A stretch of 64,000 bases of DNA from Bradyrhizobium erythrophlei (GTDB taxonomy: Bacteria > Pseudomonadota > Alphaproteobacteria > Rhizobiales > Xanthobacteraceae): contig NZ_LT670818.1 of the NCBI RefSeq assembly GCF_900129505.1, forward strand, positions 2,604,001 through 2,668,000, written 5' to 3'. Positions 1 to 64,000 of this stretch are shown piece after piece. The notes below the pieces were generated by a model that was not told the origin of the DNA, searched no databases, and saw only the letters and a program-made list of their open reading frames with translations. The position numbers were made by a program, and so were the translations under genes. Position 1 is the stretch's first letter; each line of letters begins with the position of its first letter.

Positions 1-399
1 GCCGCCAATTACGTGTCCCAGCAACTGGTAGACGTGGCCCACTTTCGTGCCGCGACGCTCGATGATCACGCCCTGCTTCGCCCTGACGAAAGAGCAGTCG
101 CGTCGCTCCTCGGTGGCGGCAAAAACCATGCTCAGCGAAACAGTCAGCGCAGTAGCGATCGACTGAAGGGTTGAAAGCGACGGCGATATCTGCCCGTTCT
201 CAATTTTCGACAACATCCCGGCCGAAATATTCGACGCGCCTGCCAGGTCGTTTACCGACAGGTCCCGCTCGCGGCGAATGGAACGGATGCGTGCGCCGAG
301 TGCGCGCTCCAGCGTTCGCGGCTCGACCGGCGCATTGGAGCCGGTAGTAAAATTTGTTTTCTCTGAATACACACTCCTAAGTAGCGTTTTTCTCGGCAT
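1..399 (-). CDS. XRE-family transcriptional regulator, C-terminus cut by window edge
   Basis: The minus-strand frame is open from an ATG at 399 to base 1 (133 codons) and runs off the window. Residues of about 30-85 form a Cro/C1-type helix-turn-helix, with the typical SAGMLSKIENGQISPSLSTL recognition region. The stretch that follows (RRDCSFVRAKQGVIIERRG) matches the linker before the cupin domain in the complete regulator at 25382-26053, so this is very probably an XRE-cupin protein whose cupin lies outside the window. It is divergent from the amide transporter that starts at 728, the usual arrangement for a local regulator of that operon. The two regulators are clearly paralogous over the visible part. 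The inducer is unknown. Confidence 0.85.
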   Translation of the reverse strand, partial: MPRKTLLRSVYSEKTNFTTGSNAPVEPRTLERALGARIRSIRRERDLSVNDLAGASNISAGMLSKIENGQISPSLSTLQSIATALTVSLSMVFAATEERRDCSFVRAKQGVIIERRGTKVGHVYQLLGHVIGG

Positions 400-727
400 G
401 GCAGCGACCCCACTAATGGTCCTTGAGAACTAGCATGGTGCAAGGAAAAGCCGCCTCGAAACTTTAGGCAGTGGAATTCCGTTTGCGAGGCACAGTCAAC
501 GCCGCAGCGTTGAAAACGGCGTTGAGATGGCCTCCTTAGCTGCTGTCTCAGGCAATTGCTCAACAGTCTCTGGGCATTTAGCAACCTTGTTGCCGCGTGC
601 GCGTGGCCGTGCGCACCGCCACTGCTCGATAATTTATCCGCAGTGCATAAATTTTACTCTTGAGAAACCGCCGTAGGGCGATACGTTGGCAAATAGATTT
701 CTTCTTAGGAAATAGCAGGAGCGCTAC
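400..727. promoter_or_regulatory. Divergent intergenic region upstream of the amide transporter operon
   Basis: No coding sequence is supported here; the open frames are random. It separates the XRE regulator from the transporter operon and must carry both promoters. The 3' part is AT-richer and contains the palindrome at 698-714. A GCAGGAG ribosome-binding site lies just before the ATG at 728. No confident -35/-10 pair was identified. Confidence 0.6.
698..714 (+). promoter_or_regulatory. Candidate operator, copy 1 of a 17-bp imperfect palindrome
   Basis: The sequence TTTCTTCTTAGGAAATA lies 14 bases before the transporter start codon. It matches TTTCTYNNNAGGAAAYA, which also occurs at 20909-20925 and, on the minus strand, at 26124-26140. 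Its closeness to the start codon would suit a site that blocks transcription or overlaps the leader. The binding protein is inferred to be one of the XRE-cupin regulators in this window; this is not shown by the sequence. Confidence 0.55.
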
Positions 728-2044
728 ATGGGGACCAATCGTCGCGACTTTTTGAAGAAGACCGCCTTGGCGGGTGGAGCGCTGGCGGCTGCGCCATATG
801 GCTTTGTTCGCAATATCGATCAGGCCTGGGGCGCCGAGTCCTGGGTCAAGAAGGGGCAGCCGATCAAGATCGGACTTCTGTTCTCTCTTTCAGGCGCACT
901 CGCGGTGCCGGAAGAAGACTCGACGTTGGTCATGCAGTACGCGATCGACGAGATCAACAAGGCGGGCGGCATCGATGGCTCGCCGATCGAACCGGTCATC
1001 GTCGACGCCAAGTCGGACTTCACCGTCTATTCGGAGAAGACGAAGGAATTGATCCTTCGCAACAAGGTGGTAGCGCTGTTCGGCTGCTACACCTCGGCCA
1101 GCCGCAAGGCGATTCTGCCGACGGTCATGGCGCAGAACCACTTGCTCTATTATCCGACCTGCTACGAAGGAGCTGAATGCACTCAGAACACGATATGCAC
1201 CGGTCCTCTCGCCAACCAGCACTCGAAGGATCTGATTCCCTTCATGGTCGAGAAGTTCGGCAAGAAGGTCTTTTTTGTCGGCTCGAACTACGTCTGGCCG
1301 AAGGAATCCAACAAGAACGCGAAGATCTGGCTGCAGCAGGCCGGCGGCGAACTGGTGGGTGAAGAGTACATTCCGCTCGGCTCCTCCGAGTTCGGTCCCG
1401 TGCTGAACAAGATCCGCGAAGCTAAGCCCAGCTTCATCTTCTCCACCGTGGTCGGCGCCTCCGATATCGCCTTCCACAAGCAGTTCAAACAGGAAGGATT
1501 CAAGGTCGACTCCATGCCGATAGCGTCGCTCACCACGGGCGAGATCGAGACCCGGGCAATGGGCAACGAATTTGGAGCGGGGCATTTTCTCTCGGCGCCC
1601 TACTTCCAGACGATGGATAACCCGACCAACCACAAGTTCGTCGAGGGCTTCCTCAAGAGCAAATACGGCAAGAACGGAACGACGCACTACAACATGGAAG
1701 AGACCTACACGTCGGCCTACGTATTCAAGTATGGCCTCGAAAAGGCGCTCGCCGCGGTGGGTTACGACGCTCTTACGCCGCGCGCAATCCGCGATCACTC
1801 CGGCGGTATCAAGGTTGAAGACAACGTTTCCCCCGAAGGTCTGATATGGATCGACGACAAGAACTTCAATACCTGGCTGAAACCCAAGATCGGCCAGTGC
1901 CAGGCGGACGGAAGCTTCAAGATCGTCAAGACTTCCGATCAGCACGTCGCTCCCGATCCCTTTTCCATCTATCCGGACAGCGGCAAGTGCACGGCTGACG
2001 GCCTGGTGGCTCCAGACGGCAAGATTCGCAAGAACGTGATCTGA
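728..2044 (+). CDS. Amide/urea ABC transporter substrate-binding protein (UrtA/AmiC/FmdD type)
   Basis: A 438-residue periplasmic binding protein. The N-terminus has a twin-arginine signal (NRRDFLKK followed by an Ala/Gly-rich hydrophobic stretch to about residue 35), so export is probably by Tat. The mature part is a type I periplasmic-binding fold. Stretches such as GCYTSASRKAILP, YYPTCYEG and FSTVVG resemble the amide sensor AmiC and the FmdD amide-binding protein more than classical urea-binding UrtA. It opens an operon with two LivHM-like permeases and two ATPases and is followed directly by dimethylformamidase, so a short-chain amide such as dimethylformamide is a good ligand guess; urea is the alternative given the urease genes downstream. 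The ligand is inference, the family is secure. Confidence 0.85.
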   Translation: MGTNRRDFLKKTALAGGALAAAPYGFVRNIDQAWGAESWVKKGQPIKIGLLFSLSGALAVPEEDSTLVMQYAIDEINKAGGIDGSPIEPVIVDAKSDFTVYSEKTKELILRNKVVALFGCYTSASRKAILPTVMAQNHLLYYPTCYEGAECTQNTICTGPLANQHSKDLIPFMVEKFGKKVFFVGSNYVWPKESNKNAKIWLQQAGGELVGEEYIPLGSSEFGPVLNKIREAKPSFIFSTVVGASDIAFHKQFKQEGFKVDSMPIASLTTGEIETRAMGNEFGAGHFLSAPYFQTMDNPTNHKFVEGFLKSKYGKNGTTHYNMEETYTSAYVFKYGLEKALAAVGYDALTPRAIRDHSGGIKVEDNVSPEGLIWIDDKNFNTWLKPKIGQCQADGSFKIVKTSDQHVAPDPFSIYPDSGKCTADGLVAPDGKIRKNVI

Positions 2045-2056
2045 AGTTCGTCAACA

Positions 2057-2122
2057 GGGCCGCGCCCGCAATGGGCGTGGCGACGCCAAATGGCGGGATC
2101 GTGGGCCGTTGCCAACGGTCCC
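2057..2122 (+). promoter_or_regulatory. Two consecutive RNA hairpins between binding-protein and permease genes
   Basis: The first stem pairs 2059-2067 with 2073-2081 (9 bp, one G-T wobble, 5-base loop). The second pairs 2103-2110 with 2114-2121 (8 bp, 3-base loop). No T-run follows either. Such intercistronic hairpins commonly protect the upstream message of binding-protein genes or attenuate the permease genes, raising the binding protein to permease ratio. That role is inferred. Confidence 0.5.
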
Positions 2123-2144
2123 GCAGCGGTGTGATGGAGCTCTC

Positions 2145-3047
2145 ATGGCCCTTGGCTCATTCTTTGGCTCATTCGAGCTCAGCGCATTTATCAATGCGCT
2201 CATCCTGGGCATCAGTATTGCCAGTATCTGGCTGCTGGCGGCTCTCGGGCTTACGATCATCTATGGCACAGCCGGCGTGATCAATATGGCGCATGGCGAG
2301 TTCATCATGCTCGGCGCGTACAGCTCGTACACGCTGCAGAGTCATCTCGGTTTGCCGTTTTTCCTTTGCGTTCCAGCCTCTTTCGTGATTGTGGCTGCCG
2401 TGGGCCTGATACTCGAGCGCGGACTGATCCGGTACCTGTACAAGCGACCTCTCGATACCCTCCTTGCGACCTTCGGAGTCTCTCTTGTGTTGATGCAGGG
2501 AGTCCGGCTGATCTTCGGCAGCGACCCCAAATATCTCGCGGTGCCCCAGATCTTCCAAAGCAACGTGCAACTGGGGTTCCTCAACATCTCCGTCTTTAGG
2601 GTGGTGGTTCTCGCCGTCACGATAGGGGCAGCGGCGGCGCTTTGGGCGTTGTTTTACCGGACGCGATTTGGCGTGCAGGTCCGCGCGGTGATGCAGAACA
2701 AGGAAATGGCCGCGTCCTTCGGCATCAACGCCGACCGGGTCTACATGCTCACCTTCGCGCTTGGCGCGGGGCTCGCCGGATTGGCCGGCTCGCTGTTCGG
2801 CGTTCTGAATATCGTTTTGCCCACCATGGGCGCGACTTATGTGGTCCAGGCGTTTCTGGTCGTCGTTGTCGGGGGCGGTACGCTTGCCGGCAGCGTTGTC
2901 GCTGGCGGAGCAACCGGCGAACTGCAGTCAATATTTGCTTACTTCACCAACGATACCTTCGCCCGCTTCGTCCTCTTCGTCCTGATCGTCGTCTTCCTGC
3001 GCATTCGCCCGCAAGGCCTGTTTGCGCCCTCTTCCACGCGCCGATGA
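2145..3047 (+). CDS. urtB: Branched-chain/urea-type ABC transporter permease (UrtB-like)
   Basis: A LivH/UrtB-type inner-membrane permease of 300 residues with about eight hydrophobic segments. The stretch GLTIIYGTAGVINMAHGEFIMLGAY near the N-terminus and a VVVVGGGTLAGSVVAG segment near residue 240 are typical of the family. The start at ATG 2145 is preferred because a GGAG site sits five bases upstream; an in-frame start at 2109 would lie inside the hairpin leader. It pairs with the next permease to form the membrane channel. The assignment to urea/amide rather than amino acids rests on the accompanying UrtD/UrtE-like ATPases and the adjacent amidase genes. Confidence 0.88.
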   Translation: MALGSFFGSFELSAFINALILGISIASIWLLAALGLTIIYGTAGVINMAHGEFIMLGAYSSYTLQSHLGLPFFLCVPASFVIVAAVGLILERGLIRYLYKRPLDTLLATFGVSLVLMQGVRLIFGSDPKYLAVPQIFQSNVQLGFLNISVFRVVVLAVTIGAAAALWALFYRTRFGVQVRAVMQNKEMAASFGINADRVYMLTFALGAGLAGLAGSLFGVLNIVLPTMGATYVVQAFLVVVVGGGTLAGSVVAGGATGELQSIFAYFTNDTFARFVLFVLIVVFLRIRPQGLFAPSSTRR

Positions 3048-3073
3048 TTGTTTGTGGGTGAGGATCTGAAGCA

Positions 3074-4183
3074 ATGAACATATTCCATAACGTCAAGGCC
3101 CAGTGGCTGGCTTACCTGGTCTTTTTTCTCGTGCTTGGCCTGGTGCCGACTTTCGTCACCGACAGCTTTCTGCTGAACCAGATGTCGACCTACGGCGTGT
3201 TCGGAATGCTGGCGTTGGCGATCAGCCTGTGCTGGGGGTTTGGCGGCATTCTCAACCTTGGGCTGGGCATCCCGTTCGGTCTCGGTGCCTACGGCATGGC
3301 GATGACTATGCAGATGCAGTCCCAGGATGCATCGAATCCGATTCCGCCCTTCATGCTGAATAACAGCCTCGACCATCTGCCGACGCTGTGGGTGCCGTTC
3401 ATGAACTCGGCCGTCGGTATTGGACTGGCCCTGATTGTCCCAACGCTGTTCTGCGCCATCTTTGGCGGGTTGATGTTCCGTGCTCGCGTCTCCGGACCAT
3501 TCTTCGCGATCATGACGCTCGCGATGCTGAGCGCCTGGTACACGCTGATCCTGGATCTGCAGCCATACACGAACGGCGTCAACGGCATCACGCCGCCGGC
3601 GCCGTTCAAGATCGGCGAGTTCACGCTCGATCCCTATAGCCCGCTGGCATACTGGACCGTATTCGGGCTGCTGCTGCTGGCGACGCTCGCCGCCAAGTTG
3701 ATGACGCTCAGTCGGTTCGGCCTCGTCGTACAGGCCGTGCGAGGCGACGCTGAACGCGTGCGTTTCCTGGGTTACAACGTTGCCGGCTATGAAACCGCGA
3801 TCTACACCATATCGGGCCTGATTGCCGCGATCGCGGGCTGCTGCTGGGTGGCGTTGACCCAATACGTGTCGCCGGCGCAGTTCGACACCACGCTGAGCCT
3901 GTCGATGGTGATCTGGGCGGGGGTCGGCGGAAGGTTGTCGCTGATCGGATCGATTGTCGGTGCCTTTATCGTCATGGGGGCCCAGAGCTACCTCGGCGAC
4001 GCGCTGCTCGCGACGTGGCTTTTGGTGCTCGGCGCCTTCTTCATCCTGGTAGTTCGTTTCCTGCCCAAAGGTCTGATTGGGCTGGTCGAAAACCTGCTCG
4101 CGCGATTTCCCGTCGGATCGAAGAAAAGCAATGGAGATCGTGAGTTGCCGGCAGGCGCGATGTCTCCGCAGGCGGGCGAGTGA
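3074..4183 (+). CDS. urtC: Branched-chain/urea-type ABC transporter permease (UrtC-like)
   Basis: The second inner-membrane permease of the importer, 369 residues, LivM/UrtC type, with about ten hydrophobic segments. The family stretch around LCWGFGGILNLGLGIPFGLGAY appears near residue 55. UrtC-specific features such as the long periplasmic loop after the third segment (about residues 80-110, rich in Pro, Asn and Gln) are visible. It follows the first permease by 26 bases and precedes the first ATPase by 9 bases, so the five transporter genes look like one transcription unit. Confidence 0.88.
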   Translation: MNIFHNVKAQWLAYLVFFLVLGLVPTFVTDSFLLNQMSTYGVFGMLALAISLCWGFGGILNLGLGIPFGLGAYGMAMTMQMQSQDASNPIPPFMLNNSLDHLPTLWVPFMNSAVGIGLALIVPTLFCAIFGGLMFRARVSGPFFAIMTLAMLSAWYTLILDLQPYTNGVNGITPPAPFKIGEFTLDPYSPLAYWTVFGLLLLATLAAKLMTLSRFGLVVQAVRGDAERVRFLGYNVAGYETAIYTISGLIAAIAGCCWVALTQYVSPAQFDTTLSLSMVIWAGVGGRLSLIGSIVGAFIVMGAQSYLGDALLATWLLVLGAFFILVVRFLPKGLIGLVENLLARFPVGSKKSNGDRELPAGAMSPQAGE

Positions 4184-4192
4184 GGCGGCAAC

Positions 4193-4933
4193 ATGGGTTT
4201 TCTTGAAATCAGGAATCTCAGCAAGAGCTTCGACACCGTTGGCGTGATCAACGATTTTTCCGTCGAGATCGTCGAAGCAACGCTGTGCTGTCTGGTCGGC
4301 CCGAACGGGGCCGGAAAGACCACGACGATGGACCTCATCACAGGGCGGCAAAAGCCGACCTCCGGGCGCATTCTGTTCTGCGATGAGGACATCACGGGCC
4401 TGGACGAGCATGAGATTGCCCGCCGCGGGATTGGACGCAAGTTTCAGGTGCCAGCCGTGTTCAAGGAACTTTCGGTACGGCAGAACCTGGAGGTTGCCTA
4501 CAGCCGCAGCACCAATCCACTAAAGAACATATTCCGTTTCAGGGAGCCGGGCTTCGCCGCAAAATTTGATGAGGTGCTGTCGCTGAGCGGCTTGACCGAG
4601 CGGCGCAACACGGAAGCCGGCATCCTTTCGCATGGCGAGACGCAATGGCTCGAAATCGGAATGGTGTTGATGCAGGACCCGCGCCTGCTTCTTCTTGACG
4701 AGCCGATTGCAGGAATGACCGAGGCTGAGATCGAAAAAACCGCGGCGATCTTCAGCGACCTGAAGAAAACAAACACACTTGTTGTGGTTGAGCACGACAT
4801 GGGTTTTGTGCGGATGATCGCCGACGTCGTCACCGTAATGCATATGGGAAGCCTGCTGGCGCAGGGAACCATCAGCGAGATCGAACAGAATGAGCGTGTG
4901 CGTGAAGTCTACCTCGGCGGGGTCGAGGCATGA
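4193..4933 (+). CDS. urtD: Urea/amide ABC transporter ATP-binding protein (UrtD-like)
   Basis: A cytoplasmic ATPase of 246 residues, LivG/UrtD family. The Walker A motif GPNGAGKTT is near residue 38. The signature LSHGETQWLEIGMVL (in place of LSGGQ) and the Walker B region LLLDEPIAGMTEAEIEKTA are typical of UrtD rather than of LivG, and support a urea/amide transporter. It energises import together with the following ATPase, whose gene overlaps it by four bases (ATGA), implying translational coupling. Confidence 0.9.
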   Translation: MGFLEIRNLSKSFDTVGVINDFSVEIVEATLCCLVGPNGAGKTTTMDLITGRQKPTSGRILFCDEDITGLDEHEIARRGIGRKFQVPAVFKELSVRQNLEVAYSRSTNPLKNIFRFREPGFAAKFDEVLSLSGLTERRNTEAGILSHGETQWLEIGMVLMQDPRLLLLDEPIAGMTEAEIEKTAAIFSDLKKTNTLVVVEHDMGFVRMIADVVTVMHMGSLLAQGTISEIEQNERVREVYLGGVEA

Positions 4934-5634
4934 GCACGCTTCTGGCGATGGACCGGGTGACATCCTATTACGGCAAGACGCCGATCCTGAAGGACTTCAG
5001 CCTCCGGCTTGAGCAGGGCAAGTGCCTCTGCGTGCTGGGGCGCAACGGCGTTGGAAAAACGACACTGATGCGCACCATCATGGGGCTGACAGATCGCTCC
5101 AGCGGCAACATCGAGATCGACGGCCAGGAGATAGGCGAAGCGCCAACCCACGAACGGGCCAAGCTCGGCATCGGGTACGTACCGCAGGGGCGTGGCATCC
5201 TGTCCGAGTTCACCGTGCGCGAAAATATAATGCTCGGCACCTTCGCCCGCCGTACCGACGACAGCGAAATTCCCGAGGTCTGCCTGCGATTGTTTCCCTA
5301 TCTCAAGTCCAATCTGGATCGCCGGGCAGGGCTGCTGTCGGGCGGCCAGAAACAGCAGCTCGCCGTGGCGCGTGCACTCGCGGTAGGTCCCAAGGTTCTG
5401 CTGCTGGATGAGCCGACCGAAGGCATTCAGCCTAACATTGTGCATGAGATCGGCGAGACCTTGCGGATGCTGAACAAGGAGCTGGGCATCACGCTGTTGC
5501 TCACCGAACAGCACATCAAGGTCGCAAAGCGGCTCGGCGACGACTTCTTGATGGTCGACAACGGACGGGTCGCCGCCGCTGGTCCGATCGATGCCCTCGA
5601 CGACGACATCATTCACAAGCACCTGACGATTTAA
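4930..5634 (+). CDS. urtE: Urea/amide ABC transporter ATP-binding protein (UrtE-like)
   Basis: The second ATPase of the importer, 234 residues, LivF/UrtE family. It has Walker A (GRNGVGKTT near residue 38), the signature LSGGQKQQLAVARAL, and the Walker B segment LLLDEPTEGIQPNIV, the last of which is characteristic of UrtE. The start codon overlaps the stop of the preceding ATPase gene. Thirty bases separate it from the dimethylformamidase small-subunit gene, a distance that suggests cotranscription of transporter and hydrolase. Confidence 0.9.
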   Translation: MSTLLAMDRVTSYYGKTPILKDFSLRLEQGKCLCVLGRNGVGKTTLMRTIMGLTDRSSGNIEIDGQEIGEAPTHERAKLGIGYVPQGRGILSEFTVRENIMLGTFARRTDDSEIPEVCLRLFPYLKSNLDRRAGLLSGGQKQQLAVARALAVGPKVLLLDEPTEGIQPNIVHEIGETLRMLNKELGITLLLTEQHIKVAKRLGDDFLMVDNGRVAAAGPIDALDDDIIHKHLTI

Positions 5635-5664
5635 CCACCAAACATAAAGCTAGGAGACGCAACG

Positions 5665-6105
5665 ATGATCCCGATTCCCCGAAAGACGACCCCTGAGGCC
5701 AAGCGGATGATCGAAGAGCACAAGGAGTGTATGGACTCCATGAAGGGCGTGGCTGGCAACAGCGTTCTGAAATGTGCAACACCAGGCAATACCACGACGG
5801 TGACGGGCGGCATCCACGAGGATCTCCAGCTCAACCGCGTGCTGCTGCGGATGCGTGCGATGCCGGCCAAGGGAAAGCTGGTGGTGATCTGCACCAAGGT
5901 CGAGAAGGAATGGCGCATTGCCCGCCTGTCGGGAATCCGCGGTGTCCCGCCCGAGTTCGTCACCGACAAGGTCTATGACAATGAGCAGGATCCGCAGCAC
6001 GACATCTTCTTGATGCGGCTGGAGGAAATGCCCGAGAACGACGGCTTCCCCGAGCATTTCCGGGAAGGCTGGAAGCGCCGGGATGACAAGTGGACCGTAA
6101 CCTGA
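5665..6105 (+). CDS. dmfA1: N,N-dimethylformamidase alpha (light) subunit
   Basis: A 146-residue protein without signal peptide or membrane segment. It is identified by size (the known light chain is about 15 kDa) and by its position directly before the large subunit, with which it forms the known alpha2beta2-type enzyme that hydrolyses N,N-dimethylformamide to dimethylamine and formate. It is charged and rich in Lys, Glu and Met. A ribosome-binding site AGGAG lies about ten bases before the ATG at 5665. The family role of the light chain is structural; no catalytic motif is visible or expected. Confidence 0.8.
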   Translation: MIPIPRKTTPEAKRMIEEHKECMDSMKGVAGNSVLKCATPGNTTTVTGGIHEDLQLNRVLLRMRAMPAKGKLVVICTKVEKEWRIARLSGIRGVPPEFVTDKVYDNEQDPQHDIFLMRLEEMPENDGFPEHFREGWKRRDDKWTVT

Positions 6106-6145
6106 CCGCCGCGCTCGTACAGCATCACTGGAGGAGATCGATACT

Positions 6146-8545
6146 ATGTCTTGGATGAAGATTACCGGTTACGCCGACAAATTCGGCGTGCATCCCGGCG
6201 ACACCATCAAGTTCTTTGTCAATTGCGACGGTCCGAGCGAATACCAGGCCGAAATCGTCAAGATGATCCATGGCGACACCAATCCGCGCGGACCAGGCTT
6301 CATGGAGGAGCCGATAGCGGCGGCTTGCAACGCAACCTATAAGGGCGTCAAGCAGGAGATCTACAGCGGTTCCTACGGCTTTGTGGCCGATAAGCCCCAA
6401 TTTCAGCTCGAGAGCGTGACTCTGCAGTGCTGGATCTGGCCGACGACTCCGAAGACCCATCCGAAATACTGGAAACACGGTGCGCAAGGCCTGGTCACCA
6501 AGTGGTGCGACGGCAAGGGCTACGGCCTTTTTCTGAACGAAGACGGGTGTATCGAATTTCGCGTCAACGATCAGGTGATAACCACCGCGGCGCCGGTTCG
6601 CGACCACGCATGGCATTTTGTCGCGGCGTCCTTCAATGCGGCGACCGGTGAGGCGACGCTTTATCATGAGCCGCAGATTGTCTATGCGCTCGATCCCGAG
6701 ATCCCGCCGGTCACCAAGAAGCTGTCCGGCAAGCCGTCCTACGTTCCGGGTGCGCCGACTGTAATCGCCGGCTATTGCGGCAGCATCAGCGGTGCTCCCG
6801 AAGCCAAGGCTTCCGTGCCGCCGGGTGTTCTGATCAAGGGTCATTACAACGGCAAGATCGACTCGCCGCGCATCTGCAATCGTGCGCTCAGCCGGCTCGA
6901 AATCGAGACCATGAAGATGGGCGCGCAGCCCGGCTTGTCCGAGCGCCGCAACTCCGGCCCGTCCGGTAAACTCTCGGAGGCGATCGTGGCGTCGTGGGAT
7001 TTCGGCGACGGCATCAACACGCTGATCGGCAAAGACACGGGTCCTTATCTGTTCAATGCGACGATCGTGAATTGCCCGACCCGTGCCATGACCGGCTATA
7101 ATTGGGAAGGACAGATCTTCGACTGGAAAAATGCACCGCAGCAGTACGGCGCGATCCACTTCCACGATGACGATATCGACGATGCACGCTGGTCGACCAG
7201 CTTCGAATGGACCGTTCCCCAGGGCACCAGCAGCAAATTCTACGCCGTGAAGCTGACCACGAAGGACGGGGATGAAGACTATATCCCGTTCTGGGTGGTG
7301 CCACACGTCGGCGAGGAAACCGCGAAGATCGCCTTCATGGTGCCGACCATCAGCTACATGGCCTACGCCAACGAGCATCTGGCCAACAACGCCGGCGGCG
7401 CGGAACTCCTTGTTTACCGGGTTCCGATCATGCAGCAGCAGAACATGTTCCTGTCGGAGCATCGTGAATACGGCGGTTCGATCTACGACACCCATACCGA
7501 TGGCAGCGGTCTCTGCCTCTCATCCAGGCTGCGGCCGATCCTGAGCATTCGGCCGAAATACGATCACTTCCTGGCACAGGCGCCGTGGCAGTATCCGGCC
7601 GATTTGCATATGATCTATTGGCTCGAGAAGATGGGGTACAACTACGACGTAATCACCGACGAGGACGTCACGTATGACGGGCTGGCGCGGCTGGAAAACT
7701 ACAACGTGATCATCACCGGCTCGCATCCGGAGCACAATTCCGGACCGCAGCTCGATGCCATTCACAACTACATGCAACGCGGCGGACGCTTCATGTACAT
7801 GGGCGCCGACGGCTGGTACTGGGTTCACTCGTATCATCCGGCGTATGACGGCAAAGGTCGCGGTATCGTCACCGAGATGCGGCGTTGCGAATCCGGCATC
7901 CGCACCTGGCGCGCCGATCCCGGCGAATACTATCACCAGGGCACGGGCGAACTCGGCGGTATGTGGCGCTTCCGCGGCCGCTATCTGCACACCATTGCCG
8001 GAACCGGCATGTCGTCGGAAGGCTTCGATATCTCGACCTATTACTCCCGCACACCAGAGAGCAATGACGCCCGTGTGGCGTGGGCGTTCGAAGGCATCAC
8101 CTACGACGAGAAGCTCGGCAACTTCGGCCTCGTGGGTGGAGGCGCGGCGGGCACCGAACTCGATATCGTCGACACCATGCTGGGTAGTCCGCCCCACACG
8201 CTGGTTGTGGCGACGTCGGCGGGCCGCCATACCGAAGGTTATCTGCTCGTGATGGAGGATTACGGCTTCAATCAGCAGGGGCTCGACGGCACGCAACATC
8301 CGCGCGTTCGATCGGATATCGCGTATCACGAAACCCCGAACGGCGGTGCCTCCTTCGCGTTCTCGTCGATCGCGTTCTGCGGTGCGCTTCCCTGGAACAA
8401 TGGCGACAATAATATCTCGAAGCTTGTCGGCAACGTTCTGAACCGTTTCATGGCCGATGGTCCGCTGCCGGCGCCGCCGGTCGAAGCGATCATGCACCGC
8501 GGGCGAGCGGACTACGATCAGCCGATGAACAAGGCGCGCAAGTAA
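6146..8545 (+). CDS. dmfA2: N,N-dimethylformamidase beta (heavy) subunit
   Basis: A 799-residue protein, close to the size of characterised DMFase heavy chains. The middle carries a LamG/concanavalin-like region (about residues 95-240, including the GLVTKWCDGKGYGLFLNEDG stretch), followed by a glutamine-amidotransferase-like catalytic domain. The mononuclear iron of the known Paracoccus enzyme is held by two Tyr and one Glu. The matching segments here are YMAYANEH (Y404/Y407), SIYDTHTDG (Y447) and TGSHPEHNS (E529), so the site looks intact; the exact residue correspondence is my alignment by eye. The product dimethylamine would feed, after demethylation, the N-methylglutamate genes at 15.8-25.3 kb. 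Substrate range beyond dimethylformamide cannot be read from sequence. Confidence 0.9.
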   Translation: MSWMKITGYADKFGVHPGDTIKFFVNCDGPSEYQAEIVKMIHGDTNPRGPGFMEEPIAAACNATYKGVKQEIYSGSYGFVADKPQFQLESVTLQCWIWPTTPKTHPKYWKHGAQGLVTKWCDGKGYGLFLNEDGCIEFRVNDQVITTAAPVRDHAWHFVAASFNAATGEATLYHEPQIVYALDPEIPPVTKKLSGKPSYVPGAPTVIAGYCGSISGAPEAKASVPPGVLIKGHYNGKIDSPRICNRALSRLEIETMKMGAQPGLSERRNSGPSGKLSEAIVASWDFGDGINTLIGKDTGPYLFNATIVNCPTRAMTGYNWEGQIFDWKNAPQQYGAIHFHDDDIDDARWSTSFEWTVPQGTSSKFYAVKLTTKDGDEDYIPFWVVPHVGEETAKIAFMVPTISYMAYANEHLANNAGGAELLVYRVPIMQQQNMFLSEHREYGGSIYDTHTDGSGLCLSSRLRPILSIRPKYDHFLAQAPWQYPADLHMIYWLEKMGYNYDVITDEDVTYDGLARLENYNVIITGSHPEHNSGPQLDAIHNYMQRGGRFMYMGADGWYWVHSYHPAYDGKGRGIVTEMRRCESGIRTWRADPGEYYHQGTGELGGMWRFRGRYLHTIAGTGMSSEGFDISTYYSRTPESNDARVAWAFEGITYDEKLGNFGLVGGGAAGTELDIVDTMLGSPPHTLVVATSAGRHTEGYLLVMEDYGFNQQGLDGTQHPRVRSDIAYHETPNGGASFAFSSIAFCGALPWNNGDNNISKLVGNVLNRFMADGPLPAPPVEAIMHRGRADYDQPMNKARK

Positions 8546-8552
8546 GGATCAG

Positions 8553-8576
8553 GCGTCCGGGCGGTGGCCCGGACGC
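8553..8576 (+). terminator. Perfect GC-rich hairpin after the DMFase heavy-subunit gene
   Basis: GCGTCCGGGC pairs with GCCCGGACGC around a GGTG loop, a perfect 10-bp stem starting eight bases after the stop codon. No T-run follows, so it is either a weak intrinsic terminator or an mRNA-stabilising stem that lets DMFase subunits outnumber the products of the downstream genes. Confidence 0.55.
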
Positions 8577-8598
8577 AGTATTCTCCTGGAAAAAGCAC

Positions 8599-9639
8599 AT
8601 GCTGGCTCATCCCGATTTCAGCTTCACGGACGGAGGGGTCGACCTCCAGGCGGCAGAGCTTTACGCAGCCTGCCGGCTGTCGTTCGGACTCGCGACCACC
8701 TTGCCGCGCCGCGCCTACACCTCCGAGGTCTTTCAGGATCTCGAGAACGAGAAAGTCTGGAGCCGGACCTGGGTCTGCGTCGGCTCGGTTCATGAGATAG
8801 CCAACGTCGGCGACCTGCTGCCGTATACGGTCGGACAGCACGCGATACACGTTCAGCGTCAGCAGGACGGCAGCCTGATCGGCCGCTTCAACAAGGCGCA
8901 GCACGGCGGCTGCCGCTCCGTTCCGGCCCAGTGCCGCGCCGGCAGAAAAACGAAATGCTCATATACGTCCTGCGGGTATAGCCGCGACCGCGAGGTCATC
9001 CCCGGCAGTGTGCTCGGTGAGACGGCGGCTCTCATGGGCCAATATCTCGGCGGAGTGCCGGAGCGGCTTTTGCCGGTACGGCTTCGGGTTGAAGCCGGCT
9101 ATATTTTCGCAAACATCGATCCCAGCCCCGACAGCACGGCCGAACCTCCCGCCGTATCAGCCAACGGCATTTCCGGACGCAGGGAGGGATTCTGGCGCGT
9201 GCATCGGTCGAATTGGAAGCTTGCCGGTGCAAGCCTTGTCGATGTCGCGCGTACCGACGTCAACGGCGGCGCGCTCAATCTGGTCGAGGCGGAGTGGCAT
9301 TTTCCGAACCTGGTACGGATCAGTTCGCAAAACGCGATGGCGTCGGTGATTTTGCAGCCCATAGCCACGGACGAGACGCTATGGCGAGTCTCGCTATTTG
9401 CGTCCCCGGGGTCCGGAAAATGCGAGGCTGCGCGCGGCAGGCTGCTCAAGCTGATCGATCGCGCCGCGGCGCGGGCGGAGGCGAGCCAGAATGAAATCCA
9501 GCTGGCATCGACCGACAGCCTGGATGAGACGACGCGGGCCGGCTGGAACTTCAATCAGGAAATCGTCGAGCACATCACCCGCCGTCACTCGGCTTACTGG
9601 AATGTCCCGCTCGTCGATGCAGCTTTGACGGCCCGATAA
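8599..9639 (+). CDS. Rieske oxygenase alpha-subunit-like protein with degenerate cluster site
   Basis: A 346-residue relative of ring-hydroxylating/Rieske oxygenase large subunits. The N-terminal part has the family pattern (FQDLENEKVWSRTWVCVGSV, then a Rieske fold). The [2Fe-2S] motif Cys-x-His...Cys-x-x-His reads AQH (A100, H102) and CSYT (C120, T123), so two of four ligands are replaced. The catalytic domain is short, and the usual His/His/Asp iron site after the NWKL stretch (about residue 190) is not evident. It is therefore unlikely to be a working oxygenase; it may bind a ligand or have a structural or regulatory role, or be decaying. It lies between DMFase and urease genes on the same strand. 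The next gene begins at its stop codon (TAATG). Confidence 0.7.
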   Translation: MLAHPDFSFTDGGVDLQAAELYAACRLSFGLATTLPRRAYTSEVFQDLENEKVWSRTWVCVGSVHEIANVGDLLPYTVGQHAIHVQRQQDGSLIGRFNKAQHGGCRSVPAQCRAGRKTKCSYTSCGYSRDREVIPGSVLGETAALMGQYLGGVPERLLPVRLRVEAGYIFANIDPSPDSTAEPPAVSANGISGRREGFWRVHRSNWKLAGASLVDVARTDVNGGALNLVEAEWHFPNLVRISSQNAMASVILQPIATDETLWRVSLFASPGSGKCEAARGRLLKLIDRAAARAEASQNEIQLASTDSLDETTRAGWNFNQEIVEHITRRHSAYWNVPLVDAALTAR

Positions 9640-9944
9640 TGATTCTGAGCGTGCAGCAGGTAAAATACGAATTTCTTGCCTACATCAAGGAGTTCGATCC
9701 GAGCTTCGGCAATTGGTATGTCGGCATCTCGGATAACCCCAAGCGCGAGCTGTTCGAGACGCACGCTGTCCGCGACGAAGGCGATCCCTGGCTCTACAAG
9801 CAATTGCTGACGTTTCGCGCGGCGCGAACGGTTCAAGCCTATTTCATCGAACATCTGAAGACCAAGGGGCAGGTCCCGGCCTCGGATTCCGAGGATTTCG
9901 ATTGCGTCTATCTCTACAAGATCAACCAACATACACGGCAGTAG
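9639..9944 (+). CDS. Small conserved protein, GIY-YIG-like (uncharacterised)
   Basis: A 101-residue protein whose start codon shares one base with the stop of the Rieske-like gene, so the two are translationally coupled. The stretch NWYVGISDNPKREL followed by a His and a helix AARTVQAYFIEHL, ending in a VYLYKI strand, is reminiscent of small GIY-YIG-fold proteins, but the usual second Tyr-x-Gly motif and catalytic Arg/Glu arrangement cannot be confirmed by eye. No signal peptide is present. Function is unknown; its position suggests a part in the amide/urease operon. Confidence 0.6.
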   Translation: MILSVQQVKYEFLAYIKEFDPSFGNWYVGISDNPKRELFETHAVRDEGDPWLYKQLLTFRAARTVQAYFIEHLKTKGQVPASDSEDFDCVYLYKINQHTRQ

Positions 9945-9945
9945 C

Positions 9946-10590
9946 ATGAGTACCCTGGCTGAAGCGGAAGCGGCGTTCCTGCAACGCGACTACACCCGTG
10001 CGAAGGATATCTGGACCAGACTGCTCCGGACCGGCGACGCTTCGGCGAGCGCCTGGCTCGGCGCATTGTATGCGAACGGCCTCGGCGTCGAGCCGGACGC
10101 CGCCACGGCCTTCGGGTACTATCTCGGCGCTGCCGAGGCCGGCAATCTCCTGGCCGCAAACAATGTCGCGGTAATGTACTGGCGCGGTCAGGGCGTGCCG
10201 GCAGACCCGGAGCAGGCCTGTTCCTGGTTCAAGCGGACGGCAAGCGAAGGCGACGTCTTCGCGCAGTTCAACTATGCCACGGCCCTGAGCAAGGGGTTGG
10301 GCGTCGCCATCGATCTTGCGGAAGCATTGACATGGTTTCGTCGCGCCGCGGAGGCTGGTCATTACCTGTCGCAGGCGCGGTTGGGGCACTGCTACGCCAG
10401 GGGCATCGGCACTCCCGTGGACCGGATCGAAGCTTTCGTCTGGCTTTCGTCGGCGAGCCGGCACGGCGTCAACGTGGCGACAAACGATCTGAAGAATCTA
10501 TTGCAGGATATGAGCGAGGCGGAGAAAGCCGCAGCGGCGGAGCGCCTGCCGCCGCTGGCGGGAAAGATTCCCCTTGTCGCGGCCTTATGA
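9946..10590 (+). CDS. Sel1-repeat protein
   Basis: A 214-residue protein built of about four to five Sel1-like (TPR-related) alpha-helical repeats, visible as recurring units such as ASAWLGALYANGLGVEPDAATAFGYYLGAAE and AQFNYATALSKGLGVAIDLAEALTWFRRAAEAG. It lacks a signal peptide and membrane segments, so it is probably cytoplasmic. Sel1 repeats mediate protein-protein contacts. It starts two bases after the preceding small gene and may act as an adaptor for the proteins encoded around it (the Rieske-like protein or urease); that is inference from context only. Confidence 0.75.
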   Translation: MSTLAEAEAAFLQRDYTRAKDIWTRLLRTGDASASAWLGALYANGLGVEPDAATAFGYYLGAAEAGNLLAANNVAVMYWRGQGVPADPEQACSWFKRTASEGDVFAQFNYATALSKGLGVAIDLAEALTWFRRAAEAGHYLSQARLGHCYARGIGTPVDRIEAFVWLSSASRHGVNVATNDLKNLLQDMSEAEKAAAAERLPPLAGKIPLVAAL

Positions 10591-10681
10591 TACTGTGTCG
10601 CAGCGCGCAAACGCTGGCGGCGTGCTCCTATTGGACTTATGAACGATAAGTCCGCCGTCGGACGCGCATGCAGGAGCTGAA

Positions 10682-11239
10682 ATGACAATGCCGACGGTGA
10701 CCGAGGCAACGTTGCGGGTGAGTCATGTCTTGGGAAGCTGGCTGGACCCGGCATTTCATGACAGGATTCACGCGCTCGAACATCGCGACGCCGTCGATGT
10801 CGTGGTCGTGCATCAGGTGGATCTCGCCCGACGCCGCTTCTTGGCGAAGTCCCGCAGGGGTGTCGAACTGGCTATCGCATTGCCACGCGAGGAACGTCTT
10901 TTCGACGGAGCAATACTTCTCCTCGAGGAGGAGCGGGCCATCATCGTTCGCTCGGAAGCCGAGCGCTGGCTGCGGCTGGAGCCACGCTCGACCGCCGATG
11001 CAATCGAGCTCGGCTACCAGGCCGGCAACCTGCACTGGCGAGTGCGGTTCGACGGGGACGTTCTGCTGGTCCCGCTGGAGGGCCGGCCGGAAGACTATGC
11101 CGCGCGGCTCGAGGACCTGATTTCGAGCGGGCGCGTCAAGATGAGTACTTTCCTGGCGGACGCCGGAGCGAGCGGTCCTGGAAGCCGCCATACCCATGAA
11201 CATGCCGGTCGCCATCATCACGATAGCGGAGACGCCTGA
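10682..11239 (+). CDS. ureE: Urease accessory protein UreE (nickel metallochaperone)
   Basis: A 185-residue UreE, which binds nickel and delivers it to the urease activation complex. The N-terminal peptide-binding domain and central metal-binding domain (LGYQAGNLHWRVRFDGDVLLVP) are recognisable. The C-terminal tail is His-rich (HTHEHAGRHHH near residue 172), as in many nickel-storing UreE proteins. It begins a urease gene set in the order E-F-AB-C-G-D; UreF starts two bases after its stop. Weak ribosome-binding sequence AGGAG lies about eight bases before the ATG. Confidence 0.88.
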   Translation: MTMPTVTEATLRVSHVLGSWLDPAFHDRIHALEHRDAVDVVVVHQVDLARRRFLAKSRRGVELAIALPREERLFDGAILLLEEERAIIVRSEAERWLRLEPRSTADAIELGYQAGNLHWRVRFDGDVLLVPLEGRPEDYAARLEDLISSGRVKMSTFLADAGASGPGSRHTHEHAGRHHHDSGDA

Positions 11240-11241
11240 GC

Positions 11242-11913
11242 TTGCTGGCGCTGCTCCACACCATCTGGCAGGCTGACGGAACGTTTCCGAGCGGATCGTT
11301 CGCGTTTTCCTACGGGGTGGAAGGCGCTGCAGCTCTGGGGCGCGTCAGCGACAAGACGTCGCTGCTGTCGCTCGTGGCAACGATATTGCAGTTCCGCTGG
11401 GCGACCTTCGATCGTGTGGCGCTGCTGCAGGCCTATCGCGCGTCCATGGACTTATCGAAGGTCGCGCGGATCGACCACGATGTGGAGGCCAGCACTTTCG
11501 GGGATTCGATGCGTACGGGCTCGCGAAGGAACGGCGGATCGTTTCTGGCATCGCATAGCGCCCTCGGCAATGATGCGGCCACGGCGCTGAGGCTTTGCGT
11601 TCGACGTAAGGAGTGCCTCGGCCATATCGCGGTCATGCAGGGTGCCGTATGGCCGACGCTGGGCATGGATGAGCGGCTGGTCCAGTTCGCGTCCGGGTAC
11701 ATGACCGCAAGCGGAATTGCCTCTGCCGCGGTGCGGCTGGGCGTGGTCGGCGCATTGCAGGCGCAGGGCGTCGTCAGCGAGGCTCTGCCGCTAATCGAGA
11801 CCCTGGTCGCCCGCGAGGTGCCCGAGGACGCCCGGCTGTCGAGTGGCTTGCCTTTCCTGGACATTGCGTCGGCGCGGCAGGCGCAGGCCAGCCTGCGGCT
11901 GTTCGCCAACTGA
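11242..11913 (+). CDS. ureF: Urease accessory protein UreF
   Basis: A 223-residue all-helical UreF, which works with UreD/UreH and UreG in assembling the nickel site. The N-terminal stretch FPSGSFAFSYGVEGAAALG corresponds to the family's FPSG-x-F-x-x-S-x-G-x-E segment. The start is a TTG two bases after the ureE stop, implying translational coupling; the first ATG in frame would remove conserved sequence. The sequence is divergent from typical UreF proteins, in line with the rest of this urease set. Confidence 0.82.
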   Translation: MLALLHTIWQADGTFPSGSFAFSYGVEGAAALGRVSDKTSLLSLVATILQFRWATFDRVALLQAYRASMDLSKVARIDHDVEASTFGDSMRTGSRRNGGSFLASHSALGNDAATALRLCVRRKECLGHIAVMQGAVWPTLGMDERLVQFASGYMTASGIASAAVRLGVVGALQAQGVVSEALPLIETLVAREVPEDARLSSGLPFLDIASARQAQASLRLFAN

Positions 11914-11925
11914 AGGAGATCGACA

Positions 11926-12621
11926 ATGCTTTTGACTCCAACGGAGATGGAGCGTCTGACGATCTTCACCGCGGCGGAACTGGCGCGGCGGCGCTGGGCC
12001 AAGGGACTGAAGTTGAATTACCCGGAAGCGGTCGCCATCATCACCGACGAGATCCTTGAAGGTGCGCGCGAGGGCCGCTCCGTCGCCGACCTGATTGGCT
12101 ACGGTTCGACGATCCTGTCGACGGCCGACGTGATGTCGGGGGTCGCGGCGATGATGCATATTATTCAGGTGGAGGGGGTGTTTCCGGACGGCACGAAACT
12201 CGTCACCGTCCATGAGCCAATTCGTCCGCCGAAAGGCGCGGAGGCGGATTCGGAGCATCCCGGCGAAGTCATTGCAACGCCGGGACAGATCGAACTGAAC
12301 GCGGGCCGCGAGCGAATCACCCTGACCGCCACCAACACCGGTGACCGGCCGGTGCAGATTGGATCGCATTACCACTTCTTCGAGGTCAACAAATCGATGG
12401 AATTCGATCGGGCGGCGGCCTTCAACAAGCGGCTGGATATTCCGGCCGGGACGGCGGTGCGTTTCGAGCCCGGCATTTCGAAGGAGGTGACGCTGGTATC
12501 GTTCGGCGGAGAACAACACCTGTCCGGCCTCAACAACCTGACAAATGGTGCCGCGAGCGATCCTGCGGTCCGGGCAGCCGCAATCGCTGCCGCAAAGGCG
12601 CGTGGATACAGGGGCGCGTGA
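11926..12621 (+). CDS. ureAB: Urease gamma-beta fusion subunit
   Basis: A 231-residue fusion. Residues 1-100 are the gamma subunit ([10 protein letters not shown] at the start; [19 protein letters not shown] at its end). After a short charged linker, residues of about 115-225 are the beta subunit ([35 protein letters not shown]). Fused gamma-beta subunits are known from Helicobacter-type ureases and from some second urease loci of alphaproteobacteria; most rhizobia have separate ureA and ureB. Its stop codon ends one base before the ureC start. A GGAG site lies before the ATG. Confidence 0.9.
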
Positions 12622-12622
12622 G

Positions 12623-14332
12623 ATGGTGACGATCAATCGGAAGGACTACGCGGCGCTCTATGGCCCGACAACGGGGGACTCCGTGCGGCTTGGCGATACG
12701 TCGCTTGTCGCGGTGGTCGAGAAAGACCATGCGGTCTACGGCGACGAGTGCCTTCACGGCGGCGGCAAGACGCTGCGTGATGGAATTGGCATGGCCGGGA
12801 TCACCAGCGCCCAGGGCGCGCTGGATTTTCTGTTGTGCAACGTGCTGCTGATCGATCCGGTGCTCGGCATCGTGAAGGGCGACCTCGGCATTCGCCACGG
12901 CCGTATTGTCGGATTCGGCAAGGCCGGGAACCCGGCGATCATGGACAATGTTGATCCGCGCCTGATCGTTTCAACGGGAACGACAGTTCGCGATTGCGAG
13001 GGCTTGATCGCAACTCCCGGAGCGATCGACGTCCACGTCCATTTCGACAGTGCCGGCCTGGTCGAGCACGCGCTCGCGAGCGGGATCACGACGATGATCG
13101 GCGGATCCCTCGGCCCGATCACGGTCGGTATCGATTCAGGCGGCCCCTTCAACACCGGCAAGATGCTGCAGGCGGCCGAGGCGTGGCCGATGAATTTCGG
13201 GTTCCTCGGGCGAGGCAACGCGCATCGCGAGGCGCCGATGATCGAGCAGCTCGAGACCGGCGTGATGGGACTGAAGCTGCACGAGGATTGGGGCTCGATG
13301 CCGGCCGCGATCGACACCTGCCTGCGGGTCGCGGACGAATACGACTTTCAGGTTCAAATCCACACCGATACTCTGAACGAGTCCGGATTTGTCGAGAACA
13401 CGCTGGAAGCGATCGGCGAGCGTACCATTCACATGTACCACACGGAGGGCGCCGGTGGCGGCCATGCACCGGACATCATCCGCGTGGCGGGCGAAGCAAA
13501 TTGCCTTCCGTCGTCGACCAACCCGACCAACCCCTACACCATCAATACGTTCGACGAGCACCTCGACATGACGATGGTGTGCCATCACTTAAATCCGGCA
13601 ATTCCCGAGGATGTTGCCTTCGCGGAGAGCCGCATCCGCGCCCAGACCATCGCAGCCGAGGACGTCCTGCACGACATTGGCGCCATTTCCATGCTCGGCT
13701 CGGACAGCCAGGGAATGGGCCGCATTCACGAGGTGATCTGCCGGACCTGGCAGCTGGCGTCCAAGATGAAGGATCAGCGGGGCCCGCTGCCTGAGGACAG
13801 GCCGGGCCTCGGCGACAACGCGCGCATCCAGCGTTATATCGCCAAATACACCGTCAATGCGGCGAGGACCTTTGGCATTGCCGACCACGTGGGCTCGCTC
13901 GAGGATGGCAAGATTGCCGACATCGTGATCTGGCGTCCCGCCTTCTTCGGAATCAAGCCCGAGCTTGTCATCAAGGGAGGCTTCATCGCGTGGGGCGCGA
14001 TGGGCGACAGCGCCGCATCGCTGATGACCTGCGAGCCGATTCTGATGCGGCCGCAGTGGGGATCGTACGGTCGGGCGCCGTCTGCGCTCTCCGCCTGCTT
14101 CGTGCATCCGCTCGCGATCGAGGCGCGCCTGGGCAATACGCTCGGCCTGTCGAAGTCCTTGCTGCCGGTACGGGGTACGCGCAAGCTCAGCAAGCGCGAC
14201 ATGCTGTGGAATGACAATTGCCCGAGAATCTCGGTGGATCCAGAGACCTTCGAAGTGTTCGTCAACGATGTACTCGCGACATGTGAACCGGCGCGGGAAT
14301 TGCCGCTCGCCCAGCGCTATATGTTGAGGTAA
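12623..14332 (+). CDS. ureC: Urease alpha subunit (catalytic)
   Basis: The catalytic, dinickel amidohydrolase subunit, 569 residues, normal length. ATG 12623 is chosen because it immediately follows the ureAB stop and gives the family N-terminus (M-x-x-I-x-R-x-x-Y-A-x-L-x-G-P-T-T-G-D). Metal ligands are present: H138-x-H140, the carbamylated Lys in GLKLHEDWG (K218) and H220, [23 protein letters not shown], the flap Cys-His in MVCHHLNP, and the Asp in [10 protein letters not shown]. It is divergent from common UreC in several otherwise fixed stretches (for example [16 protein letters not shown]). It should hydrolyse urea to ammonia and carbamate; a specialised amide role near DMFase is conceivable but unproven. 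Confidence 0.93.
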
Positions 14333-14334
14333 CC

Positions 14335-14994
14335 ATGGGTTCGCTGACCACCGTGCCGAACGAGATACCGGTCGCCTCCGCGGCGCGCGTCGGCATCGGC
14401 GGCCCCGTAGGCTCCGGCAAGACCGCGCTAATCGAGGCGCTGATCCCGGAATTGCAGCGGCGCGGCATCGACTTTGCCGTCGTCACCAATGATCTCGTCA
14501 CCAAGGAAGACGCCGAGAGACTGAGGCGATCCGGTCTGATCGATCCCGCGCGGGTTTCCGCGGTCGAGGCGGGGGCATGCCCGCACACGGTGATCCGCGA
14601 GGATCCGACCCTCAACATCGCCGCCGGTGACGATCTCGAGGCGGCGTTTCCGGGGCTCGAACTTATCCTGTTCGAGTCCGGTGGCGACAATCTGGCGTCG
14701 ACGTTCTCGCTCGACCTCGTCGATTGGTGGATGTTCGTGATCGACGTCGCGGGCGGGGATGATATCCCGCGCAAGCGGGGCCCGGGCCTGCTCCGAAGCG
14801 ACCTGCTGGTCGTCAACAAGGTGGATCTGGCCCCTTACGTCGGAGTCAATCTCGAAGCGATGCTGGCGGAGGCCCGCGCCGTGCGCGGTCAGCGGACCGT
14901 TATCGCCACCAATGCCCGTTCAGGTGTGGGAGTAGAGGCCGTCGCCGATGCAATTATCGCCGCAGTCCTTTTCGGTGCAAAGCCCCGGGCGTGA
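14335..14994 (+). CDS. ureG: Urease accessory GTPase UreG
   Basis: A 219-residue SIMIBI-class GTPase, which hydrolyses GTP while transferring nickel during urease maturation. The P-loop [17 protein letters not shown] is near residue 20. The nickel-binding Cys-Pro-His motif appears in [11 protein letters not shown], and [13 protein letters not shown] and [12 protein letters not shown] (the G4 NKxD) are all intact. The start ATG lies two bases after the ureC stop. The 3' end overlaps the start of the next gene ureD. Confidence 0.92.
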
Positions 14995-15802
14995 GGCGAG
15001 AGCCTGGATCGGAGTTGATGTAGCCGGCGGGCGTACCGTGATCCGGCGCCAGCACGTAGGCTATCCCTTGCATGTGACGCGCGGGTTTTATCTCGACAGC
15101 GGCCGGCCCGATCTGTTGACCCTTTACCTGCAGTCGGCGTCGGGCGGGCTTTATGCCGGCGATCGTCTCCAGTTCGATATCTCGGTGTCGGAGGGTGCCG
15201 CGTTGTGCGTGACCACACAGGCCTCCACGGTCGTGCACAACGGCAGGGGCATCGGCTCGCTGCAGCGACAGATCATCGATGTCGGCGCGGGTGCCCTCTG
15301 CGCGCTTGTTTGCGATCCCTATGTGCTGTTTCCGGGCGCGCAACTCGCGGTCAGGACCATTGCCTCGGTGGCCGAGGACGGTGTCTTGATTTTCATTGAC
15401 GGGCTAACCTGCCACGATCCGACGCAACGAGGCGGGCTGTTCGCGAGCTATGCAAGTTCACTGCAGGTGGTTCGGCCGGACGGCCGGCTCCTGTTGTCGG
15501 ACGTGGGCGAGTTGCCTGGGACCAGCGTGGGAGAAGCCGGTGGTCCGCTCGGCGGCTATGCCGCAGCCGCCACCGTAACCATCATCGGACCGTCGTTCCG
15601 GCTGCCTGACCCGCGCGCGCTCGAGCAGGGGGTAAGCGATACTGGCTGTCTCGCCGGCGCGTCCGCGGCGCCCAACGATGCAGGTCTGGTGATGCGGATG
15701 CTCGCACACGGCGGTGGCGAACTGATGCGTGGTCTGGAAGCTGCGTTTCACCTCGCCGGAAGTGCTGCCGCGGGGACAGCATTGGCGCGCCGTCGGAAGT
15801 GA
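14948..15802 (+). CDS. ureD: Urease accessory protein UreD/UreH
   Basis: A 284-residue UreD/UreH scaffold protein, which binds apo-urease and UreF. Family stretches include [39 protein letters not shown] (residues ~35-75) and the TTQASTVVH segment near residue 92. The ATG at 14948 overlaps ureG by 47 bases; a shorter start inside the overlap is possible. The last gene of the plus-strand run, it ends four bases before the convergent stop codon of mgdD. Confidence 0.85.
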
Positions 15803-15806
15803 ACGT

Positions 15807-16400
15807 TCAACTGGAGCTTCTGCGTGTGATTGGCAACGGCGCCAGTACGCTGGCGTCCGTCATGCTGCCGCCGAACTCTTCGGCAGCATCCTCCAGGCAC
15901 GCCAGCAGGTAGACCGCGGAGGCGCTGTCCGCCAGCGCGTGGTAAGTCAGGCGATCCTCGACATCGGCGCGCAGAACGATCGCGTTGAGCCGTGCGACCG
16001 AGGTTTGGGCAATGGAGAGGTCGTCGAACCGGTGTGGCCGAAAGTCGATTGCGCATAGCTTGGAAAACATATCGGGAGCGGCCTCGCCCTGAACGGCGAA
16101 CCAGGCGTGGCTGTGGCGACGTGGCATCGGGTAGGTTCGCTCGCCGTCCTCGATTCGCCAATCGGCCTCGAGCTTGGCGAGCGCTGAATCGTCGCCATCG
16201 CCTGCGCCGAGAAGAAAGACCTCGCTTGCCGCCAGCACCAGACACAGCGAGCCATTGGCCTGCCGAAACGCGCGGTTCGGCTGGTTTTCGACGACCATGC
16301 CGCGCTTTTGCATCGCCGAAAGCGTGCCGCGGCCCTTGAAGCCGAGCCGGGGCCGTTCCGACAGGTCGATGATGGCAAGCCGGGAAGTAGCCAAGCTCAC
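15807..16400 (-). CDS. mgdD: N-methylglutamate dehydrogenase subunit D (SoxG-like)
   Basis: A sarcosine-oxidase-gamma-like subunit of about 197 residues. The start is taken as GTG at 16400, which overlaps the stop of mgdC by four bases (GTGA); a TTG at 16394 is the alternative. The family features are weak but visible: an N-terminal strand LAIIDLSERPRLGFKGRG, and a C-terminal half rich in Leu/Ala with a stretch DVEDRLTYHALADSASAVYLL. It belongs to the four-subunit flavoenzyme that converts N-methylglutamate to glutamate with release of a one-carbon unit. It is the last gene of the minus-strand operon mgdA-B-C-D. Confidence 0.78.
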   Translation of the reverse strand: MSLATSRLAIIDLSERPRLGFKGRGTLSAMQKRGMVVENQPNRAFRQANGSLCLVLAASEVFLLGAGDGDDSALAKLEADWRIEDGERTYPMPRRHSHAWFAVQGEAAPDMFSKLCAIDFRPHRFDDLSIAQTSVARLNAIVLRADVEDRLTYHALADSASAVYLLACLEDAAEEFGGSMTDASVLAPLPITRRSSS

Positions 16401-19303
16401 ATCTCCTGTCGCTTGTTGTCGGGATCGTAGAACGGCGTCGGTACGACCTCGGCGTCGACCATGCGTCCGCCGTCGATCCGGACCTGGAACCGCGACCCCA
16501 CGGCACTGCGCGAGACGGGCAAATAGGCAAGGCCGATCACCTTGTTCAAGGTGGGCGACAGCACAGCCGAGGTGACCCGGCCAACAATGTCTCCGCCCTC
16601 GATCACCAGATGATTTTCCTTCGGGCAGGGCGCGTTCCGGTCGGACAGCATAAAGCCGGCGAGCACGCGGCCGACGCCTTTGGCGATCTGCATGTCCACC
16701 GAGCGCTTGCCGAGATAGGCAGGTTTCGTCTTCGACAGCGCCCATGTCATTCCGGCTTCCGCAGGATTCGTCAGGCCGTCGGTATCCTGGCCGACGATGA
16801 CGTGTCCTTTCTCGAGCCGAAGCACGCGCTGGGCCTCGAGGCCGAACGGCTTGATGCCGAATGATCTTCCGGCTTCGACGAGGAGGTCCCACAACTTGCC
16901 GCCAAACCCCGAGGGGCAGTGAATCTCAAACCCGGCCTCGCCCACGAAGCCGACGCGCAGCACGCGAACGGGAATGTCGGCGAGACGGCCGCAGCGCACA
17001 GCAAGATACGGGAACGCCGTGGAGGAAAAATCGATATCGCTCTCCAGTCTCTCGATCACGGACCGTGCCTTCGGACCTGCGATATTGATGCCGGCATAGG
17101 CCGCAGTGACGTTGGCGATATCGACGTCGAGCTGCCACTGCTGATTCCAGAATCCCATCAACCGGTAGACCTGCTCGACGGCGCTGGTCGTCGCCGTGAC
17201 GTAGAAGTGCTGATCATGCAGGCGGCATGCGACGCCGTCGTCGATGACGACACCGCTCTCATCGGTCAAGAGCGCGTAGCGCGTGCGCCCCACGGGCTGC
17301 TTCAGAAAATTGAAGGTATAGATGCGATCGACGAAGGCCGCCGCGTCGGGGCCGCGAATGTCGAGGCCGCCCAGCGTCGACACGTCGATGATGCCGACAT
17401 TCTCGCGCACGGCCCTGACCTCGGCGACGATCGCCACCGCGCTCTCCTCCTTCGGGCCGTAATAGGCCGGCCGCATCCACAGCCCCGCCGCCATCATGCG
17501 GGCGCCCAGCGCCAGATGCCGGTCGTGCATTGCCGTGAGCCGGGTCGGCTCATAGCCGCGTCCCGCTAGATGGCCGAACTTCTCCGGCACCAGCGGTGGC
17601 CGGAACGTCGTGGTGCCGACCTTCTGGATGTCGCGACCGGTGGCCCGCGCCACCATGCGTATGGTGTTGAGATTGGCATGGCGGCCCTGACTGGGGCCAA
17701 GCCCGGCGGTGGAGTAGCGCTTGACGAGCTGGATGTCGTCATAGCCGTCGTGCACGGAATCGGTGATGTCGCGCGTGCGCAAATCTTCGTCGAAATCGAT
17801 GAAATCCTTGCCGCCGGGGGATTCGGTGATTGGCCAGGGATAGGTAATATCCCTTGCCTTTGCGTCTTCCGCCGCCGCGGGCGGAGCGGTACCCCGGCCA
17901 AGGGCCGCCATCGCGGCAGCACGTCCGACCTGCTCGCCATGATCGCCGGCAAGGGCTTCCGACCAGATCCCTGCGACCGATCCAGCCACGTGTACGCCTG
18001 CGGGCAGATCTGTGGCGCGATGCATCGCGATGGTGGGATCGTAGGCGACTTTCGCGCCGGTGTGGCAAGCGAGGTTGATCGCTGGCGCGTACCCCGCGCT
18101 CATTAGCACCAGATCGCATTTGATCCATTCGGAGGGGCCGCGCCTGTCCTGGTCCAGGATCGACGCAATCGCGACGGCCTCGACGTGACGGCGGCCCTTC
18201 GCGGCGACGAGGGTGGTGTTCGGTACGATGCGAATGCCGCGCGCCTTGGCCGCCGCGCGGTCACTGTCGTCGGTGCTTTTCCTGAGATCGACGATGGCGG
18301 CGACCTCGATCCCGGCGTCAAGCAGGTCGAGGGCTGCGTCATAGCCGAAGCGGTTGGCCGTCGCGATCACGGCCCGGCTGCCGGGCCTGACGCCATACAG
18401 CCGCATCAGTCGCTGCGCGGCATCGGCGAACATGATGCCGGGAAGGTCGTTCCTGGCAAACACGAGCGGCTGATCATAGCCGCCGGTCGCAAGCACGGTT
18501 TGTTTCGCTCGGATCTTGTGGAGGCGATTGTCCTTCAGCGCCGACGCCCAATTGTCGACAAAGAGGCCGCTGACCGTCGTGTCCGACATGATCCGCAGAT
18601 TGGGGATGCGCGACGCGCCTGACAGCAAGCTGAGCCGCTTCATCTCGGCTTCGGCACGGCCGCCCTGCATCCGTCCGAACAGCAACGATCCGCCCGGTGC
18701 CGGCCACTCGTCGATCAGCAGGACCTCTGCGCCGGACTCGGCCGCCGCGATTCCGGCGTTGAGGCCCGCAGGACCGCCACCGACCACCAGCACGTCACAG
18801 AACAAATGCTGCTTGTCGTAATGGCCGTGACGCGCTTTCGGGTCGAGCGTCCCCAGTCCCGCCAGCGCGCGGATCGGCCGCTCGAACAGCCGCCATGCGC
18901 CATGCGGGCGGAAGAAGGTCTTGTAGTAGAATCCGACCGGCAGGAAGCGGGAGAACAGGCCGAGCACCGCGAGCCAGTCGAAATCCAGTCGGCCCATACG
19001 ATTGATCGAGGTCACTGCGAGACCCGGTGCGATTTGGCGCCGGTCGCCGCGAACATTCGGCTCGGTGCCGACCTGCACCATCGTATTGGAATCATGGCCG
19101 GCCATGGTCAGGACACCACGCGGCCGATGGTATTTGAACGATCGCGACAGCACATGGCGTCCTGATGCCATCAGTGCGCTGGCGACGACGTCACCGGCAA
19201 ATCCCTGATGCGACGCGCCATCGAAACTGAACGTCACAGGTTGCGCGCGATCGAGCAGCAGTCCCCAGCCGTCCGCCGGCAATCTCGCACTGTCAACGGT
19301 CAT
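16397..19303 (-). CDS. mgdC: N-methylglutamate dehydrogenase subunit C (SoxA-like)
   Basis: A 968-residue alpha-subunit homologue of heterotetrameric sarcosine oxidase. From the N-terminus: a ferredoxin-like Fer2_4 domain (~10-100), a FAD/NAD-binding oxidoreductase domain (VVGGGPAGLNAGIAAAESG near residue 175), and a C-terminal GcvT-like, folate-binding aminomethyltransferase domain (~590-960). ATG 19303 is chosen because it overlaps the mgdB stop (ATGA). The folate domain suggests transfer of the methyl carbon to tetrahydrofolate. The neighbouring mgs and gmaS genes distinguish it from a true sarcosine oxidase, though sarcosine oxidase remains the alternative. Confidence 0.88.
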   Translation of the reverse strand: MTVDSARLPADGWGLLLDRAQPVTFSFDGASHQGFAGDVVASALMASGRHVLSRSFKYHRPRGVLTMAGHDSNTMVQVGTEPNVRGDRRQIAPGLAVTSINRMGRLDFDWLAVLGLFSRFLPVGFYYKTFFRPHGAWRLFERPIRALAGLGTLDPKARHGHYDKQHLFCDVLVVGGGPAGLNAGIAAAESGAEVLLIDEWPAPGGSLLFGRMQGGRAEAEMKRLSLLSGASRIPNLRIMSDTTVSGLFVDNWASALKDNRLHKIRAKQTVLATGGYDQPLVFARNDLPGIMFADAAQRLMRLYGVRPGSRAVIATANRFGYDAALDLLDAGIEVAAIVDLRKSTDDSDRAAAKARGIRIVPNTTLVAAKGRRHVEAVAIASILDQDRRGPSEWIKCDLVLMSAGYAPAINLACHTGAKVAYDPTIAMHRATDLPAGVHVAGSVAGIWSEALAGDHGEQVGRAAAMAALGRGTAPPAAAEDAKARDITYPWPITESPGGKDFIDFDEDLRTRDITDSVHDGYDDIQLVKRYSTAGLGPSQGRHANLNTIRMVARATGRDIQKVGTTTFRPPLVPEKFGHLAGRGYEPTRLTAMHDRHLALGARMMAAGLWMRPAYYGPKEESAVAIVAEVRAVRENVGIIDVSTLGGLDIRGPDAAAFVDRIYTFNFLKQPVGRTRYALLTDESGVVIDDGVACRLHDQHFYVTATTSAVEQVYRLMGFWNQQWQLDVDIANVTAAYAGINIAGPKARSVIERLESDIDFSSTAFPYLAVRCGRLADIPVRVLRVGFVGEAGFEIHCPSGFGGKLWDLLVEAGRSFGIKPFGLEAQRVLRLEKGHVIVGQDTDGLTNPAEAGMTWALSKTKPAYLGKRSVDMQIAKGVGRVLAGFMLSDRNAPCPKENHLVIEGGDIVGRVTSAVLSPTLNKVIGLAYLPVSRSAVGSRFQVRIDGGRMVDAEVVPTPFYDPDNKRQEM

Positions 19304-19569
19304 GATTTGCGTTCCGAAAAATAATCCGCAGGACTCCTGGTCCACAGAATCTCATCGGTGATCCGGTTGCGCCGGGCGATGAACCAATTGTTGCTGGGTG
19401 CATGGATCCACCACTCGTCGACTTCGCCGGCGAGGTTGTCCTCGATGAAGAGATAGCTGGTCCATTCGTGGTCCGAACAGGCCGGATCGGGCGCGCTCTT
19501 GACGTCGCCCATCCAGACGAATTCGTCGATGTTGCGCGGGCCGTTGAGGGGGCAGTGCATGATTTTCAT
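19300..19569 (-). CDS. mgdB: N-methylglutamate dehydrogenase subunit B (SoxD-like), zinc ligands partly lost
   Basis: An 89-residue delta-subunit homologue. In characterised sarcosine oxidase the small subunit binds zinc with three Cys and one His (Cys6, Cys9, His59, Cys63). Here C6 and a His (H56) remain, but the positions of the second and third Cys read Asn (N9 and N60), so the zinc site is probably absent. The recognisable family pattern is CP-x-N-G-x-R-x-x-x-E/D-F at the start and WW-x-H-x-x-x-x-NWF near residue 53. It sits between mgdA and mgdC and overlaps mgdC by four bases. Confidence 0.8.
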   Translation of the reverse strand: MKIMHCPLNGPRNIDEFVWMGDVKSAPDPACSDHEWTSYLFIEDNLAGEVDEWWIHAPSNNWFIARRNRITDEILWTRSPADYFSERKS

Positions 19570-19579
19570 GGATGTAACT

Positions 19580-20821
19580 TCAATGTCCGACCGAGGCGGC
19601 GCCCTTTTCGCCGACCAGGTCGAAACTGTGGAAGCGATCGAGCGCGAACGGCTTGAGGAGGTCGGGCTGGCGGCCCGTCGCGACGCATTCGGCCATGCGG
19701 AAGCCGCACACCGGCGTCGCCTTGAAACCCCAGGTACCCCAGCCGGAGTCGATGTAGTAGTTCTCGACCGGCGTCAGTCCCATCACCGGCGAGAAATCCG
19801 GGGTCATGTCGGCGATCCCGCCCCATTGCCGCAGCACGCGCAGTTCGGCCATGAAGGGAAACAGCTCGAGCATGTGGGCCATGAGGCCCTCCTTGAAGTC
19901 GAGGGTTGAACGCGATCCGTACAGACCATAGGGGTCGGTCGACCCGCCCATGACCATTTCGCCGCGCGCGCTTTGCGAGATGTAGACGTGCAGCGAGCCG
20001 GAGACGACGATCTGGTCCAGGATCGGCTTGACCGGCTCGGAGACGCAGGCTTGCAGCGGAATCGTCTTGATCGGCAGGCGAAAACCCGCAAGCGCCGAGA
20101 CGCGGCTCGATGAACCGGCGACGGCCTGGATGACCTTACCGGCATGGATGGTGCCCCGGTCGGTTTCGACGCCGATGGCCCGATTGCCCTGCTTCAGGAT
20201 TCCGGTCACCTCGGTGCTCGGGTGTACTTCGACGCCGTGCGCCATCGCCCCCTTGGCGTAACCCCAGGCCACTGCGTCGTGCCGCGCCAGCGCACCGGGC
20301 GGGTGATAGAGCGCGCCGAGGATGGGGTAACGAACCTCTTCAGACATGTTCAGGGTCGGGCACAGGCGGCCGACCTCGTCGGCGTCGATCACCTCGGAGT
20401 CGACGCCGAGATGCTTGTTCACTTCGGCGCGCCAGCGCGCGGTGCGCATCGCGGCGTCGGTGTGCGCGAGCGTAAAATGCCCGCGCTCCGAATACATGAT
20501 ATTGATGTCGACCTCTTCGGAGAGCCCGCGGAACAGTTCGACAGATTCCTTGTAAAAGGCGACGCCTTCCGGCGTGAGATAGTTGGCACGGATGATCGTC
20601 GTGTTGCGCGCGGTGTTGCCGCCGCCCAGCCACGCCTTGTCGAGCACGGCTATATTTCTTATGCCGTGACGGCTTACGAGATAATACGCGGTGGCAAGCC
20701 CGTGTCCGCCGGCGCCGATGATGATGACGTCATAATTCTTCTTGAATTCCGGCTGCCAGCGAAGCTGCGGTGCATCCCGGCGACCGGGATTGAGGCCGTA
20801 TTTTAAAAGGGCGAGTGGCAA
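19580..20821 (-). CDS. mgdA: N-methylglutamate dehydrogenase subunit A (SoxB-like)
   Basis: A DAO-family flavoprotein of 413 residues. The dinucleotide-binding motif is YDVIIIGAGGHGLATAYYL. The His that carries covalent FMN in sarcosine oxidase beta corresponds to the one in ARHDAVAWG (about H181). The start is uncertain: TTG 20821, preceded by a GCGGAG site and giving the family N-terminus LPLALLKYGLNPG, is preferred over the open frame's extension to 20899. It is the first gene of the minus-strand operon and divergent from mgsA, with a candidate operator between them. Confidence 0.86.
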   Translation of the reverse strand: MPLALLKYGLNPGRRDAPQLRWQPEFKKNYDVIIIGAGGHGLATAYYLVSRHGIRNIAVLDKAWLGGGNTARNTTIIRANYLTPEGVAFYKESVELFRGLSEEVDINIMYSERGHFTLAHTDAAMRTARWRAEVNKHLGVDSEVIDADEVGRLCPTLNMSEEVRYPILGALYHPPGALARHDAVAWGYAKGAMAHGVEVHPSTEVTGILKQGNRAIGVETDRGTIHAGKVIQAVAGSSSRVSALAGFRLPIKTIPLQACVSEPVKPILDQIVVSGSLHVYISQSARGEMVMGGSTDPYGLYGSRSTLDFKEGLMAHMLELFPFMAELRVLRQWGGIADMTPDFSPVMGLTPVENYYIDSGWGTWGFKATPVCGFRMAECVATGRQPDLLKPFALDRFHSFDLVGEKGAASVGH

Positions 20822-21009
20822 GGGACGGGCTCCGCGAGGGGCTTCGCCGGGGAGCCTTTTTGCGGCGTCCCGGCCAGGACGGGGTTGAAATTGCCTCACC
20901 CCGCATACTTTCTCAAGAGGAAATATTATTTATTGGTATTGAAATCGGGGCCGGCCCTTGGTAAAGATCGTTCATCGTAACGCGCGCGACGGGACAAGGA
21001 CAGATTGCG
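20822..21009. promoter_or_regulatory. Divergent promoter region between mgdA and mgsA operons
   Basis: This is the only gap between the two halves of the N-methylglutamate pathway, so it must drive both. It is AT-rich around 20900-20945. It contains the palindrome at 20909-20925. An AAGGA ribosome-binding site precedes the mgsA ATG at 21010. No confident -35/-10 elements were identified. Confidence 0.65.
20909..20925 (+). promoter_or_regulatory. Candidate operator, copy 2 of the 17-bp palindrome
   Basis: TTTCTCAAGAGGAAATA matches TTTCTYNNNAGGAAAYA. It lies in the divergent mgdA/mgsA region, about 85 bases before the mgsA start and about the same distance from mgdA, where one regulator could act on both operons. 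The protein that binds is inferred, not shown. Confidence 0.6.
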
Positions 21010-21903
21010 ATGTGTGGAATTGTCGGATTGTTCATCAAGGACAAAGCGCTGGAACCGCAGCTTGGTCAGCTGCTCTCGGTGATGCTGGCGACGATGTGCG
21101 ATCGCGGTCCGGACAGTGCGGGCTTTGCCATCTACGGAAGCGGCGAGGCGGGACTTGCTAAAATCACGGTGCAGTCGCCGAATCCTGCGATATTCAACGG
21201 GCTGGACTCCGCGCTTGCCGGCGTGCTCGGAGTCAAGGTGACCATGACGACAAAGGATACCCACGCCGTGCTCCGGCTCGACGGCGGACTGACGGACAAG
21301 GCGCGCGAAGTGCTGCGCGAGAAATTCCCTGAGCTCCGCGTGATGGGGGTGGGCGAGCGCATCGAGATCTACAAGGAGGTCGGCTACCCCACCGAGGTGT
21401 CGGACCGCTTTGGCCTTCCGGACATGACAGGTTCGCACGGCATCGGCCATACGCGCATGGCGACCGAATCGGCGGTGACCACGATGGGCGCGCATCCTTT
21501 TTCAACGGGGGTCGACGAGTGCCTCGTGCACAACGGGTCGTTGTCGAACCACAACAATCTGCGCCGCGACCTCAAGCGCGAGGGTAAGATCTTCGAAACC
21601 GAGAACGATACCGAAGTCGCCGCTGCCTATCTCACCGCGCAGATGGACAAGGGCCTGAGCCTCGGTGATGCCCTGGAAAAGAGTCTCGACGATCTCGACG
21701 GCTTCTACACTTTCGTCGTCGGCACGCGCGACGGTTTCGGCGTGCTGCGCGACCGCATCGCCTGCAAACCGGCTGTGCTGGCCGAGACCGATCGCTACGT
21801 TGCCTTCGGTTCCGAATACCGCGCGCTGGCCGGGTTGCCCGGCATCGAAAGCGCCAGGGTCTGGGAGCCTGAACCCGCGACTGTGTATTTCTGGGAACGC
21901 TGA
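21010..21903 (+). CDS. mgsA: N-methylglutamate synthase subunit A (class II glutamine amidotransferase-like)
   Basis: A 297-residue protein homologous to the amidotransferase domain of glutamate synthase. It begins MCGIVGLF, so Cys2 would be the N-terminal nucleophile after Met removal; the Arg and Asn/Gly active-site regions (CDRGPDSAGFAIYG, GHTRMATES, VHNGSLSNHNNLR) are present. N-methylglutamate synthase makes N-methylglutamate from glutamate or gamma-glutamylmethylamide and methylamine. It is followed at two bases by mgsB. The start has a good AAGGA site. In the absence of its neighbours it would be called GlxB. Confidence 0.88.
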   Translation: MCGIVGLFIKDKALEPQLGQLLSVMLATMCDRGPDSAGFAIYGSGEAGLAKITVQSPNPAIFNGLDSALAGVLGVKVTMTTKDTHAVLRLDGGLTDKAREVLREKFPELRVMGVGERIEIYKEVGYPTEVSDRFGLPDMTGSHGIGHTRMATESAVTTMGAHPFSTGVDECLVHNGSLSNHNNLRRDLKREGKIFETENDTEVAAAYLTAQMDKGLSLGDALEKSLDDLDGFYTFVVGTRDGFGVLRDRIACKPAVLAETDRYVAFGSEYRALAGLPGIESARVWEPEPATVYFWER

Positions 21904-21905
21904 TC

Positions 21906-22595
21906 ATGCCGACAGTTGATCTGGCGACCACTGGCCTGCGCGAACTCAATCAGGCGCTCCACGGACTGTGCGAGGGCACCAATGAAACGCACTGGGAAAT
22001 CCTCAACCCCCGGGGAGCCCACGCGGTCGCGGTCGGAGTGAACGCGCCGGCGGAAATCGCCGTCCAGGGGAGCGTCGGCTATTATTGTGCCGGCATGAAC
22101 CGGCAGGCCAGGATCACGGTGCAGGGTTCGGCCGGACCGGGCGTCGCCGAAAACATGATGTCGGGCGAGGTTATCGTGAAGGGCGACGCCAGCCAGTATG
22201 CCGGCGCCACCGGCAAGGGAGGCCTGCTGGTGATCGAGGGCAACGCCTCGTCACGATGCGGTATCTCGATGAAAGGCATCGATATCGTCGTCAAGGGCAA
22301 TATCGGCCATATGTCGGCCTTCATGGCCCAGACCGGGAATCTGGTGGTCTGCGGAAATGCTGGCGAGGCGCTCGGAGACTCAATCTACGAAGCGCAGCTG
22401 TTCGTTCGCGGTTCGGTGAAAAGCCTCGGCGCGGACTGCATCGAAAAGGAGATGCGGCCCGAGCACGTCGAGTTGCTGACCCAGCTTCTTGCGCGGGCGA
22501 GCATCACCGATGTGAAGGCCCGGGATTTCAAACGCTATGGCTCGGCCCGCAAGCTCTACAATTTCAGCGTCGATAACGCGGACGCCTACGGCTGA
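21906..22595 (+). CDS. mgsB: N-methylglutamate synthase subunit B (GltB C-terminal/GXGXG-like)
   Basis: A 229-residue protein with the GXGXG beta-helix domain of the glutamate synthase large subunit C-terminus. The repeated turns are visible as short Gly-x-x-Gly units (VQGSVGYYCAGMNRQ, VQGSAGPGVAENMMSGE, KGDASQYAGATGKGG). It forms the core of N-methylglutamate synthase with MgsA and MgsC. The ATG is two bases after the mgsA stop; mgsC follows with a 48-base gap. Confidence 0.88.
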   Translation: MPTVDLATTGLRELNQALHGLCEGTNETHWEILNPRGAHAVAVGVNAPAEIAVQGSVGYYCAGMNRQARITVQGSAGPGVAENMMSGEVIVKGDASQYAGATGKGGLLVIEGNASSRCGISMKGIDIVVKGNIGHMSAFMAQTGNLVVCGNAGEALGDSIYEAQLFVRGSVKSLGADCIEKEMRPEHVELLTQLLARASITDVKARDFKRYGSARKLYNFSVDNADAYG

Positions 22596-22643
22596 ACGGC
22601 CCGAATTTTGCAACCCTATTCTAGGTCAACAGGCGCTCCACGA

Positions 22644-23972
22644 ATGTCCTACGTCAATCCTCCGACCGTTCCTCGGAAATCGGCAACTTTCGATGATTAC
22701 ACACTGTCCGAAATCCGCCGCGCGGCAACGACCGGGATTTACGACATTCGCGGCGGGGGTGCGAAGCGAAAGCTGCCGCATTTCGACGACCTGCTGTTTC
22801 TGGGGGCGTCGATGTCGCGCTATCCGCTCGAGGGATATCGCGAGCGATGCGATACCGACGTCGTGCTCGGCTCCCGCTTCGCCAAGAAGCCACTGCATCT
22901 GAGGATTCCGATCACCATTGCCGGCATGAGTTTCGGTTCGCTGTCGGCGAATGCGAAGGAAGCGCTGGGGCGCGCCGCGACCGCGGCGGGCACCTCGACA
23001 ACGACCGGCGATGGCGGCATGTCGACCGAGGAGCGCGGACAATCGCAGACGCTGGTCTACCAATACCTGCCGTCGCGCTATGGCATGAACCCGGAAGACC
23101 TGCTCAAGGCCGACGCCATCGAGATCGTGATCGGGCAGGGGGCCAAGCCCGGCGGCGGCGGTATGCTGCTGGGACAGAAGATCACCGATCGCGTCGCAGC
23201 GATGCGGACGCTGCCGAAGGGCATCGATCAGCGCTCCGCATCGCGTCATCCCGACTGGACCGGGCCGGACGATCTCGAGATCAAGATCCTCGAGTTGCGC
23301 GAGATCACCGACTGGGAAAAGCCGATCTTCATCAAGGTCGGCGGCTCGCGGCCGTATTACGACGTCGCGCTGGCGGTGAAGGCGGGCGCCGATGTCGTGG
23401 TGCTGGACGGCATGCAGGGCGGTACCGCCGCGACACAGGAAGTGTTCATCGAGAATGTCGGACTGCCGACGCTGGCCTGCATTCGGCCCGCAGTTCAGGC
23501 GCTGCAGGATCTCGGCATGCACCGCAAGGTTCAGCTCATCATCTCGGGCGGCATTCGCAATGGCGCCGACGTGGCAAAGGCGCTGGCGCTCGGCGCGGAC
23601 GCGGTGTCGATCGGCACGGCGGCACTGGTCGCGCTCGGCGACAATGACCCCATGTACGAAGCCGAGTACCAGAAGCTCGGCACCTCCGCGGGGGCCTATG
23701 ATGACTGGCACGAGGGCAAGGACCCGGCTGGAATCACCACGCAGGATCCCGAACTGATGGCGCGGCTCGATCCGGTTCTCGCCGGTCGCCGCCTTGCCAA
23801 CTACCTGAAAGTCATGACGCTGGAAGCGCAGACCATCGCGCGCGCCTGCGGCAAGAGCCACGTGCACAATCTGGAGCCGGAGGATCTGTGCGCGCTAACC
23901 GTTGAAGCCGCCGCGATGGCACGCGTGCCACTCGCCGGGACCGATTGGATCCCGGGGCGCGGAGGCTTCTAA
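22644..23972 (+). CDS. mgsC: N-methylglutamate synthase subunit C (FMN-dependent glutamate synthase domain)
   Basis: A 442-residue protein homologous to the FMN-binding barrel domain of glutamate synthase. It has the stretches GGMSTEERGQSQTLVYQYLPSRYG, GQGAKPGGGGMLLGQK and IKVGGSRPYYDVALAVKAGADVVVLDGMQGG, and an FMN phosphate region SIGTAALVALGDN. The ATG at 22644 is preferred over the open frame's beginning at 22608 because it gives the usual short N-terminus MSYVNPP. It supplies the reductive half of N-methylglutamate formation. Confidence 0.88.
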   Translation: MSYVNPPTVPRKSATFDDYTLSEIRRAATTGIYDIRGGGAKRKLPHFDDLLFLGASMSRYPLEGYRERCDTDVVLGSRFAKKPLHLRIPITIAGMSFGSLSANAKEALGRAATAAGTSTTTGDGGMSTEERGQSQTLVYQYLPSRYGMNPEDLLKADAIEIVIGQGAKPGGGGMLLGQKITDRVAAMRTLPKGIDQRSASRHPDWTGPDDLEIKILELREITDWEKPIFIKVGGSRPYYDVALAVKAGADVVVLDGMQGGTAATQEVFIENVGLPTLACIRPAVQALQDLGMHRKVQLIISGGIRNGADVAKALALGADAVSIGTAALVALGDNDPMYEAEYQKLGTSAGAYDDWHEGKDPAGITTQDPELMARLDPVLAGRRLANYLKVMTLEAQTIARACGKSHVHNLEPEDLCALTVEAAAMARVPLAGTDWIPGRGGF

Positions 23973-24007
23973 CGATCTCGCTAACATCAAACGAAAGAGA
24001 TGGCGTC

Positions 24008-25315
24008 GTGTCCAAAGATCTGGCTCTGATCGCGAAAGAACGCGGTATCCGCTACTTCATGATTTCCTTCACCGACCTGTTCGGGGCGCAGCGTGCGAAG
24101 CTGGTGCCAGCGTCGGCGATATCGGAAATGCAGAAGGACGGTGCCGGCTTTGCCGGTTTCGCGACCTGGCTCGACATGACGCCGGCGCATCCCGACATGT
24201 TCGCGATGCCGGACGCCGCCGCGGTGGTGCAACTGCCATGGCGCAAGGAAGTGGCCTGGGTGCCCGCCGATCTGGTGATGGAGGAGAAGGCGGTCGCGCA
24301 GGGACCGCGCACCATCCTGAAGACCGTCGTCGCCAAGGCCGCACAGCAAGGCCTGCGGGTCAAAACTGGCGTTGAAGCCGAATTCTTTCTCATCGAGGCC
24401 GACGGCGCCGGCATTTCCGACTTGAAGGACAATGCCAGCAAGCCCTGTTACGACCAGCAGGCGCTGATGCGGCGATACGATGTCATCGCGGAAATCTGCG
24501 ACTACATGCAGGAGCTCGGTTGGCACCCGTACCAGAACGATCATGAAGACGCCAACGGCCAGTTCGAGATGAACTGGACGTTCGATGATGCGCTCGTCAC
24601 CGCGGACCGCCATTCGTTCTTCAAGTTCATGGTGCGCTCGGTCGCGGAAAAGCATGGCCTGCGCGCCACGTTCATGCCGAAGCCGTTTCCCGGTCTCACC
24701 GGTTCGGGGTGCCACGTTCACGTTTCGGTTTGGGATGAGGCAGGCTCGTCCAACAAGTTTCACAGCGACGACGATGAAATGGGACTGTCGCCGCAGGGAT
24801 ACAATTTCCTTGGCGGCATCATGAAGCATGCCGAGGGCATCGCCGCGATTACCAACCCCACCGTCAACAGCTACAAGCGTATCAATGCGCCGCGCACCGT
24901 ATCGGGCGCGACATGGTCGCCCAACAGCGTGACGTGGACCGGCAACAACCGCACCCACATGGTGCGGGTGCCGGGCAAGGGACGTTTCGAGCTGCGCCTG
25001 CCGGACGGCGCCGCGAATCCATATCTGCTGCAGGCTGCCATCATTGCGGTCGGACTCGAGGGGATCAGTTCGAAGGCGGATCCCGGAAAGCGCCTCGATA
25101 TCGACATGTACGCGCTGGGCCACACGGTGCAGAATGCGCCGAAATTGCCGCTCAACCTGCTGGACGCGTTACGCGCCTTCGACCAGGATAAGGAATTGAA
25201 GGCGGCCCTCGGCAACGAGTTCTCGGAAGCGTATCTCCGGCTGAAGCACCAGGAATGGAACAGCTATGCCGCGCATTTCACGCAGTGGGAAAGGGACGTA
25301 ACGCTGGACATCTGA
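24008..25315 (+). CDS. gmaS: Gamma-glutamylmethylamide synthetase (glutamine synthetase family)
   Basis: A 435-residue glutamine-synthetase-fold ligase that makes gamma-glutamylmethylamide from glutamate, methylamine and ATP. Conserved GS segments are present: EAEFFLIE, ANGQFEMNW, GSGCHVHVSVW, NPTVNSYKRINAPRT, and the NRTHMVRVPG region. The start is GTG 24008 with an AAAGAGATGG-type site before it; an in-frame ATG at 23945 would overlap mgsC by 27 bases. The order mgsA-B-C-gmaS is that of methylotrophic N-methylglutamate clusters, which decides the call against plain glnA. Confidence 0.9.
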   Translation: MSKDLALIAKERGIRYFMISFTDLFGAQRAKLVPASAISEMQKDGAGFAGFATWLDMTPAHPDMFAMPDAAAVVQLPWRKEVAWVPADLVMEEKAVAQGPRTILKTVVAKAAQQGLRVKTGVEAEFFLIEADGAGISDLKDNASKPCYDQQALMRRYDVIAEICDYMQELGWHPYQNDHEDANGQFEMNWTFDDALVTADRHSFFKFMVRSVAEKHGLRATFMPKPFPGLTGSGCHVHVSVWDEAGSSNKFHSDDDEMGLSPQGYNFLGGIMKHAEGIAAITNPTVNSYKRINAPRTVSGATWSPNSVTWTGNNRTHMVRVPGKGRFELRLPDGAANPYLLQAAIIAVGLEGISSKADPGKRLDIDMYALGHTVQNAPKLPLNLLDALRAFDQDKELKAALGNEFSEAYLRLKHQEWNSYAAHFTQWERDVTLDI

Positions 25316-25317
25316 AA

Positions 25318-25336
25318 CCGCCTTCGATCAAGGCGG
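25318..25336 (+). terminator. Hairpin after gmaS
   Basis: CCGCCTT pairs with AAGGCGG around a five-base loop, three bases after the gmaS stop. There is no clear T-run, so termination efficiency is uncertain. It lies between convergent genes. Confidence 0.5.
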
Positions 25337-25381
25337 CAGCGCACGGCAGGGCCCCCTCGCGCGGCTCATCATCCGATTCGG

Positions 25382-26053
25382 TCAGCTACGCCGTGGATAG
25401 ATGATAATCGACAAGTACGTCATCGGCGCCTTGATCAATTCTTCGGGGCCGTGGCGCCCGGCTGCGTCGAAGAACAGGGAGTCGCCGGGTTCCAGGACGT
25501 AGCTGCGATCGGCATGGCGATATCGCACCTTGCCTGTCAGCATGTAGATGAACTCGACCCCGGCGTGCCGGAAGTCGATATAGGGTTCGGCATCGGCTTT
25601 GAGCGTGATGAGATAGGGCTCCACCGTGACCTCGCCACCGAGCGAATGTCCAAGCAGATCGTACATATGGCCGGCCTTGGTGCCGCGCCGTTCGATCCTC
25701 ACGCCGGTTCCCGCCTTGACGAAGGAGCAGTCGCGTTGCTCGCCGGTCTCGCGAAACAGTCCGGCGATCGGAACGTTCAACGCCTTCGCCAGAGCCGACA
25801 GCGTGGAAAGAGAAGGAGAGATCGAGCCGTTCTCGATCTTCGAAAGCATGCCGGTCGAGATACCGGAAGCCACGCCCAATTCCGAAACGGTCAGGTCGAA
25901 GCTTTTTCGAAGCCGCCTGACCTCGGCGCCGATCTCGGATTCGAGGGTTGGCGTGGCGTCTTTCGGCGCGGACGAGCCCGTCAGAAGAACGCTTTCTCTT
26001 TTTGTCGGCGAAGCAACGGCTTTCCGACGTTGAACGACGGCTTTCTTCACCAT
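25382..26053 (-). CDS. XRE-cupin transcriptional regulator
   Basis: A 223-residue regulator. After a Lys/Arg-rich N-terminal tail, a Cro/C1 helix-turn-helix spans about residues 45-100 (SGISTGMLSKIENGSISPSL) and a C-terminal cupin barrel about 145-220 (AGVEFIYMLTGKVRYRHADRSYVLEPGDSLFFDA). Members of this family sense small metabolites through the cupin. The visible part of the left-edge regulator (1-399) is a close paralogue. A copy of the candidate operator lies 71-87 bases before its start. Placement next to gmaS suggests that it controls methylamine/amide genes; autoregulation is likely. Confidence 0.85.
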   Translation of the reverse strand: MVKKAVVQRRKAVASPTKRESVLLTGSSAPKDATPTLESEIGAEVRRLRKSFDLTVSELGVASGISTGMLSKIENGSISPSLSTLSALAKALNVPIAGLFRETGEQRDCSFVKAGTGVRIERRGTKAGHMYDLLGHSLGGEVTVEPYLITLKADAEPYIDFRHAGVEFIYMLTGKVRYRHADRSYVLEPGDSLFFDAAGRHGPEELIKAPMTYLSIIIYPRRS

Positions 26054-26123
26054 CTTGATCCCCTAAAATCGAATGTCCCGGATGCGGCCGCATCGTTCGA
26101 TGTTCCCCAAAGTGCTATCTTAT

Positions 26124-26140
26124 TGTTTCCTGTAAAGAAA
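26124..26140 (-). promoter_or_regulatory. Candidate operator, copy 3 of the 17-bp palindrome
   Basis: On the minus strand the sequence reads TTTCTTTACAGGAAACA, again TTTCTYNNNAGGAAAYA. It is upstream of the XRE-cupin gene that starts at 26053, a position suited to autoregulation. Confidence 0.6.
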
Positions 26141-26382
26141 TATGAATTGTGACGTCGTCCCCACACGTTGCAATGGCCATCGGCAGATTTGGCCGATCAG
26201 CCCCATGCGGACAGCCCCGCAGCCGCAGTCGCTGCGCGATAATTGGGCGCCGGCCGTCAGGAAGCTTGCCGAGCCCTCGGCCGGCCGATCGGACCGCACG
26301 ACCGCCGCAGCCGACGCATCAAGGCGCCCGTGCGGCGGAGCCTACTTCGAAGCTCGCGCTGCCCGGCGGTTGCACGCCTCGT
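26141..26382. other. Non-coding GC-rich stretch before the folD remnant
   Basis: No convincing gene is seen on either strand. Open frames exist but have no recognisable domains, and the amino-acid composition looks like random high-GC translation. It may be residue from the rearrangement that truncated folD. Confidence 0.5.
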
Positions 26383-26835
26383 TCAGCCGCGACGGGCCAC
26401 CGCCGCATCGACGGAATTTCCGAGCAGGCAAGCGATGGTCATCGGCCCTACGCCGCCGGGAACAGGCGTGATCGCCTCGGCGATATCGAGGGCCTCGGCG
26501 AATGCGACGTCACCAACGAGCCGCGTCTTCCCCGCGCCATCCGCAACGCGGTTGATGCCGACGTCGATGACGATCGCGCCGGGCTTGATCCAGTCTCCGC
26601 GGATCATCGCGGGCCGTCCGACGGCGGCGACCAGGATGTCTGCCATGCGCACGAGGGCCGGCAGGTCGCGGCTTTTCGAGTGGGCGATAGTGACCGTGCA
26701 GTTCTCTTTAAGCAGAAGCTGGCACATCGGCTTTCCGACGATGTTCGAGCGTCCGACGATGACGGCATTCAAGCCGGACAGGTCGGCGCGAACCGATTTG
26801 AGCAATATCATCCCGCCGAGCGGGGTACAGGGCAC
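26383..26835 (-). pseudogene. folD: Truncated folD (methylenetetrahydrofolate dehydrogenase/cyclohydrolase), C-terminal half
   Basis: A 150-codon remnant that begins exactly at the family's PCTPLGG motif and continues through the NADP-binding half ([39 protein letters not shown]) to a normal C-terminus. The N-terminal catalytic half, with the YVxxK and QLPLP regions, is missing: only five codons precede the motif before a stop (TAA at about 26848). FolD is normally about 290 residues. A one-carbon folate enzyme fits the mgd genes, so it probably belonged to this cluster before a deletion or rearrangement. Activity is very unlikely. Confidence 0.8.
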
Positions 26836-26920
26836 GATGCCTGGTCTTTAGAAAAATTGTTGATCATGGAGAAACTTACGGTGTAAAAGCCCCTTATGCT
26901 TGCCGCCGAGCGACGATCTC

Positions 26921-27889
26921 ATGCCCAGAAGCGACAATACGGATAAGTTTGCTGGCCGGACGCTCGGGCTATTTCTGATCGACGGGTTCGCGTTGATGTC
27001 GTATGCGACGGTCATCGAACCGTTTCGGGCCGCGAACAATTTGGCGGGGCGCCAGCTCTACCGTTGGACGCATATCTCGGTCGATGGCCGTCCCGTATGT
27101 GCCTCCAACGGTGCAAGCGTACTTGCGGATCGCGCGGTCGGAAGGCCGCTTGCGTGCGATACGCTGTTCGTTTTCGCAGGCGGCGACCCGGCTGCATTTT
27201 CCGATGTCAAGACGTTTGCCTGGCTCAGGCGTCTCGCTCGCTCGAACGTGCGGCTCGCAGGAGTTTCCGGCGGCCCATTTCTTCTCGCGCGCGCAGGGTT
27301 GCTCGACGGCTACCGGGCAACTATCCACTGGATTCACCGGCCAGCCTTCCTCGATGCGTTTCCGACCCTTGCGATCGAGCCGAGCCTGTATGTGATCGAC
27401 AGGCGGCGGCTTACCTGCGCGGGCGGAACCGCCGGCCTTGACCTTGCGATCGAGCTTATCGAGCGGGAACATGGTCACAAGCTTGCTGCCGACGTGAGCG
27501 AATGGTTCATCCGTACCGAGCCGCGTGCCGCCCATAAATCCCAACGGCTGAGCCTGCGGGAGCGTGTCGGTATCAGCGATGACCGCGTTCTGAAGGTTCT
27601 GGCGGAAATGGAAGCCAGGCTGGAAGAGCCTGCGGACCGGAGACAGCTGGCGAAGCTCGCCGGGCTGTCGCTGCGTCAGCTCGAAAGGCTTTTTTCCGCA
27701 GCTTTGGGCGAGACGATAGGCGAATGTTATCTCCGCATCCGCCTCGAAGAGGCCGCTGAACTGCTGCGCAACACGGGTATGACGATAACGGCTGTCAGTG
27801 TCGCCTGCGGATTTCAGAACGGCAGCCACTTTTCGCGCGCATTCAAGGCACGCTTCGGGAGGCCGCCAAGCGCGCAGCGACGCCGGTAG
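26921..27889 (+). CDS. GlxA-family AraC-type transcriptional regulator
   Basis: A 322-residue regulator with an N-terminal DJ-1/PfpI-like amidotransferase fold (about residues 15-180; GVSGGPFLLARAGLLDG around the position of the usual nucleophile elbow, with no catalytic Cys apparent) and a C-terminal AraC helix-turn-helix pair (about 220-315; LAGLSLRQLERLFSAALGETIGECYLRIRLEEA, then FQNGSHFSRAFKARFGRPP). Relatives such as GbdR and SouR control glycine betaine/sarcosine catabolism, so a methylamine or amino-acid effector is plausible. The ATG 26921 is preferred over a TTG at 26900. It is divergent from the folD remnant and upstream of the fused amino-acid transporter. Confidence 0.82.
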   Translation: MPRSDNTDKFAGRTLGLFLIDGFALMSYATVIEPFRAANNLAGRQLYRWTHISVDGRPVCASNGASVLADRAVGRPLACDTLFVFAGGDPAAFSDVKTFAWLRRLARSNVRLAGVSGGPFLLARAGLLDGYRATIHWIHRPAFLDAFPTLAIEPSLYVIDRRRLTCAGGTAGLDLAIELIEREHGHKLAADVSEWFIRTEPRAAHKSQRLSLRERVGISDDRVLKVLAEMEARLEEPADRRQLAKLAGLSLRQLERLFSAALGETIGECYLRIRLEEAAELLRNTGMTITAVSVACGFQNGSHFSRAFKARFGRPPSAQRRR

Positions 27890-28152
27890 TCCAGGTTGGC
27901 GAAAAGAAGCACTCGGCGCAAACAGAATGATCTCGATAGCGACCGAGGCGTTGTCTGGTTATCTGGGCGCGCACTGCCGACTACCTGGAGCACATGCGAT
28001 GCTCTTGGTCAGCTATTGCAATTATGGTGTGGACTCGACCAGTTGCCGCGCGGCGACCGCGGTCGATCGGTGCTGCTCCAACAATCGGGGCCTCCGCGCT
28101 GTCAGGTCGGCATCGCGATTGCCGGTCATAAATGATTTGCTTCGTCGATTGG
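27890..28152. other. Intergenic stretch, no gene seen
   Basis: About 260 bases between convergent genes. Nothing recognisable was found; no clear terminator hairpin with a T-run was identified. Confidence 0.5.
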
Positions 28153-29757
28153 TCAGGCCAGCGACGCCGCCGGTTCTTCGCTCTGCCGAATGAGGTTCAG
28201 AAAACGGCGCGTGCGGTCCTTGCGCGGATTGTCGAGCACTTCGGCAGGTGGGCCTTCCTCGACAATCGAACCTTCGTTGAAGAAAACGATGCGATCTGCC
28301 ACATCTCTGGCGAAACGGATCTCATGGGTGACAATGATCATGGTCATGCCAGCTTCCGCGAGACTTCGGATGACGTTCAGCACTTCGCCGACGAGTTCCG
28401 GATCCAGCGCGGACGTGGGTTCATCAAACAGCATCAGGCGTGGCCTGACGGCGAGAGCACGGGCGATTGCCACGCGCTGCTGCTGGCCACCGGACAAATG
28501 CTGCGGCAGATGGTCGGCGTGGGTGGAGAGTCCGACAATTGCGAGCAGCCGGCGCGCCCGCGCTTCAGCCTCCGCAGGCGGTACATTGTGGACCCGGATC
28601 GGTGCCTCCATGATGTTCTCGAGCGCAGTCAGATTGCTGAACAGGTTGAACTGCTGGAACACCATGCTCACGCCGACCTCCGCACGCGCCTTGGCGCGCC
28701 CCGATGTCGGTTTCATCCGCCCGTTTTCCCTCACATAACCGACATAACGGCCGCCGACCTTGATCTCACCCTGATCGACGGATTCGAGATGGTTGATGAG
28801 ACGCAGCAGCGTGCTCTTGCCCGAGCCGCTCGGCCCGATGACTGCTACCACCTCGCCGGGCTGCACGGCCAGGCTCACGCCCTGCAACACGTCCCGATCG
28901 CCATAGGCTTTCCACACATTGACACAGGACAGAAAGGCGCTGCTCTGCTCGGCCTGAATTTCGCGCACGGCCGGAATGAGTTCGCGCACCGCCTCAACAC
29001 GGGAAGCGGGAAGAGAGATAGCGATCGGGACGGTACAGGAGACGGGTTCGGGCGGGGTCGATGACCCGAACACCAGCCCGCGCCCGCCTTTCTTTACCCG
29101 AATTTCGGGGTCCAGCCTGCGCTCCAGCAGCATCTGAACCCCGGATATCAGGCTCGTCAGCAGCAGATAGATCATCGCTGCGCCCGCGAATACGGTGAAG
29201 AACTTGAAATTCTGCCCGACAATTTGCTGGGAGCGGAAAGTAAGCTCGTTGACGAAGATGACCGAAGCGACCGACGTCATCTTGAGCATGCCGATCGTAT
29301 CGTTGGCAAGCGCGGGAAGGATGGCGCGCATGGCCTGCGGCAGCACGATGCGGCGCAATGTGAGTAGCGGGCCCATCCCAAGCGAGGATGCCGCGATCGC
29401 CTGCTGCGGGTTGACCGACAATATGCCTCCGCGAATGATCTCTGCCGCGAAGGCTGCCTGGTTCAGCGAGAATCCAATGACGGCAGTGCTGAAGCTGCCG
29501 AATTTGAGCCCGATCAGCGGCAGCGCGTCGAAAATGAAGACAAGCTGGAGCAGCAGCGGCGTGCCGCGCATGAGCCATGTGTAGAACCAGGCAAACGAGC
29601 TGATGACCCTGAATTCGGACATGCGCATGAGCGCGAGCAGGAGTCCCAGCGTCAAGCCGATGGCCATCGAGAGCGCCGTGATCTGGATTGCCAGCACGGC
29701 TCCGGCCCACAGAAAGCCGGACGTGAAGTATTCCGCGACTTCGGCAGGCCAGCTCAT
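28153..29757 (-). CDS. Amino-acid-type ABC transporter, permease and ATPase fused
   Basis: A 534-residue fusion of two normally separate polar-amino-acid transporter parts. Residues of about 1-220 form a HisM/GlnP-type permease with about five membrane segments and the EAA loop region (AASSLGMGPLLTLRRIVLPQAMRAILPAL). A linker of about 50 residues follows. Residues from about 270 form a GlnQ-type ATPase: GPSGSGKST, LSGGQQQRVAIARAL, LMLFDEPTSALDPE and the His switch VTHE. The ATG 29757 (GGAG site ten bases upstream) is preferred over the longer frame to 29811. The binding protein is the next gene upstream on the same strand. The ligand is probably an amino acid or related amine. Confidence 0.88.
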   Translation of the reverse strand: MSWPAEVAEYFTSGFLWAGAVLAIQITALSMAIGLTLGLLLALMRMSEFRVISSFAWFYTWLMRGTPLLLQLVFIFDALPLIGLKFGSFSTAVIGFSLNQAAFAAEIIRGGILSVNPQQAIAASSLGMGPLLTLRRIVLPQAMRAILPALANDTIGMLKMTSVASVIFVNELTFRSQQIVGQNFKFFTVFAGAAMIYLLLTSLISGVQMLLERRLDPEIRVKKGGRGLVFGSSTPPEPVSCTVPIAISLPASRVEAVRELIPAVREIQAEQSSAFLSCVNVWKAYGDRDVLQGVSLAVQPGEVVAVIGPSGSGKSTLLRLINHLESVDQGEIKVGGRYVGYVRENGRMKPTSGRAKARAEVGVSMVFQQFNLFSNLTALENIMEAPIRVHNVPPAEAEARARRLLAIVGLSTHADHLPQHLSGGQQQRVAIARALAVRPRLMLFDEPTSALDPELVGEVLNVIRSLAEAGMTMIIVTHEIRFARDVADRIVFFNEGSIVEEGPPAEVLDNPRKDRTRRFLNLIRQSEEPAASLA

Positions 29758-29877
29758 CGATACGCTCCGGTCTGGAAGATGAAAAACATGATTGCCGTGG
29801 AGCGGCGCCATCCTGGCGGATGAATTGAACGGGCGCGCGACTGCCGGGGCGTATCGCGCGCCGCGTTCCGCCGGGCC

Positions 29878-30729
29878 CTATTTCGTCTTCAGTTCGGCGG
29901 CCAGTTCGAGCGCGGGATCGACGCCATATTTGGCGAAGATCGCCTTCTGACCGCCGGACGCCTGCACCGCTTTCAGGCCGTCCAGCAGAGCGGAAGACAG
30001 CACGTCATTGCCCTTCTTGATGGCAATGCCAATTTGAAAGCCGCTGATCACGCCATAGGCGCGCTCATAAACGGTCGGATTATCAGCGACGGTACGGTCG
30101 ACCAGCGCGAGGTCAGTGAGCATGATGTCGGCGCGCTTGTTGGCAACGAGCCGGAAGCCGGCCGCATGGTCCGGATAGGTCATGACCTCCACGGTCGGCT
30201 TGCCGGCCGCAACACACTCTTCGCCGAGTTTTTTCATCTGGGCCTCCTCGACCGTGCCAAGGCCGGTCGCGACCGTCTTGCCGCACAAATCGTCGCTGGA
30301 CTTGATTCCGCTCGGATTGCCCTTTTGCGTGATCGCACCGGTACCGGCCTTCATATAGACGATGAAGTCGCCCTGCTGCACACGCTTCGCGTTGTAGTAG
30401 AGATAGAACATCAGATCGATCTGTCCTGCGATGACCGCGGGAAAAAGTCCGGACCAGGCCGCTGGCTTGATCTCGTACTTCACGCCGATGCAGTCGAAGA
30501 CGGCCTTGGCGAGTTCGATATCCGATCCGGTCAGGGTTTGGGTTGCAGGGTCGAGGCTTGCATAGGGCGGGGTCTGTCCGTCGGCACCCATCTGCAGCGT
30601 CTTGCCCGCGAGGGCCGGGTATTTTTCAGCAATTTTCGCCGGCTCGCAGGCCGGGGTCTGCGCGGAAGCCGGGAGGGTGAGATAAAGACCGGCAGAAATA
30701 AGCGTGAGGCAGGCGAATGCTAAGCGCAA
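29878..30729 (-). CDS. Amino-acid-type ABC transporter substrate-binding protein
   Basis: A 283-residue periplasmic binding protein with a Sec signal peptide (LRLAFACLTLISAGLYLTLPASAQ). The start is taken as TTG 30729, eight bases after a GGAG site; a GTG at 30750 would add charged residues before the signal peptide. The mature domain is a bacterial extracellular solute-binding family 3 fold (MGADGQTPPYASLDPATQTLTGSDIELAKAVFDCIGVKYEIKP). It lies upstream of the fused permease-ATPase gene and downstream of an XRE-cupin regulator, and probably feeds the catabolic operon that starts at 31705. The ligand is unknown. Confidence 0.85.
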   Translation of the reverse strand: MRLAFACLTLISAGLYLTLPASAQTPACEPAKIAEKYPALAGKTLQMGADGQTPPYASLDPATQTLTGSDIELAKAVFDCIGVKYEIKPAAWSGLFPAVIAGQIDLMFYLYYNAKRVQQGDFIVYMKAGTGAITQKGNPSGIKSSDDLCGKTVATGLGTVEEAQMKKLGEECVAAGKPTVEVMTYPDHAAGFRLVANKRADIMLTDLALVDRTVADNPTVYERAYGVISGFQIGIAIKKGNDVLSSALLDGLKAVQASGGQKAIFAKYGVDPALELAAELKTK

Positions 30730-30800
30730 TTTGATATCTCCATCTTTCACATGATCCGATACGCGGAAGGCTTGTTCGGGCGCTTCATTCCCTTGCGGCA

Positions 30801-31565
30801 TTATTTTGGCTTCCCGGGTCGCCGAGGACGTCGCTTCTTCGGCGTTGCTGTCTCGTGTTGGCGGCTGTTCGGCCTTCGTTGAAGATCCTCGCCGTCCGGC
30901 GGTCTTGCGACGATCCGGCCCGGGCGAACTGCCGGGTGCATGAATTGCTCGATGGGCGCGGAAACGGCGCCACGAGAATTGCAGGAGACTGACAAGAGGT
31001 GAGCGCAGCTATCGCCTACCGAGACATAAATGTGTCTCATATTGCTGTCGAAATAGGCGCTCTCTCCGGATCTTACGCGGAACGGTTCGTATTGATCGGT
31101 GTGGATCTCGATCTCTCCGCTGATCACGTAGACGAGTTCTTCGCCTTCATGCTGGCTCCAGTGCTCGAACTCATTGTGCGAGCGGGCCTTCACCCACATT
31201 TCCAGCGGAATCATGCTCTTGCGCGAGATTTCACTTGCGTGCGCGAGATAGTCGTACTGCTCGGTCGAGAACGGTACGGCCTCGCCCTGTGATGTCTTGG
31301 TTTTCCGTCCGCTGACGCCGATTTTCGGACCCGGCGTGACAAACTGTTCGAGAGCAATTCCCAGACCTTCACAGATTCGTATGACCACGTCGAAGGAGGG
31401 TGAGACCTCTCCTCGTTCGATCTTGGACAGGTTCGAGATGGAAACCCCGGTACGCTCGCCGACTTCGGCCAGCGTGAGACCGATTTCCTGACGAACAAAC
31501 CGCAGCCGCTCGCTGATTGCATGCGCCGAAGACGGCGTCGTCCGCTGCGTCTGGAGTTTTGCCAT
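30801..31565 (-). CDS. XRE-cupin transcriptional regulator
   Basis: A 254-residue regulator. Residues of about 15-70 form a Cro/C1 helix-turn-helix (TGVSISNLSKIERGEVSPSF) and about 110-205 a cupin (EGEELVYVISGEIEIHTDQYEPFRVRSGESAYFDSNMRH). It ends in a Lys/Arg/Pro-rich tail of about 25 residues that is unusual for the family. It is divergent from the enolase-superfamily/hydantoinase operon, and its own strand continues into the amino-acid transporter, so it probably controls both. Palindrome-like sequences lie in the divergent gap. Confidence 0.85.
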   Translation of the reverse strand: MAKLQTQRTTPSSAHAISERLRFVRQEIGLTLAEVGERTGVSISNLSKIERGEVSPSFDVVIRICEGLGIALEQFVTPGPKIGVSGRKTKTSQGEAVPFSTEQYDYLAHASEISRKSMIPLEMWVKARSHNEFEHWSQHEGEELVYVISGEIEIHTDQYEPFRVRSGESAYFDSNMRHIYVSVGDSCAHLLSVSCNSRGAVSAPIEQFMHPAVRPGRIVARPPDGEDLQRRPNSRQHETATPKKRRPRRPGKPK

Positions 31566-31704
31566 GGATGCTCCGAATGCCCGGCTCTATTTGCCTCAAG
31601 CGAAGATAATTTCACTTTCAGGAAAAATCAACTTGATTCTCGTCACAGAAAGTATTTCTCATTGGAGAGAAAATCGGGGTCCGGTTTCGACAAGGAGATG
31701 ATTG
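31566..31704. promoter_or_regulatory. Divergent promoter region with nested TTTC/GAAA palindromes
   Basis: The AT-rich gap between the XRE-cupin regulator and the catabolic operon. It holds TTTCACTTTCAGGAAA near 31611-31626, AGAAAGTATTTCT near 31648-31660 and TTTCTCATTGGAGAGAAA near 31656-31673. These resemble, but do not match in spacing, the operator of Region 1. An AAGGAG site at 31692-31697 sets the GTG start at 31705. Likely operator for the regulator at 30801. Confidence 0.55.
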
Positions 31705-32856
31705 GTGAAAATCACGGGTGTGGATGCGGTGCCGTTTGCTCTGCCGATCAGGCGTCGTTTCCGGTGGAACGGCCTCGACCAGGAACTCGGTGAATTCGTC
31801 CTGATTCGCATCGGCACTGACGAGGGGTTCGTCGGATATGGAGAGGCGACCCCGCTGGCGACCTGGGGCGATGAGCACGGCCGACACGGCGGCGAAACGC
31901 TGGACACTGTGGTTTCCATCGCCGAGAAGATCTTGAGCCGCCATCTCAGGGGACAGGATCCAACGGCGATTTCCGCGATCGTGGAGCAGATGGACAGCCT
32001 TGTGATCGGTCACACCTATGCCAAGTGCGCGGTCGAGATGGCGTTGCACGATCTATGGGGCAAGTCGCTCGGAACGCCTGTCTATAAATTGCTGGGCGGC
32101 GCGGTACGGCCGGGCGTCGTTGTCGCGCATATGGTCGGACTGATGGACGTCGGCGAGGCCGTGGCGGAAGCCGAGGCAGCCTGCGCCGATGGCATCCGCG
32201 CGCTCCAGATCAAGGGCGGCCAGGATGCCGATCGCGATATCGAACTGGTGCGGGATCTGCGTCGGCGACTGCCGGCGCATGTGAGGCTGCGGCTCGACGC
32301 CAATCAGGGCTACCGACACGTCAAGACCGCATTGCGCGTCGCGCGCGAGCTGGAAGACTGCCGTATCGACTATATCGAGCAGCCGGTCGCTGGCCTTGCC
32401 GATATGCGGCAGGTGACCGGCGCGGCAAAGATGCCGATCATCGCCGACGAGAGCTGCTGGTCGCCGCGCGATGCGCTTGACCTTGTCGGGATGCAGGGCG
32501 CCGATGCCATATCGATCTATTTGGCGAAGGCCGGCGGCTTTCAGAAGGCCGGCCATGTCGCCGCCATTGCCGAGGCAGCGGGCCTGCCCTGCGACATCAA
32601 CGGCTCAATCGAGTCCGCCATTGGCAATGCCGCCAATCTCGCTTTCGCCCTGTCATCGCGCCCGGTTTCGATTCCGGCCGTCATCCCGGTCTCGGCCCCC
32701 GCCGGTTGCCACCCTTGCAGGATCGGCGGGCATTATTTCGAGGACGATATCGTCACCCGCCCCTTCGGTTTCGCCGATGGCGCCCTTCTGCCTTTGGAGG
32801 GCCCCGGTTTGGGCATCGAGATCGACGAGGACAAGGTGCGGAAGTACGCGCTATGA
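31705..32856 (+). CDS. Enolase-superfamily enzyme (mandelate racemase/muconate lactonizing enzyme type)
   Basis: A 383-residue (beta/alpha)7-beta-barrel enzyme. The acid-base Lys is in ALQIKGG (near residue 170), the metal ligands are in RLDANQGY, YIEQPV and IADES, and the second catalytic Lys in SIYLAKAGG. The pattern fits the MLE/dipeptide-epimerase side of the superfamily, which carries out cycloisomerisation, racemisation or epimerisation alpha to a carboxylate. GTG 31705, seven bases after AAGGAG, is preferred. It heads an operon with HyuA/HyuB and a gamma-glutamyltransferase homologue, so racemising a cyclic amide or gamma-glutamyl compound is plausible. The substrate is unknown. Confidence 0.85.
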   Translation: MKITGVDAVPFALPIRRRFRWNGLDQELGEFVLIRIGTDEGFVGYGEATPLATWGDEHGRHGGETLDTVVSIAEKILSRHLRGQDPTAISAIVEQMDSLVIGHTYAKCAVEMALHDLWGKSLGTPVYKLLGGAVRPGVVVAHMVGLMDVGEAVAEAEAACADGIRALQIKGGQDADRDIELVRDLRRRLPAHVRLRLDANQGYRHVKTALRVARELEDCRIDYIEQPVAGLADMRQVTGAAKMPIIADESCWSPRDALDLVGMQGADAISIYLAKAGGFQKAGHVAAIAEAAGLPCDINGSIESAIGNAANLAFALSSRPVSIPAVIPVSAPAGCHPCRIGGHYFEDDIVTRPFGFADGALLPLEGPGLGIEIDEDKVRKYAL

Positions 32857-34961
32857 GCGAATTGTCGGCAAAGTCCGAGGTGCCAGCGTTCCGGATTGCC
32901 GCCGATATCGGCGGGACGTTCACCGACGTCGCATTGCTCGCCCCTAATGGCACGCTCTCGACCGCCAAGGTGCCGTCAACCCCGGATGACTATGCGCGCG
33001 GCGTACTCGACGGTTGCCGTGAAATCCTGTCCCGGGACGGCATTTCCCCAGGCAGCCTCGCCGAGGTGCTGCATGCCTCCACCGTGGCGACCAACGCCAT
33101 CCTCGAAGGCAAGGGCGCACGAACCGCGCTAGTCACGACCGAGGGGTTCCGCGATGTGCTGGAAATGCGGCGCATCCGCGTCCCCAGGCTTTACGAGCCG
33201 CTCTATCGCAAGCCAGCCCCTCTTGTTGCGCGCCGTTTCCGCTATGAGGTCCGCGAGAGGATAGGCCCGCGGGGCGAGGTTCTGGTGGCGTTGGACGAAG
33301 CCGGACTGGAGCGCATTGCCGAGGCGATCGCCGAAGCCGGTATCGAGGCCGTTGCCATTTGCTTTCTCCATTCCTACGCCAATCCGGCGCATGAGCGGCG
33401 AGCGGGCCAGATATTGCGCCAAAAGCTGCCGGGCCGCTTCGTCACATTGTCGGTCGACGTTCTACCGGAAATCCGGGAATATGAGCGCACCAGCACCACC
33501 GTCATCAACGCCTATGTGGCGCCTCCGGTCGGCTCCTATCTGCGCTCCCTGCGCAAGCGCCTGGATGGCGTCGGCATTTCGGCACCGCTGTTCATGATGC
33601 AATCGAGCGGCGGTATTCTCGATCTGGAATCGGTACTCCAGCGGCCGGCGCAAGTCGTCGAAAGCGGCCCTGCCGCAGGCGTGATCGGTGCCGGTTATGT
33701 CGGCCGGCTGGCCGGCTACGCCAACATCATCGCGCTCGATGTCGGCGGCACCACGGCCAAGGCCTCGGTGATCGAGAACGGCCGGCATCTGACCACAGAC
33801 GAATACGAAGTCGGGGGCGGTATCTCACTCAGCAGCCGTCTGGTGAAAGGTGGCGGCTATGCGCTGCGGCTTCCCGTCATCGATGTGTGCGAGGTCGGGA
33901 CCGGCGGTGGCAGCATCATCCGCCTCAACGCGGCTGGCAACATATCCATCGGCCCGCAGAGCGCCGGCGCGACGCCGGGTCCGGTTTGCTATGGACGCGG
34001 CGGCAACCTGCCGACCGTGACCGACGCCAACGTCGTGCTGGGCTATCTCAACCCGGAGGCGATCGCAGACGGGGTGGTCCCGATCCATGCCGCCGCCGCT
34101 CGCGATGCGCTGCAGAGGCAACTGGCCGATCCTTTGTGTCGGCCGGTGGAGGACATCGCCTACGGCGTTGTCGGCATCGCCAATGCGCTGATGGCGCGCG
34201 CGGTCCGCTCGGTCACGACGTCGCGCGGGCGCGACCCCCGCAAATTCATCCTGTTCGCCTTTGGCGGTGGCGGCGGGCTGCATGCCGTCGATCTCGCCGC
34301 TTCGCTCGGCATCGGTTGCGTCGTGGTGCCTCCGGCTGCGGGTGTGTTCAGCGCCTTCGGCCTGTTGTTCTCCGATATCGAATTCACCCAGTCGCAGGGC
34401 ATGCTGATCCCCTTGGATGCGGCCCAACCTGCGCGCGTTGCGGCGGCATTCGAGACCATCGAGCAGGAGGTCCTGCATCGGCTTGCCCGTCCGCCCGATA
34501 GCATTCGCCTTCGTCGTAGGGTCGATTTGCGCTATGCGGGACAGGCGTTCGAATTGACTGTCGACCTGCCCGAGGGCTTACTTGACGCCGATGCACTCGA
34601 CCGGCTCTCGGACGCGTTCGACGCGGAACATTACCGCACTTATGGCCACAGTCTGCCGCGTAGCCATGGTCGCGAAATTGTTGCCTTGCGCGTCGTCGGC
34701 ACGGTCATTGCCGAGCGGCCGGAGGCAAAGGCCGTTGCCGACGGCGGTGGCACGGCTGCAAACAATACAGCAACGAGGCGAGCCTATTTCGGTGAACATG
34801 GCTGGCTGGAGACGCCTGTTGTCGGCCGCGGCCGGCTGGCACGACCCGTGCTTGGACCGCTCATTGTCGAGGAGGCCGACAGTACGACCATCGTGCCGCC
34901 TGGCTGGCTGGCAAGCCTCGACGCGCGGCGCAACATCGTCATCGAACATCAGGCGGAGTGA
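32853..34961 (+). CDS. hyuA: Hydantoinase/oxoprolinase family protein, subunit A
   Basis: A 702-residue HyuA-type protein, of the ATP-dependent N-methylhydantoinase/5-oxoprolinase/acetone-carboxylase group. The N-terminal domain has ADIGGTFTDVALL; the middle has STTVINAYVAPP, LFMMQSSGGILDLES, ALDVGGTTAKAS and GPVCYGRGG, which are family hallmarks; the C-terminal domain follows from about residue 540. The ATG at 32853 overlaps the stop of the previous gene (ATGA); the longer open frame to 32706 is a shadow of that gene. It works with the B subunit encoded next. The substrate, a cyclic amide or similar, cannot be read from sequence. Confidence 0.88.
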   Translation: MSELSAKSEVPAFRIAADIGGTFTDVALLAPNGTLSTAKVPSTPDDYARGVLDGCREILSRDGISPGSLAEVLHASTVATNAILEGKGARTALVTTEGFRDVLEMRRIRVPRLYEPLYRKPAPLVARRFRYEVRERIGPRGEVLVALDEAGLERIAEAIAEAGIEAVAICFLHSYANPAHERRAGQILRQKLPGRFVTLSVDVLPEIREYERTSTTVINAYVAPPVGSYLRSLRKRLDGVGISAPLFMMQSSGGILDLESVLQRPAQVVESGPAAGVIGAGYVGRLAGYANIIALDVGGTTAKASVIENGRHLTTDEYEVGGGISLSSRLVKGGGYALRLPVIDVCEVGTGGGSIIRLNAAGNISIGPQSAGATPGPVCYGRGGNLPTVTDANVVLGYLNPEAIADGVVPIHAAAARDALQRQLADPLCRPVEDIAYGVVGIANALMARAVRSVTTSRGRDPRKFILFAFGGGGGLHAVDLAASLGIGCVVVPPAAGVFSAFGLLFSDIEFTQSQGMLIPLDAAQPARVAAAFETIEQEVLHRLARPPDSIRLRRRVDLRYAGQAFELTVDLPEGLLDADALDRLSDAFDAEHYRTYGHSLPRSHGREIVALRVVGTVIAERPEAKAVADGGGTAANNTATRRAYFGEHGWLETPVVGRGRLARPVLGPLIVEEADSTTIVPPGWLASLDARRNIVIEHQAE

Positions 34962-34966
34962 TCAAC

Positions 34967-36739
34967 ATGAAGGACGACGCCGTGGCCAGAACCGATCCGC
35001 TGCTTCTCGAGATCATCCGCAATGGTCTTGATACGGTCGCCGATGAAATGGCCCTGATTCTGATGCGGACGGCCTATTCGGCGATTATCCGGGATTCGAT
35101 GGACTATTCGACCGCCGTCTGCGACGCCGAAGGCCAGATCGTCGGACAGGGCCTGACGACGCCGATGCATCTCGGCAGTTTCTACGATGCAATGCGCCAT
35201 CTCATCACCCAGTATCAGGGCGACATATACGAAGGCGATCTGTTCATCGGCAACGATCCCTATCTGGCTAGCGGCCAGCACCTGCCGGACATCTACATCA
35301 TCCGTCCTTTCTTCCATGACGGCAGTCTGCAGGGCTGGGCCACGACGATCGCTCACCATGTCGATGTCGGCGGGCTGGTGCCCGGCAGCAATTCGATCGG
35401 CGCCACGGAAATATTCCAGGAGGGACTGCGGTTGCCGTTCCTGAAGCTGCGCGAACGCGGCGTTGATAACGCGGCGATCTGGAGCATCATCGAAGCGAAT
35501 GTCCGGGTTCCCGGTCTGGTGCTGGGCGACCTTCGTGCCCAGGTGTCCGCCGCCGAGGCTGGGCTGCGCGGCTTCGACGAGCTCTTCGGCCGCTATGGGG
35601 CCGAGCCGATGCGTCAGGCATTCGTCGATCTTCACGATCTCGCCGAGCGTATTGCGCGAATCTATATCTCGGCGATCCCGGACGGCGTCTACCGTTTCAC
35701 CGATCATATCGACGGGCTCGGCCAGGAACCGGAGCCCATCGTGCTCCAGGTGGAGATCACCGTGACGGGCGACGTGATCACAGCCGATTGGACCGGAACC
35801 GCGAAGCAGGTGCGCGGCGGCATCAACGCGCCGCTGTCCTTCACCAAGTCGAATGTCTATGCCGCGCTACGCTCGATCATGCCGCCGGATATGCCGAACT
35901 GCCACGGCTATACGCGTCCGATTACGGTGCTTGCGCCAGAAGGCACGCTGGTCAATTGCGTGTCGCCCGCTCCTTGCGGCGCGCGCGGCATTACCGGCTA
36001 TCGCATTGTCGATTGCATGTTCGGCGCGCTTGCTCCGGCGCTGCCAGACAAGCTAACGGCGGATGGCGCCGGCGGATCGACCCTCCCGACATTTGCCGGG
36101 CAAATCGACGGTGCGCCCTTCGTGTTTTCCGAATGCATCATGGGCACCTGGGGCGCCAGCCGCGACCATGACGGCCAGGATGGCGTGCCTCACATGGCGT
36201 CCAACCAGTCAAACGTGCCAATCGAGATGATCGAGGCGGATTTTCCACTGCGGATCGAAAGCTACGGTCTCGTCACGGATACGGGTGGCGCCGGCCGGCG
36301 GCGCGGCGGGCTCGCCTTGAAGCGCGACTACCGTATCCTGACAGACGATTGCTTTCTCGGCGTGCGCTCGGACAAACGCCGCTTTCCTCCGCATGGCCTG
36401 TTCGGCGGTGGCGAGGGCGCGCCATCGACCAATACCGTGGAGAAAGACAACGAACTGACCGTCGTTCCGACCCTGCCGACCGAACGAATCATGCTCGGCC
36501 AGGGAGCCGTCTTCCGCCATATGATGGCGGGCGGCGGCGGCTACGGGAATGCGCATGAGCGCGAACCCGAGCGCGTCCTCGACGATGTGCTCGACGGCAG
36601 AGTATCCGTGGGCGCCGCCCGGGATGTCTACGGCGTCGTGCTCACGCCTGGGGGCCGCGGCATCGACCGCGCAGCAACTGACCGCCTGCGCAGCGCGGGC
36701 ACGACCGACGAGAAGGATCGGCCATCGGAACGATCCTGA
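34967..36739 (+). CDS. hyuB: Hydantoinase/oxoprolinase family protein, subunit B
   Basis: A 590-residue HyuB-type protein, partner of HyuA. Family stretches include LLLEIIRNGLDTVADEMALILMRTAYSAIIRDSMDYSTAVCD at the N-terminus, GDLFIGNDPYLASGQHLPDIYI, HHVDVGG and GGGGGYGNAHERE-like sequence near the C-terminus. ATG 34967 is chosen, with a GGAG site nine bases upstream; a GTG at 34958 overlapping the hyuA stop is the alternative. Together A and B would use ATP to open a cyclic amide. Confidence 0.88.
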   Translation: MKDDAVARTDPLLLEIIRNGLDTVADEMALILMRTAYSAIIRDSMDYSTAVCDAEGQIVGQGLTTPMHLGSFYDAMRHLITQYQGDIYEGDLFIGNDPYLASGQHLPDIYIIRPFFHDGSLQGWATTIAHHVDVGGLVPGSNSIGATEIFQEGLRLPFLKLRERGVDNAAIWSIIEANVRVPGLVLGDLRAQVSAAEAGLRGFDELFGRYGAEPMRQAFVDLHDLAERIARIYISAIPDGVYRFTDHIDGLGQEPEPIVLQVEITVTGDVITADWTGTAKQVRGGINAPLSFTKSNVYAALRSIMPPDMPNCHGYTRPITVLAPEGTLVNCVSPAPCGARGITGYRIVDCMFGALAPALPDKLTADGAGGSTLPTFAGQIDGAPFVFSECIMGTWGASRDHDGQDGVPHMASNQSNVPIEMIEADFPLRIESYGLVTDTGGAGRRRGGLALKRDYRILTDDCFLGVRSDKRRFPPHGLFGGGEGAPSTNTVEKDNELTVVPTLPTERIMLGQGAVFRHMMAGGGGYGNAHEREPERVLDDVLDGRVSVGAARDVYGVVLTPGGRGIDRAATDRLRSAGTTDEKDRPSERS

Positions 36740-36800
36740 AGCTGCTTCGTGAACGGCTACACCGCCGTTTGACGGCTACTAATCCGGAAAGCCAATACGA

Positions 36801-38273
36801 ATGCTGATTGCCGATTCCTTCTCGTCCACCCGGCGTCCGGTTCTGTTCGGCAATGGCGCGGTTTCGGCCGCGCACCCGCTGGCTGTCGCTGCGGGTCAGG
36901 TGATGCTGGCTGCCGGCGGCTCGGCGGCGGATGCGGTTATCGCCGGCCAGGCCGTCATGTGCGTGCTCACCCCGGATGATTGCGGCCTCGGCGGAGATGC
37001 CTTGTGCGTGATCCGGTTGCCAGACGGCAACGTGACTGCCGTGAATGGCACCGGTGCCTCACCCTTACACATGGTGCGCGCGGACGATGACGGCGGCAAC
37101 AGCGTTACAGTGCCCGGTATTGTCGATGCCTGGCAAACCATGAGCCGCCAGTGGGGACGCCTGCCGCTCGCCACGGTGCTCGCGCCGGCCGTGAAAATCG
37201 CGCATGACGGCGCACGCCGCGGCCCGCGTCTCGCCGAAACATTTCAGCGCTATTCGGGCCGGCTGGTTCGCGGCGGCGCCGCGGCGTGGCCGATGTTGAC
37301 CGCGCCGGTCGGCTCGATCGTCAGGCAGCCCGAGCTTGCCGCGCTGCTTGCCGATATCGGCCGGCTGGGACGGGCCGCCTTCTATGAAGGGCCTATCGCC
37401 GAAGGTATCGTCGAAGCCGTTCACCTGGGCGGCGGCGTGCTCGATGCCGCCGACCTTGCGCTGCACGGGACGGTAGTCGCCGCGCCGGTCACGACGACAT
37501 GGCGGGGCCGCAAGGTGCATGTCCAGCCACCCGTCTCGCAGGGCGTCCTGCTTTCCATGGCGCTCGCCGGCGAGGAGCGTCTTGGCCCCTTGGAGGCTCG
37601 ACAGCGCGACCATGCCTGCGTCGAGCTGACGCAAAGTAGCTTTGCCTATCGTGATCGTGTCAGCGAGGGCGCAGCCCTGCTTGCCGTGCCATTGCCTGTC
37701 GATCTCGACAGGGCGAGCCGCCGGGGTGGGCCGCGCGCCTATTTGCATACTGCCGGCGTGGCGGCATCGGACGCCTTCGGCATGACCGTGTCGTCGCTCA
37801 TCAGCGTGTTCGACAATTTCGGTTCAGCAATCTACGTTCCTGCAGGCGGCTTCACTCTCAACAACCGTGCGGCGGGCTTTACCTCGCCCCCCAACGAGTG
37901 CGCAGGCGGCAAGCGGCCTGTGCATACGCTCGCGCCGGTGCTGATCGAAACCGAGCACGGCTGCGTCGCCTTGGCGACGCCCGGCGCGGATGGACAAATT
38001 CAGACCTTGCTGCAATTGTTGAGCGCAATATTCGTGGAAGGCGCCGATATCGCCAGCGCTATCGCGCAACCGCGCTGGCGAAACGAAAACTCACGCCTGC
38101 TGGTGGAGAGTGCGCATCCTCATCTCAACGGCCTTGCAGACTATGGACATGACGTCATCCCGATCGAGGATGGCGATCCGCGCTTCGGCGCGATCGTTTG
38201 CGCGGGTATCGAGCAGGGGCAACCGTTTTGCTGCGCGGATTGGCGCCGCCAGACCTGGGCGGGCGTCGTCTAG
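36801..38273 (+). CDS. Gamma-glutamyltransferase-like Ntn-hydrolase
   Basis: A 490-residue gamma-glutamyltranspeptidase homologue. No signal peptide is apparent, so it is probably cytoplasmic, unlike classical periplasmic GGT. The N-terminal stretch AAHPLAVAAGQVMLAAGGSAADAVIAGQAVMCVLTPDDCGLGGD fits GGT (residues ~20-65). The autoprocessing nucleophile would be the Thr in LHTAGVAASDAFG; the usual second residue pattern of the family (TTHxSVVD) is altered. Later blocks NNRAAGF and LATPGADGQIQTLLQ match GGT's small-subunit motifs. It ends where a truncated aldo/keto reductase begins. With HyuAB it suggests hydrolysis of a gamma-glutamyl or N-acyl bond. Confidence 0.82.
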   Translation: MLIADSFSSTRRPVLFGNGAVSAAHPLAVAAGQVMLAAGGSAADAVIAGQAVMCVLTPDDCGLGGDALCVIRLPDGNVTAVNGTGASPLHMVRADDDGGNSVTVPGIVDAWQTMSRQWGRLPLATVLAPAVKIAHDGARRGPRLAETFQRYSGRLVRGGAAAWPMLTAPVGSIVRQPELAALLADIGRLGRAAFYEGPIAEGIVEAVHLGGGVLDAADLALHGTVVAAPVTTTWRGRKVHVQPPVSQGVLLSMALAGEERLGPLEARQRDHACVELTQSSFAYRDRVSEGAALLAVPLPVDLDRASRRGGPRAYLHTAGVAASDAFGMTVSSLISVFDNFGSAIYVPAGGFTLNNRAAGFTSPPNECAGGKRPVHTLAPVLIETEHGCVALATPGADGQIQTLLQLLSAIFVEGADIASAIAQPRWRNENSRLLVESAHPHLNGLADYGHDVIPIEDGDPRFGAIVCAGIEQGQPFCCADWRRQTWAGVV

Positions 38274-38276
38274 ACG

Positions 38277-38876
38277 CGGCGTCACGGCGTCGCCAATTTC
38301 TTCGAGTGGGAAATCTGCGAGGCGCAGTGGACCGTGGAGAAATACAATCTGCAGAAATTCATCTCAGCGCAGGATCACTACAGCTTGCTGTATCGTGACA
38401 TCGAAAAACGCATGGAGCCATTCTGCGTCAAATACGGTATCGGCATGAATTCGTATTTTCCGCTGGCGGGGGGACTGCTGACCGGCATGTATAAGCGCGA
38501 TGCGGCGGCAACCCCGGGGACCCGTGCAGCCGCGAGCCCGAACTATGCGGCGTGGAACAGCAAACGAAATTGGGATGTTCAGGAGAATCTCAAGGCATTT
38601 GCGGAGCAAAGGGGATGGACGCTTCCGCAGATGTCCCTGGCGTGGCTGCTATCGCGCCCGGCGATGTCGACCATTATCGCCGGAGCCGACAGGACTGAGC
38701 ACATTGCCCAGAATATCAAGGCGCTGGAAATCAAATTCACGCCCGACGACCTGATCGAGATCGACCGTCTGACGCTGGTGGACGAGGATCGCAGCGTGGC
38801 GCCAGTTTATCGCAAGCTCCGACCTGAAAAGGTCCACGAATTCGAGCCGATGCACGTCGTAAGAAACCGAAGTTGA
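38277..38876 (+). pseudogene. Truncated aldo/keto reductase, C-terminal half
   Basis: From just after the GGT stop codon the frame reads ...HGVANFFEWEICEAQW, then VEKYNLQKF, ALWQ-less AKR sequence through YFPLAGGLLTGMYKRD and SLAWLLSRPAMSTIIAGADR to a normal C-terminus. This is the second half of an aldo/keto reductase (from the conserved V/S-N-F segment after the fifth strand). The catalytic N-terminal half with the Tyr and Lys is missing and there is no plausible start before a GTG at 38334. The break falls at the edge of the GGT gene, so the GGT operon probably replaced the missing half by recombination. Confidence 0.8.
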
Positions 38877-39938
38877 AGGGCAAGATGCGAGAACCAACGA
38901 TGTACTCGATCCATGAACCGCTAGTTGCTTAGCTCGCGTCAGCCGAATGGCCGCGCAAAGCGGACGTTCCTTAGTACGCCGCTGTCAGCTATGGGCTAAT
39001 TTCGAAGACAAAAAGTAAGAACAGCAGGTCCTTCCTCACAAGGCATCCATGAGCTCGCGGACCTGCGGAAGCTGACCGCGAGAATAGCCTTTCGATACCG
39101 CCGCCCTCAGCTCTTCGAACCTGAGCCCCAAGAAGTCGTTGGCCGCGATCAGTCCCTTCCACCGTCTTGCGAGCGTCGCCGCCGCCGGCGGGCATGCCCT
39201 GATCGGCGGCCGCGTCTAGGTCGACGGAAGATGGCGCAGAGGCTTGGGGCGCAGCGGGCGCACGGGATGGGCTGATGGCTGGTAGCCAGGACCGTAGGTT
39301 CCTACGTGCTGGAATGAAAAACAGCTTGTACATCAATGGGGATTGACTGACACTCTCTCTGCCAGCATGCCCAAGACGTGTATTCTCCGGGCGAACTCAT
39401 TGGCAGTTAGGCCCAGTAGCCGTGGCCATTTCTAATTTGAGCGCCGGACCCCCAAACGGCAGAGCCGCCCTTTATTCTCCGAAGGGCCGGTTTCTCTCCG
39501 AACCTCTGGACTCCACCCATTCGGTACGGTTCTCGAAATTCGATCGTTTCGAGTTACTTATGAGCCTCAGCGGAAAGTGGTTCGGCCGTTTCTCACGGAT
39601 AAGCGATCGTGTTCGCCTCGGAGGTATTTTCTCAGATGGAGGTCTTGCCGAACTTGCCAGCGCCAACGCGCGGCAGACCCATTCCTAGGCTCAAATCCTG
39701 GAAGTCGATAGTTGCCGCGCTCGCCGGATTTAACTCCAATCCGCATATTTTAGTGGTAGTCACGTCGCAACTTGATTTCTACCATTTTCCGGTAGCTCCA
39801 TCGCACTTTCATTAATATCATCTGAAATCACGACTTCAGCCTCAAGCAAGCTGTGAGTAAGGCTCGCGCGGCTTGATTGGCTGTTGTCTCGGCAAGGACC
39901 ACCAAGAGTCCGGCACGGCAGAATTTCGGGAGGACGCT
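38877..39938. other. Long non-coding stretch between operons
   Basis: About 1.06 kb without a supported gene. On the minus strand, around 39042-39190, a short frame (about 50 codons ending ...GYSRGQLPQVRELMDAL) looks protein-like but is stopped at its beginning by TAG, so it may be a remnant of a lost gene; its family was not recognised. The base composition falls in the right half (39340-39870), which probably includes the promoter of the flavoprotein operon. A GGGAGG site lies just before 39939. Confidence 0.5.
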
Positions 39939-41339
39939 ATGGGAATTCCGGTCGGCGCGGCGGCCGTCATCGACCGCCTCGCGGGGATGGTCGGCGCGCG
40001 TGTGACCACCGCCCGCGGCGTCCTGGACGAGCACGGCCGCAGCGAGGCCTATCATGCGAACCAGCCGCCCGACGTCGTGATATTTCCGGAGGCCACGCAG
40101 GAGGTGGCGCAGATCGTCGCGCTATGCGCGACTGCCGGCATGCCGATCGTAGCGTTTGGCGCCGGAACTTCGCTGGAAGGCAACACTGCGGCGGTCGCCG
40201 GAGGACTCTGCTTCGATTTTTCGCGAATGAACAGGATTCTAAGGCTGAACGACAAGGATATGGATGTCGTCGTGCAGCCGGGCATTACGCGCAAGCAGCT
40301 CAATGCGCAACTGCGGGACACCGGCCTGTTTTTTCCGATCGATCCCGGCGCTGATGCGTCGATTGGCGGCATGGCGGCGACGCGCGCCTCCGGCACGATG
40401 GCGGTGCGCTACGGGACGATGAAGGACAACGTGATGGCGCTGGAGGTGGTGCTGGCGGACGGACGCGTGATTCGCACCGGCCGGCGCGCGCGAAAGTCAT
40501 CCGCCGGTTATGACCTGACGCGATTATTCGTCGGCTCTGAGGGAACGCTGGGGATCATCACTGAAGTAACGTTGAAGCTGCATCCTTGGCCGCAGGCGAT
40601 CTCGTCCGCCGTGTCCAGCTTCGGCGCCTTGCACGACGCAGTCGAAACCGCAATCGAGATCATCCAGTCCGGCATTCCGGTGGCGCGGATTGAACTGCTC
40701 GACGAAGTGATGATGCGCGGCATCAATGGCCATTTCGGACTCGCCTATCGTGAGGCGCCGACACTGTTCTTCGAATTTCACGGCACCGAGGCTGGCGTTG
40801 CCGAACAGGCGGAATTCGCCGAGGCGACCGCCGCAGAGCACGGCGGGCTCGGTTTCGAGTGGGCGCAACTGCCCGAAGAGCGCACGCGACTATGGCGCGC
40901 CCGCGATAACACGCTCTATGCGGGGTTGAGCCTGAGACCTGGCGCGCGCGCTATGATAACCGATGTCTGCGTGCCGATCTCGCGGCTTGCGGAATGCCTG
41001 GTTGAAACGCGGCGCGAAGTCGACGCCCTCGGGATGATCGCCCCAGTCGTCGGCCATGTCGGCGACGGCAATTTTCACATGTTGATCCTGATCGATCCCG
41101 CCAATGCCGAGGAGATCGCCCGCGCTAAGGCCCTGCACGCGCGCATGGTCGCGCGTGCCATCGCAATGGAGGGCACCTGCACCGGCGAACACGGCATCGG
41201 GCTTGGCAAGATCGACTTCTTGAAGGACGAACTCGGCGAGGCCGTCGATGTCATGCGCAGCATCAAGGCCGCGCTCGATCCCCTGGGATTGATGAATCCG
41301 GGCAAGATCTTTCGGTCTTCGCTGGAGCCGCGCGCATGA
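39939..41339 (+). CDS. FAD-linked 2-hydroxyacid dehydrogenase (GlcD/D-lactate dehydrogenase family)
   Basis: A 466-residue flavoprotein of the FAD-binding_4/FAD-oxidase_C family. The FAD site is seen in PIVAFGAGTSLEGN and PGADASIGGMAATRASGTMAVRYGTMKDNVM; the C-terminal cap has the metal-binding HVGDGNFHM, TGEHGIGLGK and the ending LMNPGKIF. It oxidises D-lactate, glycolate or another D-2-hydroxyacid, passing electrons to a cytochrome or quinone. ATG 39939 follows a GGGAGG site; the open frame extends to 39873 without support. Its stop overlaps the transporter ATPase start (ATGA), so oxidation and import are coupled; the imported compound may be, or give rise to, the hydroxyacid. Confidence 0.85.
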   Translation: MGIPVGAAAVIDRLAGMVGARVTTARGVLDEHGRSEAYHANQPPDVVIFPEATQEVAQIVALCATAGMPIVAFGAGTSLEGNTAAVAGGLCFDFSRMNRILRLNDKDMDVVVQPGITRKQLNAQLRDTGLFFPIDPGADASIGGMAATRASGTMAVRYGTMKDNVMALEVVLADGRVIRTGRRARKSSAGYDLTRLFVGSEGTLGIITEVTLKLHPWPQAISSAVSSFGALHDAVETAIEIIQSGIPVARIELLDEVMMRGINGHFGLAYREAPTLFFEFHGTEAGVAEQAEFAEATAAEHGGLGFEWAQLPEERTRLWRARDNTLYAGLSLRPGARAMITDVCVPISRLAECLVETRREVDALGMIAPVVGHVGDGNFHMLILIDPANAEEIARAKALHARMVARAIAMEGTCTGEHGIGLGKIDFLKDELGEAVDVMRSIKAALDPLGLMNPGKIFRSSLEPRA

Positions 41340-42865
41340 GCGCCGCCGTTCAATCCGCAGGCGACGCACCAATGACGACGCCGCTATTTGAATTGCGCGG
41401 CATCAGCAAGGAATTTCCCGGCGTCAAGGCGCTGGACGACGTGTCCTTTGCGGTGTGGCCGGGAGAGGTCCACATGCTGCTCGGCGAAAACGGCGCCGGC
41501 AAATCCAGCCTGATGAAGGTGTTGTGCGGCGCCGATAGCGCCAACGGAGGCGAATTTTACTATAAGGGCGACAAGGTCTCGATCTCCTCCGCCGCCGACG
41601 CAAGAAAACTCGGCATCGCCGTGATCTTCCAGGAGTTCTCGCTCGTCCCCTATCTCGATATCGCGCAGAACATCTTTCTCGGCCGCGAGCCGTCCGGCCG
41701 CATCCCCGGGACAATCGACCGCCGACGGATCTTGCGCGATGCCCGGCGCATTCTGGACACGATCGGTTTCAACATCGATCCGTCGGTCCTCGTGGAAAGG
41801 CTCGGCGTCGCCCAGCAGCAGATGGTGGAAATTGCCAAGGCCATTAGCCAGAACGCCCGTATACTGGTGATGGACGAGCCGACCGCGGCGTTGTCGGATC
41901 ACGAGACTGAACTGTTGTTCGCGCTGATTGCGCGCTTGAAGACCGATGGTGTCGCCATCGTCTATATCTCGCACCGTATGGCCGAAGTCTTCGCATTGGG
42001 CGATCGCATCACCGTGCTGCGCGATGGGCGCCGCATCGACGAGATCCGCCCCGGCGACGCATCGCCGGATCAGCTAGTGCGCATGATGGTCGGCCGCACC
42101 GTCGACACGAGCTATCCGCGCCATTTTGCGGAAACGCCCGGGAAAGTGCTGCTCGAGGTCAAGGGTTTGGCAGCGGCAAGCGGGATATCAGATATCGATC
42201 TCGAGGTCCGCGCAGGCGAGATTGTCGGGCTTTGCGGTCTCGTCGGGTCCGGACGGACCGAAGTGGTGCGCGCGATTTTCGGCGCGGACAAGGTGACCGC
42301 AGGCGAGATCATCTTCGACGGGCAGCGGACGTCGGGGGGCCCCGACCGGGCCGCCCGGCGCGGGATCGCGCTGATCCCCGAAAACCGAAAGAGCGAGGGG
42401 CTCGCGCTCTTGCGCTCGGTCGCCGACAATCTCGTCGTATCCGCACTACGTAAGTTGTTTCCCTCTCATCTGTTCGAGCCGCGCCGAGCCCAGCGCGTTG
42501 CAGACGGGCTGGTCAAGCAACTGCGTATCGGAACACCAACGTCCAGGCAGACGGTGGGCCTGCTGTCCGGAGGCAACCAGCAGAAAGTCGTGATCGGAAA
42601 ATGGCTCGCGACCGGGGCAAAACTGTTCATCTTCGATGAACCGACGCGCGGCATCGATGTCGGTGCCAAATCGGAAATCTTCGCGCTGATCGATCGGCTG
42701 GTCGCTGACGGCGCGGCCGCTTTGATGATTTCATCGGAGCAGGCGGAAATCTGCCACGTCTGCGACCGCGCCTATGTGATGCGGGAAGGCCGGATCGCGG
42801 GGCAATTGTCGCGCGCCGAACTGACGGAGGAAAACATCGTGAGACTAGGGATGCATCATGCGTGA
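41336..42865 (+). CDS. Sugar-type ABC transporter ATP-binding protein (RbsA family)
   Basis: A 509-residue ATPase with two nucleotide-binding domains, as in RbsA/XylG/MglA. The first has an intact Walker A (GENGAGKSS near residue 49) and signature LGVAQQQMVEIAKAIS. The second has the usual degenerate P-loop (GLVGSGRTE) and the signature LSGGNQQKVVIGKWL. The start codon overlaps the flavoprotein stop, and the gene overlaps the first permease by eight bases. Confidence 0.9.
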   Translation: MSAAVQSAGDAPMTTPLFELRGISKEFPGVKALDDVSFAVWPGEVHMLLGENGAGKSSLMKVLCGADSANGGEFYYKGDKVSISSAADARKLGIAVIFQEFSLVPYLDIAQNIFLGREPSGRIPGTIDRRRILRDARRILDTIGFNIDPSVLVERLGVAQQQMVEIAKAISQNARILVMDEPTAALSDHETELLFALIARLKTDGVAIVYISHRMAEVFALGDRITVLRDGRRIDEIRPGDASPDQLVRMMVGRTVDTSYPRHFAETPGKVLLEVKGLAAASGISDIDLEVRAGEIVGLCGLVGSGRTEVVRAIFGADKVTAGEIIFDGQRTSGGPDRAARRGIALIPENRKSEGLALLRSVADNLVVSALRKLFPSHLFEPRRAQRVADGLVKQLRIGTPTSRQTVGLLSGGNQQKVVIGKWLATGAKLFIFDEPTRGIDVGAKSEIFALIDRLVADGAAALMISSEQAEICHVCDRAYVMREGRIAGQLSRAELTEENIVRLGMHHA

Positions 42866-43808
42866 GGCTATCACCTCTCTGCCCGGCAACCCGCTTCAAC
42901 GGATCCCCGGCGTCGCCGTCACGCTGGTGCTGCTTGTCGCCGTGTTCGCGAGCGTTGCGCCGGGATTCCTGTCGCCGGCAAATATCACGAACGTTCTGGT
43001 GCAGTCGACCGTTCTGACAATGCTGGCGCTGCCGATGACGCTGATCATCATGACGGAGGGGCTCGACCTGTCGATGGGCGCCGTCCTGACCTTCACATCT
43101 CTCGTCGTGGCCATCGTTTCGCTGGCGACCGGATCGATGCTGCTCGGCCTCGGTGCCGCGATTCTGGCCGGCGCCGCGTTCGGTACCGTCAATGGCTGGC
43201 TGGTGGCGACTCTCGGCATTCCCCCGTTCGTGGCCACGCTCGGCACGTTGGGCATGGCCCAGGGCTTGTCGCTGATCATCAGTGACGGCCAGAGCGTTGT
43301 GGGCATCCCGCACAGCGTGCGCGACGTCTATTCGGCGACCATCGCGGGCGTGCCGGTACCCGTCGCGATAGCGCTGGTCAGCTATGCCGCCTTTCACGTA
43401 CTTCTCTATCATACCCGCTTCGGCACATACATCTTCGCACTCGGCGGCAATCGAGAGGCTTTGAAATATGCCGGTCTGGCGCCGAGCAGATTGCTCATCG
43501 CCGTCTATGCGATCGGCGGCATGATGGCCGGTGTTGCAGGGCTGCTGATGACCGCGCGAATGAATTCCGGCCATCCGACCGCGGGCCTCGGTCTCGAATT
43601 CGACGCGATCGCAGCCGTGGCCGTGGGGGGCACGTCGTTCGAACGCGGCAATGGCTGGCTGTTCGGCACGGCGCTGGGCGTGATCGCGGTCGGCGTGCTG
43701 CGCAACGGGCTCAACCTGATGGCGCTTCCGTCGTCGATCCAGGTCGCCAGTGTCGGACTCCTCGTCATCGTAGCGCTGTTCTTCGACGGGTTGCGGAGCC
43801 GGTCATGA
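42858..43808 (+). CDS. Sugar-type ABC transporter permease (RbsC family), first
   Basis: A 316-residue inner-membrane permease of the RbsC/BPD_transp_2 family with about eight to ten hydrophobic segments; the stretch TEGLDLSMGAVLTFTSLVVA near residue 60 and GGNREALKYAGL near residue 195 are characteristic. Its start overlaps the ATPase gene by eight bases and its end overlaps the next permease by four. Two distinct permeases suggest a heterodimeric channel. Confidence 0.88.
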   Translation: MREAITSLPGNPLQRIPGVAVTLVLLVAVFASVAPGFLSPANITNVLVQSTVLTMLALPMTLIIMTEGLDLSMGAVLTFTSLVVAIVSLATGSMLLGLGAAILAGAAFGTVNGWLVATLGIPPFVATLGTLGMAQGLSLIISDGQSVVGIPHSVRDVYSATIAGVPVPVAIALVSYAAFHVLLYHTRFGTYIFALGGNREALKYAGLAPSRLLIAVYAIGGMMAGVAGLLMTARMNSGHPTAGLGLEFDAIAAVAVGGTSFERGNGWLFGTALGVIAVGVLRNGLNLMALPSSIQVASVGLLVIVALFFDGLRSRS

Positions 43809-44782
43809 CTGACCTGACCAAACAGGCCTTCGCGCCGCCACGTGCCCTGGTCTCAGGGGACGCACTTCAGATCTTCTACCGGTTGCTCGCTGCGCTCCTG
43901 ATCTGTGTGGTTCTGTCGTTCTCGAGCGATTCCTTTCTTAGTCTCGGCAACATTGTCAACGTGCTGCGCCAGGCCAGTCTGATGTTCTTCATCGCGTCCG
44001 GCCTGACGCTGGTGGTTCTGACGGCAGGACTCGATCTGTCGGTCGGCGCCAATGTCGCGCTTTCAGCCTGCCTTGTCGGAACGGTTATCCAGCAGACGGG
44101 ATCGCCTACCCTGGGCGTGCTTACCGGGCTTGCCACCGGCGGCATCATCGGCCTTCTCAATGGCGTGATGGTGACGGCGCTGCGCATCCCCTCATTCATC
44201 GCAACCTACGGCATGTTGTGGGTGCTTAACGGCCTCACCTACTGGTATATGGCCGGCGAGACCATCCATGGCTTTCCGCCGGGGTTTCGCCAGATCGGCA
44301 GCGGCTATCTATTCGGCTTGCCGATCCCAGTCTACCTTCTTCTGATTTTCCTCGCGGTCGGAACCATCTTCGCGCAACGGACGACCTGGGGCCAGGAGAT
44401 CTACGCGACCGGCGCTAATCCGATCGCGGCACGGCTGTCGGGCATTCCGGTCGCGCGACGGCTGCTTCTGGTCTATGGGGTTTCCGGAACGATGGCGGGT
44501 CTGGCGTCGATCGTGTTTCTCGCGCGCTTGAATTCAGCGGAAGCCGACATCGGTGAAAGCCTGACGCTTCCCGCGATCGCGGCGGTGCTGATCGGCGGCA
44601 CGTCGCTGTTCGGCGGCGTCGGCACCGTGTTCGGCACCTTCGTCGGCGCGCTGATCCTGACGCTGGTGCTGAACGGCATGAACCTGCTGTCGGTCAACGC
44701 CAGCTGGCAGCCCCTCGTCACCGGTGTCATCGTCATCCTGGCTGTCTGGGTCGACATGAAAACGCGCCATCGTACGCCATGA
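43805..44782 (+). CDS. Sugar-type ABC transporter permease (RbsC family), second
   Basis: A 325-residue RbsC-family permease. Family stretches TAGLDLSVGANVALSACLVG and TWGQEIYATGANPIAARLSGIP are present. It is only moderately similar to the first permease, so this is an old duplication. The ATG overlaps the previous stop (ATGA). It is followed after 40 bases by the binding-protein gene. Confidence 0.88.
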   Translation: MTDLTKQAFAPPRALVSGDALQIFYRLLAALLICVVLSFSSDSFLSLGNIVNVLRQASLMFFIASGLTLVVLTAGLDLSVGANVALSACLVGTVIQQTGSPTLGVLTGLATGGIIGLLNGVMVTALRIPSFIATYGMLWVLNGLTYWYMAGETIHGFPPGFRQIGSGYLFGLPIPVYLLLIFLAVGTIFAQRTTWGQEIYATGANPIAARLSGIPVARRLLLVYGVSGTMAGLASIVFLARLNSAEADIGESLTLPAIAAVLIGGTSLFGGVGTVFGTFVGALILTLVLNGMNLLSVNASWQPLVTGVIVILAVWVDMKTRHRTP

Positions 44783-44822
44783 TATTCTGCAAACTTCAAC
44801 AAACCAAAAAAGGGATGGAAAC

Positions 44823-45797
44823 ATGAAGCAATACCGGAAATTGACCTGCGCTGTTCTGGTGCTGTCGGGCGGATTCGCGGCCGGCGCACGGGCCGACGGC
44901 GAGACGATCGCTGTTTTCACGAAGAACCAGACCAACCCTTTTTTCCAGACCGTGCGGGTCGGCGCCGATGCCGCGGCGAAAGGGCTCGGCGCGAGAACGC
45001 TGCACTATATTCCGACCAAGCCCGACAGCATTCCCGAACAGCTCAGCCAGATCGAAGACGTCGTGGTGAAGAAGCCGAGCGCCATCGTCTTTATTCCGGT
45101 CGACTACAAGGCGATGGTGCCGGGCATCGAGAAGGTCAACGAGGCCGGAATCCCGGTCGTGAACATCACCGACCGCTCGGCTGGCGGCAAGTTCGTCGCG
45201 TTCGTCGGCGCCGACGACTACAGCCTCGGCCTCGAGACGGCCCGCTATCTGCTCAAGACGCTGGGCGGCAAAGGCAACATCGTCATCATCGAAGGCGTCA
45301 AGGGCTCGCTGACCAATGTCGACCGTGTCAGGGGCTTCAACGACGCGCTGAAGGAAAATCCGGGCGCGAAGCTGCTCGCTTCCCAGCCCGGCAATTACCA
45401 GCGGCTGCAGGCGCTCCAGGTCATGGAGAATCTGATGCAGTCCAATTCGCAGATCGACGGCGTGCTCGCGGCCAACGATGCCATGGCAGTCGGCGCCATC
45501 GAGGCGCTCGACGGCGCGAACCGCAAGGCGCAGGTGATCGGCATTAACGGCACCAAGGAGGCCGTCGATGCGATCAAGTCAGGCAAGCTACTGGCGAGCG
45601 GCGACTATAACGGTTTCGTTCAGGGCTGTGTCGGCACCATGATCGCGATCCGGTCGCTGCGCGGCGAGCCGGTGGTTACGGAAATCGTGCTGAAGCCGAC
45701 CGTCATCACCAAGGACAATTATCAGCCATATGACGTTGCGCTGGAATCGCGGTCGTGCCCGTCCTGGGACGAAGCCGAGAAACTTCGTACGAAGTAA
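44823..45797 (+). CDS. Sugar-type ABC transporter substrate-binding protein (RbsB family)
   Basis: A 324-residue periplasmic binding protein. The first 24 residues (MKQYRKLTCAVLVLSGGFAA) form a Sec signal peptide with a likely cleavage after ARA. The mature part is a periplasmic-binding-protein-4/RbsB fold (TIAVFTKNQTNPFFQTVRVGADAAAKGLGA; VLAANDAMAVGAIEAL). An AAAGGGATGG ribosome-binding site precedes it. It defines the ligand of this importer; sugar, polyol or hydroxyacid cannot be separated by eye. Confidence 0.88.
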   Translation: MKQYRKLTCAVLVLSGGFAAGARADGETIAVFTKNQTNPFFQTVRVGADAAAKGLGARTLHYIPTKPDSIPEQLSQIEDVVVKKPSAIVFIPVDYKAMVPGIEKVNEAGIPVVNITDRSAGGKFVAFVGADDYSLGLETARYLLKTLGGKGNIVIIEGVKGSLTNVDRVRGFNDALKENPGAKLLASQPGNYQRLQALQVMENLMQSNSQIDGVLAANDAMAVGAIEALDGANRKAQVIGINGTKEAVDAIKSGKLLASGDYNGFVQGCVGTMIAIRSLRGEPVVTEIVLKPTVITKDNYQPYDVALESRSCPSWDEAEKLRTK

Positions 45798-46551
45798 CCG
45801 GCGCAGCGCGTCTGTTGCAGCGTACACGGGAGACCAGGCCGTCAATCGGATCGGCGGCAGCGATTGTCTGCCGATCGCCAAAACAAGCCCGACATCGCTT
45901 CAGGATTGCCCGCAAATGGTTCGACGTTAAGGAATGATCAGAAGGCACTACGACTACCCTTAGCAGTCAGCGTCCGTCGGATAGACAGGGTAATTTCGGA
46001 CAGCGACGGCCTAATCGAGTTAGTTGAGGGGGTTGCCTTTTATTCGCGTATAAATAGTATTGAGGCTGTCTATTCAGCGGCTCGGTAGGTCGCACAACAC
46101 ATAACTCAGAATTATAGGCACCGCCGCTGCCGAAATTGAGTTTCGCCATCGCGAGCAGGAGCTAGAACGCATATCCGATCAGGCTGACGCGGGATCTTGC
46201 TGCAGCATGGGCTTGGCTTCGAGCCGGTCCGCGAAAGCGGACGCGTTGGGGTTGTCGCGTCCGAAGACGATTGAACTAAGTTCGGAATTTCTCGCGAAGA
46301 CATCCATGGCATCTGTATGTGGAATCAGGCTCGATCCGAAAGCCGGTTTATTGCACTCATCGCCTGTATGCGAGGTTGTACATCAGGCGCTTCATCGGCA
46401 ATGAACGTCACTTACGCCGATCGCGACATGCTTTCGAGGCGCTCACGCTCTTTCGAGTCGCTCACGCTGCTTGCGTCCGGCTAACCTATAACGAGTTTGC
46501 ATACGAGCGATCACTGGAGAAAGCGCCGACGCGGTCAGAGGGAGAAATGCC
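45798..46551. other. Long non-coding stretch before the catalase-family gene
   Basis: About 750 bases of lower coding quality. Short open frames occur on both strands without recognisable domains. A short direct repeat (CGCTCACGCT, at about 46439 and 46460) is present. It probably contains the promoter of the catalase-family gene and a GGGAG ribosome-binding site just before 46552. Confidence 0.5.
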
Positions 46552-47643
46552 ATGCCACGCAATGGGTATCTTCGCTATGAGCCATCCATCGAACAACCGC
46601 GGCCGGATGAGGCGAAAACCATCGAGGCAATCGTGGCTTCAATCGAACGCACGAACGTGTCTAGTTTGGCTAAGCACCACCGCGCTATCCGTCAGCAACA
46701 TGCCAAAGGCCAGGGATTCCTGAGGGGCGAATTGACTGTTTATGATGATTTGCCCAATCACCTGCGCCAAGGCATGTTTGCGACGCCTCGTACCTATCCG
46801 ATCATAGTCCGCCTCTCCACCGCGCTTGGCGATATCCGCAGTGATCGCATCCGGCTTCCGCGAGGCATGGCCATCAAAGTAATAGGCGTGAGCGGCCCCA
46901 AGGCGCTGCCCGCCGACAATTCAACCAACCAGGACATCCTCCTCGTCAATCACAAGAGCTATTTTTCGGACGCCGCCGCTTATCTGAGCGCGCAGCGCAT
47001 CGTTTTCGAACTGGAGCCCCGCGTGCCAGATTTCCTGCTCAGACTCAGCGGTCTCCTGGCACGCGGCCTCGTCAAGCTCTCCAATTGCACCGGCATTCCC
47101 ATTCCGATGATTCTTAACGCGATCGGCGACTCCGGTAACAACATTCTTGGCGAGAGTTTTTATTCGGAGGGAGCGATACGTTTTGGCGACTATGTCGCCA
47201 AGCTCTGTGCCGCCCCCAATTCGGAGTCGGTTCTCAAGTTCAGAGGCCAGCCCAGCTTCAGAGACGACAGTTCCGTGCTGAATGCCGTCGTCGAGTTTTT
47301 CAAGAAGAACTCGGCGGAATACGAACTTCGTGCTCAGCTCTGCACAGATCTACAACGCACCCCGGTCGAGGACGCCTCGATCGATTGGCCCGAAGAAATT
47401 ACACCATATCAACCCCTGGCAAGAATCACGCTTCCACCTCAGGCAGCCGACGGACCGGCACGCCGGGCCTATGCAGACGACCGTCTGTCGTTTGATCCGT
47501 GGCGGTGCCTTGCCGATCATCAACCACTTGGCTCCATCATGCGGCTGCGCAAGGAGGCGTACCGGAAATCCAGCGATTTTCGTCGCAAGCCGCCGACTAC
47601 GGAACCTACAGAACCGCAGCACATCTCGGAGTTTCCGGACTGA
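46552..47643 (+). CDS. Catalase-family haem protein
   Basis: A 363-residue member of the small catalase-related family. The essential distal His and surrounding sequence appear in RQQHAKGQGFLRGELTVYDDLP (near residue 50), and the active-site Asn in NSTNQDILLVN. The proximal region reads LSFDPWRCLADHQPLGSIMRLRKEAY, which matches the short catalase-like proteins rather than the Tyr-bearing RxxxYxDTQ of true catalases. It may be a peroxidase or a fatty-acid-hydroperoxide enzyme. No signal peptide is seen. It is convergent with the large regulator at 47670. Confidence 0.8.
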   Translation: MPRNGYLRYEPSIEQPRPDEAKTIEAIVASIERTNVSSLAKHHRAIRQQHAKGQGFLRGELTVYDDLPNHLRQGMFATPRTYPIIVRLSTALGDIRSDRIRLPRGMAIKVIGVSGPKALPADNSTNQDILLVNHKSYFSDAAAYLSAQRIVFELEPRVPDFLLRLSGLLARGLVKLSNCTGIPIPMILNAIGDSGNNILGESFYSEGAIRFGDYVAKLCAAPNSESVLKFRGQPSFRDDSSVLNAVVEFFKKNSAEYELRAQLCTDLQRTPVEDASIDWPEEITPYQPLARITLPPQAADGPARRAYADDRLSFDPWRCLADHQPLGSIMRLRKEAYRKSSDFRRKPPTTEPTEPQHISEFPD

Positions 47644-47669
47644 CTGCGGTCAAGCTTTTGATCCGGTTT

Positions 47670-50600
47670 TCAAAGCTTTGTCTGCCGGCCGGCACCGGCG
47701 AGAAACGCGACTGATCGCAAAGGATCGTTCGGCTCTAGCGAATTCGTCAGGGATCTGACGATCTGGTCCGAACGGCACCGGTATTTGGCAGCTTTCTCAG
47801 GCTCTCCGCTGTTCTCATAAAAACGCGCGGTTGTGGCATACACCCTCCAGGCCGCAAGAGGCAGCCTGGCAGTGCGGGCAATTGCGATGGCCCGGGACAA
47901 ATCCGATCTGGCCGATTGGGAGTTTCCCGCTGCCATCGCTGCTCGTGCCATGACGTTGTGCGAAAGCGCGAGGAAGGCACGGTCGGGTGCGGCTGCCGTA
48001 ACCTCATGGAGTCGCGCAGCCGCTTTTTGCGCTTGATCCAGGTCTCCGGCCTCAAGCCAGTAGTCGCAACAGCTCAAGAGATATTGCGGGACTATCAGCG
48101 ACTCCATCGGCACACCGGCGATTTCGATCCGCTGCTCGATTGCGTCAAGGTGCTTGCGGGCCGAGGGCAGATTGCCCAGCCCGATATATGCTCTCGCCAA
48201 CAGGGTTCTTCCGACAAAGAAATTGAACGGATTCGCTTCAACCATCGGATTGAGCGTTTCTTCCGAACGGCTTGCGGCGCGCTCAAAATCCTTCGCTTCG
48301 GCGTGCAGCCATCCGATCGTCAGGTGGCACAATGCGCTGGCTTGGGGATTCGCGTTTCGCTCTGCGATTGCCAGGGCGGAGGCCACGATCTCCCGTACTT
48401 CGCCCCATTTTCCGAGATAGAGCAGCGCAAAAGCTTCGACCGTGTTGTAGAGAGCGAAGAGATATACATCGCCGACCATGCGGGCCAACTCCCGGCCCCT
48501 TCTGGTCGCGTCGCAGCACGCTGGGTAGTTCGAACTCAGGAATTCGAGCACCATCTCCATCGAGCAGCGCCTCATCCGCATGCTGAGGTCCTGTGATTCC
48601 GCAATCAGCGTCGCCGCCTGACGGCAGAAGTCTGCATCTTCCTTCCGCCAGCCCCGCAGCATGAGAGAGAGATTGGCGACGTTCCCCTGCACCAGCGCCC
48701 TGAATGCGGGATCATCGATCGCGCGGCTCTTTGCGAATGCCTGCTCCGCGAACGGCAGGCACTGACGTCGATCGACGTAAAGGCAGAATCGGCTGAGATC
48801 GACAAGCCCATTGACCTCTTCTCGAAGATGTCCGGTCTCCACGGCATGGGTAACCATTGCGGTAAGATCTTCGAGCGAGCGAGGGAAATTTCCACCGGCG
48901 CGCCACGTCCAAGCCCTCTGAAGAAGGAGCTTCAGGCGCGTCGCCGGTTGTACCTCCCCCGGGAGGTGAATCAGAAGTTCGAGCGCCCGGGTCAGGTAGC
49001 TTGCCGCTTCCCCCGTGCAGAACCGCCGCGCCGCACTCTCGGCGGCGAGGCCCAAGTAGCGCACGGCCTTCGGGAAATCGTGCCCAAGCTCGAAATGAAG
49101 CGCGAGCGCGGAGGCCACCTCGGGCGCCCGGTCCCCGTACCCGTGTTCGAGGCTTCCTCCCACACGCAAATGCGTATTGACCCGGCGCGCGGGCGCAAGT
49201 CGCTGATACAGGACCTCCTGGTAAAGCGCGTGTTGGAACGCGTAGCAGCCAGAGACCGCCCCGTTTGGCCATTCGGTCACGCCGGCCGAGGCTACCACGC
49301 GGCCCGTCCGCGCCAGTTCCTCGCAAATCTGCTCGACTTCCAGAACGTCGCGATCCAGCGCCCCTGCCACCAAGACAGCCGAGAACTCCGCGCCCGCCGC
49401 GCTCGCGACTTCGAGCAAGCCTCGCTCGTCGACGCTCAAATCATCGATCTGCCGCGTAATCATCTCCCGCAGATCGCGCGGCATCGTGTCCTGAGAGATC
49501 GCTTCCTCAGATCCTAGTCGCCACGTTCCATCGAACTCGACGATCGCCCGTTGCGCGATGAGATGATCGACAAGGGAGACGACGAACAGCGGTTGTCCAC
49601 CGGTTCGTGCAAAGATCCGCTCCTCCAAGCTTTTGGCAAGCTCGGCAGAGCCAAACCTTAAGCCAAGGTATTGCTCGACTTCAGTGCGTGCGAGCCGATC
49701 GAGAGCAAGGTCCGTACATCGACCATGGATCTGCAGATCCTGGTGAACGGCTCGAACTGGATGCTCCCCGACAGCGACGTCGATTGGCCGATAGGTGGCA
49801 AGGACAAGTATGGCCACCTTTCGATCTCGCCGCGCAATGCGAGAGAGTGCGTCCACCGTTGCGACATCACTCCAATGCAGGTCTTCGAGAATAATCACCC
49901 AAGGTCGTTCGGCAGCCAGGCTCTCCATGAGATCACCGAATTCGCGAAGCATGCGTTCCCGTGTGGCTCCGAAGACTTCATGGTGGAATGCAGCACGATC
50001 CTCTTCGCGCAAAAAATCTGGCATCTGCGCCAACCATGTGGGCGCGTGTTCGCGAAGAGATTTGAGCAGGGACGCTCCATCGGCTCCGCGGCATTGTTCG
50101 TGCAGCGCCTCGATCAGCGGTAGGAAAGCCTCATGGGTTCCGAACAGTTCGTTGCAACCACAGTGCAGCACGCCCATCCCGTGCCGCTTCATCCGCTTCG
50201 TCGCCATCCGGATAAGTGTCGTCTTGCCTATCCCGGCTTCACCGGTAATGAAAACGACCTGACGGTGTCCGCCCAAGGCTTGCTGCAGCACGCTTTCCAG
50301 AATCCGCAGGGGACCGGCCCGTCCGACCCGCCAGCGTCCGCGTTGATAGGCCGTATCGTCCGGAACGGGAGCTTCCTCCTCGAGCGGATGCTGGACATCG
50401 GGATGGCGAATCGCGTGGACGGAGGCAATGAACCGATATCCGCGCCGCGTTACGGTCTCAATGTAATTCGGCGCCAGCCTGTCGTCGCCCAACGCGGAGC
50501 GAAGTGAGTTCATGGCCACGGTCAGGCTCGACTCGCTTACGTGGAGGTCGGACCAGATGGCGTTGAGCAGTTCGTCCTTGGTTACCAATTCTCCGGGGCG

Positions 50601-50741
50601 TTCGACCAGGCAGCACAACAGCTCGAAAGGCTTCGGCGCCAGCACGACACGGTCTTGTCCTCGCCAAAGCAGGGCGTTGACCCGATCAAGCCGAAACTGA
50701 CCAAAGGCAAACTCGCCTGTTCTCACGGCTGCGACCCTCAC
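47670..50741 (-). CDS. Large winged-helix/AAA-ATPase/TPR transcriptional regulator
   Basis: A regulator of about 1,020 residues. An OmpR/CadC-type winged-helix DNA-binding domain is at the N-terminus (about residues 10-110; LVTKDELLNAIW, ETVTRRGYRF). Next come a P-loop ATPase domain (GEAGIGKTT at 167-175, WVIILEDLHWSDVATVDAL for Walker B) and a long TPR-like C-terminal array (from about 510). Relatives are signal-responsive activators of the LAL/SARP type. The start is uncertain: GTG 50741 (GGGAG upstream) or GTG 50726; the frame also extends to 50834. It is divergent from the small gene at 50888. The signal is unknown. Confidence 0.85.
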   Translation of the reverse strand: MRVAAVRTGEFAFGQFRLDRVNALLWRGQDRVVLAPKPFELLCCLVERPGELVTKDELLNAIWSDLHVSESSLTVAMNSLRSALGDDRLAPNYIETVTRRGYRFIASVHAIRHPDVQHPLEEEAPVPDDTAYQRGRWRVGRAGPLRILESVLQQALGGHRQVVFITGEAGIGKTTLIRMATKRMKRHGMGVLHCGCNELFGTHEAFLPLIEALHEQCRGADGASLLKSLREHAPTWLAQMPDFLREEDRAAFHHEVFGATRERMLREFGDLMESLAAERPWVIILEDLHWSDVATVDALSRIARRDRKVAILVLATYRPIDVAVGEHPVRAVHQDLQIHGRCTDLALDRLARTEVEQYLGLRFGSAELAKSLEERIFARTGGQPLFVVSLVDHLIAQRAIVEFDGTWRLGSEEAISQDTMPRDLREMITRQIDDLSVDERGLLEVASAAGAEFSAVLVAGALDRDVLEVEQICEELARTGRVVASAGVTEWPNGAVSGCYAFQHALYQEVLYQRLAPARRVNTHLRVGGSLEHGYGDRAPEVASALALHFELGHDFPKAVRYLGLAAESAARRFCTGEAASYLTRALELLIHLPGEVQPATRLKLLLQRAWTWRAGGNFPRSLEDLTAMVTHAVETGHLREEVNGLVDLSRFCLYVDRRQCLPFAEQAFAKSRAIDDPAFRALVQGNVANLSLMLRGWRKEDADFCRQAATLIAESQDLSMRMRRCSMEMVLEFLSSNYPACCDATRRGRELARMVGDVYLFALYNTVEAFALLYLGKWGEVREIVASALAIAERNANPQASALCHLTIGWLHAEAKDFERAASRSEETLNPMVEANPFNFFVGRTLLARAYIGLGNLPSARKHLDAIEQRIEIAGVPMESLIVPQYLLSCCDYWLEAGDLDQAQKAAARLHEVTAAAPDRAFLALSHNVMARAAMAAGNSQSARSDLSRAIAIARTARLPLAAWRVYATTARFYENSGEPEKAAKYRCRSDQIVRSLTNSLEPNDPLRSVAFLAGAGRQTKL

Positions 50742-50887
50742 AGTCCGGATGTCTCCCGATCTTAAGAGAAAGCTAAGCGAAATGTAAGGGCGTCTTAAAG
50801 ACCCAAGGACCGCGCGAGCACTAGCGTCGTTCACATCGGCGGTCCCGCCAGCAAGACCGGCGCGGGCGCCGAAGAGGAGGAAGGATC

Positions 50888-51397
50888 ATGCTGAATCCAG
50901 CTCCCAGGGGAAACGACCAACAGATCGCGGTCACTGCAGCGGAAAGCGCGGCACTGATCGTGGTACCCGAGAAGATTGAATTCCTCAATTTTCTCGCCGA
51001 CAAAACCGAGAGCATCGACTTGCCGGACGTGCAAGGGCGGCTAGACGGCGAGGGGCGGTATCCACGGCAAGTGTCCGAGCAGGTGCAGGCCGAAGAGGAC
51101 CAGCCCAAGGAGCTGAAACGCGAAACATCCTTCCTTGGCGGAGCTCTGCGCTTCGCGGGAGCAATCGTCGGATATATGTTGGGCGGTCCGGCGGGAGCTG
51201 CGCTCGGTTCGATCGTTGGGGAGGTGATGGGCGACATGGCCGCTGAGCGAAGCAGCATCATCTGGCCCGACCTTGGGCGCGCATTTTTTTATCCCAAAGT
51301 AGGTTATCAAGAAGAAGATGCTTGTGATCGCGGCAGCCATGACTCCATTCACCTCGAGCGGAGTCGGTGCGAGGGCCGCAGGACTACCGACTTATGA
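50888..51397 (+). CDS. Small protein with a glycine-zipper membrane segment (hypothetical)
   Basis: A 169-residue protein of unknown function. The start has a strong GGAGGAAGG site. An acidic N-terminal half is followed by a glycine-zipper stretch (GGALRFAGAIVGYMLGGPAG, residues ~85-105, and GAALGSIVGEVMGDMAAE), which could insert into or span a membrane. The last ~30 residues, after a run of seven T's near 51284, overlap the next gene and look non-native, so the true C-terminus might differ through a frameshift. It is divergent from the large regulator and perhaps under its control. Confidence 0.55.
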   Translation: MLNPAPRGNDQQIAVTAAESAALIVVPEKIEFLNFLADKTESIDLPDVQGRLDGEGRYPRQVSEQVQAEEDQPKELKRETSFLGGALRFAGAIVGYMLGGPAGAALGSIVGEVMGDMAAERSSIIWPDLGRAFFYPKVGYQEEDACDRGSHDSIHLERSRCEGRRTTDL

Positions 51398-51734
51398 ACT
51401 GATGGGGTTCCCGATCTCCCCGCACCAGTTTTCGGTGGTGGGATCGACCCATGTTGAGCCGCGGTCGCCCGTCCCAACGCTTACGTTATTCGGAAGGCCC
51501 GCCTCTCCGCATCAAATCGCAGTCTTGATGCCGCGCCGGGAAACGGCCGGGATAACGGCGACCCGGGTGACCAACGCTGAACTCTCTGCACCTGAGCCGG
51601 AACTTTCGAACATGGCGATTCTCTGCTCATCTGCTTGCCTGCGGTTGCCCCACGGCGCCAACCGCGGGCTTACCCTGCGGCCCGAATATCGCTCCACGCT
51701 AATACGATCGCATGGCGCGAGGGCGGTAAAGTAG
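51318..51734 (+). CDS. Small secreted protein (hypothetical, Bradyrhizobium-type)
   Basis: A 138-residue protein. The N-terminus looks like a signal peptide (LVIAAAMTPFTSSGVGARA), followed by a motif pair GLPTYELMGFPISPHQ and TLFGRPASPHQIAVL, in which an SPHQ unit recurs. I recall similar short exported proteins from Bradyrhizobium but cannot name a family. The start overlaps the previous gene by 80 bases; the AAGAAGAAG before the ATG serves as a weak ribosome-binding site. The C-terminal half is low in recognisable features. Confidence 0.55.
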   Translation: MLVIAAAMTPFTSSGVGARAAGLPTYELMGFPISPHQFSVVGSTHVEPRSPVPTLTLFGRPASPHQIAVLMPRRETAGITATRVTNAELSAPEPELSNMAILCSSACLRLPHGANRGLTLRPEYRSTLIRSHGARAVK

Positions 51735-52179
51735 CGATCAGGCAAATGGTCGCCGATGGACGGAGCAAGCAACAGCGTAAGTCTGCCTAGCGCATCGACC
51801 CGCGACGTTGGTGACGGGCCTCCGAAGAGATTTCGCAATTGGCCTCCTACGTCCTTGAACAAGTCGTCTCCGCTGGACGGCTCGTCCGAACTGAGTTCGG
51901 AGCTGAGCTGCGTCAAATTGAATTTCGCGCCGCTCTCGCAACCGAAAATCGGCCGACGTGATGGAAGCCGAGTTCGACCGGTGGAACAGTAGGTACGATA
52001 TCCCTTCTCTGGACAAGGCGGTAGGTCGTCGACCCGAACGTAGCACTGTAAGTGGCGACGAAATCCGTCCGCCCGACGCGCCGAAGACGAAGACTTGAGC
52101 AGAGTGAAGATTTTTTTCCTGTCGTGCTCGGTCCACCGTCACCAGTGCGATGGCCGCCCCTGCGAATCTCGCACGATAA
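51735..52179. other. Non-coding stretch, no gene supported
   Basis: About 445 bases between convergent genes. Open frames on both strands have no recognisable domains and unusual composition. No clear terminator hairpin with T-run was identified. Confidence 0.5.
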
Positions 52180-54408
52180 TCAACGCCGAGTGATAGCCAC
52201 GTCGGCGGTACCGATATTGTTGGCGTAGAAGGCGCCAGCGAGGCCCGGCACCCCAATGACGGCGTCGTTGACGAAAAGGAAAAGTTCGCCGTCACGGGTT
52301 GCGTGGAGCACTTCATCGATCGTGTGGTCCTTTGGATCTGGATCCAAGAAGCTCTCTTCCCCACCAGTTCCGCCGGTTCGCGCCACAATGCGAAACCATG
52401 GTCTGATCAATTCGCGACGCATCGGAACGGCGAGGACCATGAGCCCTTTTTGCCAGAATCTTGGTGCATCAAGGCTGTAAAATCCTGCCAGGCTCGTGGG
52501 GATATCACGATCATACCAGGACGCTTCCTTAGATTTGATTGTGATTGCGTAGCGGCCACCATTTTCCAGCAGAATTCCGGTCGCCGAACAGACAGAAGAG
52601 GTGTTGAAAGCAAATACTCTCGTTTCTCCTTTGGCCATTCGAGTGGAAGCGGCGTTCTCGCTGCAAACAAAGCCTGCATCGTCAAGAGCAATGTAGGCGA
52701 GGTGATTCAAAAGCATGACACCCGCATACAGAAAGAAGATGGTAGAGAGTCCAGGACCAATGCTAAATTTCCATGATCTCTTTGCGGCCACATAGGCCGG
52801 GCTGTTTCGTAGCCGGTAGATCCAGTTGTCGTAGGAACGTGAGACGGCATGGCCGTCGACTACTGTGCTCTGCCAGATCGAGCCCATGTCGCTCTTGATC
52901 TGAGACGCCAGCCGTACGCCCAATGAGGTTAGTGCTCCGGCAACAGCAGCAAGAATTACGAAGGTGATGGGGCTGCGCGCATATCCGTTCACCCAGGGAT
53001 CGGCGACTGAAGGCAGAAACGAACTGAGGAGGCGGATCAGATCAGAAATCCAGCGCACCGGGCTAGAGTATTCATCTGACGCAGGAAGGCTCTTCAGGAG
53101 CGGGAAAATAACTAGAGCAGCCGTTGCAAGGACCGTTAAGAAATAGACGATGCGGCGCTTCCAGACCGTATTCCACACGCTCTCCTGGGCTTTTGCACGC
53201 GCCTCGCTCTGTAAGAGCGTTTCATAGGGATTTGTAGACGCTGGAAGAATTTGTCCCGTGTCAGTCACGACTTCATAGCCTGCGGGAATCCCGAGAGGCG
53301 CACAGGGATGCGCATTATTCTGGACGCGCTTGAAGACGCTTTCGTGGATCTTGGGCAGGCGGATATTGACCTGGTCGCCGGGATTCTCTGAAAACTTGTC
53401 GTGGCACAGTTCGGCGAGATGGCGCGGGCCGTAGCGATAGTAACCGCCCAATCCGCTGCGCGAATCATAGAGTCGGCCGTCCTTGTCCCTGGCGGCGCTG
53501 GTATTGATCAAGCTATCTGGGTCGGCATTCGGCGCTGACTTGAATTGCAATCCACACTTCTGCGCCTCGGTCATGATCCAATACTGTGGAATTCGCGCCA
53601 GTGAATCATCGGGATAGCCACCGCCGACATTGGAGTGCATTCCCGAGAACCAGACCTGACTGATGCGTTCGTCGGATACGAGCCGGGTCTGGTCCGAATC
53701 GGTGGTTAGCTCGGCACTTTCATCCCAAAGGACCGGGTGAAACGTGGTGCGTTCGTCGTCCAACGCAAGGGCGTGGCAGGCTCGCTGGACTCGAGGGTTA
53801 AGCACACGGTTGGGCAGCTCAAGCGGCCAGATCCACTTGTTGACGCCGCGGGTCATTTCATCGACCGGCAACCCGTAGGCCGCCACGGTGTCCCAGAGTC
53901 CGAGGAAGCGTATGTTGTTGACGTGTCGATTGCCTGCCGCCGTGGTGGATGGTGGAATCTTGCGATCCTTGTGGAAGAGTTCCCACCAGACGGTGTGGTA
54001 CTTGCGCCTCCGATAATCGCGGTAAGCGGCTTTCGCCAGATGGTCGAGGTCAGTTTCGTTCGTGGCCTGCACGAGGCCCTGGTCAAGTATCAGACCTACG
54101 ACAACGCGGATCGTGAATGCGCCACGGCTAAAACCGAAGCCAAATATTTCATTGTCGTCGTCGCGGTAGTTTCTGCAGACAAATTTATAGATGTCGATGA
54201 CGTTACGCTTCAGGCCGAAGCCAAACGCGCCACCGAGGAGTGCCAATGGCTTGAAGGTCGAGGTGCCAACTCCGTCATCATAAAGAGCAACCTGATCAGA
54301 GTTCGAGAGATCGAGGGCTTCAAAGGTGCGCCAGACGTTGGTACGCCACACCGCGGCTGACGAGTTTCCGGTCCCGTCGGAGAGCACCACGATTCTTCTC
54401 TTCGCCAT
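52180..54408 (-). CDS. DUF2235 (Tle1-like) alpha/beta-hydrolase with membrane segments
   Basis: A 742-residue protein. The N-terminal part is a DUF2235 alpha/beta hydrolase: SDGTGNS at residues 10-16, the nucleophile elbow GFSRG at 92-96 (Ser94), LWDTVAAYG and GMHSNVGGGYPDDSL as the likely Asp and His regions. Two or three hydrophobic segments lie at about residues 430-560 (VYFLTVLATAALVIFPLL; SPITFVILAAVAGALTSLG; a third near LSTIFFLYAGVMLLNHLAYIAL), so the hydrolase is probably anchored in the membrane. DUF2235 includes type VI secretion phospholipase effectors of the Tle1 group, but no VgrG, PAAR or immunity gene is next to it. The substrate is therefore open. Confidence 0.8.
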   Translation of the reverse strand: MAKRRIVVLSDGTGNSSAAVWRTNVWRTFEALDLSNSDQVALYDDGVGTSTFKPLALLGGAFGFGLKRNVIDIYKFVCRNYRDDDNEIFGFGFSRGAFTIRVVVGLILDQGLVQATNETDLDHLAKAAYRDYRRRKYHTVWWELFHKDRKIPPSTTAAGNRHVNNIRFLGLWDTVAAYGLPVDEMTRGVNKWIWPLELPNRVLNPRVQRACHALALDDERTTFHPVLWDESAELTTDSDQTRLVSDERISQVWFSGMHSNVGGGYPDDSLARIPQYWIMTEAQKCGLQFKSAPNADPDSLINTSAARDKDGRLYDSRSGLGGYYRYGPRHLAELCHDKFSENPGDQVNIRLPKIHESVFKRVQNNAHPCAPLGIPAGYEVVTDTGQILPASTNPYETLLQSEARAKAQESVWNTVWKRRIVYFLTVLATAALVIFPLLKSLPASDEYSSPVRWISDLIRLLSSFLPSVADPWVNGYARSPITFVILAAVAGALTSLGVRLASQIKSDMGSIWQSTVVDGHAVSRSYDNWIYRLRNSPAYVAAKRSWKFSIGPGLSTIFFLYAGVMLLNHLAYIALDDAGFVCSENAASTRMAKGETRVFAFNTSSVCSATGILLENGGRYAITIKSKEASWYDRDIPTSLAGFYSLDAPRFWQKGLMVLAVPMRRELIRPWFRIVARTGGTGGEESFLDPDPKDHTIDEVLHATRDGELFLFVNDAVIGVPGLAGAFYANNIGTADVAITRR

Positions 54409-54712
54409 CGCCCAAGTCCTCCCAGAGGCGCATCCGGCAGACTAGCGTGGTGGTGTGACTGATCGGTGTGAACTGGTTCACATCGAACAATCTTGGTGTA
54501 AGATCGGAGCATTGGCTGGTTGGCCCGCAGCCGGTGAGTGCAGCGCAAAAGCTTATTCCATAACGTCTGATGTGCGATTGGAAGCAAGTGACGCGAAGCG
54601 GTTGCCAAGACAATTAGGTCTGCGGACCGTTCCTCTCAGTGACGAGAAGCCGCCCCCTGCTACATCGAGGGATGCAAGCATTTATCCAGAACGGTGTGGT
54701 TCTCGTATTCGC
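54409..54712. other. Intergenic stretch, no gene supported
   Basis: About 300 bases between two minus-strand genes. A short plus-strand frame (54455-54748) has no recognisable domain and is not called. It presumably holds the promoter of the DUF2235 gene. Confidence 0.5.
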
Positions 54713-57700
54713 TTATTTCTGGCTCGCGGTCGGGTCCAGACTATCTAGAATCTGTTTGGCGTGCCGCAAATCCGCCGAGTCAAAGCCTTCGGTAAACTGG
54801 GCGTAGATGGGTTGCAGCAGATGCCGCGCTTCGATTGCCCGGCCTTTGCTTTGCCAGAACGAGGCAAGATCGCAGGCCGTGCGCAGCTCCCAGCAACGGG
54901 CCTGTTGACCCCTCGCAATCTCAAGGCTCTTAGCGAACAAAATCTCGACTTGATCACTCGCGCGTTCGGTTGCGGAGAGCAAGCCCGCTTTGATGCGCAG
55001 GATCTCTGCCAGGCACCAGTACTCGCCCGTCTGCTCGGAGATAGCAATTGCCTGCTCAATCGCACCCAGCGCGGCCTCGTTGCGACCTGCTTTGTTGCAA
55101 GCCTGGGCTTCAAGCACCAAAAACAGGGGCAGCCACAGCCGCGCTCCTGCCTCTCGCCAAGCAGCCACACCCGCGCGAAGCAGCTCGATCCCGCGATCTA
55201 TCTCGCCCTCATTCACGGTTGCCCATCCCTCGAGAATGCGCCCGCAGGCCATCCAGTGTGACAGACCGTGTTCCTGGCAGAGTGAGACGACTGAGCGCGC
55301 GTAGGATCTCATATCCTCCGAGCTGCGCCGGAAAATGTCGATCATGCCGCGGGCATGGCAAAGGGTGAAGGCCTGGGTGTGTGGATGGGACAGCTCCTCC
55401 GCGCGTGTCACTGCATCGGCTGCAATCTGCGATGCCTGGTCGACGGACCCCAGATGCCACAAGGCCCAGCTCAAGTAGCACAAGGCAGCTGCGCCAACAT
55501 CCTGGCCATACTGGTATTGCAACGGAGCTCGGCGTTGGGGGTCGTAGAGCGCTCTGGCTTGCTCAAGATGAGGCAGAGCAGCGGTGAATTCGCCTTTCGT
55601 CACATACGTGGTGCCCATGATGCGATGAGCAACAGACAAAGCCGCCGCGTCAGTGTGGCGTTCTGCCTCTTTAAGGAACTCGCCGGCTGCGTCCGTCTGC
55701 TTGGCGACCTCACCGCCGACATAGTGGCCCGCCCAAATCCCATAAAGGATGGCCAGCTTTTGTGCCGGATCGGTTTCATCGTCGATGAGGTCCTTCGCAC
55801 GAAGCAAGACTTCCGCGGTCTCGCGTGCTGCGTAGCCGTAGACGGCAATCATTGCCTGGCTGAACATTACCTCCAACCCGAGCGCCGCACGTCTGCGTGC
55901 CGGACCTTCAGGACGCGAACGCAGCAATTCGAGCGCCTGGGTCAGGTGGCGGATCGCCTCCGCGTTGGCCGAACGCTCGATCGTCCGTTGGCCAGCCTTT
56001 CGAAGATAGCTGATGGCCCGCTCAGTGAGGCCAGCCTGGATGAGATGATGAGCCAAGAGCTCGGGTTGAGTTTCGACGGTCTCGGGGAATCCCTCCTCGA
56101 GGGCATCGGCGATCCGCCCGTGAAGCTGCTGCCGTTTGCTGCGCACCAAGGTGCCGTAAGCCGCATCTTGAACCAGGGCGTGCTTGAATACATAGGTTGA
56201 ATCCGGCGGTTCGCCTCGGGCAAATATCAACTCGGGAGCCGCGAGTTGGGCAAGAGCCGCATGCAACGGTGGTCCTGTTATAGGTGCGACAGCGGCGAGC
56301 AGCCGGTAGGAGAATTCGCGACCGATGGCCGCGCCGACCTGAGCGATCTCCCTAACCGGTCCGAGCCGATCTAGGCGGGCCGTCAGCGAGCCAAGCAGCG
56401 TTGTGGGAATCGCAAGCGGCGGAAGTGGGCCGACGGCGGTAAGTTGATCACCTGCACCTTCAAGCAGGCCCGATTCCAGCACCGACTTCGTGAGTTCCTC
56501 GACGAACAACGGAACCCCATCCGTCTTGCTGATGATCTGCGCGTACATTTCCGAAGGCAGGGTCCTTTGTCCGGCCACGTCGAATATCATGGCCTCGATC
56601 TGCTCGCGCCCGAGCCGGTCAAGCCGCAGCATGGTTACGTGAGGCTCATTGAGCCATTGCGGGAAGAACTCCGGCCTGAAGCTGATCAGGACGAATACCT
56701 GCGCCGTTTTGATCGAAGCGACGATACGGCTGAAGATATCGAGGGTGCTGGAATCCGCCCAGTGTGCGTCGGCGAGCTCGATAACCAGCGGCCGGTCGCG
56801 TGCGAAACCCAATATGTGTCGGATCAGCGCCGCAATCGTGAGGTCCTTCTGCCGCTGAGGTGTCAGGCCTGGCGCCGGGAGTTCACCTGGGATCGACAGC
56901 AGGGCAGCAAGGGAGCGCATATCGACAGGGGTCGCTGCACTGGATTCGGGCAGCGCAGCTTCCAGCTTCTCGAGCTTGACGTCAGGCGCGTCCCCTCGCT
57001 TGATTTGAGCCGCATGCTCGATCTGGTCGATAATCGGAAAAAACGGGCTGTTCGCATGGTGCAGCGCGCATTGATACCGGATTGTGCTATGCGGCTTTGC
57101 GTTAATCCGCTCCAGAAAGACTTCGCAAATGCGCGACTTTCCGATGCCGGCTTCACCGCACAGAAGCGCGACTTGACCTTGATTGGCTTTGGCTCGATCC
57201 CATAAGGTCAATAGCTGCTGCAATTCATGCTGCCGGCCGACAAACTGCGTGAGTCGTGGCCCCTGCGTAGAGCTGAACCGGTTCTCGATGGACCGCCTTC
57301 CCGCGACCAGGCAAGCGTTTACCTTTTCGGAAATTCCCGCAAGCTGGTACGAGTTGGAATCATCGCAAATGAATGCGCGACCAAGCAGCTTGCGCGTGCT
57401 TGCGGCGACGAGGATCGAACCTGCGGGAGCTATGTTTCGCAAACGGGGAGCAACAGTTGAAGGTTCCCCGACCGCGCCTTGGTCTGCAACCACGACCAGG
57501 CCTGTAGCGATTCCGATTCGTACCTGCAACGGTTTGCCGGAGGTCCATACGAGCTCGTCGATCTTCGCTGCAAGATCAAGCGCCGCATGCGCGGCGCGTT
57601 CCGCATCATCCTCGTAAGCCCTGGGATAACCGAATAACGCCAGAACCTCGTGCCCCGTGAAAGCAGCAACGCTCCCCCCCATATTCGTGATCGCGCTTGC

Positions 57701-58624
57701 GCAAGCGTCTTGGAAACGGTGGACCACGCCAGCGAGGTCCTCGGGGTCGACGTCAATGGCGGGTGCCATCGAACCCACGAGCTCACAGGACAGCACCGTC
57801 AGCTGGCGTCTCTCGGACCCGGAATGCGGCAGGTTGATGCGGGAGCCGCGCGCTCGCTCCGGCGCAGCCTCCATTTGCTCTCCAGATTCGACGGCGGCCG
57901 GCGACTCGCGATTTTCATCGACAGTTGGTGGACCGGCGGCAAATTTGTAGCCGGCACCTGACACCGTGATGATGAACCGCGGCGCCTTTGGGTACGGCTC
58001 GATCTTTCGCCGCAGCCGGCCGACGTGCATATCGATGCTGCGGCCATACAGCTCCTCGCCATGCCCTGCTATTGCCTGGCTTAATTGATCGCGCGACAAC
58101 ACGCGGCCTGGATTCCGTACAAATGCAACGAGTAGCGCAGCCTCCGCTCGGGTCAGCGCTACCTCGCGTCCGTCCGCATGCAAGAAAGTCCGACCAGGCA
58201 GGTTGAACCTGCAGCCCTCGATGCGCAGAGCGGCCGGTGCCAGTGCGGCATGGTCTTCCCCAGGGGAAGCGACCATCTCGGCGAGGCGACCAAGAAGCTT
58301 CTGTTCATCCAACGGTTGCAATAAATAGGCATCCGCGCCCGGAAGAGAACGACCCAGCCTGGCAAGATCCGCCGATCGCTCTGCCAACACGATCAATCTC
58401 GGAACTCTGTCGCTCAGTCGCCGCGCGAATGCCAAATCCGCAAGGCCAGAGCTAATTACAAGGATGGCGGCATCTATATCTTCGTGGACAGCCAGATCGA
58501 GTGCACGCCTTTCGTCCGCAGCGAGCTCAAGGGCATAGCCGGCCGGCTGCAGCAATCGCGCGATCTTGGCTCGAAGCGCCGTCCCCTGCGCTACAACTAG
58601 TACGAGCTTTCCGAACTTTCCCAT
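54713..58624 (-). CDS. Giant regulator: pseudo-receiver, winged helix, degenerate cyclase, AAA-ATPase, TPR
   Basis: A protein of about 1,303 residues. Domains in order: receiver-like (1-120), OmpR-type winged helix (135-230; SRDQLSQAI, IDMHVGRLRRKIEP), class III adenylate-cyclase-like (270-440), P-loop ATPase (GEAGIGKS at 490-497, then VIELADAHWADSSTLDIFSRI) and a long TPR array (from about 830). The receiver's phosphoacceptor Asp position reads Val (V56). The cyclase metal Asp positions read Glu (E281, SCELVGS) and His (H325, TGHEVLALFG), so both domains are probably inactive or purely regulatory. ATG 58624 gives the family start MGKFGKLVLVV. It is divergent from the giant FecR/Ig protein. 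Confidence 0.85.
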   Translation of the reverse strand: MGKFGKLVLVVAQGTALRAKIARLLQPAGYALELAADERRALDLAVHEDIDAAILVISSGLADLAFARRLSDRVPRLIVLAERSADLARLGRSLPGADAYLLQPLDEQKLLGRLAEMVASPGEDHAALAPAALRIEGCRFNLPGRTFLHADGREVALTRAEAALLVAFVRNPGRVLSRDQLSQAIAGHGEELYGRSIDMHVGRLRRKIEPYPKAPRFIITVSGAGYKFAAGPPTVDENRESPAAVESGEQMEAAPERARGSRINLPHSGSERRQLTVLSCELVGSMAPAIDVDPEDLAGVVHRFQDACASAITNMGGSVAAFTGHEVLALFGYPRAYEDDAERAAHAALDLAAKIDELVWTSGKPLQVRIGIATGLVVVADQGAVGEPSTVAPRLRNIAPAGSILVAASTRKLLGRAFICDDSNSYQLAGISEKVNACLVAGRRSIENRFSSTQGPRLTQFVGRQHELQQLLTLWDRAKANQGQVALLCGEAGIGKSRICEVFLERINAKPHSTIRYQCALHHANSPFFPIIDQIEHAAQIKRGDAPDVKLEKLEAALPESSAATPVDMRSLAALLSIPGELPAPGLTPQRQKDLTIAALIRHILGFARDRPLVIELADAHWADSSTLDIFSRIVASIKTAQVFVLISFRPEFFPQWLNEPHVTMLRLDRLGREQIEAMIFDVAGQRTLPSEMYAQIISKTDGVPLFVEELTKSVLESGLLEGAGDQLTAVGPLPPLAIPTTLLGSLTARLDRLGPVREIAQVGAAIGREFSYRLLAAVAPITGPPLHAALAQLAAPELIFARGEPPDSTYVFKHALVQDAAYGTLVRSKRQQLHGRIADALEEGFPETVETQPELLAHHLIQAGLTERAISYLRKAGQRTIERSANAEAIRHLTQALELLRSRPEGPARRRAALGLEVMFSQAMIAVYGYAARETAEVLLRAKDLIDDETDPAQKLAILYGIWAGHYVGGEVAKQTDAAGEFLKEAERHTDAAALSVAHRIMGTTYVTKGEFTAALPHLEQARALYDPQRRAPLQYQYGQDVGAAALCYLSWALWHLGSVDQASQIAADAVTRAEELSHPHTQAFTLCHARGMIDIFRRSSEDMRSYARSVVSLCQEHGLSHWMACGRILEGWATVNEGEIDRGIELLRAGVAAWREAGARLWLPLFLVLEAQACNKAGRNEAALGAIEQAIAISEQTGEYWCLAEILRIKAGLLSATERASDQVEILFAKSLEIARGQQARCWELRTACDLASFWQSKGRAIEARHLLQPIYAQFTEGFDSADLRHAKQILDSLDPTASQK

Positions 58625-58817
58625 CCGATATTCCGCCCGGTCCTGTGCACGAGTAACCGGGGCAAAGCCACCCAAGTTGTTACATTTTAATTACAATCCT
58701 GACAATGGCCCGGCTGCGCCATTAAGTTATTGTTTACAAAGCGGCAATTAGGAGACCTGCCGCGCCCGGTAATAGGATGTTTATTAAATAATTTATTAAC
58801 TAATTTTGGGGGCCCAA
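58625..58817. promoter_or_regulatory. AT-rich divergent promoter region
   Basis: Markedly AT-rich (notably 58725-58805, runs such as TTTATTAAATAATTTATTAACTAA) compared with the genome, and placed between the giant regulator and the giant surface protein, so it should carry both promoters. The regulator may control the surface protein; this is inferred from the divergent arrangement. A GGGGG run at 58808-58812 precedes the TTG start. Confidence 0.6.
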
Positions 58818-61800
58818 TTGAATTACACGGGGCGATTTTCACCCGGCGCGTCGGACGTGGAATCCGTCCGTTTTGATTTCGGCTCGTTGCCGGATCACGG
58901 CCACTCGGGAACGTTCAAAGTTCCGGACGCGCACCTTCTCTTCTCTGGGGATTATCTTAGGTCAGGCAGTGATCTGATTATCTCGGATCACCTGCATCGC
59001 GTGGTGTTGCCGGATTATTTTCACGGCGACAAGCGACCTTTGCTCGTCTCGCCTGACGGGGCTCCGCTCGATGCCAATGTCATTGACGCGTTAACAGGCT
59101 ACACACACTACGCCCAGGCAGCAGGAGCGGCCGGCAAAGTGGTTGGTCATGTCGTCAAGATGACCGGCAGCGCCAGCATCGTACGCAACGGCGTAACCAT
59201 CGTACTCAATAACGGCGATGCCGTCTATCAGACCGACGTGGTGCAGACCGGCAGCAACTCGACGCTCGGTCTCGTGCTGGTCGACGGCACGACATTCAAT
59301 CTGACCGCCAATGCGCGGTTGATGCTGAATGATCTAACCTACGATCCTACCAGCACATCGAACACAGCTCTGTTCACCCTGGTTCAGGGGGCCGCCAGTT
59401 TCGTCGCCGGGCAGGTCGCCAAGACTGGAGACATGAAAGTTGGGACGCCCGTTGCCACGATCGGTATCCGCGGCACGGCGGTCATTCTCGATATTTCCTC
59501 CACCGACGGAACGGTAGGCATTTCGGTCGTCGATCAGCAAGACGGGCAAGTTCACGCGGTTCAGGTGTTCAAATGCGTTTCGACGGGCGTGCCCGGGGCG
59601 GCCTGCACGGCGGGGGATTTGATCGGAACAGTGACGAGCAATGGACCGTCGCTGACACTAACACCTGCGGCCAACTTTCAGGTTGTGGCACAAGAGAACA
59701 GCAAGACCGCCGCCCAGGTTGGGCAGGAATTTAATGCTTTCCAGCAGGTTTTGAGCACCTACGATGCTGGCAAGCAGCTGGTCCCAAATACGCCGCCACC
59801 TTCCGACGGTAAGCGAGGGGATGCCAATCCGCAGTCAACGACCAAATCTGCGAGCGCCGGTAGCAGCACGCCGCCAGGCGACACGAACAGCACCCAGATT
59901 ATTACGACTCCGGTCAGCACCGCTCAACATCTGGATGCCGACACAGAGCCCAATGTTGTAGTCACGCCATTATCGTCGCCCAGTGTTAATCCGACTCAAT
60001 CCCCCAGTTTACTTCAAGCTCCGTTTATCCAAGCTCCGATTATCCAACCACTTCCTACGATTGTGGCCATCACGAGCCCAGTTGCCGCGGGCAACATCAT
60101 TAACCAGAGCGCGATATCGGCGGGCTTCATTATCAGCGGCACGGCGACCGCTGGCAATGTGCCTGTGAACGGCCAGACGGCGACGGTCGCAATCGTCGAC
60201 AGCTCGAATGTCGTCAAATACACCTACACGACGACGGTGACGAACGGGGCATGGTCGGTGAAGGTGCCGGCAGCGCAGGCGCTGGCGCTGGCCGACGGTA
60301 ACTACAGCATCCAGGCGACTGTATTAGATACCACCGGCAGTACGACGACCACGGTAACGCAGACGATCACGGTGGACACGGTTCCACCGACCGTGACCAT
60401 CAGCACCACCGACACGACAACCAATCAGCCGACGCAGAAGATCTCCGGCCACGTAACCACGACCGAGGCTGCGGCCGGAGGAACAGTAACGTTGTACGAC
60501 ACCGTTAACGGTGTCACCACGCAGGTCGGCACCGCGGCCGTCGGCAGCGGCGGAGCGTGGTCCACCAGTGTGACGCTGTCAGGCAACGGCACCCACAGCA
60601 TCGTGGCCAAGGATACCGATGTGGCCGGCAACACCGGGGCCAGCACGCCTGTCGTGTTTGCGCTGAATACTGCCGCCCCGACGATCGCGATCACGACCCC
60701 GGTCGCCGGGGACAACATTATCAACAAGGTCGAGGCGGCGGCAGGCGTCACCATCAGCGGCACGGCCACGGCTGGCAGCGGCGGCGCGGCTGTAAACGGC
60801 CAGGCCGCGACGATCGCGATCGTCGACAGCACCAACGCCGTCAAGGACGCATATGCTGCGACGGTGACGGGCGGGGTCTGGTCGGTGAACGTGACGGCGG
60901 CACAGGCGCTGGCGCTGGCCGACGGCAGCTACTCCATCAAGGCGAACGTATCCGATACCGCCGGCAATAGCTCGACCACCGCGGCGCTGACGATCACGCT
61001 CGACACCACGGCGCCGAGCGGCGGCCCGCCGGTCCTGACGGCGGCGTCGGACTCCGGGACGTCGCATACCGACGGCATCACCGACGTGACCGCGCCGACC
61101 TTCGCGGTGGCGCTCAATCCGACGGTTGCGGCGGGCGATACGGTCAAGCTATTGCTCGGCGGTTCGCCGCTGGCGCATCCGGTGACGCATACCGTCACGG
61201 CGGCGGACATCACCGCCGGCAGCGTCAGCCTGAAGGTGACGGCAGGCGACCTCGGGGCCGACGGCTCGAAGTCGATCACGGCCCAGTTCACCGATCTGGC
61301 GGGCAACAGCTCGACCACGTCGGCCGACGTGATCACGCTCGACACCACCGCCCCCGTGGTGGCGATCGGCAACACCGGTGGTCCGACCAACCAGCCGAGC
61401 CTGAGCCTTACCGGAACGATCGCCGGCGCCGATGCCGGCACCACGATCGCCATCTTCGATGGCACGACCCAGGTCGGCGTCGGCACCATCAGCGGCGGCA
61501 CCTGGAGCGCCAGCGTCACGCTGAGCAGCGGCAGCAACGTGCTGACCGCCCATGTCACCGACGCGGCCGGCAATACCAACACCAGCAGCGCGGTGACCTA
61601 TACGCTGAGCACGACGGCGCCGACCGGCGGCACGCCGGTCCTGACGGCGGCGTCGGACTCCGGGACGTCGCATGCCGACGACGTCACCAATGTGACGGCG
61701 CCGACGTTCACGGTGGCGCTCGGTTCGACGGTCGTGGCCGGCGATACGGTCCAGCTGCTGCTCGGCGGCTCGCCGCTGGCGCATCCGGTGACGCATACCG

Positions 61801-64000
61801 TCACGGCGGCGGACATCACCGCCGGCAGCGTCAGCCTGACGGTGACGGCGGGCGACCTCGGGGCCGACGGCAGCAAGCAGATTGCGGCGCAGTTCAGTGA
61901 CAGCTTTGGCAACAGCTCGACCACCGCGGCGCTCGGCGTCACGCTCGACACCATTGCGCCGGCGGTTGCAATCACGAGCGGGGGCGGTCCGGTCAACCAG
62001 GCCGCGCAGACGATCTCCGGCACCGGTGAAGCCGGCACCACGATAAATCTGTTCGACAACGGCAGCCTGCTGCAACTGCCCACGGTGACGGTCGGCCAGA
62101 ACGGCCTGTGGTCAGCCAGCGTGACGCTGGCCAATGGCAGCAACTCGCTGACCGCGAGCGATACCGATGCCGCCGGCAACGCCGGCTCCAGCAGCGCGGT
62201 GACCTATACGCTGAGCACCGTTGGTCCGACCGTAACCGAGAGTCTTTCGATCGATAGCGGAACGTCGTCGAGCGACAGGATCACCTCGAACGATGCGCTG
62301 ACCGGGACGGGGCTCGCCAACACCGTGGTGCACTTCACGGTCGACGGCAGCCCGATTGCCACCACCGTGACTGCTAACGCCCAGGGGAACTGGTCGTTCA
62401 CGCCGACCGGGCTGGCCGACGGGCCGCACACCATCGTGGCCAGCCAGACCGATGGCTTTGGCAACACCGGCACGGCCTCGCTCAGCTTTACACTCGATAC
62501 GACGGTGCCCGCGGTTGCAATCACCACCATCGAAGGCGGCGACAACCTCATCAACGCGGCGGAAGCGGCGGGCGGCATCCAGATCGGCGGTACCGCGGAG
62601 ATCGGGTCGACGCTGACGGTGAATGGTGCCGCGGTGACGGTGGACGGCACCGGGCACTGGACCACGTCGGTGACGCCGGCGGGCCAGGGCGCGCTGGCGG
62701 TGACGGCGATTGCAACGGATGCGGCCGGCAATTCGTCGAGCACCACCACCAATCTGACGGTGGACACCATCGCACCCGCGGTTGCGATCACGAGCGGGGG
62801 CGGTCCGGTCAACCAGGCTGCGCAGACGATCTCCGGCACCGGTGAAGCCGGCACCACGATAAATCTGTTCGACAACGGCAGCCTGCTGCAACTGCCCACG
62901 GTGACGGTCGGCCAGAACGGCCTGTGGTCAGCCAGCGTGACGCTGGCCAATGGCAGCAACTCGCTGACCGCGAGCGATACCGATGCCGCCGGCAACGCCG
63001 GCACCAGCAGCGCGGTGACCTATACGCTGAGCACCGTTGGTCCGACCGTAACCGAGAGTCTTTCGATCGATAGCGGAACGTCGTCGAGCGACAGGATCAC
63101 CTCGAACGATGCGCTGACCGGGACGGGGCTCGCCAACACCGTGGTGCACTTCACGGTCGACGGCAGCCCGATTGCCACCACCGTGACTGCTAACGCCCAG
63201 GGGAACTGGTCGTTCACGCCGACCGGGCTGGCCGACGGGCCGCACACCATCGTGGCCAGCCAGACCGATGGCTTTGGCAACACCGGCACGGCCTCGCTCA
63301 GCTTTACACTCGATACGACGGTGCCCGCGGTTGCAATCACCACCATCGAAGGCGGCGACAACCTCATCAACGCGGCGGAAGCGGCCGGCGGGATCCAGAT
63401 CGGCGGCACCGCCGAGATCGGCTCGACGCTGACGGTGAACGGCGCGGCAGTGACGGTGGACGGCACCGGGCACTGGACGACGTCAGTCACGCCGGCGGGC
63501 CAGGGTGCGCTGGCGGTGACGGCGATTGCAACGGATGCGGCCGGCAATTCGTCGACTACCTCGACGACGCTGACGGTGGATACCATCGCGCCGGCGGTTG
63601 CGATCACGAGCGGGGGCGGTCCGGTCAACCAGGCTGCGCAGACGATCTCCGGAACCGGCGAAGCCGGCACCACGATAAATCTGTTCGACAACGGCAGCCT
63701 GCTGCAACTGCCCACGGTGACGGTCGGCCAGAACGGCCTGTGGTCAGCCAGCGTGACGCTGGCCAATGGCAGCAACTCGCTGACCGCGAGCGATACCGAT
63801 GCCGCCGGCAACGCCGGCTCCAGCAGCGCGGTGACCTATACGCTGAGCACCGTTGGTCCGACCGTAACCGAGAGTCTTTCGATCGATAGCGGAACGTCGT
63901 CGAGCGACAGGATCACCTCGAACGATGCGCTGACCGGGACGGGGCTCGCCAACACCGTGGTGCACTTCACGGTCGACGGCAGCCCGATTGCCACCACCGT
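58818..64000 (+). CDS. Giant FecR-domain/Ig-like-repeat surface protein, C-terminus beyond window
   Basis: The frame stays open from TTG 58818 to the right edge (1,727 codons) with no stop, so the gene is longer. After about 110 residues comes a FecR-type domain (GKVVGHVVKMTGSASIVRNG, then a TPVATIGIRGTAV hallmark near residue 215), followed by a Pro/Thr/Ser-rich linker, then tandem bacterial Ig-like (BIg/cadherin-like) domains of about 90-100 residues from near residue 410 to the edge, typified by VTISGTATAG, SVTLANGSNSLTA and the terminal DTT/DTI turn. This layout fits type I-secreted giant adhesins of the BapA/RTX kind. The start is inferred (a later GTG at 58857 is possible). Confidence 0.88.
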   Translation, partial: MNYTGRFSPGASDVESVRFDFGSLPDHGHSGTFKVPDAHLLFSGDYLRSGSDLIISDHLHRVVLPDYFHGDKRPLLVSPDGAPLDANVIDALTGYTHYAQAAGAAGKVVGHVVKMTGSASIVRNGVTIVLNNGDAVYQTDVVQTGSNSTLGLVLVDGTTFNLTANARLMLNDLTYDPTSTSNTALFTLVQGAASFVAGQVAKTGDMKVGTPVATIGIRGTAVILDISSTDGTVGISVVDQQDGQVHAVQVFKCVSTGVPGAACTAGDLIGTVTSNGPSLTLTPAANFQVVAQENSKTAAQVGQEFNAFQQVLSTYDAGKQLVPNTPPPSDGKRGDANPQSTTKSASAGSSTPPGDTNSTQIITTPVSTAQHLDADTEPNVVVTPLSSPSVNPTQSPSLLQAPFIQAPIIQPLPTIVAITSPVAAGNIINQSAISAGFIISGTATAGNVPVNGQTATVAIVDSSNVVKYTYTTTVTNGAWSVKVPAAQALALADGNYSIQATVLDTTGSTTTTVTQTITVDTVPPTVTISTTDTTTNQPTQKISGHVTTTEAAAGGTVTLYDTVNGVTTQVGTAAVGSGGAWSTSVTLSGNGTHSIVAKDTDVAGNTGASTPVVFALNTAAPTIAITTPVAGDNIINKVEAAAGVTISGTATAGSGGAAVNGQAATIAIVDSTNAVKDAYAATVTGGVWSVNVTAAQALALADGSYSIKANVSDTAGNSSTTAALTITLDTTAPSGGPPVLTAASDSGTSHTDGITDVTAPTFAVALNPTVAAGDTVKLLLGGSPLAHPVTHTVTAADITAGSVSLKVTAGDLGADGSKSITAQFTDLAGNSSTTSADVITLDTTAPVVAIGNTGGPTNQPSLSLTGTIAGADAGTTIAIFDGTTQVGVGTISGGTWSASVTLSSGSNVLTAHVTDAAGNTNTSSAVTYTLSTTAPTGGTPVLTAASDSGTSHADDVTNVTAPTFTVALGSTVVAGDTVQLLLGGSPLAHPVTHTVTAADITAGSVSLTVTAGDLGADGSKQIAAQFSDSFGNSSTTAALGVTLDTIAPAVAITSGGGPVNQAAQTISGTGEAGTTINLFDNGSLLQLPTVTVGQNGLWSASVTLANGSNSLTASDTDAAGNAGSSSAVTYTLSTVGPTVTESLSIDSGTSSSDRITSNDALTGTGLANTVVHFTVDGSPIATTVTANAQGNWSFTPTGLADGPHTIVASQTDGFGNTGTASLSFTLDTTVPAVAITTIEGGDNLINAAEAAGGIQIGGTAEIGSTLTVNGAAVTVDGTGHWTTSVTPAGQGALAVTAIATDAAGNSSSTTTNLTVDTIAPAVAITSGGGPVNQAAQTISGTGEAGTTINLFDNGSLLQLPTVTVGQNGLWSASVTLANGSNSLTASDTDAAGNAGTSSAVTYTLSTVGPTVTESLSIDSGTSSSDRITSNDALTGTGLANTVVHFTVDGSPIATTVTANAQGNWSFTPTGLADGPHTIVASQTDGFGNTGTASLSFTLDTTVPAVAITTIEGGDNLINAAEAAGGIQIGGTAEIGSTLTVNGAAVTVDGTGHWTTSVTPAGQGALAVTAIATDAAGNSSTTSTTLTVDTIAPAVAITSGGGPVNQAAQTISGTGEAGTTINLFDNGSLLQLPTVTVGQNGLWSASVTLANGSNSLTASDTDAAGNAGSSSAVTYTLSTVGPTVTESLSIDSGTSSSDRITSNDALTGTGLANTVVHFTVDGSPIATT
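61028..61949 (+). repeat. Near-repeat pair of Ig-like units, 606-bp spacing
   Basis: The sequence beginning GGTCCTGACGGCGGCGTCGG occurs at 61031 and again at 61637 (606 bases apart, 202 codons), continuing with similar sequence (CTGGCGCATCCGGTGACGCA and the following block) in both copies. Divergence between the copies is greater than in the 816-bp array, so this is an older duplication of two Ig-like domains. Confidence 0.75.
61947..64000 (+). repeat. Tandem 816-bp repeat encoding three Ig-like domains per unit
   Basis: Units begin near 61947, 62763 and 63579, each exactly 816 bases (272 codons) from the next; the third is cut by the window edge. Anchor: GGTCAACCAG at 61991, 62807 and 63623. 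The copies are almost identical (for example one difference at 63007, A against T in the first and third). Such low divergence indicates recent duplication or gene conversion; copy number probably varies between strains. Confidence 0.92.

What the first reader, a model, noticed from the sequence alone, without database searches (positions are those of the whole stretch)
698..26140. Shared 17-bp operator TTTCTYNNNAGGAAAYA at three promoters
Copies occur at 698-714 (before the transporter/DMFase operon), 20909-20925 (between mgdA and mgsA) and 26124-26140 on the minus strand (before the XRE-cupin gene). All three lie in the only intergenic regions expected to hold promoters of the amide/methylamine units. 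This predicts a single regulon not tied to one operon.
Basis: seen in the sequence. Interest (0 to 1): 0.8.

Follow-up and report, generated by a model that had tools for sequence, protein, structure and literature searches.

The report
Methylamine-pathway operator of XRE-cupin regulators
The three DNA sites are real and appear to be part of a switch, found beside a little-studied regulator gene in many bacteria, that probably turns on genes for using methylamine and related compounds.

Summary
In detail: the motif lies at the three stated places, none were expected by chance in the window, and these are the only exact matches in the 9.18-Mb genome. The core is a 15-bp palindrome, TTTCYTNNNARGAAA.

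In relatives it stands in front of mgsA (N-methylglutamate synthase), usually beside an XRE-cupin regulator gene: 43 of 55 mgsA upstream regions not fetched through the motif itself have it with at most one mismatch. In aligned relatives it belongs to a composite promoter element: palindrome, third half-site TTTC 20 bp on, then a -35 box TTGAC at +31. The composite element is in 30 of 39 mgsA-bearing genomes with the regulator and 1 of 16 without. It also precedes trimethylamine monooxygenase and mgdA genes elsewhere.

Best reading: the operator of XRE-cupin regulators of methylated-amine use; two paralogues flank the window's operons. Fixed spacing to -35 suggests activation of mgsA, although Pseudomonas XRE-cupins are reported as inhibitors (PMC7901475). 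Binding and activation are inferred, not shown, and the window's own mgsA element is off-consensus.

The parts
653..667 (.). urtA-operon site 1, TTTACTCTTGAGAAA (two mismatches to the palindrome); near copy of the mgsA site
   Evidence: kept with its flank in the four species that have this operon
   Evidence: kept in the four species as TTTC-N7-GAAA
1..399 (-). XRE2, second XRE-cupin regulator (start-codon side only; the gene continues outside the window), divergent from urtA
   Evidence: (59% identical to XRE1)
728..5634 (+). urea/amide-type ABC transporter: urtA-like binding protein and four further genes (the latter named by my own reading)
   Evidence: UrtA model TIGR03407 hit, below its cut-off
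5665..8545 (+). dmfA1 and dmfA2, N,N-dimethylformamidase subunits
   Evidence: large subunit matches PDB 6lvb, E 4.5e-157; small subunit by position only (one search found no match)
19580..20899 (-). mgdA-like gene (sarcosine oxidase beta family), divergent from mgsA
   Evidence: (TIGR01373, just below its cut-off)
20929..20934 (+). third half-site TTTATT (consensus TTTCYT), off-consensus here
20939..20944 (+). -35 box TTGAAA, 30 bp after the palindrome start (commonest offset in relatives 31)
20962..20967 (+). candidate -10 box TAAAGA, 17-bp spacer
   Evidence: weak
21010..25315 (+). mgsA, mgsB, mgsC and gmaS (N-methylglutamate synthase; gamma-glutamylmethylamide synthetase)
   Evidence: gmaS: type III glutamate-ammonia ligase equivalog above cut-off, PDB 7cql E 1.1e-189. 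mgsA-C by domain matches and gene order; names recalled
25382..26053 (-). XRE1, XRE-cupin regulator
   Evidence: a perfect palindrome is at the same distance from XRE1 in a second species, G018 (L214)

Best explanation
The motif is the operator of the XRE-cupin regulators encoded on either side of the cluster (XRE1 at 25382-26053, XRE2 at and beyond the left edge), members of a widespread group, with no name that I found, that controls methylated-amine use through the N-methylglutamate pathway. A dimer binds the 15-bp palindrome. In front of mgsA a second dimer probably binds the half-site 20 bp on, next to the -35 box; from the fixed spacing I infer that the pair helps RNA polymerase, centred near -59 and -39, much as lambda CI does at PRM (recalled). 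At the regulator's own gene the site lies near the start of transcription in some relatives, so there the protein would repress itself. A small molecule made from methylamine, perhaps gamma-glutamylmethylamide or N-methylglutamate, would be sensed by the cupin domain (guess). In this genome the same operator also joins the transporter/dimethylformamidase operon, whose product dimethylamine feeds the pathway (recalled). Shown: the sites, their conservation, fixed geometry and co-occurrence with the regulator gene. Inferred: binding, activation, autorepression, ligand.
For: Only three exact 17-mers in the genome, all at these promoters. The symmetric palindrome was fixed before the 80 fetched loci were scanned. 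Of 57 mgsA upstream regions 27 have it exactly and 45 within one mismatch; two of these (L013, L027, both exact) had been fetched by the motif, leaving 25 and 43 of 55; 29 permuted palindromes average 1.1 and 4.3 of 57, highest 12 and 27 for near-overlapping variants. Within one mismatch 0 upstream of gmaS, mgsB, mgsC and 0 in a 250-bp stretch inside each gene. Columns around the element carry almost no information, which speaks for selection rather than recent shared descent. TTGACA (4 of 6 or better) lies at +31 in 36.8 of 56 (ties split) and at 30-32 in 45; the largest count at one offset in 300 shuffles was 5.8, while the distance to the start codon varies from 39 to 122. TTC of the third half-site is at +21 in 47 of 57. 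Composite element in 30 of 39 genomes with the regulator and 1 of 16 without, p 1.4e-6. Plasmid loci not used for the matrix: 11 of 12 with an intergenic gap before mgsA have it (one, L228, equals a training sequence). The stretch SxGMLSKIENG at the recognition helix (helix assigned from recall) is kept by most of 86 regulators and shared by XRE1 and XRE2, not by the third XRE-cupin at 30801-31565. Other targets: trimethylamine monooxygenase (L065, and weaker L047; equivalog above cut-off), mgdA (L050, L078).
Against: No binding or expression data. The window's own mgsA element is off-consensus (half-site TTTATT, -35 at +30; score 24.8 against a training median of 42.6) and was not found by the composite pattern with 3 mismatches. 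The closest named relatives of XRE1 do poorly: L030 and L031 (80-84% identical) have only two-mismatch palindromes, and L029 (86%) none within two mismatches in 20.7 kb, though its mgsA lies beyond the locus end. Sites within one mismatch precede the regulator gene in only 15 of 83, and nine of those (L033-L039, L056, L062) are shared with a divergent gene, so autorepression is shown by position in few. The window's XRE1 and urtA sites lack the half-site/-35 arrangement in the coding direction. At a lax 20-bit threshold spacer-broken matrices keep 18, 2, 3, 10 and 33 of 59 places (+1, +2, +3, +5, +10; the longer inserts lose -35 columns). The element also correlates with an AraC/DJ-1 gene (26 of 35 with, 5 of 20 without; within regulator-positive genomes 25 of 28 against 5 of 11). 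In the 16 regulator-negative genomes I did not check that mgsA starts its own transcript. Pseudomonas aeruginosa XRE-cupins are reported as exclusive inhibitors (PMC7901475).
Confidence: 0.65

Rival explanations
1. Same operator and same regulators, but pure repression: the XRE-cupin dimers block the -35 region of mgsA and leave when the amine-derived ligand is bound, as reported for Pseudomonas XRE-cupins.
For: PMC7901475 (passages read): the family is described as exclusive inhibitors, binding mostly in core promoters. The predicted second dimer would cover the -35 box. Self-sites in L063, L066, L067, L068 and L071 lie just after a likely -10 (my reading of sequences printed), a repressor position.
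Against: At mgsA the main palindrome lies upstream of -35 at offset 30-32 in 45 of 56 regions; a repressor site would not need this phase.
Confidence: 0.27
2. The sites belong to another regulator, for instance the AraC/DJ-1 protein at 26900-27889, a possible relative of TmaR or GlxA.
For: TmaR, an AraC-type activator, binds the gmaS-mgs and mgd promoters in Ruegeria pomeroyi (PMC13390433; abstract, passages and sections 19-21 read). The composite element correlates with the AraC gene too.
Against: The element occurs in 5 of 11 genomes with the XRE-cupin but no such AraC gene, in 1 of 7 with AraC but no XRE-cupin, and in 0 of 9 with neither. A palindrome also in front of the XRE-cupin gene itself fits autoregulation; AraC sites are usually direct repeats (recalled).
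Confidence: 0.06
3. Chance similarity of three AT-rich promoter stretches.
For: The consensus was written from the three sites; palindromes with up to one mismatch occur 46 times in the genome, and 16 of 22 exact 17-mer places in the genus show no window-type gene within 1.5 kb.
Against: Conservation at the same place in many lineages, with fixed geometry and controls.
Confidence: 0.02

Closest known systems
XRE-cupin regulators of Pseudomonas aeruginosa (ErfA, PsdR, PauR and others; PMC7901475, passages read)
   Same: XRE helix-turn-helix plus cupin; palindromic operators; local control of metabolic genes next to the regulator gene
   Different: Those are reported as inhibitors acting mostly at core promoters; here the palindrome lies upstream of -35 at fixed phase with a third half-site
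PuuR (E. coli, gamma-glutamylputrescine pathway; NF007408)
   Same: The NCBIfam model covering both domains that scores best on XRE1 (E 1.7e-8); control of a gamma-glutamylated amine pathway (PuuR function recalled)
   Different: 34.2 bits against a cut-off of 211, so XRE1 is not a PuuR; different pathway
TmaR and TmoR of Ruegeria pomeroyi (PMC13390433)
   Same: Control of gmaS-mgs, mgd and tmm operons of methylated-amine use
   Different: TmaR is AraC-type; the words XRE, cupin, palindrom- and motif do not occur in the paper's main text
DmfR of Paracoccus aminophilus (PMC4543880, passages read)
   Same: Controls dimethylformamidase genes dmfA1-dmfA2
   Different: LuxR-family activator of the DMFase operon
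Lambda CI at PRM (recalled)
   Same: XRE-fold dimers on tandem sites, the nearer next to -35, activating one promoter while repressing another
   Different: CI has no cupin; homology beyond the helix-turn-helix fold not claimed; activation here is only inferred

Membership tests
XRE-cupin transcription factors | N-terminal XRE helix-turn-helix and C-terminal cupin in one protein | tested here: met
   HTH_3 45-98 and Cupin_2 160-216 of XRE1, both above Pfam cut-offs
XRE-cupin transcription factors | Palindromic operator | tested here: met
   Putative operator TTTCYTNNNARGAAA; binding not shown
XRE-cupin transcription factors | Targets next to the regulator gene | tested here: met
   Sites at mgsA and at some regulator genes; by sequence only
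XRE-cupin transcription factors | Inhibitor acting at the core promoter (reported for Pseudomonas) | tested here: inconclusive
   Site upstream of -35 at mgsA, near the start of transcription at some regulator genes; expression not testable here
XRE-cupin transcription factors | Binds DNA as a dimer | not testable with these tools
   Only suggested by the palindrome
PuuR (NF007408) | Score above the curated cut-off | tested here: not met
   34.2 bits against 211
TmaR-type AraC regulon | Operator presence follows the AraC gene | tested here: inconclusive
   Correlated, but 5 of 11 XRE-positive AraC-negative genomes have the element and 1 of 7 AraC-positive XRE-negative do; orthology of the window's AraC gene to TmaR not tested
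DmfR-type (LuxR) control of DMFase | LuxR-family gene beside dmfA1A2 | not tested
   The gene divergent from the operon is XRE2; no LuxR search was made

The most novel reading that the evidence does not exclude
A group of XRE-cupin proteins, a family described in PMC7901475 as inhibitors, are CI-like dual regulators: they activate N-methylglutamate-pathway operons, and in places tmm, mgdA and transport genes, through a 36-bp composite promoter element kept at fixed helical phase in alpha- and gammaproteobacteria and one Acidobacteria-labelled contig, while repressing their own genes. This would be a general regulator of methylamine use outside the TmaR-controlled marine roseobacters.
Probability: 0.5. 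Interest if true: 0.75.

Novelty: new variant of a known kind. Interest (0 to 1): 0.62.

Why it matters
The N-methylglutamate pathway is a main bacterial route for methylamine (recalled), yet in the papers seen here a regulator for it was identified only in Ruegeria (TmaR). This gives a testable regulator and operator for many soil, plant-associated and aquatic bacteria, including rhizobia and methylotrophs. It lets one predict which other genes (tmm, mgdA, dimethylformamidase, amide transport) are wired to methylamine, and it questions the view that XRE-cupin proteins only inhibit.

Tried and rejected
Taking the 17-mer at face value: the trailing YA and the strand matter little. The 17-mer in the genus: 22 places in 19 of 265 genomes; reversed control 6 places (my count from the listing). 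Three are the window's and three more (G018, G035, G262) lie in methylamine loci; the 16 others show no match to the window's pathway proteins within 1.5 kb, five of them being one sequence shared by five genomes.

More distant targets in the own genome: of 46 palindromes with up to one mismatch loci were given for 15, 3 of them the window's. For the other 12 a crude gene picker put three inside genes (L117, L123, L124), one between divergent genes (L112), one just before a gene (L122), one 196 bp before a gene (L119), and found no nearby gene for six. Pfam names a DNA methylase and a zinc peptidase for L112, a citrate transporter family for L122 and nothing for L119, so I saw no credible extra target; the 31 places without loci were not examined. 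The composite pattern with 3 mismatches gives 4 places (control 0), one being urtA site 2 read backwards; the genes at the other three were not examined.

Claiming Desulfobacterota: L084, L086 and L091 lack a good composite element at mgsA, so I do not. Betaproteobacterial plasmid loci L239 and L240 show no element.

No structure was predicted; the ligand is a guess. Literature: in the listings of ten searches I saw no paper on an XRE-cupin regulator or this operator for mgs/gmaS genes; seven papers were opened, by passages or sections only (PMC13390433, PMC12565409, PMC7901475, PMC7574528, PMC5023235, PMC4543880, PMC8292978). PMC7574528 draws an XRE-family gene among genes recurring in methylamine clusters, without a function. 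Most subscription papers and all bioRxiv preprints are outside that library.

Odds: on checking I lowered the best explanation from 0.70 to 0.65 only so that it and its rivals add up; no fact changed them.
Full report
WHAT IS THERE. The 17-mer is present exactly at the three stated places and nowhere else in the genome. The three sequences reduce to a 15-bp palindrome, TTTCYTNNNARGAAA. Two of them fit it exactly and are the only exact fits in the genome; the mgsA site has one mismatch. From palindrome start to start codon the distances are 30 bp (urtA), 101 bp (mgsA) and 87 bp (XRE1, from the coordinates). A further near copy at 653-667 shares 14 of 15 bases with the mgsA site read on the other strand. 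The second XRE-cupin, XRE2, starts at 399 on the minus strand and runs off the left edge. The nearest named relatives of XRE1 are Bradyrhizobium, so the window is probably Bradyrhizobium (inference).

RELATIVES. XRE1 was used to fetch 80 loci from named genomes; the symmetric pattern was fixed before they were scanned. Among 57 mgsA upstream regions (300 bp each) in L010-L108, 27 have it exactly, 45 within one mismatch and 52 within two; two of the 57 (L013, L027) had been fetched by the motif, and without them the counts are 25, 43 and 50 of 55. Twenty-nine permuted palindromes average 1.1 and 4.3 for the first two counts; the highest values (12 and 27) come from near-overlapping variants. 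By gene, in L029-L108 and L213-L220, sites within one mismatch in 250 bp upstream: mgsA 44 of 57, XRE-cupin 15 of 83, mgdA 3 of 23 (one mgsA and one mgdA row, L219, come from a genome found by the motif), urtA 1 of 5, araC/DJ-1 1 of 11, and 0 for gmaS (45), mgsB (56), mgsC (53) and mgdC (28); 0 in a 250-bp stretch inside each gene. Nine of the 15 regulator sites are shared with a divergent gene.

COMPOSITE PROMOTER ELEMENT. Aligning the 51 of 57 regions with at most two mismatches and 35-125 bp from the gene, plus the window (52 rows), shows palindrome 0-14, half-site TTTC at +20, TTGAC at +31 to +35 and a faint TA near +54, with almost no conservation outside. Pooled with the 39 XRE-positive regions, 86 of 96 are non-redundant and 57 have the palindrome within one mismatch. 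TTGACA at 4 of 6 or better is at +31 in 36.8 of 56 (ties split) and at +30 to +32 in 45; 300 shuffles never exceeded 5.8 at one offset. TTC is at +21 in 47 of 57, and the spacer to the best -10 is 17 in 35 of 50, though best-of-three fitting makes that weak. A 36-column matrix from 44 sequences finds 48 places scoring 25 or more in the 80 loci; 20 column-permuted matrices find none, and inserting 1, 2, 3, 5 or 10 bp after the palindrome leaves 0, 0, 1, 5 and 7. At 20 bits the figures are 59 and 18, 2, 3, 10, 33, the longer inserts dropping -35 columns. With transcription starting about 66 bp after the palindrome start, the palindrome would be centred near -59 and a second dimer near -39 (inference). 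The window's own mgsA element is a poor example: score 24.8, half-site TTTATT, -35 TTGAAA at +30.

LINK TO THE REGULATOR. Of 387 genomes drawn from the class, 55 have mgsA at E 1e-60 or better; 39 of the 55 have the XRE-cupin at E 1e-25 or better. The palindrome within one mismatch is in 21 of 39 with and 1 of 16 without (p 9e-4); the composite element in 30 of 39 and 1 of 16 (p 1.4e-6). Absence could also reflect mgsA lying inside a transcript, which I did not check. The AraC/DJ-1 gene (E 1e-40 or better) correlates less: 26 of 35 with, 5 of 20 without; within XRE-positive genomes 25 of 28 against 5 of 11. As a further set I fetched 18 of 252 matching plasmid records, chosen by me for variety. 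Fifteen have mgsA. Eleven have it directly after or divergent from the regulator, and 10 of these have the composite element at 22 bits or more (not L237; L228 equals a training sequence). In L225 mgsA lies further off behind a 300-bp gap and has the element too, so 11 of 12. Of the other three, L227 (53-bp gap) has tandem sites upstream of a larger gene run instead, L241 has sites between gmaS and the regulator, L239 has none; the three loci without mgsA (L234, L238, L240) have none.

TWO REGULATORS, ONE OPERATOR. XRE1 and XRE2 are 58-59% identical. In G055 and G132 it is XRE2 that precedes the site and mgsA, while in G018 XRE1 has its own perfect site. The stretch SxGMLSKIENG is kept by most of 86 regulators (each fixed residue in at least 95% of them, except N in at least 75%) and differs in the third XRE-cupin of the window, at 30801-31565. 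The urtA promoter, with both sites, is kept in the four species that have the operon, out of 262 genus genomes searched. There the palindrome and half-site point away from urtA and no clear -35 follows, so the mechanism at urtA is open.

OTHER TARGETS. The matrix gives 77 places of 16 bits or more in the loci scanned: 45 at mgsA, 5 more at mgsA in loci without a gene table (the window's included), and 27 others, several of them reverse readings or probably chance. Among the 27: trimethylamine monooxygenase genes (L065 at 35.6 bits and L047 at 24.4, without a clear -35, both above the NCBIfam cut-off; L069 and L100 by similar sequence), mgdA (L050, L078), an acetate-CoA-ligase-like gene divergent from the regulator (L056, L062; below the model cut-offs) and a binding-protein-like gene in L032 that no NCBIfam model named.

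HOW IT WORKS. I take binding by the XRE-cupin proteins as very likely (about 0.9). Given binding, activation at mgsA is favoured (about 0.7) because the site keeps a fixed phase to -35 but not to the start codon. Autorepression is favoured where there is a self-site, because in L063, L066, L067, L068 and L071 it follows a likely -10 by about ten bases (my reading). Pseudomonas XRE-cupins are reported to be inhibitors (PMC7901475, passages read), so pure repression remains the main rival.

NOVELTY. The protein family and palindromic operators are known. I saw the regulon, the operator sequence and the composite element in none of the ten search listings of the held library (given under Tried and rejected). 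PMC13390433 describes AraC-type TmaR, and TmoR, for the same pathway in Ruegeria without using the words XRE or cupin in its main text; PMC4543880 gives LuxR-type DmfR for dimethylformamidase; PMC5023235 reports a putative regulator co-induced with the pathway in Methyloversatilis, not identified in the passages I saw.

Noticed in passing
window 10682-15802: A urease set (UreF, fused gamma/beta, alpha, UreG, UreD by Pfam; a UreE by my own reading) follows the dimethylformamidase genes; in G132 and G055 urease genes lie elsewhere in the same region.
   Followed up: partly
window 8599-9639: A short Rieske-oxygenase-like protein (weak NCBIfam matches only, no Pfam match at 1e-8) is conserved at 57-60% between dmfA2 and a Sel1 gene in the three related operons; function unclear.
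   Followed up: partly
window 26900-27889: AraC/DJ-1 type regulator next to XRE1; relatives sit beside mgdA or the XRE-cupin gene in L213, L231, L235 and L242, like TmaR/GlxA genes.
   Followed up: partly
window 30801-31565: A third XRE-cupin gene, 29% identical to XRE1, beside a solute-binding protein and an ABC permease/ATPase fusion.
   Followed up: no
L213 13050-13064: In G018 a perfect palindrome identical to the mgsA site of G055 and G132 lies behind XRE2 with no mgsA next to it, as if left behind by a rearrangement.
   Followed up: no
L056 7754-9844 (-) and L062: An acetate-CoA-ligase-like gene divergent from the XRE-cupin has the full composite promoter element.
   Followed up: partly
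L227 80-114: Tandem palindrome-like sites 20 bp apart upstream of a gene run that includes a transporter and then the XRE-cupin and mgs genes in Terrarubrum.
   Followed up: no
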